NCBI GenBank assembly: GCA_029339195.1
Contig: JAPTJF010000100.1
Coordinates: 91,114-155,113 of the forward strand
Origin: Micractinium sp. NFX-FRZ
Lineage: Eukaryota > Chlorophyta > Trebouxiophyceae > Chlorellales > Chlorellaceae
Direction: 5' to 3'
DNA length: 64,000 nt
The notes below the pieces were generated by a model. It ran no database searches. It saw only the letters and a program-made list of their open reading frames with translations, and was not told where the DNA came from. Below, piece by piece: positions 1-64,000 of this stretch. The first letter of the stretch is position 1, and each line of letters begins with the position of its first letter. The position numbers were made by a program, and so were the translations under genes.

Positions 1-146
1 CGAAGCGAGCCGCATGCAAGGCATGCATGGATCAGCCCGCCTGACGGGGCGGCGCATGGGCAACCTTGGACCTCGATTGAAGCGAGGGGTGGACCCACTC
101 ATCACCACACTTTCTCCGCTCCTCTTCCCTCACTCCCACTCCCACA

Positions 147-1938
147 ATGGCGTTGCCTCGCCTCGCGATGCTGCTGGCGCTGGTGCTGCTGCTGGCAGCT
201 GCCGCCCCACTGCCTGGCTGCGCCCGCAGCCTGCCCGGCCGTCAGCTGCAGCAGGCCGCAGCCCCAGACTCCTCAGTCACAGAACCTGCTGAAACTGAGG
301 CCCGCCCAGTCTACGGCTCAGCTGTGGGCCCCGCGCCTGGCGCGGAGAGCACCTCTGGCCCGGATCTGACCTCGCCCTACCGCCTGGCAGACGTGGGGAG
401 CGGCACAGCAGGGGAGGTAGCAGCCGCCATTGACGCCGGAGACGCCGCCCGCTTTGCCGCCGCCGCGGCCGCCGCAGGACCGGAGGCCGCAGGGCGTGCC
501 GTGACAGAGGCAGTGCGGCAGGGGCAGGGCGCCCTGGTGGCAGGCCTGGTGAACAATGCCACTGACAACCCCGCCGCTGCTGACGCGTTCCTAACGGTGA
601 TGAGGGGGAGGCCAGCGGGGTGGGGCTTGGGGTTGCGTTCAGCTGCGGCAGAGGTCGGCAGCTGGGGGAGGCGTGGCCGGAACCTGCACCTCTTGTTCCC
701 TGACCAGCTGAGAGCACATCTGTCCATTGCTGCCGCTGCAGGGCCTGTGGCCCGCCTTCTGCCTGGACCCGCCGGCCGCCTCCCAGGCGGTTGCCGCCGC
801 CCTGGCGGCAGGCGGAGCCGCGGCAGACGCTGCTGCCGAGGCCACGGTCACCGCCTCCCGCCAGTGCTGCGCTGCCACCCTGCTCACCCTGTCACGTGAG
901 TCGGCCTGCCAGGGTGTTGAGGTTCTGGCAGCAGTCGGGAACGGAGCAGCGGTGCCGAGACGTTAGGAATGCCACACTGGCAGGTTCCTGCCATGCTGCT
1001 GCGTTCCCGCCGCCCCTGCCTCTCATTCCTTGCACATCCTGACAGCACCTGCGCTCACATCAACGCTGTCCTCCATCCATTCCGCTCCCCTTGCTCCCAC
1101 CCAATCTTACTATTCTTACTGCCTGGCCCTCCTGTTTGAGCATTGGCCGCCAGCACCAACCGACAGCCCCAGACGCACTCCTCCCCGCCTCCCTTCTTGT
1201 CCCCTCCTCATTCCCACAAGCGGCTGCCGGGCCGGCGCCGGCAGTGCACCCTGCCACCCGCGCCCGCCCTGCCAGACCAGACCAGGCTCCCTCCCTTCCT
1301 TCCCAACCCTCCTGCCCTCCTCACTGCTGTCTGCCCGCCGCAGAGGCTGCCGCCGCCGACGGCAGCTTTACCGGCGCCCTGTCTGACCAGCTCAAGGTGG
1401 CCGGCCTGGTGCTGCCTGAGTGCGCCACCCCGCCCCAGCTGGCGCAGCAGATGGGAATCACCGACACGTCAGCAACGGTGAGAAGAGCAGTTGTTGTGGA
1501 CCCCATCAACTGCTTACATGTACTGTCCATAGCATCTCTCACTGACCGGTCTAGCTGGGCTGTCCCATGACATATGTACTGACTATTCACTGGTAGTGGG
1601 GGAGCAGCTGTGCAGGTCTGGGCTGGCAACAGTGCCACCTCTGCCTCCGTCAGCACACACTGCTGGTTGGCCCTGCGCACCCGCCTGCCTGATAAGCCCC
1701 ACCCACCCCCTTCCAGCCCCCTCCCGCTGCGCAGGCAACCGCCGCGCCTGGCGCCTCCCCCACCGTCACCCCCGCCGCCACCTCTGTGGGTGCCCTGGCT
1801 CTGGGTGTGGCACCGGTTGCAGAGGCGCCCGCAGGATCGGTGGCAGACCCCAGTTTGGCCATCGGACCAGCAGCAGACCCCAGCAAAGCGCTGGCCGCTC
1901 CCGAGTACTCGGCTTCTGGGCACAGCACACAGCCCTGA
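147..1938 (+). CDS. Secreted Ala-rich protein, one-module member of the modular family
   Basis: Model: 147-596, 742-895, 1344-1477, 1735-1938; 313 residues, in frame throughout. The first ~27 residues form a hydrophobic signal peptide (Leu/Ala core), followed by a RQLQQ motif like the RRLQQ/RKLLQ found at the same place in the four other family members of this window. Residues 28-150 are low-complexity Ala/Gly/Glu. Exon 2 carries the first half-module (Cys before DPPAA, then a Cys-Cys pair) and exon 3 the second half-module (LPEC). Exon 2 enters in phase 0 and leaves in phase 1, and exon 3 enters in phase 1, exactly as in the paralogues. The C-terminal exon is Ala/Pro-rich. No enzyme motif is visible; function unknown, probably extracellular or cell-wall. 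Family assignment is weaker than for the larger members because the sequence is diverged. Confidence 0.6.
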
Positions 1939-2741
1939 GCTGGGCAGGCGGCGGTGCCACGTGGCATGCACTATGCAGCACGGGCACTGCACAGGCCTGC
2001 TGCCTGCTTGAGTGGGGCCTCAGATGGAGTGATCTGCAAGAGTCAGCCCCGCCGGGGTTCCTCCCGCGCCACGCCGGCTCCATCGCCCTTCAACCTTGCA
2101 CACCCGATGCGTTCTAGCGTTGCTGTTAACCCGCCTGCTCCACACCTGCACTGCACTTCAACAGACGCTGTTGGCTTGCCTGCCTGCCTCCCTGCCCGTC
2201 TGGTTGCCTGCCTGCACGAGCACCGTGACTTGATCGACACACACCAGAAGGTTTGGCGAGCGCATGCCTCAACTTGCCCAGACACCTGTTCCTGCCCATC
2301 CAGAGTGCACGCCTGAGATCATGCCACCTTGAATACACCGATAGGGTTAGTACACCTTGCAGTCATCTGAGTGCACAAACTGTAGTCAGGTGTTTTTACA
2401 CAGCACGTTGCAAGCAGGCATTCACAATGGGGATGGGGAGCGGCGGTGTACACGAGGGTGCTGCTGACAAGGGTGCAAGGGGGTCAAAATCGTGGGGCGG
2501 GGCATTGCTATACACACCCCGCCGGGCGGGTGGCTTCAGAGATCAGGAGGAATCATGGGCCAGGGGTGCAGCGCTGGCGCCGGGCAGGGCGGCGAATCAT
2601 ATGAGGGTTGCCTTTAGAAGAGGGGTCACACACAATTGAGTTGGGAGGCATCGTCAGGAGGGATCGTTGCTGTGCATGATGAGTCGGAAGCTGGCCGAGG
2701 GGTGTTGCTGGCATGTTGGGTTGCTTGAGGGACGAGATTCC
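1939..2741. other. Intergenic, convergent 3' flanks
   Basis: Lies between the stops of two converging Ala-rich genes. I see no conserved coding exon. TGTAA occurs on the minus strand at about 2394-2398, some 345 bases past the stop of the minus-strand gene. Confidence 0.5.
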
Positions 2742-5309
2742 TCACTTGCCGCCGGTGCCAGTGCCGGTGCCAGTGCCAGAGCCGGAGCCGGAGCCGGAGC
2801 CGCTGCTGCCGCCGCCAGTCCCGGACCCAGTGCCAGTGCCAGTGCCGGTGCCGGTGCCGGTGGGGGCAGGGGCGGGAGCAGGGGAGGGCGTGGCAGCGGT
2901 AGGGGTCATGGGGGCGGGGGCAGGGGTGGTTGGGGGGCCGGCGGGGGTGGCGGCTCCGCCCTGGACCTGCATGCATGGAACCACAGCAGGTGCAGCAGGC
3001 ACAATTGTGGGTAACGAGCAGGGCGGGCGGCTTCTGCGGCCCAACAAAAGCCATTCAGTGAGAGGCCTCAGAAGAAGTGCCGAGCCCCTGGCTGTGTGCG
3101 GGCCGGCAGGCCCCGCTCTAGTGCCCGCACTGGCACATGTCGGAAAACCGGCGGGCTGCCCCACCCACCCACCTGCACGGAAGCAGAGGTGAAGGCCTGG
3201 GTCAGGGGGGCGGCCTGGGCCTGCACAATGGTGATGAAGCACTGGGGGACTGGGGCGACCTTGGCAGCTGCAGGGCAGGGGAGGGGGGAGTGGAGGGGCA
3301 GGAGGTGGGCACGATGCTTGCTTGCGTGGCAAGCTGCATGCAGGCGGCTGGCCGCTCAGGTGAGCCCAGCTGCCACAGACGGGACACACCGCATCTGCCA
3401 GCTGTTCCACCACACTGAGCAAGCCTGCCCTGAGCACTGTGCGTGTTCCATCCACATCCCGCGCCCACCCTCCCCCTTGCAGACCTGCCAGGGCCTGGGC
3501 AAAGGCGGTGGCAAAGTTGCTGCCCGCAGACGCGGAGCTGGAGGCGGCTGCAAAGCGAGGGAGCGCAGGAGGAGGGGCAGGGGGAGGACGGTAAGCGGGT
3601 CGAGTGAGTCGGGTTGCATGCCGCCAGTGATCTACGGCAGATGGTGAAGCGTAGAAACAGCAGCAAGCACCGGCAGCCGCCCGGCAGGCCTGCCTACCGT
3701 GGCCCCCCTCCGCCTGCCTCGCCCCACCCTCACACCCAACCACTCACCGACCACGGCCTGTGCGGCGGCCTGGCAGCAGTTGTCCCACGCCTGGCTGACG
3801 GCGGTGGCGGTGGCGGTGGCCACGGCAGAGGAGCCTCCAGAGCTGGCCGTGGCGGTGGCGCGGGCGATGACCTGGCCGGCGGCCTGCGGGTTGGTGCAGA
3901 TGGCCTGGGCCAGACCCTGCAGAGGAGGGCAGAGCGGGGCGAAGGGGGAGGGGAGGGGAGGCAGGGTTGACGGGAGAATGGATCGGGAAGGAAGGGGAGG
4001 AGGGGACAGCCAGGGATCAAGGCGCACAATGTGAGGGAAGCCTGCCAGGGCTCCTGGTCTTAGGCTGCTCCTGGTCTTGGGCTGCTCCTGGTATTAGGCT
4101 GCTCCTGGTCTTAGGCTGGGACCTCGCAGGTGCTGCTGGGGTGAAGTGCCCCGGACCCCCTGTGCCTGCCCAGCTCCCCCGGGCACACGCATTGTTGGGT
4201 GCCCCAAAAATTGACCCCGCGGGCCCCTTTCACCCTGCACGCCCCTGCACCCTGTTGCGCTGCTCGTCTTGCTGCGGCGGAAGCTGCAACAATGGCACCC
4301 AACAGGGTCCAGCAGTCCACCGAAGAGGGCAGCCTGGAGCCCCGCCTCATGCCCCCCTCCCTTGCTCACCGTAGTGAAGGCCTGCACAATCACGGCGGTG
4401 GCGGATGCCCGGGAGACGATGTCCACCAGCTGCTGTCCCAGGTTGGAGGTGATGGCGGTGGCGATGGCGGTGGCGGAAGCCGCGGCCCCTGCAAGTGATG
4501 CGCACAATGAAACAATTATTGGGTGGCGGTGGGTGCTCAGATGGGGTGACAGCCAATGGCCGTGGTTCAAGCCTGGCACCTGCTGTGCCCGGTGCACTGT
4601 TGGGCTTTGCTGGATTGGGAGGGAGAGCAGCAGGCGGGAAACAGGTGGACAAGGGTTGAGGCACACAACCTAGCATCCAGGGAGGCGTGCAGGCATGGCG
4701 ACCGCCAGCTGCACAGCTTGCAACTGCTCTTCAGCAGTGCTCCCTCGCTCCCCTCACCCGCACTGGTGACGGCAGAGGTGAAGGCCTGAGCATCAGCCGA
4801 GGCGACAGCGCTGCTGATGGCCTGCGCGCCGCCACCGCCACCGCCAGCGGGGGCAGGGCTGGTGCCGGCGGGGGTGGGAGTGGAGGGTGCAGCGGTGGTT
4901 CGGGCGCCGGTGGTGGTGGTCTCGGCGGTGGGCGCCATCTGCTGCAGCCTGCGGTTGGGCAGGGCGCCTGCGAGGTTGGGAGGGGGGGAGGAGGGTTGCC
5001 GGGGGGCAGGGGTGGGAAGGGGGAGAGGTTGGTTGGGGGAAAGAGGCTGTAAACAATAGGTCACGAAGTGCCCGAGGCCAAGGGGAAGGTCACACAGCGG
5101 GAGCTGGGAGGGCATCAGGGAAGCTTGCCGGAAGTCGGCAGGGAAGCTGACGCACACAGCAGCACCCGCCAACCTTGGCCGCACCGCCCCATCTGCTGCT
5201 GCATTGCCCCAACCACGCGCTCTCTCTGCGCCTGAATGCGCTTGGGCAGCCCACCTGATGCGGCTACGGCGCCGAGCACCAGCACGAGGAGGAGCGACGA
5301 GCGGGCCAT
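2742..5309 (-). CDS. Secreted Ala-rich protein with one Cys module and a Gly-Thr/Gly-Ser repeat tail
   Basis: Model (minus): 5255-5309, 4758-4967, 4370-4488, 3748-3916, 3485-3547, 3173-3267, 2742-2966; 311 residues. Signal peptide is MARSSLLLVLVLGAVAAS, then LPNRRLQQM, matching the RKLLQ position of its paralogues. Exons 2-3 are Ala/Thr/Gly-rich. Exon 4 is a recognisable first half-module (LAQAICTNPQAA, later a Cys-Cys pair and QAAAQAV). The second half (VPQCF) is split over exons 5-6. The last exon is Pro/Ala-rich and then dominated by GT and GS dipeptides, which no other family member here has. Intron phases at the module borders agree with the paralogues. Likely extracellular; function unknown. 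The acceptor of exon 7 has alternatives, so the first few residues of the tail are uncertain. Confidence 0.7.
4036..4112. repeat. Short tandem repeat, ~20 base unit
   Basis: About four imperfect copies of a unit like CTCCTGGTCTTAGGCTG in tandem, inside the intron between exons 3 and 4 of the minus-strand Ala-rich gene. Non-coding. Confidence 0.8.
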
Positions 5310-6168
5310 GGTGGCTGCCGGTTTCGGGTTGCAGTCGGAAAGCCGGCCTTGGACTGTGGTGCAGGAAGGCGCAGGTAGCGACTAACTGAGACACAAACCG
5401 CGGTACACCGGTCAAGCACAACAAGCAGCTCGCCGGTCTGTGCCAAATCACCAAGTGCCCCCTGGACTTCCAGTGCTTTCCACCTGCAAATGTTTGTCAG
5501 ACTCGGCTGAAACACGCCAGCCTCGTTGCAGCTTCACATGACTGTACCCTCTCAGATAGACAGAGTCGATGAGCGGAGGTGGTAAGGCTATTGACTGCCG
5601 CGGGACGCACGCAGGCAAGGGAGATGTGCTGAAAGAAGAGGGTAAGAGCTGGGCAACTGCGGCACAGCTCTTATAGCGAGAAAGCACTCTGGAGTGGCTG
5701 ATTTGACTGGGGCGGATATATTTGGTAACACATGGAAAACGGATAACAGAAGGGAGTCGAAAGCGCATCTTGAAACTCCGCACTGACGGCGGCATGGCAG
5801 GCAAGGGAGTGTGACAAAAGAAGAGGTAGCAGCGGGGCGACGGTGGTGAGAGGTCTACAGCGTGGTGCAACCCTGTGTGGTGCTTTTGAGCTAAGCTGGG
5901 GCGGTGTGGTAACAAAGGGGGATGGAAATGGGGGCAGTGACGGACAGTAAAATGGCATCTTGGGGTTGGGAGCGCACACACGAGACTGCACGATGTGCGC
6001 GCCGCTCAAAACAGAAGGTGGTGACAGGGTGGGGACAGCTTGAGGCAGGTGGTAAAGGAAGGGTAGGGTCAGGCAGAAAGGGCGGCAGGCAGGGCAGCAA
6101 GAATGCACGTTATTTGGTAGTAGAGAACTGAGGTGGATGTTGGCTCACTCAGGATGGTGGGTGTGAGC
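5310..6168. other. Intergenic, upstream of the minus-strand Ala-rich gene
   Basis: No coding exon recognised. Less GC-rich than its surroundings. It contains two degenerate copies of a segment around 5585-5700 and 5778-5890 (shared GGCAAGGGA, AAGAAGAGGTA and CGGCGGCATGG-like stretches), so a local duplication is likely. Confidence 0.4.
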
Positions 6169-8349
6169 TCAGTGCGGCGTCAGCGGCAGCCCCGCCACCA
6201 CCTCTGCCACCTGCCAGCACGCGGCAGCGGCCAGCAGTACCTGCCAGGTCAGCTGGACCCAGGACCCACTGGGCACCTGCTCGGCCCTGCAGGCAGGCAG
6301 GCAGGGAGGCGGGGAGGGAGAGCGGTGCAGGGGGCTGAAGTTGGGATGCACGCTGCCGCACGCCGCACACCTCCCGTGGCTCCTTCCTCCTGGCAGCACT
6401 CGCTCCCAAACACACTGCAAGCCCGGCAGGGCAGCTGGCACACGCCGCCCAACAGGTGCCGCCTCTCACCTGGCAGCTGGGCAGGTGGCGGCAGCCGCCC
6501 GCAGGAAGCGGCGGCGGGAGGCCAGCTCGTGCTGCCGCAGCAGGTAGCAGGGGGCACTGTAACTGAGCAGCAGCTGGCAGAAGAGCAGCACCGCGTGGCA
6601 CGTGGGGGTGTGCTGGGAGGCGCTGCGCGGCGGGGCAGCTGTGCTGGGGGCACGTGGGGTGGGCCCCTGGGAACTCCTGCTGCGGCCGTCACCGGGCGAC
6701 GGCGCTGCGCCGTCAGCCGCTGAGCTGGAGGACAATGCGGGCAGCAGCAGGTGCAGGCTGAGGCTGCTGTTGCCGGGGAGCTGTCGCAGCGCCGCCGCCG
6801 CCAGGCCAGGCAGGTGCACCGGCAGCACTGCGCGGCTCAACCGCCGGGCGGCAGCGGCCAGCTGGTACGCCGGCCCTTTGAGGAAGGGGAGCTCTGCTGA
6901 CAGCGTCTCGCAGCGCCGGCGGTTGAAGCGCGCCACGACCGCCAAACAGACGGCGTGCAGCACCACGTGGCGGCGGAACACCTGGCGCACCCCCAGATTG
7001 GTCCTGCAGCCGGTGGCGGCAGGAGGGGCAGGAGGGGCAGGGGAGGCAGCTAAAACAGGATGACTCAAAAGTTGCCGTGCCTGGCAATGGGAGCCGCGGT
7101 TCTGGAAGTCCGGCGGGCGCTCCCGGCCTACACCTGGCTGCCCCCACAAGCACCACAGGTCGCCCCCTCCCCCCGCCGCCCTCCCCATCTCTCACATGAG
7201 TAGCGGCACGAGCTCCGTCCGCACCAGCAGGCGCATGGGCAGGGTGCGCAGGTCCAGGCCACCCCCGCCGCTGCCGCCGCCTGCCAGGCCGCCAGGCTGC
7301 GCCTGCCGCCACCACCGGGTGGGCGGGGGCGCCGGCGGGGGCACCGGCACTTTAGCGTGCTCCCACGGCACCGCCACACCTGCCGGGTGGTAAACGGCTC
7401 CCCCTTGGCAGGCAAAGAGCCAGGCGGCGGGGAGCCACAAGAGCAGCAGGAGGGGGCGGTGCGCGAGGTACCGCTGTCGGCTGCACAGCATGAGCACCAG
7501 GGGCAGCGCCATGCACGAGACTGCGGCGGGCGGGGGAAGGCGGAGGGGAGGGGGAGGGGGCGCACTTTTCGAAGAGAAATACGTTCAAAGCTTGCTGGCG
7601 CGGTGCCAAGGGCAGGCAGGCAGGCAGTGCAGGGGTTGGGGCAAGTGTGGGCCGGCACCCACCCAACCGACACTGCCGTGGGCCTCCCTGCCAGCAGCCG
7701 CGGTGGGAGCCAAGAGCACGCGCACCAGCCAGCAGCAGTGCCCACTTTGTGCGGCCAACACGAGCAGCACACGGGCCGCACCCAGCAACAGGCGCGCACT
7801 AGCTGCCGTCGAGCACTTACTGCCTGCCAGCGCCGGGGGCACCAGGTGAGGGAGACCCGCCTCCTTGGCGTGGTGCGCAACCACGGTGCACACCACTGCT
7901 CCTAGAACACACACCACCGTATCCAGCCGTGCCTGCGGGGCAGACGGCGGTGGCACAGGGAGCAGTTGTGAAGGCTGGTGCTGCTTTCGCCAGCACCCCC
8001 TGACACCGAGTGATTCCGAATCCGTCACAGCTCTAGCCACAGGCACCGCCCCACAGCCAGCCGGCACGGTCAGCTGGGAGGCTCGGCGCAAGAGCTGCAT
8101 GAACACTGCTCCGCATGCCCAGCTACACACAGTTGGGTTAATGCCTGCCTCACAGGGCTTGTGAACGAGCAGCCGGCCAGGCTCGCAGGCACTTGGCTGC
8201 CCATGCCGGACGTCCGCTCCTTTACAGCGCCCCGTTCTCTCCGCCCCCTTCCCCTTGCCTGCTCAGACCCTCACCTGCACCGCATTCAGCTGCCGTTCAT
8301 ATTTCTGCTCTAGTCGATCATTGTCGAAGCGCAGTAGCCATGGCCTCAT
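6169..8349 (-). CDS. Unrecognised multi-span membrane protein
   Basis: Model (minus): 8275-8349, 7821-7932, 7196-7520, 6470-7003, 6169-6286; 387 residues. I do not recognise the family. Predicted membrane segments lie near residues 28-46 (TVVCVLGAVVCTVVA), 65-76, 82-100 (LLLLLWLPAAWLFAC), 168-186 (VVLHAVCLAVVA), a late stretch containing AVLLFCQLLLSYSAPCYLL, and a final one (VQLTWQVLLAAAAC). A Pro/Gly/Trp-rich loop follows the third segment and an Arg/Ser/Pro-rich loop lies in exon 4. The first exon, MRPWLLRFDNDRLEQKYERQ, is charged and looks cytosolic; another exon upstream is possible because an acceptor-like CCGCAG precedes it. Frame is kept at all four junctions, which supports the gene even though its role is unknown. 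Confidence 0.5.
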
Positions 8350-8719
8350 GAAGTGGACGGGTGGGGCACGACCTGCGGCGGGCAGCCGCGCGAGCGGCGT
8401 GAGGCAAGGGGCAGCGGTGAACCGGCACGGCAGCGCCGTTCTTGCCGCTCCCGCGCAGCGTAGCCTGTCGATGTTCTGGCATGATCCGCATAGTGCTGGG
8501 CCAGCAGGCGCTGTCAGGCTTTCGAGCCGACGTCACCCCCTTACGCCTTCAAAAGCGCACTCTAGGTGATCAGGCGGATGTCAGTTGATGTCTGCATTGG
8601 CATGGAAGCGTGTGCTGGAGCCTCGAGGGGAGCCTCGAGGGGGAGCCTCAGCTTCGTTTGGTACGCCAGCTTGGTGCGGGCTGCACTGATTACTTGTAAC
8701 CCAATTGTAAGACACCAAG

Positions 8720-9334
8720 ACAGTGAAGAAGAAGAAGAAGAAGAAGAAGAAGGTGACACGCTTGGGTGACTGGGGGGTGATACGCGACAGCCTGGCTGGC
8801 GGCGGCTAATGCCGCCGCTGCCAGACTGCCGACCCACCCCCTTGGAGGGGCCTGTCAGCCGGGGTCAGCCCTTTCCAACTCTTTCAGGAGCTTGCCTCTC
8901 GTTTTCCAGATGTTCTCAGTGCTCGAAACTGCAGCATTCAGCACCCGCCCAACCGCGCGTGTCGCCCCCTGCGCACTCACCCCACACTCCAGTAGTCCCT
9001 CCGCCAGCGTAGCTGCGACCAGGCCCGAATGCGAAACCACCACCGGGTACACAGTCACCTCCCAGGCAGTAGCCTGGCCCCTCAAATAATCCGCCCAAGC
9101 AGCATGCTGCCGCACTTTGTCCCGCAACACTTCAACCATATTTTTGTCGCTGGTATGGCCAAATTCAAATATCACCACCTTCCTCTCATGTTGAGTGAGG
9201 GGCTGGATGGCTGTAGTGAGGAGCCTGTTGGGGTCCAAATTCGGGAAAAACACCACATCAGGTGTGGCAATGTGCTGACAATGAGCAGAGACAACTGTGC
9301 AGCCAAGGGAACACCGTCGGAGCTGCTGTTGACA
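8720..9334 (-). mobile_element. 5'-truncated LINE-like retroelement, 3' end
   Basis: The minus strand encodes an open frame ending at 8855 with ATPDVVFFPNLDPNR, then VVIFEFGHTSDKN, DKVRQHAAWADYL and YPVVVSHSGLV. This pattern resembles the C-terminal segment of green-algal non-LTR retrotransposons (family knowledge, not searched). No reverse transcriptase domain remains. Upstream in the same frame is a Cys/His-bearing stretch (CSLGC...HCQH). A (GAA)n tract at about 8727-8751, (TTC)n on the element strand, could be the 3' tail. The frame has no stop down to 8855, so it may be a fairly recent truncated insertion. A second fragment with the same ATPDVV junction begins at the right end of the window. 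Confidence 0.6.
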
Positions 9335-10075
9335 TCACGCCGCTGCGTCCGCCGACCCCTCTGCGCCCTCTGCGCCACCGCCCCCAGCTTGCTGGCCGCG
9401 CCCGCAGCCTCCCAGGCAGGGCAGCAGACCGGGTTCTACGTAGTACTGCCACACATAGCGGCTGCCCGTGTCCTTGCACCCGCCCTGCAGCAGCGAGTGA
9501 GCAGCAGCGGCGGGTGTGCATGTCAGCACGGGAAGGCTTGCACTGTGTTCCTGGCTAGGGCGCGCCACCGCTCATTGCTGCGCTGCACCCAGTGCGAAAA
9601 GCAGTGGAGAGCACAGCATAGGCCGCTCACAGTGGGGCGTACAGCTGGCGCACCCAACCAGTCCGTGGCACACCGTGACCAAACAGACGCCGCCGACATA
9701 AGCCACGCCGGTGCGGCATCCAAGTCCCCACACGGCCCACTCCCTCCCGAGCACGCACCTGCCAGTGTATGAGCGGTGCGCGCTGCGGCGGCCCGTACTT
9801 GCGCTCTGCTAATCCCGCACGCTGCTCAGCCTTGAACATGACTTGGGGCAGGTCGTACCACTGCCATCGCGTCCAAACCTGAGGCAGCGCCTCGGTGGCG
9901 GCGGTACCACCGCTGGTGCTGCTTCCTCCATTGCCAGTGCCACTTCTGCTGCCTCTGCTGCTTGCACTGCTTCTGCTTTCGCTGCTGCTGCTGCCACCGC
10001 CACTTCTGCTTCCCCTGCCGCTTCCAACACTACCGCTGCCGCTTGCGCGCATGGCTCTCCTGCTGCTGCTGCTCC

Positions 10076-10112
<37 letters not shown>

Positions 10113-12839
10113 ACTGCCGCCGCTGCTGCCGCTGCTGCTGCTCTTCCTAGCTCCACCGCTGCCGCTGCTGCCACTGCTACTGTTGCCGGCGCTCCCACTG
10201 CTGCCACCAATGCTGCCGCCGCCGCTGCCCTCGCCTCCCAGCCGCCACTCCACAAACTCATCCAGCCGCTCGCAGCTCTGGTCCCTCCGCTCATGGTCGC
10301 TGTCGCTCCTGGCCGGCAGGTAGCTGGCCGCCTGGGCCACCTTCCACGCCAGGGAGCGGCACAGCTCTTGTGTGTCGTCCGAGGGGGTGCCACACAGGAT
10401 GGTGCGGGAGAGGTCGGGGCGCATGACGCGCAGGAATGCCTGCGGGGGGTGGGCGGAGGGCGGGTCGGGGCGGGGCGGGTGAGGCGCGAGCGAGGCGGGA
10501 GGGGCGGGGTATGTTTGTGGGGATGTTTGCAGGGGGGGATGGGCCACAGCCAAGGTGCCGCCGCGTGTTGCTGCCTGCTGGTGCCCCAACAGGAGGAAAG
10601 AGGCTTGCCTGGAGGAAGTGCATGTCTGTCCACTCCTGGTCCACCGTGCCGCCCCTGCCCGCCTGGAACACGTAGAACTGGGCCTGCGAGGGGGAGGGAG
10701 GGCGGAGGGTGCGCGGTGCAAAGGGTGGGGTGGGCACGGTGTAGGTGGGCCCAGGGGTAGGGGTGGAAAGGGAGTCAGTGGGGCGAGGGGCAGCGAGGTA
10801 TGGCACAACGCGACCAAGCAGCGCGTGCCGCATGTGCCGCTCACGCCGACCACAGCATGCCCCCAGCGCGCACACTCTCAGCGCACCCAGCACACACACC
10901 TGGGTGTCCATGCCCAGCTGCTCCAACTGGGCGTCACAAAATGCGTTGAGCGCGTCCCGCTTCCACATCACCACCTGAGCAGCGGCAGGCAGCGGCAGGC
11001 AGCGGCAGGCAGGCGGGCACGCGGGCAGCAGCAAGAGAACGGAGGATGTCAGAAGGGGGCGCTGCATCTTCACACCTGTTGGGGCCAAGCCCACAGCAGG
11101 GAGGTGCAGGGAGCACTCATGATGCCGACAAGCAACCCACCACACCACCTGGGCTGCCCGCCTGCCAAACGCTCGCACTTCAGCTTAACCGCCCGCTCGC
11201 CCGACACCCGCCAGCGCATCCCCCACCCCTGGCCCCTGGCCGCTGGCCCCAATGCTGCGTCCACTCACCCACCCACCCACGCACCACCTACCCACCCACC
11301 TGCGAGCTCCACTCTGTGAAGGTCAGAGAAGGGGGCTCCACATTCGTCACGCTCATCAGCTGCTTGCCTGCCCAGCTCCCTGTCTGGCCCGCTCTTCAGC
11401 TTGACTGCCCCCTCGGCCCATCACCCCCACCCGCCCCCACCCACACCTTCTCACCTGCGAGCTCCACTCAGTGAAGGTCAGCACGTCCGCCCCCCGCATG
11501 TGTGGCTCAAACAGCGCCCCCACCAGGTCGTCGGTCAGCATGGCATCGGCATCCAGGGTCAGCACATATTCCACGCCCTGCTCGTTGGCCAGGTCGGCCT
11601 GCCAGCAGAAGCGGGCCAGCCTGCGCATGGGCATGGGGAGTGACGCAGGGACACGCTGGGCGCCTCAGTGTGCCCGGGTTTGCATGAGTTGCAAACAGTG
11701 CAACCGACAGCAGTCTGCAGGTGTCTCCAGGGGGCCTTCATTCTCTGTAGGCGCTCTGTGTTGCCATGCTGTAAGGCGCTCTGCATGCACAGGTGTGTGC
11801 CTGCAGGCGCTGTGTCTGCACAGGCGTGTGCTGGCAGGCCCCCTGGCAGCCTCACCAGCGCATGCGCGCCTGCATGGGCTTCTGGCAGCGGGGGGACTCC
11901 ATGGTGCCGGCGTCGGCGCACAGGTGGCCCGGGGCAAAGAGGCGGAGGTAGGTGGTGAAGAAGGAGGTGGCGGCTGCCTGGAGGGTGGCCCCCCGGCTGC
12001 CGGGCGCGCTGAGCGCCTCGATGCTTGCCAGCTGGATGCCGGCGTCTGCGAGGGCCGCGCCCACGGGGCTGCCCGCCACCCGCTGCTGCTGGTTGACCAG
12101 GGCGGTGATGGGGAGGGAGGGGTTGTAGAGGCGGGAGACGAGGAGGAACTCGGCCCACCAGAGGCCGGCAGAGATGGTGGGCAGGCCCTGGAGTGCTGCC
12201 GGCCGCTCTTCCTCATACTGCTCGTCCCCCTGCGGCGGCGTCCCAGCGATGGGAAAGGAGAGAAAAACGGCGCTGAAGGTGACTGGCTGCAGCGTCTGAT
12301 GCGCAGGTGGGCGACAGCAGCGGCAGCAGGCGCGGCGGCGAGAGCAGGCAGCAGCAGCGGCGGCAGTGTGGCTAGCCATTGCTTCTCTCGTCCCCAATCG
12401 CGCCTACCTCATCGCCAAACTTCACATGATTCACTGTGTACGCCGCAAGAGAAGGAAAGGTGCCGCTTGTGCTGCCGCCCCGCGAGCGCTCAAAGGTAGC
12501 GTCGCTGGATAACCGCACGGGAGATGCAGTGCGTGATTGCAACAAGGCGTTTTGATGGCAGGCGGCAAGAAGGGTGTGCGCCACTCCGCCAAGCCCGGCC
12601 AGCAAGGCTAGCCCGAAGAAGAAGTACCGCAGGCCCCGCCGAGCCGTCATATGGGCGTCGTCATATGGGCTGCTTGTGCGCGATAGCAGCGCCTGAACTG
12701 CTTCTGCTGAAATGTCTCCTCCCGCCCTGCTGCGCACGTCGCGCCTGCTGCCGCTGCTGCCAACGCCGCAAGTGCCCGACTCTGCCTGTTCATTTTTCAG
12801 TCTCACATCCCGATTCCCACCAGGCTTTTTCATGATCAT
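9335..12839 (-). CDS. Putative type II membrane glycosyltransferase (DxD motif)
   Basis: Model (minus): 12408-12839, 11856-12229, 11455-11620, 10900-10974, 10609-10683, 9759-10439, 9335-9484; 650 residues. A single membrane anchor at about residues 71-94 (YFFFGLALLAGLGG) after a basic N terminus fits a Golgi type II topology. Exon 3 encodes VEYVLTLDADAML, a hydrophobic strand ending in DAD (residues 292-294), the usual metal/nucleotide-sugar site of GT-A glycosyltransferases; FTEWSSQ follows. Donor, acceptor and product cannot be named. A ~115-residue Ser/Gly-rich tract (about 446-560), encoded by AGC repeats, interrupts exon 6. The fifth intron begins with GC (CAG|GCAAGC). The start could instead be the Met at residue 64 (MTARRGLRYFFF). 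The last exon ends directly against the LINE fragment. Confidence 0.6.
11296..11330 (-). repeat. Exon-edge echo in glycosyltransferase intron 3
   Basis: Near-copy of the 3' end of exon 3 with its donor (GAGCTCCACT-T/A-GTGAAGGTCAG, real copy at about 11448-11486), lying ~150 bases inside the following intron. Confidence 0.8.
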
Positions 12840-13869
12840 TGCAGCCAAGCAAACATTATTTGTTTTAGTACACATATGGGTGGGAGCTGTTTGCGGCAAC
12901 CCTCTGCCCACCCAACACACTTCGCCCACCGTCCCCCACGCGGCGTGCACGCCAGTGCAGGCAACAAGCTGGCATGCATGCAGGACAATTGCACCCACGT
13001 CCCCTTCCCCATGCCGTTGCAGGCAACATGCCGGCAATAATGCTGGAGCCAAGTGCGGAAGAAAGGAGACGTAGCACCTTTCAAGGCGGGCATCCGGAAA
13101 CGGGGTCGGCTGACCTTGCAAAGCCGCATGTGTGTATCAATCACAACTAGCAGGGTGCGGAATGGGCACCTCTTCATCCACCGTCCGTCCTGTCGAGCGT
13201 TCATTGCCAGGGCCGTGCGAGGCTTGGGTAGTGCCCAAGCCTGAGGAGTTGGTGCCATGAAAGCAAAGCAGGCAAAGTGTTCAAAGTGCATTATCCAGCG
13301 GCTGTTGAAAGTGTTGCCATTGTCTGCTGCTCATGGTCAGCTGGTGCCGTCTCAACAGCAAGAATGTCTTGAGCAGTCTGCCCACATCTTCTAGCCCGTG
13401 CATACGCACGACTCAAGTAGCACGGTGGCCCAGGTTGCTGGTGGCTTCTTGGCTAATACATAATACACTGTGCTCTTGCAAGTGCATAGGGTGGGCCACC
13501 CTCGGGCACGTCTCGCTACCCTCTTAAGGGTGGGCCTAGAAGCCGCCCAGCAGTATGACTTGGTGGGTTGGTAAGACGGGGTGGGGGAGTGCTCGCTTGG
13601 TGCATAGCCTGCCCGCGATTGTAGCGCCTATCAGGCCTTTGAGCTTACGGTTTGAGCCGCCAGGCGCAAGTCGGCGCAATTTGCCAACTGCGCCTTGCCA
13701 ACTCAGCATCGACCATCCAGCTCTGTTGTCCCCCTGGCGCCGCTCTTCGCTCTCGCGACGTCAACAAGTAGCGTGTTAGGGCGACACTGCGCTTGAGCAC
13801 TGACCCGTGTGCTGGGCGCGTGCCCCTCAGCCACTCGACCTGCCCGCCCTGCCGCTGCCCCATCGCGCA
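12840..13869. other. Divergent intergenic region
   Basis: Upstream of both the glycosyltransferase (-) and the bHLH gene (+). No conserved coding segment seen; 13300-13560 is relatively AT-rich. Presumably holds both promoters. Confidence 0.4.
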
Positions 13870-16495
13870 ATGGACACCTTCGGATGGGCCAACGGGCCGC
13901 TGTCCCCCACCGGGGCCGCTGGCAGCGACCTGAACCTGCTCGGTGACGGCCTCCTGCTCGACCTGGACGATAAGACGCTGCAGGCAAGCGCAGTGTTAGG
14001 GGCTGCAGCAACCGAGGGGCCGGCAGGGTGCAGCAATGTGTGGCACGAGGGCCGTGGGTGTGGAGCGACCGCCGCCGCGCCGCCGCCGTGGCAGGTCTCA
14101 CTGCTGTCCAAAGCCTCGCTGCACCCGCCCCTTGCTATGCCTCACCTTGCCTGCCTATCTGTGTCGTGTCTGTCCTGCAGTGCCTGATGGGTGGTTCCAC
14201 AGCTGGGTTTGCGACCTGCTTCAGTGCCGGCGCGAGCGGCAGCGGCGGCGGCGCGACAGCGGGCGAGCCGGCGGTCAGCGGCAGCGGCAAGCGGGAGGCA
14301 GAGGCGGCCCTGGGCGCAGGTGCGCCAGCTGAAAAGCCACTGGGTTGGAGATTGTAGTTTGTCGCAGCTACCAAGCGGGTGCTGCAGACCTGTGCCTGGG
14401 TCAGAGTCCCTTTTTGGTGGGACGCTTTTCCGCCGCGGCAGTGCCGCCTGCGCAGCTCCGGCGAGCCAGCCTGGCGGCGGGTGGAACTGATGCACACCTC
14501 GCAGCCAGTGGTCCGCACAGCCCTCCTTTCCACTGCCCATCTTGCTCAATTGCCCATCATCCTGCTGGTTGCAGGTGACGATGGGGAGGATGGCGAGGAT
14601 TCGGATGAGGCGGGCGGGCGGGGCGGGCGGGGCCGCGCCTCCAAGCGCAGCAAGGCCGCGGCAGATGCGGCCACAGTCAAGGCGTGCCGCGAGAAGGCGC
14701 GGCGGGAGAAGCTGAACGAGTGGTGAGTGTTGCTGTCAGGAGGGCAGGGCGGCAGTGGCGGTGGCAACCACAGCAACAACACTAGTACTGGGATGAAAGC
14801 AGCTGAGCGGAATGGCGAGGCGGGCTGGACATAGAGAGACGTTGGATGCTGTGTGGTCGACTGGTCGGCTTCTGTTTTCCCCTGCCAGCCGCGCTGCGCG
14901 TCGTTCGTTTCCCGTCCCATCGCTCCATCCCCCTCCCACTCTGCCTTTGTGCCCCTGCCCGTTGCCTCACGACGCACCTTGTGCACCCCCTCTTCCCCTT
15001 CCTGCCTGAAGCTTCGAGGAGCTGGCCCGCCTCTGCGACCCCTCTGGCAAGATGATGCGCACCGACCGCATCTCCATTGTGCAGGGTGAGGCGTGGTGGG
15101 TGGCGGGAGGGATGGGCGGGCTGGGGGAGAGAGTGTGAGGGTGACCAGGTGGTTGCGCAGCGGGTGCAGGTGGTAGTGGCGAGCTGGGAAGCAGCGCCAG
15201 CGGGCGGCTGGCATGCCTGCACGTTCGTTGCGCTCTGGTGGGCCCGCTGCTCGCTGCCCCCTGCACCCATGCCTGCTCACTGCCTGCCGCCCTCCCCACG
15301 CATCAAGCTGCGGAATGTCGTGATCCAAGCCGTGGGCGCGCTGCCCCCACCCCTGCCTGCATCCCGTTCCGTGTGCCGACTCTGCTCCCCGCCGCTGACC
15401 ACACCGTGCAGACGCAATTCGCGCGATGGGCGCGCTGCGCGTGGAAAACAACCAGCTGCGGCAGCTGAACAAGTTTCTGGAGGTATGTTTGGGGGGAGGG
15501 TCTATGGGGTATGGGTTGGAAACAGAGCACAGAGAGTGCTTGGCAGAGAACCTGCTGCGGCAGTGCGGCTGAGATTACAGCGGCACAATTGGCAGCGGCT
15601 CCACCAGCAGAGTGGGTCCTGGGAGTGTGAAGCGTGCGCTGGGTTTTACAGGTGTTCTTCGCCCTGCCGACGCGCCCACTCACCCCACCCGCTCCGGTGC
15701 TGGCCGCCCCCTCACCCAACCCTGCAGGAGCGCACACGCCACCTGGAGACTGCCCGGGCGCAGGCCATGTACCAGTCGGCCATGATGCAGCAGCAGGCGA
15801 TGTCCCAGCAGCAGCAGGCGATGTCCCAGCAGCAGCAGCAGATGGCGATGCAGCAGCAGGCGCAGGCGCAGGCGCCAGCCGCCCCCGGCGCGGCGGCGGC
15901 CGCCGCAGCAGGTGTGCAGCAGCCGGCTGCGCCGGCGCAGCAGCAGCAGCAGCAGGAGCAGCCGGCAGTGGCGGCAGGTGCCGCCGGCAGCGGCGACGCT
16001 GGGCAGTGCGAGATCCAGCCTGCCGGCCCGGCGCAGCCAGATGCAGCGGCCGCCGCGGCAGCAGCAGCGCAGCAGCACCAGCACCAGCACCTTCACCAGC
16101 AGCAGCAGATGGCGGCAGCGGCAGGTATGCAGCCGGCCATGCAGGCTGGCCAAGGTACCATGGTGCCACCTGGCATGATGCTGGTACCCATGTCGGCGGC
16201 AGCCCAGCCCTTCTTTGCTGTCAAGGCAGAGGGGATGATGGACCCCACAATGGCAGCTGCGGCGGGCGGCAGCGGCGGCATGGCTATGGCGGCGGGCGGC
16301 GGCTTCATGATGGCGGCAGCACCCCACAGCGGCGGCATGCAGATGATGACGGGCGGGGCGATGACGGCGGGCATGATGGGTGGTGGCGGCAGCGGCACGC
16401 TGCCGCAGGTCATGCCACCCAATGCGCCGCCCCTCTCCTGGCTGCCAGCGCCCGACATACGGCAGGACCAGAAGCTGCGCCCGCCCGCCGCCTGA
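13870..16495 (+). CDS. bHLH transcription factor, plant subgroup IVc-like (ILR3/bHLH105 type)
   Basis: Model: 13870-13983, 14181-14319, 14575-14722, 15012-15085, 15412-15482, 15728-16495; 437 residues. An acidic stretch and KRSK signal precede the basic region (KACREKARREKLNE), helix 1 (CFEELARLCDPSGKM), the loop with RTDRISIV and helix 2 (DAIRAMGALRVENNQLRQL), at about residues 115-180, running on into a short coiled coil. The spacing and the long leucine-zipper-like continuation resemble plant bHLH IVc factors, several of which control iron responses; that role is family inference. The C-terminal half is Gln/Ala-rich, then Met/Gly-rich, ending in a Pro-rich tail. Intron 1 has a GC donor (CAG|GCAAGC). 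The splice across helix 1 gives Cys at the position after LNE. Confidence 0.85.
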
Positions 16496-17411
16496 GCCCG
16501 GGGGTGTTTGGGGCCCCTCTGCCTTGCCAGAGCGGTGGCCCTCAGGCTGTCGCCTGTCTCGCCCCTGCAGGCCCGCAGGCTTTGTGCAGCAGGCGCGCAG
16601 GCGCGCTCTCTGACCTCTCCCCCCTCCCGCGCCCAGATGGCGCCAGGCCGCCTGCTTTGTTGTGCTGGCCGATGCCCCGAGCGGGGCACCCGTACCTGCC
16701 TCTCTTCCTGGGACTTCCGCTCCACTCTTCACACAGCCCGCAACACATTGCTTGCTTGGTTGCTTGCATGAAACCCGCCATCACTGCCGTGCATTCTTTC
16801 TTCCTGTCTTCTTGAACCCCTGACCTTGTGTCTCTTGAGCCCCCGCTTACTGTTGGGGTCTTATCCACACACATTCTACTCTTAACCCTTCTACACTCCC
16901 ACCGTCGCTGGCCCAGCACGTGACCCGTCCTTGCTGGGCAAGCAGGAGGTGCAGCTTGCCACTAGCTTCACATAGCTTCCTGTTCTCCCCCCAACTCATA
17001 TTCTCTGCTGCCAGTGGCGCGCATGCATGGTGCCGCCGCAGCCCCCCCTCCCTGCCCCGCTCTCCCGTTCCCAACTTTGCCCCAAAACCTGCTTGCCCGC
17101 GTGTGCATGTCCCCAAAACTGCATGCGCCGCTCTCCCGACCATGCTCACGCCCCTCTGCTCATGCCCCCCCCGCTATACGCCCCTCTCATATGCACCTCA
17201 CTCGCCTCCCCAATCCTGCTCCCACTCCCCACCGCTACCGTTGTCCTGCAACCTTGACGCTCCCACCAATTGTGTGGCATCCGCGTGTAACGCAATCACA
17301 CACACAGGCACCCGCATGATGCTTGCATATGATATTTCACGGGGTCACAGGTGGGGCTTGGGAGGTGGTGCGAGCGTTGACCGACCCGCAAGCAGCCCAG
17401 GCGGTCCCCAG
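16496..17411. other. Convergent 3' flanks of the bHLH and golgin genes
   Basis: No coding exon seen. Pyrimidine-rich on the plus strand. TGTAA at 17286-17290 is the only strong plus-strand polyadenylation candidate, which would give the bHLH gene a ~790 base 3' UTR. Confidence 0.45.
17286..17290 (+). terminator. Candidate TGTAA polyadenylation signal, bHLH gene
   Basis: TGTAA is the usual polyadenylation motif of green algae. Distance from the stop is long, so this is tentative. Confidence 0.3.
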
Positions 17412-20400
17412 TCACCCCACGCCGCCGCTGCCGCTGCCGCCTTCCCGCCCCGCCGCCTGCTGCTGCTGCTGCTGCGCCTGCTCCGGCTGCTGCTGCCCAG
17501 GCTGGTGCGCCGCCTGCAGCGCCTCCAGCCCCTGCCGTGCCGCAAAGAGCTGGTCTGCCGCCACGTTGAGCTGCGCGTGAAAGATGGCCTTCATCTCCGT
17601 CACATCCAGCTCAAGCTGCTCGATGCGCTCGTTCCGCTCGCCCAGCAGCTCCAGCATCAAGGAGAGGCGTGCCTGCAGCGGGGGTGGCGGGGCCAAATAG
17701 GGTGAGATCAGACATGGGGGGTGATGCTCAGGCGCCAGCTGCTCTTGATGCACCCACCCCGCTCGCCCAGCAGCTGACCAGCAGCAGGTGGGCAGGCAGG
17801 CACCATGCAGACGTCTGCCCAACTCACCCCTCACAGCATCATCGCGCACACACGCATACGGCGCGCCCGCGCCTCACCTCCTGCTCCGCCAGCCGCTGCT
17901 GCAGCGCGGCAGGCAAGCAGGCAGGCAGGCCACGTTATGCACCCGCCCTCCTCACTCCTCACAACCTCATCACACACACCCTCGCCTCACCTCCTGCTCC
18001 GCCAGCCGCTGCTGCAGCGCAGCGCAGCGCGCCGCGTCCGCCACCGCCGCATCCGCCCGCTGCATCGTCAGCAGCAGCTGTTGGTTGGCCGCCTCCCGCT
18101 GCCGCTCCGCCGCCTGCAGCTGCTGCTCCAGCAGGGAACAGCGGGCGTCCGCTGCCGAGGCGGTGCTCACCGGCAGCTGGGCACGGGGCGAGAGGGGGCC
18201 GCCTCCTGCCGCCACGGCCCCGCCTGCGCCCAGGCTGCTGCTGGTCATTGAGCGCACCAGCACATCCATCTCGTCGTCTGCAGGGGCAACATAGGGGGAG
18301 CGGGGGTTGGCTTGGTTGGAGTGAATTGATTAGAGAGGGGAATGCAGATGGCAATCAACAGTAGCAGCACATTTATTTCGTCGTCTGCGTGGCGACATGG
18401 TGAGCCCCGGGGGTGGCTCGGTTGGATTGATTACATAACAGCTAGACCAGGTGGTTAAACCGCAAGTGCAGACGGCAGTCCTCCACACACCGACAGACCC
18501 ATCCCATCGCCGGCATCTACGGCACCATGCGGCAGCTGCCACTGCGGTGCTTCACGTTCCCCACAGGGCCCCACACCCACAACACTGCATGGCAGGGCAC
18601 ATGGACAAGGCAAGAGCATACCCAGCACGCCCACCTACCCGAGCGCTCATCGGCGCCCGTCTGCTGCTGCTGGATGCTGCCGTTGGCGGTGCCCGCCTCT
18701 GCCGCTGGTGCCGCCAGCGACGGCAGCTTGAGCTGCGACCGCCGCTTGCTGCCCAGCAGCGTGCCGCCGCCGCCGCCAGGCTGCTGCTCCCGCTCCTGCT
18801 GCTGTTGCTGCTGGGCTGCCGCTGCAGCCGCCGTGGCCGCCACCCCTCGCAGCTCCTCCTGGGCGTCCCACAGCTGCTCCTGAAGCGCCTGCAGCTCCGC
18901 CTGCTGCTCCTGCACCTGCTGAGCTGCGGCAGCTGACGTGGCCGCTGCCTGCTGCCGCAGCTGCTTCAAGTCTTGCTGCAGCTGCTGGCAGCGTTGCTCG
19001 CCCTCCTGATGCCGCCGCCGCGCCTCCTCTGCTGCACTCGAAGCCGCTGCAGCCGCCGCCTCTGCGGCGGCCGAGCTGGCCTGCAGCGCGGCCGCACGCT
19101 CCTCGGCACGCCGCTGCGCCTCTGCCGCTGACGTGGCACTGTGCTGTGCCAGGCGCAGCTGGTGCCGCAGCTGCTGCTCCGTCTCCCGCGCCACCTGCTG
19201 CTGCTGCGCTGCCGAGGCTGCCATCGACTCGATCTGCCTGCAGGCAGCAGGCAGCAGACGGGGTGGCAGCATAAACGGTGAGTACATGGATCCTATGGGG
19301 GGGGGCTATGGCGCCACTCTACGCACAGTCCAGCTCTGCCAAAAGCAAGCTCTGGCGCGCACACGCAGAGCAGCACCCGCAGCACCTGCATGTCGAAGCA
19401 GGTCCCAAGCACTGCCAGGTCAGCCCAGCAAAGCCCCTCCCATGCTGATGAAGAGCAGCAGGTGCACGCCACGCCCAACACCGTAAGGCCAGCCCAGCAA
19501 AGGCCAGCCCTGCTCAGCAGCCTCGGCACCTGAGCAGCGGCCGTGTGGCATCCCCTGCGCCGCTCTGCAGCGCCTGCGCGGCGCCCTCCGCCTGGCGCAG
19601 CCGCTGCTCCAGATCAGACGCCTCACCCCGCAGCTGGGCCTCCCGATCCGCCCAGTCTGGACAGGCACAAAGGCAGAGAGCAGGGCAGTGGAGGCGTGTC
19701 ACGTCCAAATGCGCTCAAGATATTATGCTCAGCTGCGGCGGCAATGCTAAGCGGGCAACAGTGTAGCTCAGACGAGCGTGTGCGGGGCCGGCACAGTGCA
19801 CATTTGAGCCAGCACAGCTGCCGGTGGTCGGCAAGCCTGCAGTAGCAGGCCGTGTTGCATCGGCCCCCACTGCACCCAACCCCTGCTGCTGCCGCTAGCA
19901 GCACCCTGCCAGGCGCAACAAGCCAGCACACCTGCCGCCGCCATCTCGAAGCGGGCGCTGGCCTCCGCCAGCGCAGCACGCAGGTCCGCTTCCCGCTCAA
20001 TGGCCGATGACAGCGCCTCTGCGCTCTCACTGCACGACAGGGCAGCCGAGTGGGCGGGGCGAGGCGCAGCGTGGAGGGCAGTGCACGGGTGGGGGCCAGG
20101 CTGGCCACCATAGCACGCAAAATGCATGGGCCCAACAGGTGACGTGGCTGCCACCACTCTCAAGAGCAGGGCAGTGAAAACCCATCCGAGGCTCAGCACA
20201 GCGCCACGCACCGTGCCGACTGCTGCTCCGTCTGCTGCCGCGCCTGCTGCGCCGCCGCCTGTGCCGTCGCCAGCTGCTGGGCGGCTTCTCGCTGCAGCCT
20301 CCTGATCTCCTCATCCGCCTCCTCCTGGCACGCCGCCAACTGGCGCTCCGCCAGCTCAGCACGCTCCGCCTGCTGCGCCAGCTGGCCCTCCAACTTGGAG

Positions 20401-21940
20401 ATGCGCCCGCTCAGCTTCTCCCTGCATGGGGCAGGTGAGTGGGTGGGCGGCAGGTGAGGCGGGCAGGGCAGCTGGCATCAAACAGCCGAGTTGGGCACTG
20501 CGGGCACAGCGGCAGGCAGACCTGGGAGGGCACCCACCTGCAACACAACAGCGACCAGCAAGGGCTGCCCAGCACTCCCGCATGCACCCCCGCCGGGCCC
20601 CCCAGCACCCAGCGCGCCTGTCGGCCTCGGCGTCCCGCAGCTGAGCCCGCACCCGCCGCGCCCCCGCCTCCAGCTCCCCGTTCCGTCGAGACAGCTTCTC
20701 GCCCTCAGCCCTGCACAGAAGGGGACGGAAGTGAAGATTGCAATACAAATACACAAGCGAGGCACGAGGGCGGCAGCTTGTTGCCCTCCGCCGGAGGGCA
20801 CTGGGTGGCACCTGACGCACAGCAGCTGACACGCACCGCAAACAGCACATGTTGCAAGCACGCATGCCAAACGCCATGCAGCTAGCACGTGACAGCGCAT
20901 ACAAGCAGCAGCAGACACACACCACACATGCACCATCACTGGCAATTCAAATCAAGCAACAGAAGACATTCAGAAGCAGCGGAAAAAGGATGGCAGGCAC
21001 CACGGAATGGGCAGTCACCGCCACTCACTGCAGCTCCGCAATGTGCTCCTCCTTCTCCGCCAGCCGCGTCTCGCTGGCGCCCGTGCCCTGGCTGGCCAGC
21101 GCCAGCTGCGCACGCAGCCGCTCCTTGTCGTCCTGCAGGCCAGCAGGCAGGCAGGCAGGCAGGCCAGGTAAGCAGGGAGCCATGTGAGCACCCAGGCGGG
21201 AGAGCGGATGCAAGGTGGCTGCCATGTGCGGCAGCGCACATATGCCCGCAGGTGACGGCCCCTCCACTTGGGTGCATGCCGGCATGAGGTGCCCCGCACT
21301 GCCCCACCCCCTGCACCTGCAGCTGCTCGATGCGGCGCTCCGACTGGCCCAGCCTCCGGGCAAACTCCTCCTGCAGCTCCTGCACCTCAGCCTCTGCAGG
21401 TACGGCAAGCAAGTGGGCCGGCATGCAGGGTGGACGGCACAGTGGGCGACGAGGAGGCAGCTGCTGGCACTGACAGTGGAGAGGCAGCAGCAGCAGACAA
21501 CTGTGCATGCGTGTGTGCCTTGCACAAGCTCTCCGGCGCCGCGCTGCTGTCACGGGAACAGATGCGCAGTGACAAGCGTGAAGCAGCCGCCACCGCATTC
21601 CGCCCCGCACCTGTGGCTGTGCTGGGTGCTGCTGCCGCCTCCAGTTGCTGCCGCAGGCTGCCATTCTCGCTCTGCAGAGCGCTGTTGATGGCGGTCAGCG
21701 TGGCCAGCTTTCCTTCATAAGACTTGACCCTGTGACACAGGAGACAGGATGGCGGGGCGGTGAGCACTTGAGCAGGCGGTTGGCGCCGGCGGCACTGGCG
21801 GCAGCGGGCACACTGCAGGTGCAGCGAGTTGCGGCCCCCGCGCGCCGCAATACGCTGCGATGGCAGCACCCTCGCTCAGTCGCCACGCACTTGGCCGCCA
21901 GCTCCTTCTTCAGCCGCTCCACCTCACTGAGGCCCGCCAT
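17412..21940 (-). CDS. TMF/golgin-candidate-5-like coiled-coil protein
   Basis: Model (minus): 21891-21940, 21611-21729, 21317-21393, 21029-21132, 20609-20710, 20212-20421, 19932-20029, 19530-19656, 18639-19237, 17991-18277, 17412-17672; 677 residues, in frame at all ten junctions. Almost the whole protein is Glu/Gln/Arg/Ala heptad coiled coil (for example VERLKKELAAK, SERRIEQLQ, RGEASDLEQRLRQAEG). Near the C terminus, LSLMLELLGERNERIEQLEL followed by VTEMKAIFHAQL matches the conserved 'LELLGEK.ERVEEL..D...K..Y..Q' signature of the TMF (TATA element modulatory factor) domain, whose members tether vesicles at the Golgi through Rab6. The tail is Gln-rich. The start at MAGLSEVERL is a choice; an in-frame upstream Met lies at 21997. 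The donor of exon 5 is ambiguous (a GT and a GC option keep the same frame). Confidence 0.75.
17871..17917 (-). repeat. Exon-edge echo in golgin gene (exon 10, 3' end)
   Basis: Near-identical copy of the donor edge of exon 10 (CTCACCTCCTGCTCCGCCAG... on the plus strand; real copy at about 17986-18032), inside the downstream intron. Confidence 0.85.
18364..18425 (-). repeat. Exon-edge echo in golgin gene (exon 10, 5' end)
   Basis: Diverged copy of the acceptor edge of exon 10 and flanking intron (TCGTCGTCTGC, then GGG-GGTGGCTCGGTTGGA); the real copy is at about 18264-18325. Confidence 0.8.
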
Positions 21941-23081
21941 GGCGCCGCAGCGCTTGGTCGCGGCGGGACCTCGCAAACAATGATCAACACGCGGCAACTC
22001 GGGACACTCTGCAGGACCAGTAGAAGCTAGCCCCGCGGAGGCAGGCTTTCTGCCGGTGGGAGGAGCACCGGAGCGCGAACGAGGTGCCCCAAGCCTCAGC
22101 GGCCAGCAGTTTCACTTGATGCCGGCGCGAAAAGCACGTGTGCCCGCCTGATCGCGCCACCGCCGCTTCCAGAGGCCGCCGCCACTGCCGCCCGCCACCT
22201 CACCGCACGCAAACCGCCGTGGCAAGGGAAAGTGTTGGCAGGAGACATGAGCAGCTAGGAGCTGCTAGCAGATGTGCATTGGAAAGTTGGAGCTGTATGG
22301 AAGGGGCAGTTTGTGCCGGGAGAGCCAAAGGCACGCGGCGTGACCACCCACATATGTCAATAGGAGGCCCCAGCAGGTGGATTGCCGCCTTACAAAAATT
22401 TGTGTTTGTCTGCTGCAGCAACCCAGGTTGCAAGGAGAGCGCGACACATGCCGCAACGTATGTAATCACATAGTACGCAAATCTGCTGATAACAGAGTAG
22501 AGCACCAAAAAACCTGTGAGGTGCGCGTTTACATGGCTGCACGTTCAGGGTGTGCATGTCTGGGGGGCCGCCGGCGGCAGCAAGGGGAAGGGCACACTTG
22601 CGAGTGGCGTGCTTGATTTTCGGGAGGAAAGGCTGAAAATAAAGTGAACACTTTGTATGTTTTCAGAAATCCTGAGCCTGAATCACAATTTAAGTGCTAT
22701 CAGGTGTGGTATGAAGTGGTGCCGTGTGGCGTGGCGTGGAGTGGGCGTGGAGCGGAGAGTGGTGCCGTGCGGTGGGGTGGGGTGGGGCACGGTGCGGTGC
22801 GATGTGGTGGGTGGCTCATGGTGCGGTGCGGTGGGGTGGGGTGGGGCATAGTACGGTGCAGTGGGGCGGAGCGGGGCAAGGTGCGGTGCGGTGGGGCGGG
22901 GCGGGGCATGGTGGGTGCGGGGCAAGGCGGTATTGATGTGGTGTGTGTGTGGTGTGCTGTTGTGCGGTGTGCTCAGATGTGGGAGGCGATGGCGGTGCTG
23001 GGTGGGGTGCGGTGCGGGTGCAGCACGTTGCGGGCTGCAAGGCACTATTATCCAGACGGAGCGCTGGCAGTGAGGTCCCGC
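21941..23081. other. Intergenic with GT-rich minisatellite
   Basis: 5' flank of the golgin gene and 3' flank of the next Ala-rich gene. 22590-22735 is a diverged copy of 26295-26415, at the equivalent place downstream of the neighbouring paralogue. 22705-22990 is strongly strand-biased GGTGCGGTGC/GGTGGGGTGG sequence. No exon seen. Confidence 0.5.
22705..22990. repeat. G/T-rich degenerate minisatellite
   Basis: Irregular tandem runs of GGTGCGGTGCG and GGTGGGGTGGG with almost no C-rich interruption. Non-coding and potentially G-quadruplex-forming. Confidence 0.75.
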
Positions 23082-25401
23082 TCACTTGCGTCCGCCGAAG
23101 ATTGTAGCGCCAGCAATGGCAGAGGCGAAGGCGGAAGACAGGGTCAGGATTTGAGGCACGCACTGCTGGGGCAGGGCGCTGGCGGAGGAAGCCGAGGCGA
23201 CAGCGCTGGCAAGTGCCTGGGCGACACCGCCACCCTGGGCAGACGCCGAAGCCTGGGCCTCTGCAGGGGGGGAAGAGAGGGGCGGCGGGGAGGAGGAGGC
23301 ATGGTGTCACTGACTTCACACCATTGGGGCGGCACGCGTTGGGGCTGGGGCAACAGCGAGCCTGCTTGTGCGCCCCCCCCCCCGTATTGTGTGGGCTCCT
23401 GGTTGTTTCCCTGGGGCTGAGATCAACGCATCTTCCCCCCACAAATGCGCTCACCTGCCAGGGCGGTGGAAAGGGCCTGGGGGCACTGGGAGCAGGCCTG
23501 TGTGATGGCCTGGGCGCAGGCGGCAGACCCCGCACCGGCGGCGGCCTGGGCCAGGGCGGAGGCGGCTGCCTGGGGGCTGGAGCAGATCTGCTGGGTCAGG
23601 CTCTGCAGGCAGGGAGGGTGGGAAAAGCCTGTAACGAGGAAGCGGATGTAATTGAGGTCAGGTTGGTGTGCAGGGAGGAGGGGAGGGTCCGTGGCAGTAC
23701 ATATGTTTGGGTGTGAAGCTCGGCGGTGTGTTACTGGCCTCTGAGAGATGCGGCACCAGCCAGCGGGCAGGCTACTGCCGGCTGTCACACCTGGGCGGTG
23801 GCCTGAGCGGATGCCTGGGCTCCGGCGCCAGCGCTGGCGCCACCGCCTGCCAGGGATGGGTGCAGGGATGGGTGCAGGGTATAGAGGGCCACACCACAGT
23901 AAGGCGGCCAGTTGCACCGTGCAAAGATGCAGGCTGGTCAAGCATACGAAGCAAAGACACCCGCGGCGTGCACTCCCGCTCAGTTTGCCCGGCCTTTGCA
24001 GATAGCCTCCCTGCCCCCACCCTGGGCGCCAGCGGAGGCCTGGGCGGATGCCTGAGCTCCGGCTCCGGCGCTGGCACCGCCGCCTGCCAGGGATGGGGTG
24101 CAGCGCAGGGATGGGGTGCAGGATGGGTGCAGTGCAGGGGTGGGGGGCCACTCCTCTGGAGCACGGAAGGCGACCAGTAGCGCAGAGCAAAGATGCAGGT
24201 TGCTAAGCATGCGAAGCGAAGGCCCTGCGGCGCGCACTCCCGCCCAGTCTTCAGGCCACCCGGCCATGCACCCTGCCGTGGAGATAGCATCCCTGCACTA
24301 ACCCTGGGCTCCAGCGGAGGCCTGGGCGGAGGCGGCAGCCTGAGCCACGCCCTGGGGGATGCACTGCTGGGGCAGCTGGCCGCTGGCCTGGGCCGAGGCG
24401 ACAGCAGAGGCGAGGGCCTGAGCGCCACCGCCGCCCTGCGCGGACGCTGAAGCAGAAGCAGAGGCCTCTGCGGAGGGGCAGGGAGGCCGGGAGGCACGGC
24501 AGATATTGGTGCTTGAATTGCATGCAGGAAGAGTGACCCCCCCACACAAGAACACACAAGGACCCCCCTCCCAGGCAATCCGTCGTGAGGCCAGCTCACG
24601 TGCCAGGGCGGTGGACAGGGCCTGGGGGCACTGGCGGCACGCCTGGGTGATGGCCTGGGCGCATGCCTCGCCACCCTGGGCACCGGCGGTGGCCTGGGCC
24701 AGGACGGAGGCGGCGGCCTGGGGGCTCTGGCAGATCTGGTCAACCAGGGTCTGTGGGAGCGAAGGTGGGGTGGGGGCAAGATTGTGTGGGCGCGAGGTGG
24801 CCTAGGGCACGGATGACGCGGGCAGGTTGGGGCGCCTGGGGCTGGAGAGGCCAGAAGCAGGTTGGGGGTCAGGGGCTAGAGCGGCCGGATCTGTACGACC
24901 ACCCCGGGGGGCGTTCATCATCACCCACCGCAGCTTCCCCCTTGCATCCCTCCCACAGCTGGCTTCCCTACCTGAGCCTGCGCCTGGGCAGAGGCAGAGG
25001 CAGAGGCAGAGGCAGAGCCCGAGGCCGAGGCCTGCGCCTGGGCAGAGGCTGAGGCAACAGCCCCCGCCTGCAGGAGCTTGCGCCCGCCGTTCAAGGAGCC
25101 TGCGAGGAGGGGCAGGCGGGGAGGCACGGGGAGGCAGTTGGCGAGGAGGGGCGGGTCATGGTGCGTGGTGCAGGTGCCAGTGGGGCAGGCGGGGGTGAGA
25201 CCTGCAGGAAAGAGGCGTACCGGATGAGATGGCCGGGGCCATGAGGGCGGTCCCGCCACCGCCCCACCCAGCCCGCCCAACTTCCTGGGTCCCCAGCGCC
25301 AGCCCTGGCCCCGCCGCCCTCCACCACGCACCGATGTTGTCGGCCGCGGCGCTGCACAGCAGCAGCACCAGCGGCAGGAGGCTGCCACAGCGAGGGTTCA
25401 T
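23082..25401 (-). CDS. Secreted Ala/Gln/Ser-rich modular protein, two modules
   Basis: Model (minus): 25332-25401, 24972-25099, 24600-24750, 24303-24467, 24021-24083, 23791-23846, 23455-23602, 23082-23260; 319 residues. A signal peptide (LLPLVLLLCSAAAD) is followed by GGRKLLQ and an Ala-Ser-Gln linker. Each module has half 1 (TLVDQICQSPQAA ... CRQCPQALSTALA; TQQICSSPQAAASALA ... CSQCPQALSTALA) and half 2 (LPQQCIPQ; LPQQCVPQ), each half in its own exon, with phases 0-to-1 then 1-to-1. A Gly/Ala linker exon pair sits between modules. Both half-1 segments here have an extra Cys before AQAIT that the paralogues lack. The protein ends in FGGRK. No enzyme motif; silk-like composition suggests an extracellular structural role, which is inference. 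Confidence 0.8.
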
Positions 25402-26625
25402 AGTCGCCCACACGCGATGAGCGGGCGGGAGAGAGCGGGGGCCGTTGTCAGCAAAGACTGCACCGAACAGGGGCGAAGCGGTCAGCACAACCCAAACAGC
25501 ATGGGGGACGCTCCGGCAAAGGGGGGTGGGATTGGGAGGTGCCGGGGTATCTCTTCCGGGAGTTGTCGGTCAGCAGATCTGGGGCTGTCTTGGCTTCCCG
25601 CAGCCGCACCACGTCGTTTTCACGCAAGGGCAAGCCGCGCAGGGCCGGAGAGGTCGCGGGAGTACGCTTCGCAGGCCTGCAGTACCACCGCCTCACCCAA
25701 CCCACCCGTCCTGGGTGGCCGCCCGTCTTCCAAGAAACCCTGAGCCACAGAAATCACATGGCCCCACGGCCTTCAAGCCGTGGACGTAGGCCGAAGGATG
25801 CGCGCAGCCAACGTGCGGAAGCCACCGGCACGGTAGAATTGGTGGAGGTGGGGTTTGCTGCTGGGAGGGCAGGAGGCACTGGGGTGTCTGATGGGCCTTG
25901 CAGTTGGGAGGCCTTGCAAAACCACATGGTGCGACTGTTGCAAACATGTCTCACGCATAGATGCCGGCGCGCTGCCTGAGTTGCAGCAGCTACACCCCCC
26001 CCACCAAAGGCGGCGGGGAGGTGCGCTTGTGCGCGTGCTGGGCTGCAGCAGCTTCACATGCACACTCTCAGGTGGTACCAGTACTGCTCATGTGCTGCTG
26101 CAGCCCAGCACACTTTGTTTGTCTGGGTACAGCTCATCACCCTTGCCCGCCTCGTTTTTTCAACTTTAAGCTTAAAACTGGATTACAGTAACAAGAAAAC
26201 CGGGTTCCAAAAGGCGGCATCCTTGAAGGCGTGCCATGCATTCAGTTGGCTGTGCATCCGCGTGGGAGAGGAGCTGGTGTGTGGTAAGCGAGCAGCACTT
26301 GCGAGTGGCGTGCTGTTTCTTGGGAGGCAGTTGCTGGAAGAACACTCATTACTGTATGTGTTTCAGAAGGCAGAGCTGATTTAAGTGATTTGCAGGTGTG
26401 GCATGGCGTGGCGTGGGGGGTGTGGGAGGGTGAGGGCGAGGATGCAGGGTGTGGCATGGTGCGGTGGGGCAGGACGCTAGGTGGGATGGCGGGGTGGGGT
26501 GGTTGTGGTGCGGTGTGTGGACGGGGTGCAGCACGGGGCGGTGGCGGCATGATGTGGATGCGGGTATGTTGCTGGCTGTCGAAAGGTTTTCAGTCCACAA
26601 CGGCGGGCTGTCTGAGAGGTTCCGC
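25402..26625. other. Intergenic between two modular Ala-rich genes
   Basis: No coding exon recognised. 26295-26415 resembles 22590-22735 and is followed by a similar but shorter GT-rich run (26396-26560), so the tandem gene duplication seems to have included the 3' flank. Confidence 0.5.
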
Positions 26626-29600
26626 TCACCTGCGGCGGCCGCTGGCAGTGACAGAGGCGTCGGCGGAGGCAGACGCCTGGGCCAGGCTCTGAGGCACGCA
26701 CTGTGAGGGCAGGGCGCCGCCCGACTGAGCAGAGGCAACCGCGGAGGCCAGGGCCTGGGCGGCACCACCACCAGAGGCCTGGGCGGAGGACTGAGCCGAG
26801 GCGAGGGCGGAGGAGAGGGCCTGGGGGCACCGGTTGCAGGCCGTGGCAATTGCCGCGGCGGCGGCCTGAGCGGAGGCAGAGGCGGCACCGCCGCCCTGTG
26901 CACCGGCGGCGGCCTGGGCCAGGGCGGAGGCGGCGGCCTGGGGGCTCTGGCAGATCTGCTGGGTCAGGGCCTGCAACAGGAGTGCGGAAGGATATCAATG
27001 GGTATAGGCTGTTATATGGACTGTGCAGTGCACACAACGGACCAGTGCTGCGAGGGAAGGGTGGAGGGGCGGGGGGGCGGGGAAAGCTGGCTAGGCTGCG
27101 TGACCGAGGCATGTGGCAGGCAGCACAGGTGGGAGTGCTATGCATTTGGGAAGGGTTGCACGCCAAGTGTGTGCACTGCTGTGCTCCACCCAACAACCAA
27201 GGTCAGTTAGGCAGCAAGCAGGGCCACCGTGGGCAGTTGACTGTGCGCACCTCGGCGGTTGCAGTTGCGGAGGCCTGGGCGCCGGCACCGCTGGCACCAC
27301 CACCGGCACCACCTGCAGGCACGAAGGAGGGTGTGTATGGCGGCACGGCCGCTTTGGATAACAGGTGTGGAAGATACAGATCTAGGGTGTGTTGGACAGT
27401 AGAAGAGCAGGAAAAGAATAGGTTCAGATGAAAACGCGTCCCATCTGCACTGCACCCTGCAACTCGACTCCTCCGCTGTCCAACGTCCCGCACCGCACCC
27501 TCACACCTCGCTCCCCTCATCCATCCACAACCCACCCACCCACCCACCCTGGGCGCCAGCGGAGGCCTGGGCGGAGGCGGCGGCCTGGGCCAGGCTCTGG
27601 GGCACACACTGTGAGGGCAGGGCGCTGCTGGCTTGGGCCGAGGCGACAGCAGAGGCGAGGGCCTGAGCACCGCCGGCGCCCTGGGCGGACGCGGAAGCCT
27701 GGGCCTCTGCAGGGGAGGGGTGGCAGCGAGGCAGGCAGATAGGGCAGGCGGTTGTAAGATCTTATTTGGGACTCCCAAATAAGATGTTGGGCCAGCGAGC
27801 TAGCTGGGCTCTGGCTGTCAGCAGTGGCAAGGGAACAGCATGCCGCGGCGCTCCCAAGCAAGGCTGGATGCCACTCACGTGCCAGGGCGGTGGACAGGGC
27901 CTGGGGGCACTGGGAGCAGGCCCGCGAGATGGCCTGGGCGGCAGCTTGTGCGGAGGCGGAGGCGGCACCACCCTGGGCGCTGGCGGCGGCCTGGGCCAGG
28001 GCGGAGGCGGCGGCCTGGGGGCTCTGGCAGATCTGCTGGGTCAGGGACTGCAGCAGTGGAGGGCAGGAGTGGGCAGGCGTGGTTGGTGCCGCAGTGTGAA
28101 TGGGGCACACTGAGAAGGGAGGGGGCAAGGCAGGGATGCCGACCGAAAGCACGCGCCGCCAGCCAATCAGGCCTTGCCCGACGGCCGCCCTCACCTCTGC
28201 GGTTGCCTGGGCGGAGGCCTGGGCGCCGGCACCGCTGGCACCACCACCGGCACCACCACTGGCACCACCTGCAGGCAGGCACGGTGGTGGGTTGCCTGTC
28301 ACGTCAGGCTGCTTGAGGGGGCCAGCTCAGGCATAAACGGGGGGTGGGAGCTGCCAGCCGCCACTGGCTGTGAGATACAACCAGCAGCAGAAAGCACCCT
28401 TGTGCTCCGCACAGTTGAACACGCCCCCCCCCCCCGGCCCTGGCCACCCTCCTCCGCTTACCCTGGGCGCCAGCCTGGCCGCCTGCCTGACCGCCGGCGG
28501 CACCACCTGCAGAGGCAAGCGTCGTGGCAGCAGCACATTACAGTGTGTGAGCAGAACCGGGGAGGGTGTGGAGGGGGCAGGGACATGTGTGTGCCCTTCG
28601 GCAGATGTAGAAGGGCCGCCCCCCCGCTTCCCACACCCAACCAAGCAACTGTGCCCCTCCCGCCCCACCCACCCACCCACCCTGGGCGCCAGCGGCGGCC
28701 TGGGCGGAGGCAGAGGCCTGGGCCAGGCTCTGGGGCACGCACTGTGAGGGCAGGGCACTGCGGGATGAGGCCGAGGCGACAGCGCTAGCAAGTGCCTGAG
28801 CGGCGCCGCCGCCCTGAGCAGAGGCGGAAGCTTGGGCCTCTGCAGGGGAGGGGAAGAAGGCAGGCAGGAGGCAAAGGGTGGTTATGGAACAGCCAAGGGC
28901 TGTTAAGCAAATCCGTTCAAAAAGAGGAAAGTGAACGCCAAGACAGCTTGGGCCGCCTGCAACGCAGCCTAGCCCGCTCACGTGCCAGTGCGGTGGACAG
29001 GGCCTGGGGGCACCGGGAGCAGGCTTCGGTGATCGCCTGGGCAGCCGCCTGAGCGTCGGCAGAGGCGGAACCACCCTGTGCACTGGCGGCGGCCTGGGCC
29101 AGGGCGGAGGCGGCGGCCTGGGGGCTCTGGCAGATCTGCTCGACCAGCGACTGCAAGGGGTGGGAAGAGGGTAGGAGAGGCAGCAGAGGCAGGAGCAGCT
29201 GGGTTCGGCATTCAGGACGTGTGAAAATCGACTTGATCACAGTGTGCGGAGAGGGCGGGTTTGGTGGGCTGAGGGGGCGTCTGGGGCGAGTGTGTTGAAT
29301 CAATAAATCAAAACAGCGGGCAGGATCCTTTCAGCCCACTCGATAGTAGGTACCTGCCGCAGGCGGCGGCGGCGGCGGCGGCCGCGGCGGCGGCAGGCGG
29401 CGGCGATGAACATTGCCAGCCAACAGGCGGGGGGGCCACCGTCAAAGCCATTCGCACCTGCGCAGTTGCGATCGCGGTTGCTTGCACGGCTGAATCACCG
29501 GTGGCTTGGGCGGTTGCATCCGCAGATGCATCGCCACCCTGAAAGGGGTGGAGGGGTGGGATGCGCGGCCAGGTTGGGAGGCATGGGAGGGGCAGGAGGC

Positions 29601-30097
29601 GGTACTGCAGACAACATTGACGCCTGGAATCCGTCAGGGTACAGCCGCCGGCCTCCCACCAAGCCCCACGTCCCACTAGGTGCCTACCGTGGACGTGGCC
29701 TGGGCGGTGGCGGAGGCGGAGGCTTGCAGGAGCTTGCGTCCGCCCTTGAAGGATGCTGCAAGGCAGGGGGTGGATAAGGGGTAAGTGAGGCGGCCGGCGG
29801 CGGGAAGGCCTGACTTCACATGCAGCCGGCTGGTGAAGCGGTTAGAGGCCCCTGCGGTCATTTAATGGCCATGTGGTCTGCAGCTCATCCCGACGAGGTA
29901 GAGAGGCAGGGGTTGGAGAGAGCGCTGGTCCCGTGCCGCCCACTCCGCACCCACTCCGCGCCCGCCCGCCTTCCGAGCCTTCCCGCCCGCCACAACAACC
30001 TTCCGACCCCCCATCCCCCGGGCGCACCATTGTTGCTAGCTGTGGCGCTGCACAGCAGCAGCGCCAGCGCCAGGAGGCTGGCAACGCGGTGCGCCAT
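26626..30097 (-). CDS. Secreted Ala/Gln/Ser-rich modular protein, three modules
   Basis: Model (minus): 30028-30097, 29688-29755, 29458-29538, 28982-29150, 28681-28839, 28462-28506, 28195-28268, 27879-28047, 27548-27706, 27251-27312, 26626-26970; 466 residues, in frame over ten introns. Signal peptide SLLALALLLCSATAS, then GGRKLLQ. Three modules, each with IC-QSPQAAASALAQ, a CSRC/CSQC/CNRC pair in half 1 and LPSQCVPQSLAQ in half 2, separated by Gly/Ala linkers. Modules 1 and 2 use two exons each. In module 3 both halves lie in one uninterrupted exon and the junction is shortened, so that intron has been lost. The end is Arg-rich (SGRRR) versus GGRK/GRK in the paralogues. Function unknown; extracellular structural protein suspected. 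Confidence 0.82.
29358..29404. repeat. GGC/GCC trinucleotide repeat
   Basis: Run of GGC units inside an intron of the three-module Ala-rich gene. Confidence 0.8.
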
Positions 30098-31429
30098 CGT
30101 CACTGTCGACACTAGTGCTGTCGACCGAGCCGAGTTGAGAAGTGGGGGGTCCTTCTTGATCGGTCGACAGGCACACAGAGGCGACACAATCCGCGGTAAT
30201 ACACGAACGAACGAAGTATGAGGGGGACCGTGTGGGCGAGGTTATATCCGCCACAGAAAGCGAACGTATCGCCAGCTGGCATCATGCCAATGCTTGGGAA
30301 GGTGCTGGCAGTCAGGTGCTTCCCCATGGCAGGTCAGGGTGAGGGCGACCCGTCAGAGCCTCCCAGTGCATGCATCACGTCGATGATCAACCGTCAGGGG
30401 GCTGTAGGGCCGGAGAGGTTGGGCGGCTGCCGCCCCCGCCTTGGCAGTTCTCGTGAACGCTCCTAGAAGCCCCAGCCACCGCACACGTCCGCAGTTAACC
30501 TCGACTCCTGGCCTGCCCCACTGGCTGCACTCCCGTTTTCCAGTGAATCAACAGGGGCAGTAAGAGTGGGTGGTTTGGGGCACCCAGGGAGCACAGGGCG
30601 GAGGAGAACGCGGGGACGGAACTGCCCCTCTGCTGACTCCCTGGCGCCTCCCCCCGCCCCTCTGCCCCATGCGTCGTAGGGTGGCGCACACAACGACGCT
30701 ATACATGAAGCAGTATAAGTAGTGCCAAGCGCTCCCTGAAGTGTGCATCCTAGCCAGCATGCGTGCCGTGCCTCCCGCAGAGATTTCTCTGCCTGGCCCG
30801 CATTCAAGCAAGAGGCGGCATCCGGCTGCATGGCTGGCTGGAACCCTGGACTCCTTTTGGTGCAGCAACACATCTGACCAGCATGCGCACAGCATCTGCG
30901 TGAGTGTGTGCGTGCTGCTTGTCAAAGCACATGTGAAACATGTTGCATGTCTTCCTGGTGCCGTTGGCTTGATCACGCCATGCCACGGCGTGGCCACATG
31001 CCGCCAGCGCGCCGCTGCCGCGCCCCCCTGAAATCAGCACGCTCTGGCGACAGACAGCCAGTGCCTTTGGCCTCAGTCGTCGCTGAAGGTCCCTTCCTGG
31101 CATGGCGTCCGCTGGAGGCAGCCGGCTGCTGCCGGCAGGCAGCCAGCGCTCGGACGTGGAGGGAGGGTCCGGCTGGGACAGGGTGCCGCTCAGCAACTCT
31201 CCGGTTGCAAGGTTCGACCTGAGCAGTGGTGGTAACCCAGGCAAGTGGGGGGCAACGTTGTGTGGCGCGCCCGCTGCAGCCCAGCATATTCGAGCACCGC
31301 GGTTCGGAACTCAGTTCGCAATTGCTTGCGCGTGGCGAAACAAACTCGCTCGCCGCTGCGGCCGCTCGTCAAGCCGCCCTGCCGCCGCTCTCGCCACCTG
31401 TGCCGCCTGCCGCCACCCGCCCTACCACC
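30098..31429. other. Divergent intergenic region
   Basis: Between the three-module Ala-rich gene (-) and the acid phosphatase (+). No conserved exon recognised in six frames. The phosphatase frame stays open upstream to 31226, so part of this may be coding if that gene starts earlier. Confidence 0.4.
30241..30249 (-). promoter_or_regulatory. TATA-like element
   Basis: GGATATAAC on the minus strand about 145 bases before the ATG of the three-module gene, in an otherwise GC-rich flank. Position is reasonable for a TATA box with a ~110 base leader; unproven. Confidence 0.3.
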
Positions 31430-34400
31430 ATGGCTCCACCTCCCAGCTGGTGCCTGCCTGCCTGGGCTCAAGCCAGCTTGCAACAGGAGCAGCAGCAGCA
31501 GGCACAGTGGATCTGCAGCTGGGAGAGCACTACGGCCCCGCTGCTGCCCCACCCCTGCCGAGCAGGGCTGCCTGAGGAGCGCCCCACCCGCCGGCGGCGC
31601 ATCGCTTTCTTCGCAGCACTTGCCGTTGTGATTGTAGCAATCGTGGCGGCAATAGTGGTGGCAGGCGCCGAGTACCGCACCAGCGGCAACGACAGCAGGG
31701 CGAGCAGCAGCCAGAGCAGCAGTACCGGCGGCAGCAACAGCACCTCTGCTGGCACCGGAGGCAGCGGCAGTACCCCCCCTGCTAGCACCGGCGGCAGCGG
31801 CAGTACCCCTGCTGGCACCGGTGGCAGCGGCGGCTACCTGGTTACCTTCTTTGCCATCGGGGACTGGGGGCGGCAGGGTGGGGAGAACCAGAGTGACGTG
31901 GCGGCGCTGATGGGGCAGGTGGCGGAAGAGCGGCCTCCACAGTTTGTGCTGTCCACAGGTGGGGGCAGAGGCAGGCGGTCAGTTGGGGGCGTGGGGCATG
32001 TGGCGGTGAGGGAGGTCAATTGGGGAAGGGCAAGGCACCTGCAGTCGGGGTGTGGCCTGCCTCGCCTGCTTTCGGCACAACGCACCTCCCCCGCTGCGTT
32101 GGCCTCATCAGCGGCCGGCCACCCTTCTTTGCTCCTGCTCCTGCCCCCCTGCCTGCCTGCAGGCGACAACATGTATCCCCACGGCCTCTCCAGCCCCCAG
32201 GACCCCCTCTTCAACCAGTCGTTCACCAGTGTGTACACGGCGCCGGGCGTGCAGGTCCCGTGGCACGCGGTGCTGGGCAACCACGTGAGCGCCCGCTGTG
32301 CCCTCTGTGCCTGCTGCGCCCGCCTGCCCTTTGCCCGCCTGATGCGCCGGCCTTGCTAGCGTGCGTTAAGCTGCACCCGAGTGCAGCGCTCGCCTCGTGC
32401 TGTGCCCCGTGGCGTGCCCACGCTGTACACGCTGTGGTTGTGCTGGGCGCGTGCATGTTGAGGCCCCCCTGCTGTGCATGCTGTGCCGTGCAGGATTACT
32501 GCGACTCTGCACGCGGCAAGGACATCAGCCTCTCCTCCCCCATCCACCAGGTGGGGCAGAGGAGACCACAGCATGCATGCCATGCAGCTGCTGCTCTCAT
32601 TGAGGCTGCCGGCACGTTGTGGCAGTCCAAGCGCTGACTGCAGCAGGTGCACCAGCGCGGTGACACCAGCTGCACCGAAGCAATGCCATAGTCGAGGCAC
32701 GGCATCAGCCGCTCCTCAAATTTCAAGGCACCTCACCTGCCCTCCTCATCTTGTTGCCAACCCAGCTGTGCATCCTTATACCCAACCCGACTTGCCATCC
32801 CTGCCCATGCCCCACATCCCTTGTTGGCCGCCACCCCTTGCCGGCACCCCATCCCTCGCCCCACAATCACCGGCGCCCCTCTGCTGCCCCTCCCCCCTTC
32901 CGCTGTGCAGCTCAACATGTCCCTGTCCAACCGGGACGCCCGCTGGCACTGCGAGCGCTCCTACACAGAAGCGTTTGCCGGAGGCAGGCAAGCGCTGGTG
33001 GTGGCGGCGGCGGCGGCGGTGGCGGTGGTGGTGGTGGGGTGTGTATGTGTTTTGTAGTGGGGAGGTGCGGGCGGGGCAGGGGAGCAGGCACGGTGCGTTG
33101 GCACGCCATGCACGAACCCAGGCAGCCGAGGTGGAACCAGACGCAGCCCAGGTATCCATGCATTGGCGCACCCGCCTCCCTGTGACCCCTCCCCTCCCCT
33201 CCCCCTCCTCTCGTCCCCCTCCCGCCCCAGCAGCCTGCAAATCTTTTTCATCGACACGTCTCCCTTCATCCAGCGCTACCAAAAGGAGGCGTGGGCCAAA
33301 TGCCCCGGTGCGCGGGGTTAGCAGTGGGCAGGGGACGGCAAGCATGTGGGGTGAAGTGGCGGGCAGGCAGGGCAAGCCGACAGGGGCGGCGGCGGGCGGC
33401 AGACCTGTCCGCTGCTGCTTGCGCCTCGCCTCCCCTGCCCCCCCTGTGCCCCGCCATGCTCTTGCTGCCCCATGCCATGTGCCCCGCCTTGCTCTTGCTG
33501 TCCCCGCACCCTGTGGTCCTGCCATTCTCTTGCTGTCCCCACAATCACGTGCCCCGCCATGTTCTCGCTGCCCCCACCACCCCCCCGCCCCCCCCCCCGC
33601 AGGCGGCATCCTGCAGCAGAGCTGGCAGGCGCAGCTGGCGGAGCTGGGGCGGCGGCTCAGCATGTCCACGGCAGCCTGGAAGGTGAGCTGGCGGTGGGGT
33701 TAGGGTTATTTTCATGTCGAACAAACACTCACAGCTGTTGTGATTGGGGGTGCTGTTGTGCGCTGGAGAGGTGGCACAGCCGCTGAATGCCCTGACAGCC
33801 GACTGGAAGCGTGCTTGATTTCAAGGACACAGCCAGGAGTGCGAGCTCAAATGCTGCCTGTTGGTGGGCTGGCACATGGGGCCGGCAAAGCTGCATTAGT
33901 TTAGTCAGAACTCGGCATGGAAGCACCGCATGGCGCTGCATGGCACTGGCATAGTTGCCTTTACATTTTACATTTTACATTTTACTTTTACCCATGCGGT
34001 CCTTGCCTGCCCGCTCTTGCCTGCTCCTGCCTGCCTCCTCGACCCGCCCCGCCTGCTCGCCCTGCCCACTGTGCAGCTAGCCGTGGGCCACCACCCCACC
34101 TACAGCGATGGGGAGCACGGCAACAACGCAGAGATGATCACGTATCTCGAACCGCTATTCGCGCGCTACGGGGTGCAAGCGTACTTTGCAGGGGTAAGGA
34201 GTGCGAGAGGACGGTTGCATGGGGATGGGCGCAGCACCTGCCTACCTGCCTGCCTGCCCTCAGCCCTCAGCCCCGTATCACGCTGCCTCGCCTGCGCTGC
34301 CCCCGTTTGTACATTTGCCCCCACCGTGCCCACCCCCCTGCACACACTCGTGCACACCTGCAGGGATGTCACACCTGTCCCTCCCGCCCTGCCCCCACCC

Positions 34401-35199
34401 GCCCGCCTGCCCGCAGCACGACCACCACCTGCAACACCTGAAGCTGGCCAGCTACTCCATGGTCATCACGGGTGAGTCCCCCGCCTGTTTAACTTTACGT
34501 TCTTCTGGCGGATAGGAGTGTCTCTGTGCAGGCTGTCGGCTGGGCCGGGAGGGGCCACTGGGCACGTGTTCAGGCTCTCTCCACACCGTGCCACGCCCAT
34601 GCTCTGCAGGCGCCGGCAGCAAGACGCAGCGGGCGCAGGGCAGCGAGAGCGAGGCGTCCCAATACTACTACCCATATTCAGGTGGGTGGGCGGCTGGTTG
34701 TGGCTTTCAAAACTGCCCTGGGTTTCTGGTTGGAGGCGCAGTTGGCAAGATGCTGCGCGGGATGGGCAGCGCGGGCGTGGCTCGCTTCTCACAAGGCTGC
34801 GCTGGGCAGCTGGAGGACGGTTCTGCAACGGTTAAGAGCCGGGTTTCAAGCGGTACAAGATTGTTTGACCCATGGCCGTGCATGCTGGCTGTTTGCGCAT
34901 CCCTGGGCGGTTACGAGGGCAGCGCTGCACCCCGTTTGTCCCTCACTTGGCTGTATGCTTGTCAGGAGTGACCCCCGATCATGTGCAACGGGTGTCTGAA
35001 CAAATCCCTGCAAGAGTAGTGCTGACTGTGCTATCTACGCCCCACCCTGCCCTGCCGGCGTGGCTGTGCAGGCTTTGTCTCGGTCAGCGTGACCCCGGAC
35101 CAGATGGAGGTTGAGTTTTACACGCTCGAAGGAGGGCAGGACCCCGCCCACGTGGCGCTCATCCCCCGACAGCCGGGGTTGGGAGAGGAGCAGGATTGA
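31430..35199 (+). CDS. Purple acid phosphatase, low-molecular-weight type, with N-terminal membrane anchor
   Basis: Model: 31430-31958, 32163-32284, 32494-32550, 32911-32987, 33231-33307, 33603-33682, 34077-34193, 34417-34471, 34610-34681, 35072-35199; 437 residues. The metal-ligand motifs of purple acid phosphatases are all present and in order: FFAIGDWG, GDNMY, GNHD (split by an intron after the His), VGHHPTYSDG and GHDHH. Family enzymes hydrolyse phosphate monoesters with an Fe-containing bimetal centre. Here RRRR precedes a ~24-residue hydrophobic helix (about 57-80), then a Ser/Gly/Thr linker to residue ~135, so it looks like a type II anchored ectoenzyme rather than a cleaved secreted form. 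The start ACCATGG at 31430 is favoured by context. Intron 4 has a GC donor. The acceptor of exon 5 is a CAGCAG pair, so one Ser is optional. Confidence 0.9.
32695..32722 (+). repeat. Exon-edge echo in phosphatase intron 3
   Basis: Degraded copy (GGCACGGCATCAGCCGCTCC) of part of exon 3 (real: GGCAAGGACATCAGCCTCTCC at about 32513). Weaker than the echoes in other genes. Confidence 0.5.
33958..33990. repeat. TTTACA-type short tandem repeat
   Basis: Four to five copies of (A)TTTTACA within an intron of the phosphatase gene. Confidence 0.85.
34968..34996 (+). repeat. Exon-edge echo before the last phosphatase exon
   Basis: AGTGACCCCCGATCATGTG in the last intron resembles AGCGTGACCCCGGACCAGATG at the start of the last exon (about 35085-35110). 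Confidence 0.55.
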
Positions 35200-35820
35200 G
35201 GCGGGGGGATGACCAGCGGCCCCAGCGATTTGGCAACTCGACACTAACCGACCGACTTGGTTCAACGCAGCTGGGCTCGGCGATTGCCCTCCACACATGG
35301 ACTGCTGGCGTCTGTACCTGTGGGTGTGCCTGCCCGTGAGCTGCCGCAGTGCATTACCGAATGTTGCATCTTCTCACACTGCTTATTTCATTGGTACATA
35401 CCCTTATTTACTTTGCTATCAGAAGCCTGCCATCCCTGACTTGTGGCCAATGTGGCGTCACGCTGCACGCAAAGGCCAGGTGGCGGCTGGGCACCTCGTG
35501 CGATCCCCTCAGAGGGTGCAGGCAGTGTGTCGTGTACCGCACATGCACCGCGTTGCTTTGCATGATGCATCACCAACCAGGGCTCACAGGGGCAGATGTA
35601 CCCCCCCCCCAACCCCACCACCACAGTTGGCAACCGCACCGCACCTGTTGAATGCAGTCGGCCGGCCCGCCATGTGGCGGCCGCGAGGCGGCGCGGGCTG
35701 TGGAAAGACCACCGGCTGCTTGCATCGGCCTCCCGACAGTCCTGATCGCACATCGCTGCGGTCACCAGGCGCTGACTCCCGTCCGACAGCCTCTCCGGCA
35801 GGTGCACCGGCAACAGCACC
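35200..35820. other. Intergenic
   Basis: 3' flank of the phosphatase and 5' flank of the RP2-like gene, same strand. No exon recognised. Confidence 0.45.
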
Positions 35821-38800
35821 ATGGAGTTTGCAGGGCTCAAGGGGGAGACGCTGGTGAAGCCGCCGGGATCCATAAACGGGTGAGCGTTGCAGGGGAGCAA
35901 GCAGGCCCGATCACGGCCCCACGCTCACGCGGCAAGAGCCGCTGACCGCCCTAGGGCCGTGCTAAGCCCGTTGGTATGATGCTCGCGGGATGGTCTATCG
36001 CGTCAAGGATGCGGTCCGAAAGGCAGGCCTGCCGGTGGCAGGTGGGCGAGGGAGCGGCCGTCACCGGCGGGTGGACGGCGAGCGGGCGCGCACCCACAAA
36101 CTCGTCCTGCCCTCGTTGGCTTCTCATTCGCTCTGCACACTGTTTGCTGCAGGGAGAGCTTCTCCATCCGCGACCTCGAAGAGTGCAGGTGGGTGCTGCC
36201 CAGCGCGTGCCTGCCGCGAACGAAATCGCGCTGCACACCACGCGGCCTGCCGGCTCGCATCCACTGCACCCTCCGCACCCCAACCGACAGTCACCTCACA
36301 CTACCTCACATTATTTGTCTGCCCTCACTGGCAGCGTCTTCATCCTGGACTACTCTTCCGAGGTGGAGATCAGCGGGTGCACCAACTGCCAGATCTTCAT
36401 CGGTGGGTGCCGCCATTGATGGGTGCTGCTCATGTATTGGCGGACGGTGACCCCACCATGCAGCAAAGCCACCCTGGCCTCCCGTCCTTCACGCACATCG
36501 TCCCCTTCCCCCACCTGATGCTTCAGGCCCCGTGGACGGCCCCGCCATCTTTGAGAACTGCTCCAACTGCCAGGTGGCGGTTGCCTGCCACTTGTTCAAG
36601 GCCAACGACTGCACCAACTGCGAGTTTGGTGGGTGCCCCCCTGCCCAGTGCCAGCCTGCCGATGCATGCTTTCTACTACCGATCACCATCTGCTGCCGAT
36701 GCTGCTGCTGCTGCTGCCAGCGCGGCTGGGTGCTGCCTGCTGCTAGCATCACTCTTGACTGCGGCTGCCCCCTGCACCCTGCCCTGTGCATTTGCCCTGC
36801 TTGAGTTCCCTGCTGCACACCCAGCACGTCACACTCTCATGCATCTGGGCCACCCGTCGATGCCGAGAGATGCATGCTCCCACACCTGCTTCCACACATG
36901 CGCAGGCCTGTACTCGTCCACCCAGCCCGCCATCTCCGCCTCCTCCGGCATCCGCATCGCCTGCTGGTCAGGCGCCTACCCGCTGCTGACCCAGGTGACT
37001 CCTGTTTCACTTGCTGGGTGCGGTGGGCGGTGGGGTGGGTGGCGCGGGCGGTGTTCAGCGCCTACCTTGCTGCTGAAGCTATTCCATGCGAGTGCTCGGG
37101 GAGGGTGGGGATTGGACGGGGTGCATAAAGTTTGTGTGGAGTGGTGGTGCTCTTGTGTGGGTATGCCCGCGCTTGCAGTCTACCGCCCTGCCTGGCGTGG
37201 CAACCCAGGTGCATGCGTGGTGCTGCACGCGGCCCACCCCACCCCACGCCTGCATCCACTCTCACTTCCCAACCTCGACCCCCAAACCCCACCCCCTGCG
37301 GCCCTGCCCTCGCAGCACTTTGCTGCCGCCAACCTGGACCCAAACACCAACCAGTGGAACAAGGTGGGGGCCTGCTGAGGGCAGGCACCTGGCCGCATAG
37401 TGGGATGCTAGCAATGCCCGGCCAGCTAGGCCATGGGAGGGGCGGCCAGGGACGGCCAGGCGTCTCCCCCCTCTGCCTGACACCCGTGTGAGGCGCAAGT
37501 GCGCAGCGCCAGCGCGGGGGCGGGCAGTGGATGCTCTGTGTTTTGTCCAGGGCGTCAAGCTTCCTCCTGACAATCCCCCCACCCACCGACCCAATCTGCT
37601 CCCCCCCGCTCCTGCCTGTGCAGGTGTACGACGCCAGCGCCGAGGAGGGCGGCGCCCCCAACTTCGAGCTGGTGACGGAGCAGAGTGAGCACGGGGGCAA
37701 GAGGAGCAGGGCAGGGGAAGTGGGAGCAGCGCAGGGTCCGCTGCCCTGGGGGGCGGCGGCGGCATCGGCGCGTGTACAAGCGGGCTGTCTGGCGCGCGGG
37801 GCCCAGCCGTGCGTGGGCAGAAGTGCATCGGCCTCCATCTCGAACACTGTTCTGTTGCGACACGCTGGACTGCCTTGTTCCATGTTGTGCTCTTCCGTCA
37901 ACCCTTGCTGCTTCCCCCCTCTGCCTGCCTACCTGCCTGCGTGCCTGCCGCAGCCCCCTACTGGGAGGTACCGCTGGAGAACTTTGGGTCGCCCGACAAC
38001 CCGGTGCCCGGCCCCACCGGCGCCATGTACACGGTGAGGGGGCTTGGGAGCCACACACAACAACCCGCTGACTGTATTGTGGCACTCACCAGAGTGGGCG
38101 GACGTGGCGCGCTTGCCTCAGCCAGATGCGACATCTGCCGCCCCTCAGCTGTCTGCCCCCTGCCCTCAAACCTCTCTCCCTGCCCCCTTTTTCTTGACCC
38201 CTCTGCCGCAGTCCGCTGCCGCCCCGCAGCAGCAGCAGGTGGAGGGAGCTGCGTCGGACGAGTTCTCTTTCGACGCCTCTGCCCCCGTTGCTGCTGCCGG
38301 CGAGAACGGGCCCGCCGTTGCGGCGCCTGCGGCTGCCGGCGGCATCATTTCGGACGACTTTTTGAGCGCCGGCGGCGAGGTGGGTCGCAGATTTCGGAAG
38401 CGGGCGCTGACTGCTACGTTTGGCAAAACGGTGCCGGGAGCTATTGGGTCCACAGCTTTTCAGCCCGAACACCTGCGTGCTCCACTGCCCCACATGGCTG
38501 CTGCTCGCAGCACAGCCTGTCTGCCTCCCCAACGCCAGCACCACCACCCTGCCCTGACACACACCCACACCCTGCTGCCCGTCCTCCCCATGCTGCCACC
38601 CTGCTGCAGCACATTGCCTCTGGCGACGTCGACACCGTGCCCAGCGGCATGCTGGAGGGGGCGGCGGCGGGGGGCGACCACCCGCTGGTGGCCGCCGCCA
38701 AGGCGCGCCTGCAGCAGCGGCTCAAGGAGCAGGCAGCGTGAGTGTGGGGCGGGGGGGAAAGGACTGAATAGAAATGTGTTGTGGTGGCTGCTGCTAAGTG

Positions 38801-40015
38801 CGCCGGCAGAAGTAGCTGGAGGGAAAAGCGGCGTGGGCTAGGGGGAGGCAGCTGGCAGAGGGGAGCCTGATTGCGCAGGATGGTGTAGGAGGGGGTAAGG
38901 CAAGGAAGCGTAGGGGCACGGTGATGCCGTGGGTGTATGATGCACGTGGATGCTGTGCGTAATACCATAGTGTGCTTGGAAGGACAGGCTGGCGGGGCGC
39001 CTGCCTGCCAGTTGTTCTCTTGCTTGCGCCCACCTCCCCTGCACCCTGCCTTCCCCTCCCTTCCGTGTGATGTTGCAGGCAGGAAGCTGAGCAGAAGGCG
39101 GCGGTGCAGGGCACGGCCTCGCAGTACCTGGAGCAGTTCTACGAGGTGAACCCCCCTTTGCTCCATTGTTCACGTGTGGTCTTGTTGTTTTGTTGATTGC
39201 CTGTGCGGAGGCGCTTCTTGGGTGTGTCTGACGTCGTGCGTTTTGGGGCGAGTGCATAGAACAGAGGCAGGCAGTTCTTTGAGTTAAAGCTGTTTCATGC
39301 TGCCCCTCACTGCTGCACACTTAAACGTGCCCGCCGCCTGCAATGCAGCGCCGCAACCGCGCCAAGGAGGACCGCATCAGGGCGGGGCGCGAGGCGCTGG
39401 AGGGCAAGGGTGGGTGGTGGGTGCGAGCTATGGGAGGTAGTGGTGGGCAGGTGACAGGGCATATGCTGGTGTGCTGCTCGGCGTGGGCGGTGCTCCGTTT
39501 GCAGGGAGGCCACAGCTGGGCCCCCAGCCCATGCTGCCCTCTCATTGCACCCACATCTCATTGCACACCGCTGCCATGCAAGCAATGGATTTCTGGCCAG
39601 CGGTACCAGCCATGATGCGACGCGCATTGTGGTTTCACCACCCCAACCCTCTGACCTCTTGCTTTGCTCAGGCAACGGCGAGCTGGGCCCCAGCGGTTCC
39701 AACGACCCGGAGCGCATCATCTCCATGATCGACTTCAACCTCACACGCCCCAACGGCACCGGTGCGTGCGGGCGGCAATGGTTGGCTGTTGGGGCTAAAC
39801 AGCAGAGCTGGAATAGGCTAACCCGTCGCAGGACGACAAGGCTGCGTTTTGAACTGGCTGCGCGCAGCAGTGGCGCCTCAAGTCTCCTCCGCATCACCTG
39901 CCATCCCCTCCTCCGCCCCTCACCCACCCCTTCCCCCCCTGCAGACCTGTCCCGCTTCAAGAGCGTGCTGTTCACCTGCAAGTCCAAGGGCGCCATGCCT
40001 TCTGCGGCTGCCTAA
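35821..40015 (+). CDS. RP2/TBCC-domain protein fused to a clathrin light chain-like tail
   Basis: Model: 35821-35879, 36153-36188, 36335-36402, 36527-36628, 36906-36994, 37316-37363, 37624-37684, 37954-38033, 38212-38379, 38610-38737, 39079-39145, 39349-39409, 39672-39761, 39945-40015; 375 residues. Residues 1-180 match RP2 (XRP2) along its length: GSINGESFSIRDLEEC, CTNCQIFIGPVDG, ENCSNCQVAVACHLF, CTNCEF, TQPAISASSGI, NTNQWNKV. RP2 is an Arl3 GAP of cilia and Golgi trafficking. The catalytic Arg of RP2 (in CQQFR) is Lys79 here (CHLFK). Residues ~181-237 are an acidic Ala-rich linker. Residues 238-375 are charged helix (YLEQFYERRNRAKEDRIR), then ERIISMIDFN and DLSRFKSVLFTCKSK, matching the C-terminal 'DF(N)...D(V/L)SR.(R/K)SVL..LK' signature of clathrin light chains. 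All junctions, including those between the two halves, are in frame. Fusion rather than two genes is supported by the lack of any stop or new start between them. Confidence 0.85.
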
Positions 40016-40412
40016 GGGAGAGTTGCCAGCGAAACCTTCACTTCGGCGGCCTGGTTGCAGCGCACAACAGCATCAGACAGGTTTTGCGCTTGGACATAGG
40101 TGACGGCTGGAGCATGACTGCCGGCAGGGCAGCCAGAGAGGACTGATGACGGGAGGCAGGCCGCGGAAGCCGCAGCCGCCTGCAACCGACCAGCGCTAGG
40201 CCTGCCCCGTCGGCTGTGAGCGTATCCGCGATCCCCTCTTTTTTTCCTAAAGCGAACGAACGTTGAACACTTGCTCCGTGCATGTCGCATTTGTGCTTTC
40301 TGTATTGTGACCCGCGTTGCCAAGGGGACTGCCGCATGCTGCTTCCAAGCCACCTTGGCTGCTGACCTGGCGCCAGGTGCCTGGCGTGTGCTACTGTCCA
40401 TTCGAGGAATGT

Positions 40413-40417
40413 TGTAA
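40413..40417 (+). terminator. Candidate polyadenylation signal, RP2-like gene
   Basis: TGTAA ~400 bases past the stop. Confidence 0.4.
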
Positions 40418-40452
40418 GCTGCGTTTCACAGCGAGCAAAAAGGTGCAAGCCT

Positions 40453-40457
40453 TTACA
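40453..40457 (-). terminator. Candidate polyadenylation signal, molybdate transporter
   Basis: TGTAA on the minus strand, ~140 bases past the stop. With the plus-strand signal it implies overlapping 3' ends of the two convergent transcripts. Confidence 0.45.
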
Positions 40458-40592
40458 CACAACACAGAAAGGGGGACATGTGAAGCAGGCCAGAGCTGAT
40501 ACGCGAGAATAGAGGGAGCGGAATAGTCATGTATGATTTCTACTTCAATTATGATGTCTAAAACGCATCATGCGGGAGGAGGAGCACGCTCA

Positions 40593-43500
40593 TCAGCATG
40601 CAACGGCAACGGGCGGCGTTGGCTGCTGCTGCTGCTGTGACTGCACGCTGCCACAGCGGCGCAGGCCGCAGGCGGCTGCTGCTCGCCGGCAGAGCGGGGT
40701 GCACCTCTCCAGAGCCACATCCCAAGCCAGCAGCAGGTAGGCGGCGGCCAGGCCTGCAGGGGGGAAGGGGCAGAGGGCGGCAGAGCGAGGGTAGTTGCAG
40801 GAAGCACCCTGCCTTGGCGACGGCGGGCTGGCAGTCATATCATCTACCGTCACGCCGATTCCCACTAAAACCCTACCCATTGCCAGCAGCTGTCAGCAGC
40901 AGCAGCAGCTCGAATTTCCAACACCGTCAAATTCACCTGCCACCACGCCTATCGCCACGTTCCCCATTGCCAGCGTGACCACAGCGGTGAGCAGCAGCAC
41001 CGCCATGCCGCGCTCCCCCCGCTGGTTGCGCCCGCACGCCGCCAGCTGGATGCCGGCAAAGACCAGCATGGCGCCTGCGTGGCGCCAGGCGGGCGGGCAG
41101 ATGGGCGGGGAATGCGGTGCAGGAGCGTGTATGTGTGGGCGGCCATTGGCAGAGCATGCACATGCTCACCGCTGTCAGTTTGCGCAGATCATGGTGCTGC
41201 ATGGGTTTGGCTATATGCCATGGGTGCCAGGCACGCAACAGCGCCCGGACCGCTTATAGGGTTTTTTGCCATCCCGCTTCCACGCTCTGCACCAACCTGG
41301 GCCCCCCCAGGCAGCATAGCTCAGCCAAATTTGACGATGGAAGGTGTGGTGCCAGCTCACCCAGCAGCGGCGAGGGGAAGCTCTTGAGCAGGGTGAGGAG
41401 GGAGGAGCCAAAGAGGAGGCCCAGGGCCAGCTTGACCAGGCCAAGGAAGATGGGGGCCGCGCCTGTGCGGGCGCCAAAGCGCGCCTGCAGAGCAGCCGGG
41501 CGGCAGCACGGGCATGCTTTAGAAGAAATCACGAGCGTAGACAGCTGCCTGCACATTCTAGAAATTCTACAAGTTATGCTGATCAAGCAGTTGCTGAAAT
41601 GGTTGCGATATTGAAAGTCACAAGTAAGACAGCTGCCTGCGCATTGCAAGCTAGAGCGCCCCCACACCCCTACCCCTGCATGCCCCAAGCCTCGCAAACA
41701 GCGAGGCGGCTTCCCCACACCCGCCCCCCTGCCCCCCGGAACCTTCAACATGCCACGGCCAAGCTGCCCCGCCCACGTGTGCGCACCTGTGCCGCCAAGC
41801 CGCCCGCGCCGTGGCAGCAGGGCATGGCCCCGAACCAGCAGCCCACCATGTTCATTGCCCCCACGCTGAAGGCCACTGCAGGAGCGGGGCAGTGGAGAGG
41901 GGTGTAGAGAGCGAGGGGGGTAAGAGCGGGTGGGCAGTGACGGTGCGGTAGCAAGGGGCCAGGGACGGGAGGTGCCGTGTTGCAAGGATCTGTGGGGTCG
42001 TGAAGCTAAAGTGTTGAGGGCAGGTACGGACCACCCCTGTGGAGGCAGCTGGCAGGGCGCGGGCAGCAGAGACGGGGAGGCAAGCCGTGGCAGCCTCGGC
42101 CGACCCCCCTGGTACCCGGCCCGGGCCAAGGGCAAACAGCAATGGCATGGCGCCACACGCACCGCGGTCGGGCGAGGCGGGGCGGTCCGGGAAGAGCTCT
42201 CCTGCCAGCTGGCACACGCTGATGACGGAATTGAAGGACGTCAGCGCCAGCTGAGGCAGCCCCGCTTGCAGGATGCCTGGCAGAGGGAGGGGGCGGGGAG
42301 GGGCCATGGGGGCCGGGGTGGGCGAGAGTGTTCGGTGGGGGGGCGTGCAGGCAGGCTTTGCACGTGGCAGCTGCAGATCTAGGGTGTATGCATACACACA
42401 ATTCGGCACATCGGGAGACCATGGGACTGCCAACAACACCCAGCTGGCAGGCCCCCTGGCGCACGCTCACCAATCCTCCAGTCCTCTGCTGACGGCACCA
42501 AGGCGTGGATGGCGCTGGGCCCGAAGCTCAGCGCACGCACCACGCTGCAGGGCGGGAGGGGGGGCCAGCGGGCCAGCAGGCTTAGTGGGCTCTTGTCGGG
42601 GCCAACACCCCACTGAACATGTGCGCAAGCACAACAGCCCCGCCCACATTGACGCCACCCCAACCCACCCCACCCTCGTCTGCCCGGCCCACACAGCCAG
42701 CCAGCCAGGACTCACTCTGGGTAGTATGCCAGCGTGAGCACCACCCCCAGCACCACCAGCAACAGCGCCGCAGGCAGCTGGAAGCCCCGCCGCCTGATGC
42801 CTGCCTGCAGCCCGGCGGAGGCACCGCAGCCGCTTGCGCCGCCATGCGCGCCACTGCTGCCGCCGCTGCTGCTGCTCATGCCTGTCAGGCTGCGCTCGGT
42901 GCGGCTGCCGACGCGTTCAATGCCGTGCTTCAGGCGCAGCAGAGGGCGGCCGGCAGAGCTCGCCGCACCGCTGCTCTCGACGCTGCCTGCATCACTGCAT
43001 GTGTCCACGTCTGCCGCTGCCTCCTTGCCAGCCGCCCCGGCCTCAGCCGCCGCTGCCTCCTTGGCCGCTGCTGGCGCCGCGGCTGCTGCTGCTGCTGCTG
43101 TCCCACAGCCGGCTGGCTGCTGCTCACACTCACTCTCATCCTGCAGGCACCAGCAGCGGGGGCGGGTGGGGCATGCTGTTACCGCAGCAGGCGGGAGCGT
43201 GACAGGCAGGCGGACATCCCTCTGCTTCACAAACGGCGCACAGACTGCTTTGTTGCCTATGTCATTGCAGGGCATGTGTGTGCTGACGTGGCGTGTACCC
43301 CCCCCCCCCCACACACACACACACACACTCACAAACACGCACACAGGCAGGCAGGCAGGCAGGCAGGCAGACGAGGTCCCCCTCCTCACACACCTCCCGT
43401 GGGTAGACGGTCAGCAGGATGAAGGCCAGGGCAAAGAGGGAGAGGAAGAGGCCCTCTGCTCCCCACCACTGCCGCGTGGGCGCCGACTTGCCGTTGGTGT

Positions 43501-45326
43501 ACCAGGCCTGCTGCCAGCCCTGCGGAAGGGTGGCGGGCGGGGCAGGGGCAGGGAGGGAGGGCGGCGGCAACGGTTGGGTGGAGCGCAGGGGGCGGCGAGG
43601 CGGCGGGGAGACCCGGCGGCGGCGATGCGGACACAGCCCTGTTGCACATGCTGCAACTACAAGGAACACAGATGTCTCAGCACTCTTAGCCCAATGCACA
43701 TGGTGGCACCGTGGGCAGCAGAGCGCGCAGGCACTTCCGCCGCCACCCGCGGTACAACCTGCAGTACCGGACCCAGTGCCCGCCCACCTTCCTGGCCAGC
43801 TCCAGCCCCAGCCCCAGCTGCATGCCCCGGATGACAGGCATGGGGATGAGCCTGCGAGGAGGGCCCAGAAAAGAGGTGGGGGCAGGCAGGCAGGCAGGCA
43901 GGTAGGGAGGGGGGAGGGGGGCCGCCTCCGCTGGTGCAGTGACAGCCCTGGCCTCAGCCAGCCTTCCCCACACTTTACCGCACACGCCGCACGGCCCAGG
44001 CAGCCAAGCGCCGCCAGCGTGGGCACTTGCTGGCCAGCCACAACGCGCGCAGCGCGCCCAGCACTGCCGTAGGCACCGTGGCCTCTTCAAGACAGCGAAC
44101 ACCCAAGGGTTGCAAGCAGGTGATTGGAGGCCAGAACGTGAAGCGTTGTGCGCGGACTCACTTGCTGGCCAGCCAGAAGGCGCGCAGCGCGCCCAGCGCC
44201 ATCACGCAAGCGCTCACAAAGATGCCGGCAGCCATGATCTGCAGGGGCCATATGGTGGGAGTACACACCAGTGTGAAGGCATGGCAACACTGCCCCACGG
44301 CACTACGGCACAAGCACACAGCACACACGTCGTGGTGGCCTGCTTCAGGGCATAAGAGGCGCGTGTCGGCAAAGTGCGGGCAGGCGTGTGAGCAGAAGCC
44401 TGGGGAGGGAAGGAGGGAGGGAGGGAGGGAGGGAGGCGCTGCCTCCGCTGTGTGCCGGTCCCAGCGGGCCCAGCAGGCGCTGCCGGGCTGCGTGCTGACT
44501 CTGCACGCCGAAACAAGGGCGCCCACTTGCGCCATCGGCGGCACCTCCTGGCTCGGCACCACCGCGGTAAACAAACGGGAAGGCAAGCAGACAGGCAGCC
44601 CTGCCCTTGTGCTGCTGCCGCTGTGGACAAGGAAGCACCCACCTGCGGCACGGTCAGCGCTGCCTGGCTCAGCGCCACGGCTGCAATGGTCTTCATGGGC
44701 TGGACGGGCATGGGGATGCCAAATGCGACGCCGGTGATGATGTTGTAGAGGCCTGCCGGAGAGATGGGGAGGGGAGGGGAGCGCGACAAGTGGAGCGTGA
44801 CTTTGGGGGGAGGGAAGCAGCCACGGAGGGGGGGCAGCAGGGGCACAACCTAGCAGGAGCTGAGAAATCGAGTCTTGAATCCCTGGGCGAGGCAGAGAGG
44901 CACACCCACCCACCCACCGGAGAAGATGAGAGTGGTGCTCAGGTTGAGGCCGCTGGTCTTGACCAGCCCCACCAGCAGCGGCAAAAAGGTGCCCAGGTCG
45001 CCCAGGCTGCCGCTGACCTCCTGCAGGTCGAAGAACACAGGCGGGGGTGGGGGCTACGCGCTCGGGGCAGAGTCTGTCGGGCCAGCAGCAAGCTGTTGCC
45101 GCTGCCAGCTGTCGCCGGCTGCTGCGCACAGTGTGCTGGGCTTGTTATACCTGTTTCTATCGCACACAAAGCCTGCACTCCGAAGTGGCGGCGTAGTGAG
45201 GCGCACCTGCAGGGTGAGGTTGCGCCAAAAGGTGGCGACGCCGGCGCCGGCGGATGCCCACAGGCGGCGGGGCGCCGCCGCCAGTCGGCGGCAGCAAGCC
45301 GTGGGGGCGGGGGCGCCGCTAGCCAT
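40593..45326 (-). CDS. MOT1: Molybdate transporter, MOT1 family
   Basis: Model (minus): 45207-45326, 44918-45020, 44643-44752, 44162-44238, 43788-43851, 43394-43519, 42716-43140, 42471-42544, 42163-42276, 41787-41875, 41361-41484, 40937-41074, 40593-40753; 574 residues. Family signatures: EVSGSLGDLGTFLPLLVGLV in the first membrane segment, LYNIITGVAFGIPMPVQPMK, GIFVSACVMALGAL, LIPMPVIRGMQLGLGL, and in the second half GLPQLALTSFNSVISVCQLA, GAMNMVGCWFGAMPCCHGAGG and GARTGAAPIFLGLVKL. These two internally related halves are typical of plant and algal MOT1 molybdate importers (SulP-related). Exon 7 encodes a ~110-residue Ala/Glu/Ser-rich loop between the halves that is not part of the transporter fold. 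Residues 1-40 are Ala/Arg-rich and could be a targeting extension. Specificity for molybdate is inferred from the family. Confidence 0.88.
43298..43372. repeat. CA dinucleotide and CAGG tetranucleotide microsatellites
   Basis: A C run, a (CA)n run and a (CAGG)n run back to back, inside a molybdate transporter intron. Confidence 0.9.
44022..44078 (-). repeat. Exon-edge echo in molybdate transporter (exon 4)
   Basis: CACTTGCTGGCCAGCCA then CGCGCAGCGCGCCCAGC, ~140 bases inside the intron after exon 4, repeats the end of exon 4 and its donor region (real copy about 44155-44215). Confidence 0.85.
44405..44436. repeat. GGGA tetranucleotide repeat
   Basis: Perfect to near-perfect (GGGA)n in an intron of the molybdate transporter. 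Confidence 0.9.
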
Positions 45327-46304
45327 CGCGCTGCCCTTTTGATCGGCGGTTCTTGGTTAAGGCAGTCGCAGCGCGCCCAGGGCGCGAGTGCAATGCGCAG
45401 GGGTGCGCTCTCAAGAGCGCTCCAAAGTGGCCGGGTTCTCACACGACCGCTAGCAGCGTGCAAACGGATCGCCGATCGAAGAAAACAACGAGCCTTCAAG
45501 AAGCGGCGGGGGCAGAAGAGTGAGTCGGAGGGGCCCCTGACCCCAGCTGAGGCCAGGTCGCTCAGCTGTAGACGCAGGCAATGCCTGAGCGGCTGGAAGC
45601 CATACAATTCAACCGTGGCCACGCAACACTATGCCTAGAATTGGGCCATGCCTGCAGTGCATGTGGGAACCCTAGCTTGCTGTCGGCTGCAGCGCCGCCG
45701 CCGCCTGTGCACTCCGCCACCCAACCAGCAAGCACAGTCTCTTGAATCCAGCTCTGTGAAGCTCACAGAATCACATGCGCTTGATGAAAGGAATGCGTAT
45801 GCTGGGCTAGTGAGCATCACACATCCGCTCCAGAAGTGCGTGCGGTCGCAAGCATGGGCGGGCAGGTGGAGGTCGAGCGCCAGCTCCTGAAAGACTAGTT
45901 CATCAGCTTTTATCACACGAGACTGACTTGCTGCCACAACAGGAATGCTGCAAAAGAGTCAGGCGTGCACACCAAGCAAGCCGCCAGTGCCTGCCCGCTG
46001 TTGTGTTGACGCGGCGGCATCTCTTACATGTGGGACCTATTCCTTCCAACGACGCTCCGCTGCCCGGTGTTCGCCCTTGATTGCGCTAATTGCTGATGTA
46101 GGCGTTGGACAGTACCAACGCAAGCCTCCAGCAGGTCAACACGCCACGCGAAGCCAGCCTGGCTGCCTCTCACCTCCCAAACCAACCGATCGCAGCCTGC
46201 CATCGCCCTTCTTCTTCGCTTGTGTTCAATCTTTGCGTTTCCTTGACGCCCCCGAGCTTCTCCTACAGCCAGCGGGCACCCTACCCCTCTCACTGCCAGC
46301 AGTC
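45327..46304. other. Divergent intergenic region
   Basis: Between the molybdate transporter (-) and malate dehydrogenase (+). No coding exon recognised; presumably two promoters and leaders. Confidence 0.45.
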
Positions 46305-49300
46305 ATGTCCAAGGCTCCCAAGACCGTGCTTGTGACCGGTGCCGCAGGTGTGGGCCGACAAACGTGGCCAATGCGCAAGGGTTGACACTCCAACTGCATG
46401 ATCCCCTCGATCCGAGGCGCACCCTGCCCTTCTGCCAAGTCCAGCGCCGCTTGGGAAGGGTCCGCAATGCGCCGATGGAGGAGCGCAGCGGTGGGAGTGG
46501 CCACGCAGGTGTAGCGGCGGCACCGGCGGCGGCGGCAGCGGCGGCAGAGGACTCGCGCTCAGCGGCCCCGCCTCACCTCGCTGCTCATCCCATTTTTTGC
46601 CTGTTGCGTCCACGCTCCCCTTCCCCGCCCCGCAGGCCAGATCGGCTATGCCATCTGCCCCATGATTGCTCGCGGCGCCATGCTGGGCCCCGACCAGCCC
46701 GTCATCCTGCACATGCTCGACATCGAGCCCGCCAAGCAGGCAAGCGGGGAGAGGCGTGGGTGGTGCTGCCTGTGCAGGCAGGCGCCTGCATGTGGGGGGT
46801 TTGCAGTCGCCATGGGCGGGCTGTACCTGGCTGTGTGCATGAGCAGCAGGAGCGAAGGGATCTTATGCACAGCTTGCACAGGTTGCAAGGACTGCGCACC
46901 GAGTGGCGCCACGAGCTGGCGCCCTCTTGACGGGCGCTACCTCGCCATGCAGCCTCCTTTGGTTGCGCTCGCCTCGCCTCCCTGCCCGCCATCAATCAAC
47001 CTCCCTTGCCATCTGCCCTGTCTCTTCCCACGCAAGCGCTGGAGGGCGTGCGCACGGATCTGGGGCTCCTCATTCCACACACAACGTGTCGTGACGGCTG
47101 CATTCCTTCCGTCACCCCCCTGCCCCCCCTGTTCCCCCCACCCCCCTTCAGGCGCTGGAGGGCGTGCGCATGGAGCTGGTGGATGCCGCCTACCCGCTGC
47201 TGGCCGGTGAGTGCATGGAAACGGGGTGCTATATGGATTTCGCCATCGAGTGCATGGCGGGTGATGGCGGGTGATCGACGGTTCTCATGAACGGCTGCAA
47301 GCACATGGCAGGGTTGCACCGTCAACTCACCAGCGATAGTGCGCACGCTGCACCGCAGTTCAACTGTGCGGGCCGTGCAGTCCCTGCACACCTTGCCGCA
47401 CAGCTTCTCACCGCCCGCCCTTCCCACGGTTAGCTACCGCCCCCCCGCAGGCGTGGTTGCCACCACCAGCGCCGAGGAGGCGTGCAAGGGCGTGGACGTG
47501 GCGGTCATGGTGGGCGGCTTCCCCCGCAAGGTGAGGGCCAGTGTTCATCTTACCTCTTTTTGCTGCAAAGTTTGTGAAGACTTGAATGGTGGGAGGCTCC
47601 CCCCCAAAGGTGGGTGGGCAGCAGCACCAGCGGGGGACACACACGTCTCTTGATCTCACAAACTATGCAGCAGCTTTGGTAGGCACACTGCGTGTCCTGT
47701 TGTGCCTGCCCGACCCATCTCCTGCTCGTTGCCTCTCCACAGCCTGGCATGCAGCACAAGCATTTGATGTCCAAAAACGTGGCACCGCCTGTCACTCATC
47801 CTCCACTGCTGGCCCTCCCTCCCCACTCTGCCTTGTCCTGCCAGGCGGGCATGGAGCGCAAGGATGTGATGAGCAAGAACGTGGCCATCTACAAGGCGCA
47901 GGCGTCCGCACTGGAGAAGGGGGCCAACCCCGGCTGCAAGGTGGGGGCGCGGGCAGACGGCCCGCCTCTCTGGGCTGCCACCGCCATGCCGTGCCGCCCT
48001 GGCTCCACGCCATGCTGCGCTGCGCTGCATGTGACAGCGGTGGCCCGCCCCGCCGCACCACCAAAGCGTGCTCATAGCTCGCACACTTCACAACAATGTG
48101 CCGTGCTGACCTGGCTCCACGCTGCGTGCCGTGCTGTGCTGTGACGTGATGTGGCGCAGGTGATTGTGGTGGCCAACCCCGCCAACACCAACTCCCTCAT
48201 CCTCTCTGAGAACGCGCCCTCCATCCCCAAGGGTGAGCAGGATGGCATACTGGCAGGGGCTGTGTCATGAGCAGGGCCTGCCGCCTGCCGCATGGGCCTG
48301 CTGAGCCGCTGGATGCACGCACCCGTCGTACTTCAGAGGGCAAGCCGGCCAGCGGGTGGGGTTGCAGCATGTGCACCCACCCGCTGTGCGGCACCACACC
48401 ACTTGAACCCAGCGCTGCCTTCTTCCCACGTGCTGCCCCTCTGGCCCAGCATTCCCACCTCGTCTTCCCCCGCCTGCATCCTGACCCCTGCTCCCCGCCC
48501 TCGTTCATTTGTGTGTGTCGTGTGCAGAGAACATCACGTGCATGACCCGCCTGGACCACAACCGCGCGCTGGGCCAGCTGAGCGAGCGCAGCGGCGTGCA
48601 CGTGAGCAAGGTGAAGAACGTCATCATCTGGGGCAACCACTCCTCCACCCAGGTGAGCTGGGGGCCCAAGCAGTACCGGTGTGAGGGTGTTGGTACTGCA
48701 AGCTGTGGGTCACCTGGGGCCACCACTCCTCCACCCAGGTGAGGGTACGAGCAGCATATGCGATAGAGGCGGTTCAAGTGTGTTAGGGTGCGCGTCAGCG
48801 GGGTGAAGAACTTCATCAGATATCATGTGTGGGCAATCGCTATCAGACCTGAAAGGCGCTGGCTGCATGCTGGGTTCTCTCCACCACTCCGGCTGCATGC
48901 TGGGTTCTCTCCACCACTCCGGCACTCTCCTCACCCCTTGGCCTACATGCCACCACCATCCACGCCACTTCCCCACCCCACCCGCAACCAGCAACAACAC
49001 TAATCCTGCGTCCTCCCCCTCCTTCCTTCGCAGTACCCCGACGTCAACCACGCCACCATCGACGGCAAGCCCGCCCGCGAGGTGATTGGCGACGACACCT
49101 ACCTGGACGGCGACTTTGTGACGTGCGTGCAGCAGCGCGGCGCCGCCATCATCAAGGTGCGTGTGCGGCGGCAGGCCGGGGCCCTTGCTTGAAGGGCTCC
49201 CGCACCAAACAGGGAGGGATGAAGACAGCAGCTAAATAATGAGGTTGGTTTGAGTTCAGTTTTGTGAGTGGGGGACCCGCGATGCCCCACATGGTCGGCG

Positions 49301-50732
49301 AGTTGGGTGCCTCTGTGCGGCAGCGCGGCGCGCCCGTTATCATGTTGTTGCCAGAATGGTGACAGAATGATGAATGCATGAAGAGGGGCGGGCTGTGTTG
49401 TCGCGGGGGCATGCACCCAACAAGCAAAGTGAACCCACGGTTTGCGAGTGTGCCCTTGGGTCCAGCTGGGGCGCACCCGCCCCCCCACCATTCTTCCCTC
49501 CCTGCCTTCCCGGGATGTGTGAAATCATCCCACCTCCACCATCATTTGGCCGACTTGCGCTGGCTTACCTTCCTCCCACTCCGCCCCCACTCACGTTGCA
49601 GGCGCGCGGCCTGAGCTCCGCCCTCTCCGCCGCCTCCTCCGCCTGCGACCACATCCGCGACTGGGTGCTGGGCACGCCAGGTACGCAGTGTGTCGCTTGG
49701 CGCTTCTAGCGGCGGCGCCCCCTCCCCTCCCAAGGCATCCCGCTGTCCTGTGCTCCCATGATCCACTCGTGCAGAGGGGGTACCTAGGCGTCAAAAGGGC
49801 ATGCGCAGCCTCTCGGCGCCTGCTCCCCTCCCTTCCTCCTACCCATCCTGCTGCCCTGTGCTCCCATGCTCCACTCGTGCTGCAGGGGGCACCTGCTGTG
49901 TCTATGGGTGTGCACAGCGACGGCCTTCATGGCTCCCCCCTTTCTCATCCTGCTGCCCTGTGCCCCCATGCTCCACTCATGCTGCAGAGGGCACGTATGT
50001 GTCTATGGGCGTGTACAGCGACGGCAGCTACGGCGCCCCCAAGGACATTGTCTACTCGTTCCCCGTCACCTGCAAGGACGGCAAGTGGAGCATCGTGCAG
50101 GTGGGTGCTGGAGAGAGGGAGCAGGGAGGTTTCTGGGGTCGGGACGGACATGTGGGGCGTGGGATTCGGGCTGTCAGGTCAGGCTGTGGGTAGGTGCCCT
50201 TACTCCGGATTATCAAGCGGCATGATGACAAGGACACAGGCCTTGACTTGTTGCCTGCCTGCCTGCCCGCCCGCCCGCCTGCATCTTCCCCTCCACTCTC
50301 CTCATGCGCCCGCGGCGGCTACTCTGGTGTTTTGCCTGCCGTCCTCAGCCTCCCACCTGCACCGCTCAAACCCCAGAGACCCCAGCACTTCTCATCCCCT
50401 GGCTCCTAGCCCTCTCCATGGAGGTGGCCACAATGGGGCTTGTTCTGAGCAGTGATCATTTAAGAGGCATCTGCCACCAGGATCGGTGCCCGACCGTGCT
50501 CTCATTCATCTGTTTTCCATTTCTTTGTGTGTGCAGGGCCTTGCATTGACAAGGCGTCCGCCGCCAAGATGAAGTCAATTGGTTGTGGTGCACTCTGATC
50601 TGACAGATTTCTATATATATTTGTGTGCAGGGCCTGTCCATCGACGATGCGTCCGCTGCCAAGATGAAGGCGACCGGCGAGGAGCTGGTGGAGGAGAAGG
50701 CGCTGGCCATGGAGTGCCTGGCTGACGCGTAA
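46305..50732 (+). CDS. MDH: NAD-dependent malate dehydrogenase, cytosolic type
   Basis: Model: 46305-46347, 46636-46739, 47152-47206, 47451-47530, 47845-47940, 48160-48232, 48528-48652, 49034-49156, 49602-49680, 49988-50100, 50631-50732; 330 residues, the normal length of cytosolic MDH, which interconverts malate and oxaloacetate. It shows the NAD-binding [10 protein letters not shown] (12-21), [29 protein letters not shown] (substrate loop with both Arg), [19 protein letters not shown] with catalytic Asp160, and [12 protein letters not shown] with catalytic His188. No plastid or mitochondrial extension precedes [10 protein letters not shown]. Intron 2 has a GC donor (CAG|GCAAGC). Most introns carry a degraded copy of a neighbouring exon edge, listed separately; these were excluded because using them would break the frame or the conserved protein. 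Confidence 0.97.
47034..47066 (+). repeat. MDH echo: start of exon 3
   Basis: GCGCTGGAGGGCGTGCGCA, then diverging, 118 bases before the true exon 3, where the same sequence encodes ALEGVRMEL. The acceptor is degraded from CAG to CAA. Confidence 0.9.
47585..47617 (+). repeat. MDH echo: end of exon 4
   Basis: AATGGTGGGAGGCTCC, then CCCCCAAAGGTGGG, in intron 4 copies ATGGTGGGCGGCTTCCCCC...AAGGTGAG at the end of exon 4, donor included. Confidence 0.85.
47750..47783 (+). repeat. MDH echo: start of exon 5
   Basis: CAGCCTGGCATGCAGCACAAG, continuing to AACGTGGC, copies the acceptor and first ~33 bases of exon 5 ([13 protein letters not shown]) with about eight substitutions. Lies 95 bases upstream of the true exon. 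Confidence 0.9.
48027..48062 (+). repeat. MDH echo: start of exon 6 (degraded)
   Basis: GCATGTGACAGCGGTGGCCC, then CCGCC-CACCA, parallels GCAGGTGATTGTGGTGGCCA at the exon 6 acceptor. Confidence 0.6.
48711..48745 (+). repeat. MDH echo: end of exon 7, with donor
   Basis: GGGGCCACCACTCCTCCACC, followed by CAGGTGAG, repeats the exon 7 3' end (WGNHSSTQ) and its donor 90 bases downstream. Confidence 0.95.
48788..48832 (+). repeat. MDH echo: second copy of an exon 7 segment
   Basis: GGGTGAAGAACTTCATCAGA and flanks match AAGGTGAAGAACGTCATCATC in exon 7 (VKNVII). With the preceding echo, this places two pieces of exon 7 in intron 7. Confidence 0.75.
48855..48920. repeat. Tandem duplicate in MDH intron 7
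   Basis: Two exact head-to-tail copies of a ~33 base unit beginning GGCTGCATGCTGGGTTCTCT. Confidence 0.95.
49301..49350 (+). repeat. MDH echo: end of exon 8
   Basis: GTGCGGCAGCGCGGCGCGCC, then GTTATCAT, parallels GTGCAGCAGCGCGGCGCCGCC-ATCATC at the end of exon 8 (VQQRGAAII). Confidence 0.8.
49740..49935 (+). repeat. MDH echoes: two extra copies of the exon 10 acceptor edge
   Basis: Two copies at about 49740-49800 and 49845-49935 precede the true exon 10 at 49988. All share CCCATGCTCCACTCGTGCTG and CAG-GGGGCAC; the second also shares TGTCTATGGGTGTGCACAGC with the exon (VSMGVYSDG). Confidence 0.93.
50522..50575 (+). repeat. MDH echo: start of exon 11
   Basis: TTTGTGTGTGCAGGGCCTTG, then CATTGACAAGGCGTCCGCCG and CCAAGATGAAG, copies the acceptor and first ~40 bases of the last exon ([13 protein letters not shown]). 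An intact CAG acceptor makes it a usable decoy; using it would bring in extra sequence. Confidence 0.95.
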
Positions 50733-51416
50733 CTGACGCGTTGACCGGCGGGCGGGGCGGCGGGCGGCGTGTTGCTGGTGCAGAGGACCCGGCTGGCTCA
50801 CGGGTTGGCTGTGCGTGGCAACAGCGGCGATGAGGACTTTAGCATGCATGTGTTTCACTGCGTGCTACCTTGGCACCCTTCAGCTGAAGCCCTCGCCCGG
50901 CGTGCGCAGTGTCGCAGCGCCGCATTTTTGCACCCTGATTCCCTCTCCCAAATGTGCACTTCGTGTGCGCCGCAATTTTTTTGCGCTTCGCCTGTGGATA
51001 ACACCTTCGCTCAGCAGTGAGAATCGGTCAGCAACAGGAGGCAAACGGAACGGGGTCGCTGCGGTGTGTCTGTAGCGGCGCCGGCGGGACTGCAGAGAGC
51101 GAGCGCGCCGGCGGCAGGCAGCACCATGCCCAGCTGCGGCCTGCGCAACCTCTCCGGCCCTGCAACAGCATTTGAAGGTGTGGGAACGCCATTAGGAGGC
51201 TGCATGAAGGCGCGACAGGCCGTAATGGCCCGCCCCATGCTGCTGCCTGGGTCAGGTACAGGTAGACTGCAGGGTAGCCTTCCTCCCTGAGGTGCAACCT
51301 TCCCCGACGCGTTGTAGCGGCCTTCTTATACTCGCGGTCGCGCCATCTCTTCTTCACCTTTATCCGAGGCTCTCTCGGCTTGCCGCTCTCCCTCTCCCAC
51401 CCGCCCTCGGAACACT
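50733..51416. other. Intergenic between MDH and the Ala-rich gene
   Basis: No coding exon recognised. A TATA-like TTATAC lies at about 51326, ~90 bases before the next ATG. Confidence 0.45.
51326..51331 (+). promoter_or_regulatory. TATA-like element
   Basis: TTATAC in a GC-rich flank, ~90 bases upstream of the three-module gene's ATG. Tentative. Confidence 0.25.
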
Positions 51417-54400
51417 ATGGCGCCCCGCGTTGCCAGCCTATTTGCGCTGGCGCTGCTGCTGTGCAGCGCCGCGGCCAGCAACAACGGTGCGTGGAGTAAG
51501 GGTGCAAGCGGGTCCAAGGCGTAGGGTTCAGCCTGGGGCCCTGGGAGGTGGGCGGGCTTGGGTCGGTGAGTAGGCGGCGGCAGGACAGTCCGAGGCCGCC
51601 GGCTGTTTCGCCCGTTGCACCTCTCTGCCCCCTCCCTGCAATGCTGTATGCATGCAGGTCACTATCAGTCGATCACGGGTCTTCCCAGATGTGCATATGC
51701 CTCGGCAACGTGCACCCCCTCCTGCCCGCCGATCGCCTCCCCGCTGCCTCCAACCCGACCTCCTCATGCAGGCCCCCTGAATTCTTCGAAGGGCGGGCGC
51801 AAGCTCCTGCAGGCCTCCTCTGCCACCGCCTCGGCTCAGGCGATGGCGCAGGCTCAGGTGGGCATCTGGTGGGCTCAGGAACCACTCGGCGCTGCCCCCA
51901 CCCCACCTGCCTCATATCGCAGACGCCCGGTCTCCGCCCATACACATCCTTACCTTATCCCCCCGCCCCCATGCGTTGCAGCCACTTGCCAGTGTTCCCT
52001 AATCTGCACAGCAGCTCAGAATCCACTCCTGCCCCTCTTCTTTTTTCTTGCAGAGCCTGACCCAGCAGATCTGCCAGAGCCCCCAGGCCGCCGCCTCCGC
52101 CCTGGCCCAGGCCGCCGCCAGCGCCCAGGGTGGTGGCGCTGCCTCTGCCGACGCTCAGGCCGCCGCCATGGCCATCACCCAGGCCTGCTCCCAGTGCCCC
52201 CAGGCCCTCTCCACCGCCCTGGCACGTGAGTGGGGCTCGGTTCTTGTGTGGGTAGGGAAGAAGAAGAAGATTACAGCCCGAGGGCGTGGGGTGAAGCCCA
52301 AGGCACCAGTCAGCTACCAGGTCTGGGTAGGGCTGCCGCTGCCAGCAGTGCCGCTGGATTTTCAGGGGAGAGGAAAGGTCAGCGGGTTTGCTCCAATTGC
52401 TTTTCAGCCAACCACTGAACCACTACTGCTCCTGCCTGCCTGCCTGCCTGTTTCCTCGGCCTGCTCCCTTGCAGAGGCCGATGCTTCTGCTTCTGCCCAG
52501 GGCGGCGGCGCCTCTCAGGCCCTCGCCAGCGCCGTCGCTTCTGCCCAGGCCAGCGCCCAGCTGCCCTCACAGTGCGTGCCCCAGAGCCTGGCCCAGGCCG
52601 CCGCCTCCGCCCAGGCCACCGCTGGAGCCCAGGGTGGGTGGGTGGGCGGGTCGTGAAAGGATGCTGGGTGGGCTGGCTGGCTTGGTGGTCTTGTGGATAG
52701 CAGCGGGCGGCGCACCACCGGCTTTGGGGGTTGTGGCAGTGACTGACTGGGGGAGATGACTGAGCGACGCATGAGCCGGCGGGCGGGGGGGCGGGCAATA
52801 TCCTCACAGCTGGAGACAGCCCTAATGGCCTTCGGCTGACTGGCACAGCCAGCCTTGTTGGTAAAGGGTGCAACAAGCCAATCCCTCTTCACCAATCCCT
52901 CTTTACATTTACCCTCAGCCGCCCTTACTGAGCTATACTGACATCCCTGGTGACTGCCTGCAGGTGGCGGCGGTGGTGGTGCTAGCGGTGCCGGCAGCCA
53001 GGCGCAGGCATCTGCAACTGCAACCGCCCAGGTGCGGCCACGCGACTGCCTGCGCCCACCTGCCAGCTGGCGGCGCGTGCATGAGAGGGCCAAGCACAAC
53101 AGCTCACAACAACATAAGCTGAATGTTCTCTGCCCAAGCGAACCACTGCCCTTCCACTCCCTCATGCACACCAAACTTGGATTGCCATCCCGCCCCTCCG
53201 CCCCTGCCCTCCCCCGCTGCAGTCCCTGACCCAGCAGATCTGCAACAGCCCCCAGGCCGCCGCCTCCGCCCTGGCCGAGGCCGCCGCCAGCGCCCAGGGT
53301 GGTGCCGCCTCTGCCTCCGCCCAGGCCGCCGCCCAGGCCATTGCCGCGGCCTGCAACCAGTGCCCCCAGGCCCTGTCCTCCGCCCTCGCGGGTAGGTTGG
53401 GATTTGGCGCAGTTGTGGGACGCTCTCCTGGGGACCCTGCACTTGTGAAGCAGGCTGTGTGAGGACTCATCTTGCTTCCTGACTGCCGGGTGCTGGAGCC
53501 AGGCAGCCTGGGTGCCGCCATGCAGCGCACCGTGTTCCAAGGCCTGCCCCTGCTGCTGCTGGGGCCGGCCAGGGCTGGACTCGGTTTGGCTAGGCAGGCA
53601 GGTGCTGAGCACGCAAGCGGGGAGGTCATTGCTTTGCTGGCCACCCACCACTCGCATCACACGCATTGTTGATCCCGCCTGCCTGCCCGCTCCCCCTTGC
53701 CCTGCAGAGGCCCAGGCCTCCGCCCAGGCCCAGGGCGGTGCCCAGGGCGGCGCCGCCCAGGCGCTGGCCAGCGCTGTTGCCTCTGCTCAGGCCGGCGGAG
53801 CCCTCCCCCAGCAGTGCGTGCCCCAGCCCCTGCAGCAGGCCGCCCAGGCCTCTGCCCAGGCCACCGCCACCTCCCAGTCCATGGGTGAGTGGCGCAGTGT
53901 GTGCAGCGCGTGCGTGCGCGTGTGTGGTTGGAAACCGCGGGCATGGATGGGTAGAGAGGCAGCGGAGGGCAGAGTGGAGAGCGTGCCATCTGGTTGCTGA
54001 AGGGGTCCCATGTTGTCACCCTCACAGGCACGCCTCGGCACGCCTGCTAGCGTGACCCAGCGCACAAGTTGTGGCCTCTGCATGGTTCTGTCCCCTCAAA
54101 CTCCCACACCCAACCCTTCTGCCGGGCCCGCCCCACTATCATCTCCGCAGGTGGCCAGGCCTCCTCCCAGGCCGCCGCTCAGGCCACCTCTACCGGCGGC
54201 CAGGCTACCTCCACCGCCCAGGCCACCGCGACTGCACAGGTGAAACCCTCTGTGCTGGGCTTGGGTCGACCCGTCGTGGCTGCCTGTGCCTGCCTACCTG
54301 CCTGCCTGGCCCTTGGTTGGCTGCTGGCACACCCTCCTCATGTGCCTGTGACCACCCTGCCCCACCTGCCCTCCCGCCTCCCCGTGTCCGCACGTCTCCC

Positions 54401-55046
54401 CCGATCCAAAGCGTGTGCAAACAACCACAGTGCTAGAGTCAGGGTTGCTCCTGTTCACGTTGATCGCCTTATCTCTCTTACACCTTCCCCACTCCCACCC
54501 CCACAGTCCCTGGTCCAGAACATTTGCAACAGCCCCCAGGCCGCCGCCTCCGCCCTGGCCCAGGCCGCCGCCAGCGCCCAGGGTGGCGCCGCCACTGCTG
54601 ACGCTCAGGCCGCCGCCATGGCCATCGCTCAGGCCTGCAACCAGTGCCCCCAGGCCCTCTCCACCGCCCTGGCACGTGAGTGGGGGTCTGCAGTTGTGGG
54701 TGGGATGCGGTGAGTCCACGAGGGGGCAGCCAGCCGTCTGGAGTGCACAGAATGGGGAGCAGCAAGCTCTCCTGCCGACTGCACAAGCACGCCTGCCGCC
54801 AGCCCTGTCGCAGCTGGCACGACCCGTCACCCCGCCTGCCTGACCTCCCTCCACGCCTCCTGCTCCTCTGCAGAGGCTGAAGCTCAGGCGTCCGCTCAGG
54901 GCGGTGGTGCCGCCCAGGCCCTCGCCTCCGCTGTTGCCTCGGCTCAATCGGGCAGCGCCCTGCCCTCACAGTGCGTGCCTCAGAGCCTGGCCCAGGCCGC
55001 CGCCTCCGCCCAGGCCACCGCCGGTGCCGGCGCCGGTCGCAAGTGA
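51417..55046 (+). CDS. Secreted Ala/Gln/Ser-rich modular protein, three modules
   Basis: Model: 51417-51486, 51772-51857, 52054-52225, 52475-52633, 52964-53031, 53223-53391, 53708-53884, 54151-54239, 54507-54675, 54874-55046; 443 residues. Signal peptide SLFALALLLCSAAAS, then GGRKLLQ. Three complete modules, each on two exons: half 1 SLTQQICQSPQAAASALAQ ... CSQC or CNQC-PQALS-AL, half 2 ALASAVASAQ ... LP.QCVPQ. Linker exons rich in Gly, then Thr/Gln, separate the modules. Exon 1 is almost identical in length and sequence to that of the minus-strand three-module gene at 26626-30097, so the two are recent relatives despite ~21 kb and five unrelated genes between them. Ends in GRK. Silk-like composition; no enzyme motif. 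Confidence 0.87.
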
Positions 55047-55874
55047 GGAATTCCAAACAACCAAGAGGCCTGCCTCTGCACCCCCAAAGCTACGGCCAGC
55101 AGCTGCCAGCCAAGTGGCGGGTTCTATGTTCTGTTCATGAGATGCACTGCGCCTCACCTGCGCACCAAGCTCACCCCCACACTCCACCCCCAAGCCAGCA
55201 CGCCACCCGCAAGTGCGCCCGTCCCCCATGCATATAGAGACGTACTGCTGGCATTCCCACGATGCGCACCTCTCATGGCCCTGACCCCAATGAACAGCCT
55301 GCCTGAACGTGCGGCATGGACCCTAGAGATGCCGCCTGCCCCCCCCCTTGTTTGTCAGATTGACCTGCCATGTGTAAGAACTTGGTGAACTCAATTGTGA
55401 CAACAACAAGAACAACAACACACCAAACAGGCAGCCAACCGCCGACCAGCCAGTACTGCAGCGCTGCAGGCGGCGATCTCGCAGCAGCGCCCAGCAGCGC
55501 TGTGGCGTTGGAGCTGTTTGCCTGGAGGCAGCCTGCCAGCGCTGCAGCCGCAGACGCCAGCGCTGGAAGCGGTTGTGCGGTGGTTGTGGCAGCGGCTGCC
55601 TGCACACCGGCGGCCTCCAACCACCGCCAGCAGCTTCGCCAGAGGGCGGTTGGCAGCGCCCAGCAACTCTCCCCACCCACCGCAGCCTGCAGGCAGCCAG
55701 TGCTTTCGCACAGGGATGTGTTCCCCGGTGCTGTATCAGGGGAGACAAGCCCCCTGTTTTCGTGTTGCGTGGTTACTACCAGACCAGACCCCCATGCCGC
55801 CGCATCGGTCACAGCAAGGGGCGGCCGCAGCCGCTGCCAACAGCGCTGCAGTTGTTTGCTTGCCTGTCCCTTCT
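55047..55874. other. Intergenic / possible 5' extension of the next gene
   Basis: Contains the 3' flank of the Ala-rich gene. From about 55518 the frame of the following small gene is open, so an N-terminal extension is possible but has no conserved feature. Confidence 0.4.
55373..55377 (+). terminator. Candidate polyadenylation signal, three-module Ala-rich gene
   Basis: TGTAA ~325 bases past the stop. Confidence 0.45.
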
Positions 55875-56334
55875 ATGGACCCTCCGAGCGACCCCTGGCT
55901 TGCGATCGACAAGCTTCAGCACTTTGCCTTCTGCTTTGCGGTCACCGCTGCCGGCTTCCTGGCGGCCTCGCGCAGCTCGTCGCTTCGAAGGCACCGCCTG
56001 ACTGTGGGCTGCCTGGCAGGCGCGATCGCCGGGTTAGGAAAAGAGGCTGGGGACGTGCTGGGGGTAAGAGCAAGGCTGGTGCCCATCGAGCCGCTGCCGC
56101 CGCCCTGCCGCCGCACCACCCAGCCCCCCTGGTGCATGCCTCACTCCTTCCCTTCCCATGGCACCGCAGTGGTGGCCAGGAGTTCTATCTGTGAGAGACC
56201 TGGGTGCAGACGCTGCGGGGGTGGCGGCAGCGTTGGCAGCGCTGGTAGCAGCAGAGGCGACGGTGCGGCGTCGGCCGCTAGCCCTGTCGACAGAGGGCAA
56301 GCGGCAGCAGGTGCAGCAAGAGGGCACGGTGTGA
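55875..56334 (+). CDS. Small membrane-associated protein, DUF2279/YfiM-like
   Basis: Model: 55875-56063, 56170-56334; 117 residues. WLAIDKLQHFAFCFAVTAAG, then AGAIAGLGKEAGDVLGWWPG and SVRDLGADAAGV, recalls the D-K-x-x-H ... GKE..D ... S..DL.A...G layout of the DUF2279/YfiM family, whose bacterial members are small envelope proteins of unknown function. Two hydrophobic helices are predicted (about 16-32 and 45-58) plus a third Ala/Val-rich one near residues 77-96. Start at MDPPSDPW is chosen because the conserved part begins right after it; the frame is open far upstream. Family assignment is from memory of the pattern and should be treated as tentative. Confidence 0.55.
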
Positions 56335-56364
56335 TGGGGGCTGCAGGAAGCTAGCCAAACGCCT

Positions 56365-58445
56365 ATGGAGCGTGCTGGTGGCGGTGGCTGCGGCGGCGGA
56401 TCCACGCAGGCGTCCACTGTGCAAAGGCAGAGCCAGCAACCGACACCGCAGCCAGCTCAGGGGCAGCAGCCGCCAGGGGAAGGCGTCGCGCCCGCCACCG
56501 CAGCTCTGCTCACTCGCAGCGGCGGCAAGCATGCTGCGGCAGAGGAGCGCAGCCTGGAGTGCCGCCGGTTCGAGGTGGCAGGCGTGGGGATCGACATACG
56601 GCAGGACACTAGAGGTAGCAATGCGCTGAGGCCGCTGGATGATGACAGAGTGTTCCAGGGTGACAGCGCTGGCGCTGACGAGGCGGCGCCGCCCATCCTG
56701 ACAGGCAGGTCCCCCCAGGCGGGCAGGCAAGCGGGCATGCCCTTTTGCCAAACGCGTGGCGCCCTGCTGTGCTGTGCTCTGTTGCGCTTGCCTGCAGCAT
56801 GCACTGAGGAGTACAGCTGGCGGCACCTCCTGCATCCCTGCTGGCCCCCACCTTTGGGCAGGCTGTCCTCCCCTGACCCCATCCTTTTTCCCTGCCCCTC
56901 TGGCCACCTGAAACCCTTCACCCCTGCAGCCGAGGACCTCAACCGTGTGGGGCTGGTGGTGTGGTCGTATCCCTGCTGGCACCCACCTCTCCTCCCCTCA
57001 CCCAACCGTATCCTCTGTCCCCCTGGCCCGTTCCCCTTCCCATCCCTGCAGCCGAGGACCTGAGCCGCGTGGGGCTGGTGGTGTGGCAGGCGGGGTTTGT
57101 TCTGGCCGACCTGCTGCTGCGCAAGCCCCCCTTTGGCAGCTGGCACGGAACCCAGGTGCTCGACCTGGGCTGCGGGACGGGTGAGCGGGGCTGGTGAGCG
57201 GGGAAGGTGGAGGAGCGATGGGCTGGTGGGAGGGCAAGCAATGGGCGGGGTGCGGAGCTGGTGGGGAGGCAAGTGGGTGGGCATGGTGGGCAGCCTTTGC
57301 TGAGCGCTGTGGCATCTCTTGATGAGGAAGGATTGGCCTGGCAGAGATGTGCCGGCACCTGCCTTCCCGCCTTCAAGACCGCCTTCCTTAGCTCCCCTGC
57401 CTCAGCTGGGCCCTCATCCCGCCCAGCAAGCACCCATCGCCTGGCCCCGCTGCGCGCCTCTATCCCACCTACCTGCACCCCCACCCCCTCGGTCCCTGTC
57501 CCCCTTGCCGGCAGGGCTCGTGGGCATTCTGCTGGCCCTGGCGGGGGCAGAGGTGACACTGAGTGACCAGCCACACATCGTTCCGCTGGCAGAGGCAAAT
57601 GTGAGGGCCAACCTGGCGCCTGGGCTGCACCGTGCACGGGTCGTGGGGTACAGCTGGGGGCAGGGCGATGCGGCAGCAGCTCTGTTGCCTCCGCACCCAC
57701 AGCCAGCCGGGCAGCAACAGCTGCGAGAGCGGGGGGTGGCGGGAGAAGAGGGAGCGGCGGCGGCGGCGGCTCAGCAGCCTGCAGCAGCAGCGGCAGCAGA
57801 GGTGGGGAAGTTAGAACGACAGGAGCAGGCACAAGCTGAAGGGCAGCAAGCCCCGCCCCAGCAACCACAGCAGCAGCAGCAACCACAGCAGCAGCAGCAC
57901 ACAGCAGCAGTGCCGTCCCCACGCCCACCGCCGGCCCCCTGCTTCGACGTCATCACAGCAGCGGATGTGGTGTACCAGCCGGAAGCTTACCCTGAGCTGG
58001 CAACCACGCTGCGCGCGCTGGCCGCCCCCCACACCCTTGTCTACCTCGCCTTCAAGCGCAGGGGTGCGTTGCAAGCGTGCATGGGAACCGAGCGCTGGTG
58101 CCGGTGCTACAGCTGCTGGCTGGCACACATGTGTCCCGTGCTGCCTGTGCCTGAGCTGCATGGCCTGCCACCTTGCTGGGGGCTCTATGCCCATCCACCT
58201 GCATCCCTGTCCCACAGCCCCCGCATAGGCCACACTCTCCGCCCACCGCCCCGCCGTCCCCTGCCCGTCCTTTCCCGCTCACCGCTCACGCGCCCCTCTC
58301 CCCGCCTGTAGGCCTGCAGGAGGGCTCCTTCCTGCAGCGCCTGGAGTCCCTGGGCTTTGCCCTGGCCGAGGTGCCCGGGCGGCAGCTGGCGGAGGAGTAC
58401 CGGGAGGGCGCCTACCGGGTGGTGCGGGCCTGCCGCATCGAGTGA
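56365..58445 (+). CDS. METTL21/Methyltransf_16-type protein methyltransferase
   Basis: Model: 56365-56614, 57052-57180, 57515-58063, 58312-58445; 353 residues. After a Gln/Gly-rich N terminus come RRFEVAGVGIDIRQ, the VGLVVWQAGFVLADLL segment, the SAM-binding VLDLGCGTGLVGILLALAG (119-137) with acidic VTLSD, and DVITAADVVYQPEAYPELAT, the D-V-V-Y post-motif of this family; YLAFKRR and YREGAYRVVRA complete the fold. Members mostly methylate lysines on chaperones and translation factors; the substrate here is unknown. A ~100-residue Ala/Gln/Glu insertion (57660-57945) separates motif II from the DVVY strand. Exon 2 is preceded by a tandem near-copy of its own acceptor and first 33 bases. Confidence 0.82.
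56831..56968 (+). repeat. Tandem duplicate of the exon 2 acceptor region (methyltransferase)
   Basis: A ~138 base unit is repeated head to tail (56831-56968 and about 56969-57095). Each copy has CCCTGCTGGC, a pyrimidine tract, CTGCAGCCGAGGACCT, then CGTGTGGGGCTGGTGGTGTG or its near match. Only the second copy continues into the conserved exon. Confidence 0.95.
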
Positions 58446-59214
58446 CAGACCAACCGTTGGCGGCAGCTGAATGCCAGCTGCTGCTGGCATAGCGCAACGG
58501 CATGGAGGCTGCCCGCGGCAGCACCTGGCGTGCCTTCCGCTGCCTAGGCAGCCCGCCGCTCTGCCCCTCAGCCACACCGGGCCGGCCCACTTGCCTTCGA
58601 GCCTGCCTGTTCCCTCTCTTCCGGCACCCGCCTGCTACCAGCCTTCAACACACAGCAGTGCCTCTCCGGCTCTCCCGCCAACACCCTTCAGCTCCCGCCT
58701 CCCTCCCTACTCTGCCGACCTTCCTGTGCTTGTCAACCTCGAGTGCCGCAAGGTTGTTTATAAAGGCATGCTGCTCAAGGAGGGCACATGGGCTGTGTGT
58801 ACAATACAAAGTTGCGCAGAGCAGAGGAGGGCGCTCTGGGGGCCGCGGCGGGCAGGCGATGTGCGCTGCGGGACCGGGCAAGGGAGGCGGTGAGGGGCAG
58901 TGCAGGCAAGCAATAAGGGCGCGGGGCATGGAGCGGAGGGTGGGAGCTGGACAGGAGGGGAGAGCAGGGAAGCCAGGAGAGCGGGGCACCGGAAGGGGAG
59001 CACAGAAGAGAGACAATTGGGTTCTGCGGTAGCGTGTGAGGGACGAGGGGCGGGCGGGCTCGCGGGCGGGGAATGGTTGCCACGGCTGCCCTGCAGGCCC
59101 AGGGGAGGCTCGTTTCGTTTATATTGTTGATGGGAAGCGGGTACAGAAGGGGGGAGGGAGATGGGAGTAAGCAGGATACGGCAGGGTCTGGGTGGGCGCA
59201 AGGCCACGCCGTGC
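58446..59214. other. Convergent 3' flanks
   Basis: Between the methyltransferase (+) and ISCA1 (-). No exon recognised; 58820-59070 is purine-rich on the plus strand. Confidence 0.45.
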
Positions 59215-60430
59215 CTAGCCTTGCCCGCCACCTGCTGCTGCCGCTGCGGGCGCCCCGCCGCCGCTGCCGTCTGCTGCGTGCATGGCTGCCGCTTCTGCTG
59301 CGTTCTGCTTGGCTGCCTTGGGGTCGACCGTGAAACTCTCCCCACAGCCACATGTTCCCTTGGCATTGGGGTTGATGAACACAAACTCAGACCTGCGGCA
59401 GGGGAGAGGCGCGGCGTCAATAACAATGAGCAGTTGCACGAGAAGCCTAGAAGCATGAGCCCTTGGCGTGTCGCGGTTGTTCAACACAAGTTCAGTGCTG
59501 CGGCAGCGCAACATGCATCTGAGGAAACAGCCGAGGCATGTTCTCTCCACGCAAACCTCCACATAACAATGTTTATTGACAAAAAACGATGTTAGGCAAG
59601 CCCTCTGCTCACCTCAGTCGGTCCTCCACAAAGTCCATGCGTGTGCCCAGCACGTGCATGAGCGCCGCCGGGTCAATCAGCACCTTGACCCCCTCCTGCT
59701 CCACAACCTCGTCAAACCGACCCTGCGGGAGGGGCAGGGGCCGAAAACTTAAAGTTTGGATACATGTATGCATGTCCCACTGACTGCACGGTGGGTAAGT
59801 GGGTGGAGGGCAGTCCAGCAGCAGGCAGGCAGGTGTCAGGGTGCATGCAACCAGGGTGCACCCACGACTCCCAAGCCAGCAACCGAAGTAGCAGCATATG
59901 CCCGGGGGAAAAGAGCCTGCTCCGCTGGTGTCAGCGCCAGCCTGGCGTGTTGCCTGCTGTTGTGCCGCCGCCCGGTGGGGGTGCGTGCAGCCATGCCGCA
60001 CCTTACCAACTACCACGCACGCATCCTGACATAGGCCGACCTGCCACACCAGCCGTCAGCAGCCCCACCCACCTTGTCGTCTGCGTAGTTGAGGGTGTAG
60101 GCCATGCCGTTGCACCCGCGTGTCTTTATCCCCAGCTTCAGAAACTCCTGCACAACAAAAGAACAACACAGGTGGCAGTAGGCACGGCTGCACTCGCCCG
60201 CCGTCCCGCGTTGCTGGCCTGCAATGCGGGGGAGCGCACAGCCCCCCGTACCGGCTTGTGACACACCCGACTTGCCAAACCCCAGCACCCACCTTGTTGC
60301 GCTTCTCCAGCAGCGCCTTGATGCGCTCAACCGCCGTGTCGGTGAGCTCCAGCACAGCTTTGCGGGGGCGCGGCGCCGCCGCCGCCCGCCGCGCCGCCTG
60401 CGCCAGGGCCGCCAGGCTGCTGTGAACCAT
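59215..60430 (-). CDS. ISCA1: Iron-sulfur cluster assembly protein, A-type (IscA/HesB), ISCA1-like
   Basis: Model (minus): 60293-60430, 60073-60147, 59613-59722, 59215-59392; 166 residues. The A-type carrier signature is complete: LTDTAVERIKALLE, LKLGIKTRGCNGMAYTLNYA, GVKVLIDPAALMHVLGTRMD and FVFINPNAKGTCGCGESF. The three ligands are Cys58, Cys122 and Cys124, i.e. Cys-x63-Cys-x-Cys as in IscA. The Arg/Ala-rich first ~25 residues (ALAQAARRAAAAPRP) look like a mitochondrial presequence, so it most likely acts in 4Fe-4S protein maturation in mitochondria. A ~30-residue Ala/Gly tail after FTVDPKAAKQ is unusual. Diverges from METTL5 with ~510 bases between starts. Confidence 0.92.
59463..59512 (-). 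repeat. Exon-edge echo: start of the last ISCA1 exon
   Basis: On the minus strand, CTGCCGCAG followed by CACTGAACTTGTGTTGAACAA and GCCAAGGG copies the acceptor and first ~45 bases of the last exon (SEFVFINPNAKG). Lies ~100 bases upstream of the real one and keeps an intact CAG. Confidence 0.88.
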
Positions 60431-60943
60431 TGCGTGGCCCAGGCCACTGCTTTGTCAGGCCACCGCCCGCTGGTGAGAGGAAGCTGTGAGGCCAGGGGCT
60501 CCGCAAGAGTGCGCGCGGGATGTGGCAGGGGCGGGCGCGCTGACACAGTGGCGGCTTGGAGTTTGCGCCTAGACTGCGCAGAAGCGCGAGGACAGCGCCG
60601 GTGAGGTGCCGCCGAGAGCTTCTCGAGAGGAGGCCTACAACCGAGAGGCCTGCGAGAGAGGGCCTGCGCACGCTGCGGCGGGTCGCAGTGTGATCAGAAG
60701 CGCAAGCTGGAAGTGGGGTTGCGTCATAGGGGCACGCAACAACCCAAAGGGGCAGTTCAGCGGTGATGTGGCAGCGGGGCCGTCAGAGGGGCAGTGTGGT
60801 GACGCTGTTGGCCTACAGCGCGTTCCGTTGGCACTTTCGACACCTACAATGCATGCCACTTATTGACAACAGCTGCGGGAGGGCACACTCGCTCGGCGGC
60901 ACGACACAGCGGCTCGACCTGCACTCCTTAGCGGGGCCGCAGC
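60431..60943. other. Divergent promoter region, ISCA1 / METTL5
   Basis: 513 bases between two divergent starts; no exon or clear TATA box seen. Confidence 0.5.
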
Positions 60944-63631
60944 ATGAAACTAAAGGAGCTAGAGTCCTTGATGCAGGTGATAGCACGGGGGTGGCGGCAC
61001 ATGCCGCAGCATGTTGGCCTGCCGCCGCTGCCGCCGCCTGCCGCCAGCCACTGGACGCACTGCCGAGGCTTTGCCTGGGCGCAGTGTTGCCGTTCCAGCT
61101 TCCCACACCGTGTGAGGAGGCCTTCTTTGCAGGACATTGCCCCCTTTGAGGAGCCCAAGGTTGAGCTGGAGCAGTACCCGACGGGGCCACACCTTGCCTC
61201 CCGCTTGCTCTACACGGTGAGCCAAGGTGTCGAGGTTTTGGCAGCGTGGTGTGCCGCTCTTCTAACAGAAGGCCCATGGGGGGCGGCCGGCCCTGCCTGG
61301 GGGGGTTCCCCGGCGCAGGTGGAAAGCAGGCTGGTTGGAAGCGAGCATGCAGTTGTCTCGATATCTCCCGCCGCCCCAGACAGCTGGCCTCTCTGCCACG
61401 TGCGGTCGGTTGAAAGTGGTTGCCTTTGGCTGGTGCTCGCGCAGCACCAGCCAGCCAGTTGTGGCAGAAACTGGTGTGCAGTAAGTGCACGCGTTAAGGT
61501 TGTGGTCCAATGTTCTTGCTGCAGGTAGCCAACAGCTATGACGAGTTTGAGGGGCAGACGGTGATCGACCTGGGGTGCGGCACGGTGAGGCAGGCGGGCA
61601 TGGGGGGTCCAAGCATGTGCCGGTGGTGGAGTTGATTGGTGCGAGGTGCGGTGGGGCGGGGCCGCCGCCCCTCCGAAAGAGCGCTGCGGTGATGCTGTCT
61701 CTGCCGCTCACAGCGCCACCCAATTCGCCCCAGCCAAGATCACCCCACCCAAGTCATCCCACCTGAGTGCCTCACCAAGGGCCCCACATGGCGCGCCTGG
61801 TCCCACAGGGACGCCCATCCAGGCTGCTGACAGGGGCGCTCACTGTCGCGTCTCCCCCTCCCCGTCGTTCCCCCCTGCTCCCCCTTGCCTTTCCTCTCTT
61901 CCTGGCCATGCTGAGCGTTGGGGCGGCCATGCTGGAACGTCTTCCCCTGCCCCCCTCCCTGCCTCCCCTCGCTTATTGTGCCCCTCCCCTCACCCCCCCA
62001 ACCTCAACCCCTCTCCCAGGCCATGCTGAGCATCGGGGCAGCCATGCTGGGGGCGCTGCACGTGGTTGGCGTGGATGTGGACAACGATGCGCTGCAGATA
62101 GCCCAGGCAAACGTGGACGAGTATGAAGACCACCTGCCGGTGAGGGCCAAGCATTGCTGCTTGATGGCCTGGATCGGACCGTCTGACTGAGCGCCCTTGC
62201 TTTGCCTTTGTATTGATGCACGTGTTGGATGGTTGCAGTCGCTACTCTGTGCGTGAATTGGGTAGCCATCTGTCTCCCTGATTGGTGTGAGTGAGGACAC
62301 AGGCCACCTGCCAATGACTTGGCAGCTGCTCGGGTTGGGGGGAGAGGAGGCACCCAACCCCTCCTTACCCGCTTCTCCAATTGCACCCCTCTCATCTGCA
62401 GATCGACTTTGTCCTCTGTGACGTGCGCCAGGTGGCGGCCCAGACACGGCTGAAAGCAGACACAGTCATCATGAACCCGCCCTTTGGCACGCGACGGAAA
62501 GGTGGGTGGGCGCTTGCTGCTCACACGGTGCGTGCTCCCTTTCACATCCGTGGCTGGACAATGAGGTGCATGCAAACCCTTGTTGTGCACCTTCATGTGC
62601 CCCAGCAGTAGCAAATATGGAGTGCCTTCGCGCTCGCCCCCGCCTTATTAACGTGCCCATTCCCTCAACACTCTCTACGCACACTAACGACAACCTTGCC
62701 TCTTCCGGCCCCCGCCCTCTGCTCCTTTCAACCCTGTGCAGGCGCGGACATGGAGTTCCTGCGCGCCGCCTTCTCCCTCTCCCGCAACTCTGTCTACTCG
62801 CTGCACAAGTCTTCCACGCGGGAGTACATCCAGCGGCTGGCGGAGCGCGAGCTGAGAGCGCAGTCAGGTGGGTGGGTGGCGGGGGCTGTGGGGGCTTGTA
62901 TTCTGGGGGGGTGAGGATAAGGCCCGAGGGTAGGCGCGGGGTGCGGTTGGGTGGGGGGGGGTCGCGTGCGATGGGGAGGTGAGACATCTGTGCTCGCCTG
63001 TAGGCCCCACGCCCCCTGGTACCGCCTCCGCCTCATGCGTGGTGCCGCCAACCCTCGGCCCCTGCCCGACACCCTCTGCCACGCCCGCCCCGATGTCCAA
63101 CCCTCCGCTCCGCTACCCTGCTGCTGGCCAACCTTGTCTCCCACCGCGGTGCGCCCCGCACACCTTCCCTTTTACTTTCTGCCCTGGGTGCAGCCGAGGT
63201 GCTGGCCCAGCTCAGATACGATTTGCCAGCCACCTACAAGTTCCACAAGTGAGGCGGGTGCTGGCCAGGGGTTGCTGGGGAAGGAGTAGGGGAGGAATGA
63301 CGGGACCGAAGGGCGCGACCAGCCAGACGGAGTCAGTGTGTGAGAGTAGAGGCGAGGAAGGGGGGTGATGTAACAGAGGGAGCAGGGGACGCGCTGTGCG
63401 GTGGCTGGGGTGTGCCTCTCAGCTGCACCAGCACGTGTTGCCCTGCGCCCACCCCTGTGACTGCGCAGGCCGAACAGCAGAGCTGTCAAACCACGCTGTG
63501 CCGTGCTCACGCCGCGCTGTTCCCCATGCCCGCCCGCTCTCTTCTGTCTGGTTGGTGGGTGCAGGCAGAAGAGCAAAGACATAGAAGTGGATCTGTGGCG
63601 GTTCGAAGTGCCTCCAGTAACAGACAGCTAG
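60944..63631 (+). CDS. METTL5: METTL5-type 18S rRNA m6A methyltransferase
   Basis: Model: 60944-60976, 61133-61216, 61525-61584, 62020-62139, 62402-62501, 62742-62867, 63194-63248, 63565-63631; 214 residues, the normal METTL5 length. Opens MKLKELESLMQDIAPFEEPK, then LEQYPTGPHLASRLLYT, SAM motif I VIDLGCGT (52-59), VVGVDVDNDALQIA, the catalytic NPPF tetrad (124-127) followed by GTRRKGADMEFL, and the C terminus YDLPATYKFHKQKSKDIEVD. METTL5 with TRMT112 makes the single m6A of 18S rRNA in animals; orthology here is strong from the ungapped resemblance. The first exon is only 33 bases. Intron 3 holds an echo of exon 4. Confidence 0.94.
61901..61936 (+). repeat. Exon-edge echo: start of METTL5 exon 4
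   Basis: GGCCATGCTGAGCGTTGGGG, then CGGCCATGCTGG, repeats the first 30 bases of exon 4 (AMLSIGAAMLG) 115 bases upstream. The acceptor is degraded (CCTG in place of CCAG). Confidence 0.92.
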
Positions 63632-63824
63632 CCAGCCAGGCGCCCGCGGCTGTAGCGCATCTGGTGGCAGCGAGAGCGCCGGGCCGCCCTGCGACGCCGA
63701 GCCTCTCAACGCAGCCTGTACCCATTTCTGCCCATCAGGGTTAGCTTTTGCAGGTCTTGTATATTTGTGACAGGTAGCTGAATGTTATGATAGACGCTCC
63801 AGTTGACCGTAGGATTTGTAAGCA
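63632..63824. other. 3' flank of METTL5
   Basis: No exon seen. The border with the following LINE-like fragment is uncertain. Confidence 0.4.
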
Positions 63825-64000
63825 CCAACAAATGAGGGTGCCGGAGCTGGCCAGGCGGCGGCGCAGCAGCAGCAGCGGCCTCGCTGGCAGCCCTGGCCCC
63901 AGGCATTTCTGTCCGGTTTGCCGGAGCTTGGTGGACGAACGGCGCGGAACGTGGCCCCACAAATTCCGAGGCTCAGGGGTCATGCCACACCTGATGTGGT
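63825..64000 (+). mobile_element. LINE-like retroelement fragment, truncated by the window end
   Basis: The plus strand has an open frame reading QPWPQAFLSGLPELG, then NVAPQIPRLRGHATPDVV at the last bases. The final 17 bases (GCCACACCTGATGTGGT) are identical to the minus-strand fragment near 9258 at exactly the codons of ATPDVV, and in the same frame. Upstream protein sequence differs from the first copy, so these are two elements of one family rather than one recent duplicate. Extent beyond the window is unknown. Confidence 0.5.

Follow-up and report, generated by a model that had tools for sequence, protein, structure and literature searches.

A family of leader-bearing modular proteins with alternating alanine in a Micractinium genome, candidates for structural proteins of the algal cell surface

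Five genes for leader-bearing modular proteins, here called A to E, lie in the window, by which we mean the whole stretch of 64,000 nucleotides analyzed (C100:91114-155113, reaching the contig end), within a genome that was searched over 66 Mb in 838 contigs. Our reading is that their products are exported and have a structural role at the algal cell surface, as beads on a string in which each bead would be a helical bundle pinned by disulfides; we give this explanation an even chance, and are far more certain that A to E are real genes for proteins of this make. An earlier note on this DNA had placed five genes at these positions, each with a leader, an R-x-LQ/RKLLQ motif and one to three modules, and it was right on both counts: every gene has an open, phase-consistent exon chain, the motif appears as RQLQ, RRLQ or RKLLQ, and the genes hold 1, 1, 2, 3 and 3 copies of the module, 10 in total.

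147-1938, + strand: gene A, 4 exons (147-596, 742-895, 1344-1477, 1735-1938), 313 aa, one module; leader, GRQLQQ, a diverged 'CC' module (exons 742-895 and 1344-1477) and a Pro/Ala-rich C-terminus
2742-5309, - strand: gene B, 7 exons, 311 aa, one module of the 'CC' form (half 1 at 3748-3916, half 2 at 3485-3547 and 3173-3267); leader followed by NRRLQQ, C-terminus with AP/TP/SP and then Gly-Thr/Ser repeats
23082-25401, - strand: gene C, 8 exons, 319 aa, two modules (24600-24750 with 24303-24467, and 23455-23602 with 23082-23260), each with one extra Cys; leader, GRKLLQ, tail GGRK
26626-30097, - strand: gene D, 11 exons, 466 aa, three modules; leader, GRKLLQ, tail SGRRR
28681-29150, - strand: gene D, module 1 (exons 28982-29150 and 28681-28839)
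27548-28047, - strand: gene D, module 2 (exons 27879-28047 and 27548-27706)
26626-26970, - strand: gene D, module 3, a single exon; the sequence used for structure prediction
51417-55046, + strand: gene E, 10 exons, 443 aa, three modules; leader, GRKLLQ, tail AGRK
52054-52633, + strand: gene E, module 1 (exons 52054-52225 and 52475-52633), used for the DNA search of the own genome
53223-53884, + strand: gene E, module 2 (exons 53223-53391 and 53708-53884)
54507-55046, + strand: gene E, module 3 and basic C-terminal tail (exons 54507-54675 and 54874-55046)

We assembled the gene models manually from the sequence and checked them in code. All 35 introns of A to E are GT..AG (35/35), a figure that is partly by construction since the boundaries were chosen, unlike the continuous frames and the repeated intron phases, which are not; the intron after half 1 is in phase 1 in all nine modules having it. 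The GC content of the window is 62-70% in steps of 2 kb, and its genes are rich in introns. Two of 20 window ORFs scored over the Pfam cut-off, each covering part of one protein, a molybdate transporter in one case and a lysine methyltransferase in the other.

The cysteines of the module follow the pattern IC-x2-PQAA ... CxxCPQ ... LPxQC in C, D and E, and A and B have CC where those three have CxxC; there are four Cys per module, or five in the modules of gene C. In module 3 of gene D the halves are fused in one open exon at the site where the other copies have their intron; because this copy lies whole in one exon we take the two half-modules as one unit, and the same exon answers, for the two halves only, the concern raised in the earlier note that the exons might not be joined. 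P0001, a translation from an ENA contig that looks unspliced, contains both halves as well; the sequence separating them does not match and begins directly after half 1. Among the modules of C, D and E, exons align over 247-331 bases at 73-88% identity in 26 of 28 pairs, the other two (C1-D3 and C2-D3) being listed with short pieces only (70 and 69 bases, 94%). By contrast, none of the seven introns within these modules aligned with another at E <= 1e-3. Values of dN/dS, obtained by a simple counting method, were 0.22-0.54 in 28/28 pairs, which indicates constraint acting on the protein. The copies are not grouped by gene in the module tree, where E2 joins D3 with 96% ultrafast bootstrap and the remaining nodes stand at 38-71%; this suggests that some of the module copying, at least, predates the split between D and E. 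An ancient duplication relating half 1 to half 2 is not claimed, the z values of three pairs (2.7-4.9) being suggestive but coming from simple shuffles, a kind of test that proved too lenient (see below).

A second cluster, running from C120:117591 to about 123411, holds three genes arranged head to tail: F (179 aa), G (182 aa) and H (171 aa). All three encode a leader, RKLLQ, RKLL or RNLL, an Ala/Ser-rich linker and one module. Their mature chains have exactly four Cys, as ICSGD...C-x2-C...GGxC, and basic tails RRRS, RRRM and KRK; the module lies in one exon in F and is split in G and H, with two GC..AG introns in H. The tandem expansion proposed in the earlier note therefore holds for F to H and for C and D, neighbours in the same direction, and does not extend to A and B, which converge, or to E, 21 kb away from D. 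A looser relative, I (C397), has a leader, RKLR and the Ala pattern, with two Cys only in its mature chain. When used as query on the own genome, gene A matched itself only, and gene B gave 30 matches at E <= 1, many of them weak and on other contigs; the best of these elsewhere (C155, E 0.0026) had by eye neither leader nor module and was discarded. Other weak matches lay on C586, C492, C27 and C348, among further contigs (B query), and on C700, C190, C213 and C14. Member counts are lower bounds for large families.

Leaders were called by hydropathy from the sequence, and on this measure all nine own-genome proteins A to I have one (best 11-residue mean 2.6-3.3), the highest 19-residue mean after the leader being 1.64. 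A basic motif follows in 9/9, loosely defined as RKLLQ, RKLL, RNLL, RRLQ, RQLQ or RKLR, and six of the nine (C, D, E, F, G and H) end in a basic tail; B ends in GGK, and A and I have none. Charged residues account for 2.7-4.3% of C, D and E, 9.5-11.0% of F, G and H and 11.5% of A, while Pro makes up 2.6-3.4%, 1.6-2.8% and 9.3%, respectively, and 7.4% of B. RxLLQ occurs at 4 places in the window against 0.67 expected, three of them in C, D and E and one on the other strand of B. As a genome-wide secretory motif it was rejected: RxLLQA occurs at 120 places versus 104 in a codon-permuted control, with no clear enrichment, and a backward control (4 places) was set aside because it is not codon-matched.

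The silk-like look reported in the earlier note goes beyond composition, since Ala recurs with a period of two. At lag 2 the z values for Ala were +11.0 in C, +9.4 in D, +9.2 in E, +8.8 in G, +8.0 in H, +6.3 in F, +5.2 in I, +5.0 in B and +0.1 in A, lags 1, 3 and 5 being negative in B to I; the relatives considered below gave +7.6 (P0002), +8.3 (P0003) and +3.3 (P0007). For comparison, 303 window ORFs lying outside the genes and at least 100 aa long were scored; two reach a lag-2 z of 4, and both read one poly-Ala repeat whose lag-3 z (5.7, 5.8) nearly matches that at lag 2 (6.4, 6.3). Opposite-strand frames over the family genes also have raised lag-2 Ala in places, up to z 7.1 (z 6.7 for the frame 52518-53786 on the - strand), so that part of the signal sits in the repeat structure of the DNA. 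In C, D and E the positions between two Ala are filled chiefly by Ser, Gln, Ala, Leu, Gly and Thr, and Ala itself is encoded by all four of its codons, so that the pattern is no plain hexamer expansion, even if a short hexamer run is present in gene C (24987-25031).

Hydrophobic residues recur at a spacing of four in the 8/8 segments tested (z +2.2 to +5.3; A outside the test), a spacing that fits helices. The rule would be roughly Ala-x-Ala-hydrophobic, and on a helix this would give a hydrophobic stripe flanked by Ala. An AlphaFold2 model of one module, as suggested in the earlier note, was made from the single sequence of gene D module 3 and has helices only (residues 2-8, 10-24, 30-47, 49-66, 69-83 and 94-111), with pLDDT 77.7 and pTM 0.65 (pLDDT of the five models 77.7, 73.4, 72.1, 58.9 and 58.2); disulfide pairing within it is putative. 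Alternating Ala may also be read as beta-silk, a reading that we discarded for the module, since helices agree better with the four-residue spacing of its hydrophobics and with the helical model, whereas the pure (Ala-Ser/Gln)n linkers may be of either kind.

Relatives were found elsewhere. With gene D as query, a homologue search reached E <= 1e-3 for three proteins: P0001, which is 71% identical to D over 15% of its length, P0002 (EukProt scaffold34.g4503.t1) and P0003 (Chlamydomonas sp. UWO 241). A profile search gave nine proteins at E <= 1. Four of these (P0001, P0004, which carries half a module, P0005 and P0006) were at E <= 1e-3, and P0007 from Micractinium sp. CCAP 211/92 was at E 3.1e-3. 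Searching with an X-masked alignment brought no protein at E <= 1, so that the unmasked profile and the single-protein query were the better tools. These homologue searches scored the best 8,000 candidates by shared words, within limited lengths, so that absence from them says little. Pattern scans picked out 357 stretches in viral contigs and 591 in prokaryote genomes, none of which was confirmed as a relative.

Because the proteins are rich in alternating Ala, simple shuffles overstate their similarity; tests based on them were too lenient (P0009 reached up to z 9.5) and were replaced by a null in which every Ala is kept fixed (11 segments, 55 pairs, 500 shuffles each). Under this null P0009 gave z 1.9 or less against all segments. 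Among D2, B, A, P0002, F, G and H, 14 of the 21 pairs beat all 500 shuffles; in the seven that failed, the score was reached by 1 shuffle for B-F, 4 for B-H, 22 for A-P0002, 169 for A-F, 24 for A-G, 21 for A-H and 25 for P0002-H. D2 displayed z values of 8.8 with P0002, 8.3 with F, 7.5 with B, 7.1 with G, 5.8 with H, 5.5 with P0003 and 3.7 with A. Gene A is the weakest of the seven, being linked among the other six only to B (z 7.4) and D2, and I scored z 4.6 against F, 3.7 against B and 3.1 against D2.

P0002 resembles the family in its leader, RKLLQ, linker and one module with ALC...CQRC...PQC, and differs in having a single module and a tail without basic run; its gene model was probably fused behind a phosphohexomutase through mis-annotation. 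P0007 (hypothetical protein ABPG77_009425), an uncharacterised protein, is like gene A in having a leader, RRLLQ, a four-Cys region and a Pro/Ala-rich tail; the two segments gave z 6.0, and alignment over most of A gave z 6.6, or 5.6 without the first 40 residues (0/500 shuffles each). It has no link to the D module, 93 of 500 shuffles reaching its score with D2. P0003 gave z 6.3 with F, and its scores with B and P0002 were reached by 45 and 61 of 500 shuffles; as only one of its Cys aligns with those of other members, we count it as a loose relative only. With P0001, P0002 and P0007, and more loosely P0003, the term lineage-specific used in the earlier note is too narrow, and the family, judged by these comparisons, is wider than one lineage.

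The earlier note had recognised no described family, and the libraries agree: no family reached the cut-off in Pfam for the nine proteins A to I (best sub-cut-off E 0.014) or in NCBIfam for the two proteins tested (E and G), and no PDB sequence matched one module at E <= 1. A PDB profile search gave five entries at E 1.8-2.4, which is chance level, including one spidroin (2n3e, E 2.4). Fold searches with the predicted module yielded no significant match, an outcome that excludes no family and brings no supporting match for a structural role. Among the matches listed by a literature search, no title or beginning of an abstract describes the family, which appears undescribed in the libraries searched.

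Spidroins of tubuliform and aciniform silk have helical-bundle domains and Ala/Ser-rich helical repeats. Like them, the family is leader-bearing and rich in Ala, Ser, Gln and Gly, with modules (predicted to be helical) joined by linkers and varying in number, the likeness in low charge being limited to C, D and E; unlike them, it carries four Cys in every module (five in C), introns run through its modules, and its chains are short (171-466 aa), with the RKLLQ-type motif and a basic C-terminal tail; no spidroin N-terminal, C-terminal or repeat domain was among the Pfam matches of the nine own-genome proteins. It may work like a modular structural protein of silk type, and no descent from spidroins is claimed. 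The HRGPs are described as matrix proteins of green algae (PMC10762512), and the volvocine HRGPs and pherophorins share with our family the matrix location that we propose for it; unlike their Pro/Hyp-rich glycomodules, Pro is low in the family, with B and A as partial exceptions and Hyp being invisible in sequence. B alone has an AP/TP/SP-rich tail, and the Pfam scans of the nine proteins found no pherophorin domain. Green-algal nsLTPs are helical Cys proteins with several introns, two Chlamydomonas genes lying head to tail (PMC9832785); their eight-Cys motif (CC and CxC) differs from the four Cys per module, or five in C, of the present proteins. By the sequence features tested the family is not a member of the spidroins, the HRGPs or the nsLTPs.

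In the structural reading, the leader would send the chain into the secretory path and the RKLLQ-type basic site soon after it may be trimmed. Each bead of about 110 residues is predicted, in one model, to fold as a helical bundle, with four Cys at or near helix ends from which two disulfides could pin it; Gly and (Ala-x)n linkers would join the beads, chain length being set by module number (1 to 3) and gene copies. The nearly uncharged chains of C, D and E could pack or assemble via Ala-lined surfaces and the basic tail could hold the chain to acidic polysaccharide, the destination possibly being wall, matrix or mucilage. In line with this reading, the Pfam scans of A to I detected no enzyme or binding domain above the cut-off. 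Of the structural or cell-wall role proposed in the earlier note, the modular leader-bearing family and its silk-like pattern stand, and the wall itself stays conjectural. Gene A fits poorly, with no Ala periodicity, high charge and no basic tail; the higher charge of F, G and H also weighs against the structural reading, and the single-module proteins, at 171-182 aa, have little length for a fibre.

The predicted bundle might instead hold a lipid or coat a surface, making these proteins secreted hydrophobic-ligand carriers or surface binders like fungal Mp1p-type domains and lipid-transfer proteins, which we consider unlikely. They might also be mostly disordered, sticky or hydrated mucilage proteins, in which the composition (Ala, Gln, Ser and Gly) matters and Cys serve for cross-linking only, with adhesion, flocculation or water holding as their value. 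Such proteins would fit the low complexity, the scarcity of charges in C, D and E and the Gly/Ala linkers, which vary in length, but the hydrophobics at spacing four, the fairly confident single-sequence helical model and the recurring Cys and Pro positions point to a folded module, and we find disorder quite unlikely.

The dibasic RK/RR sites close to the start and in the tail, together with paralogue clusters in two places, would suit precursors of defence peptides or signals from which Cys-containing fragments are freed; however, no known family is matched, and from the leader region to the tail D and E are free of dibasic sites, so that multi-module chains would not be cut into modules, which makes precursors very unlikely. 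Surface-active or ice-active proteins with Ala-rich helices at interfaces seem highly improbable: Ala-rich helices are predicted and Chlamydomonas sp. UWO 241, an Antarctic alga, has a loose relative, but no antifreeze family was among the Pfam matches of the nine own-genome proteins.

To our knowledge, descriptions of the protein component of Chlorella-type walls are scarce. In the available portion of its main text, a 2023 review of the green-algal extracellular matrix contains neither 'silk' nor 'alanine' (PMC10762512). As structural proteins of the cell surface, such a compact family would offer a handle on wall toughness, flocculation and harvesting: its module is clear, its period-2/period-4 code is simple, and the prediction of a helical bundle can be put to the test. 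It is conceivable, though we regard it as doubtful, that green algae evolved, independently of animals, a modular silk-like material, made of secreted chains of disulfide-pinned helical (Ala-x-Ala-hydrophobic)n bundles, that self-assembles in the wall or matrix, with module copying tuning its length, in Chlorella-like algae and perhaps further; if true, this would be a case of convergent evolution of a silk-like design outside animals.

An altered Cys pattern was found in gene C, the two-module member of the silk-like family (23082-25401, minus strand), being specific to this gene and common to its two modules. Several residues are missing ahead of the CxxC in both of them (24601-24750 and 23456-23602), and each carries one extra Cys at the same spot before the CxxC, ACAQAI. 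In the single-module gene B, the Gly-Thr/Ser repeats are encoded by the array with which the gene ends:

2751-2862, GCCGGT-type hexamer array, end of gene B; 18.2 copies, 77% matches

Within the first module of the three-module gene E, an intron holds a dispersed repeat (52254-52337), copies of which were located at 32 places on other contigs with 71-100% identity (32 of 47 matches listed); its best-matching part covers about 36 bases (52257-52292).

Searches outside this genome returned P0009 (ENA), a protein of 243 aa which resembles the family in appearance, having a leader, SASASA/GNGN repeats and Cys; its relationship to the family was not measurable under the strict null, in which shuffles keep every Ala in place, and the resemblance is possibly convergent. 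Another protein, P0002 (EukProt scaffold34.g4503.t1), is a single gene model comprising a phosphohexomutase and a silk-like protein, and because the model fuses them, the two genes probably adjoin in that genome. The phosphohexomutase part displays Pfam PGM_PMM I and II, its top NCBIfam profile being phosphoglucosamine mutase, with a score under the cut-off of that profile. Sugar mutases of this kind can supply glucosamine polymers; the probable position beside a silk-like gene may be a coincidence.

A looser relative is encoded in the Micractinium genome itself:

C397:38200-48100 (L048), gene I; 190 aa, leader and RKLR

Its protein shows alternating Ala and 14 aromatic residues, with just two Cys in the mature chain, and a broader class of gene I-like proteins may be present in Micractinium sp. 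NFX-FRZ.
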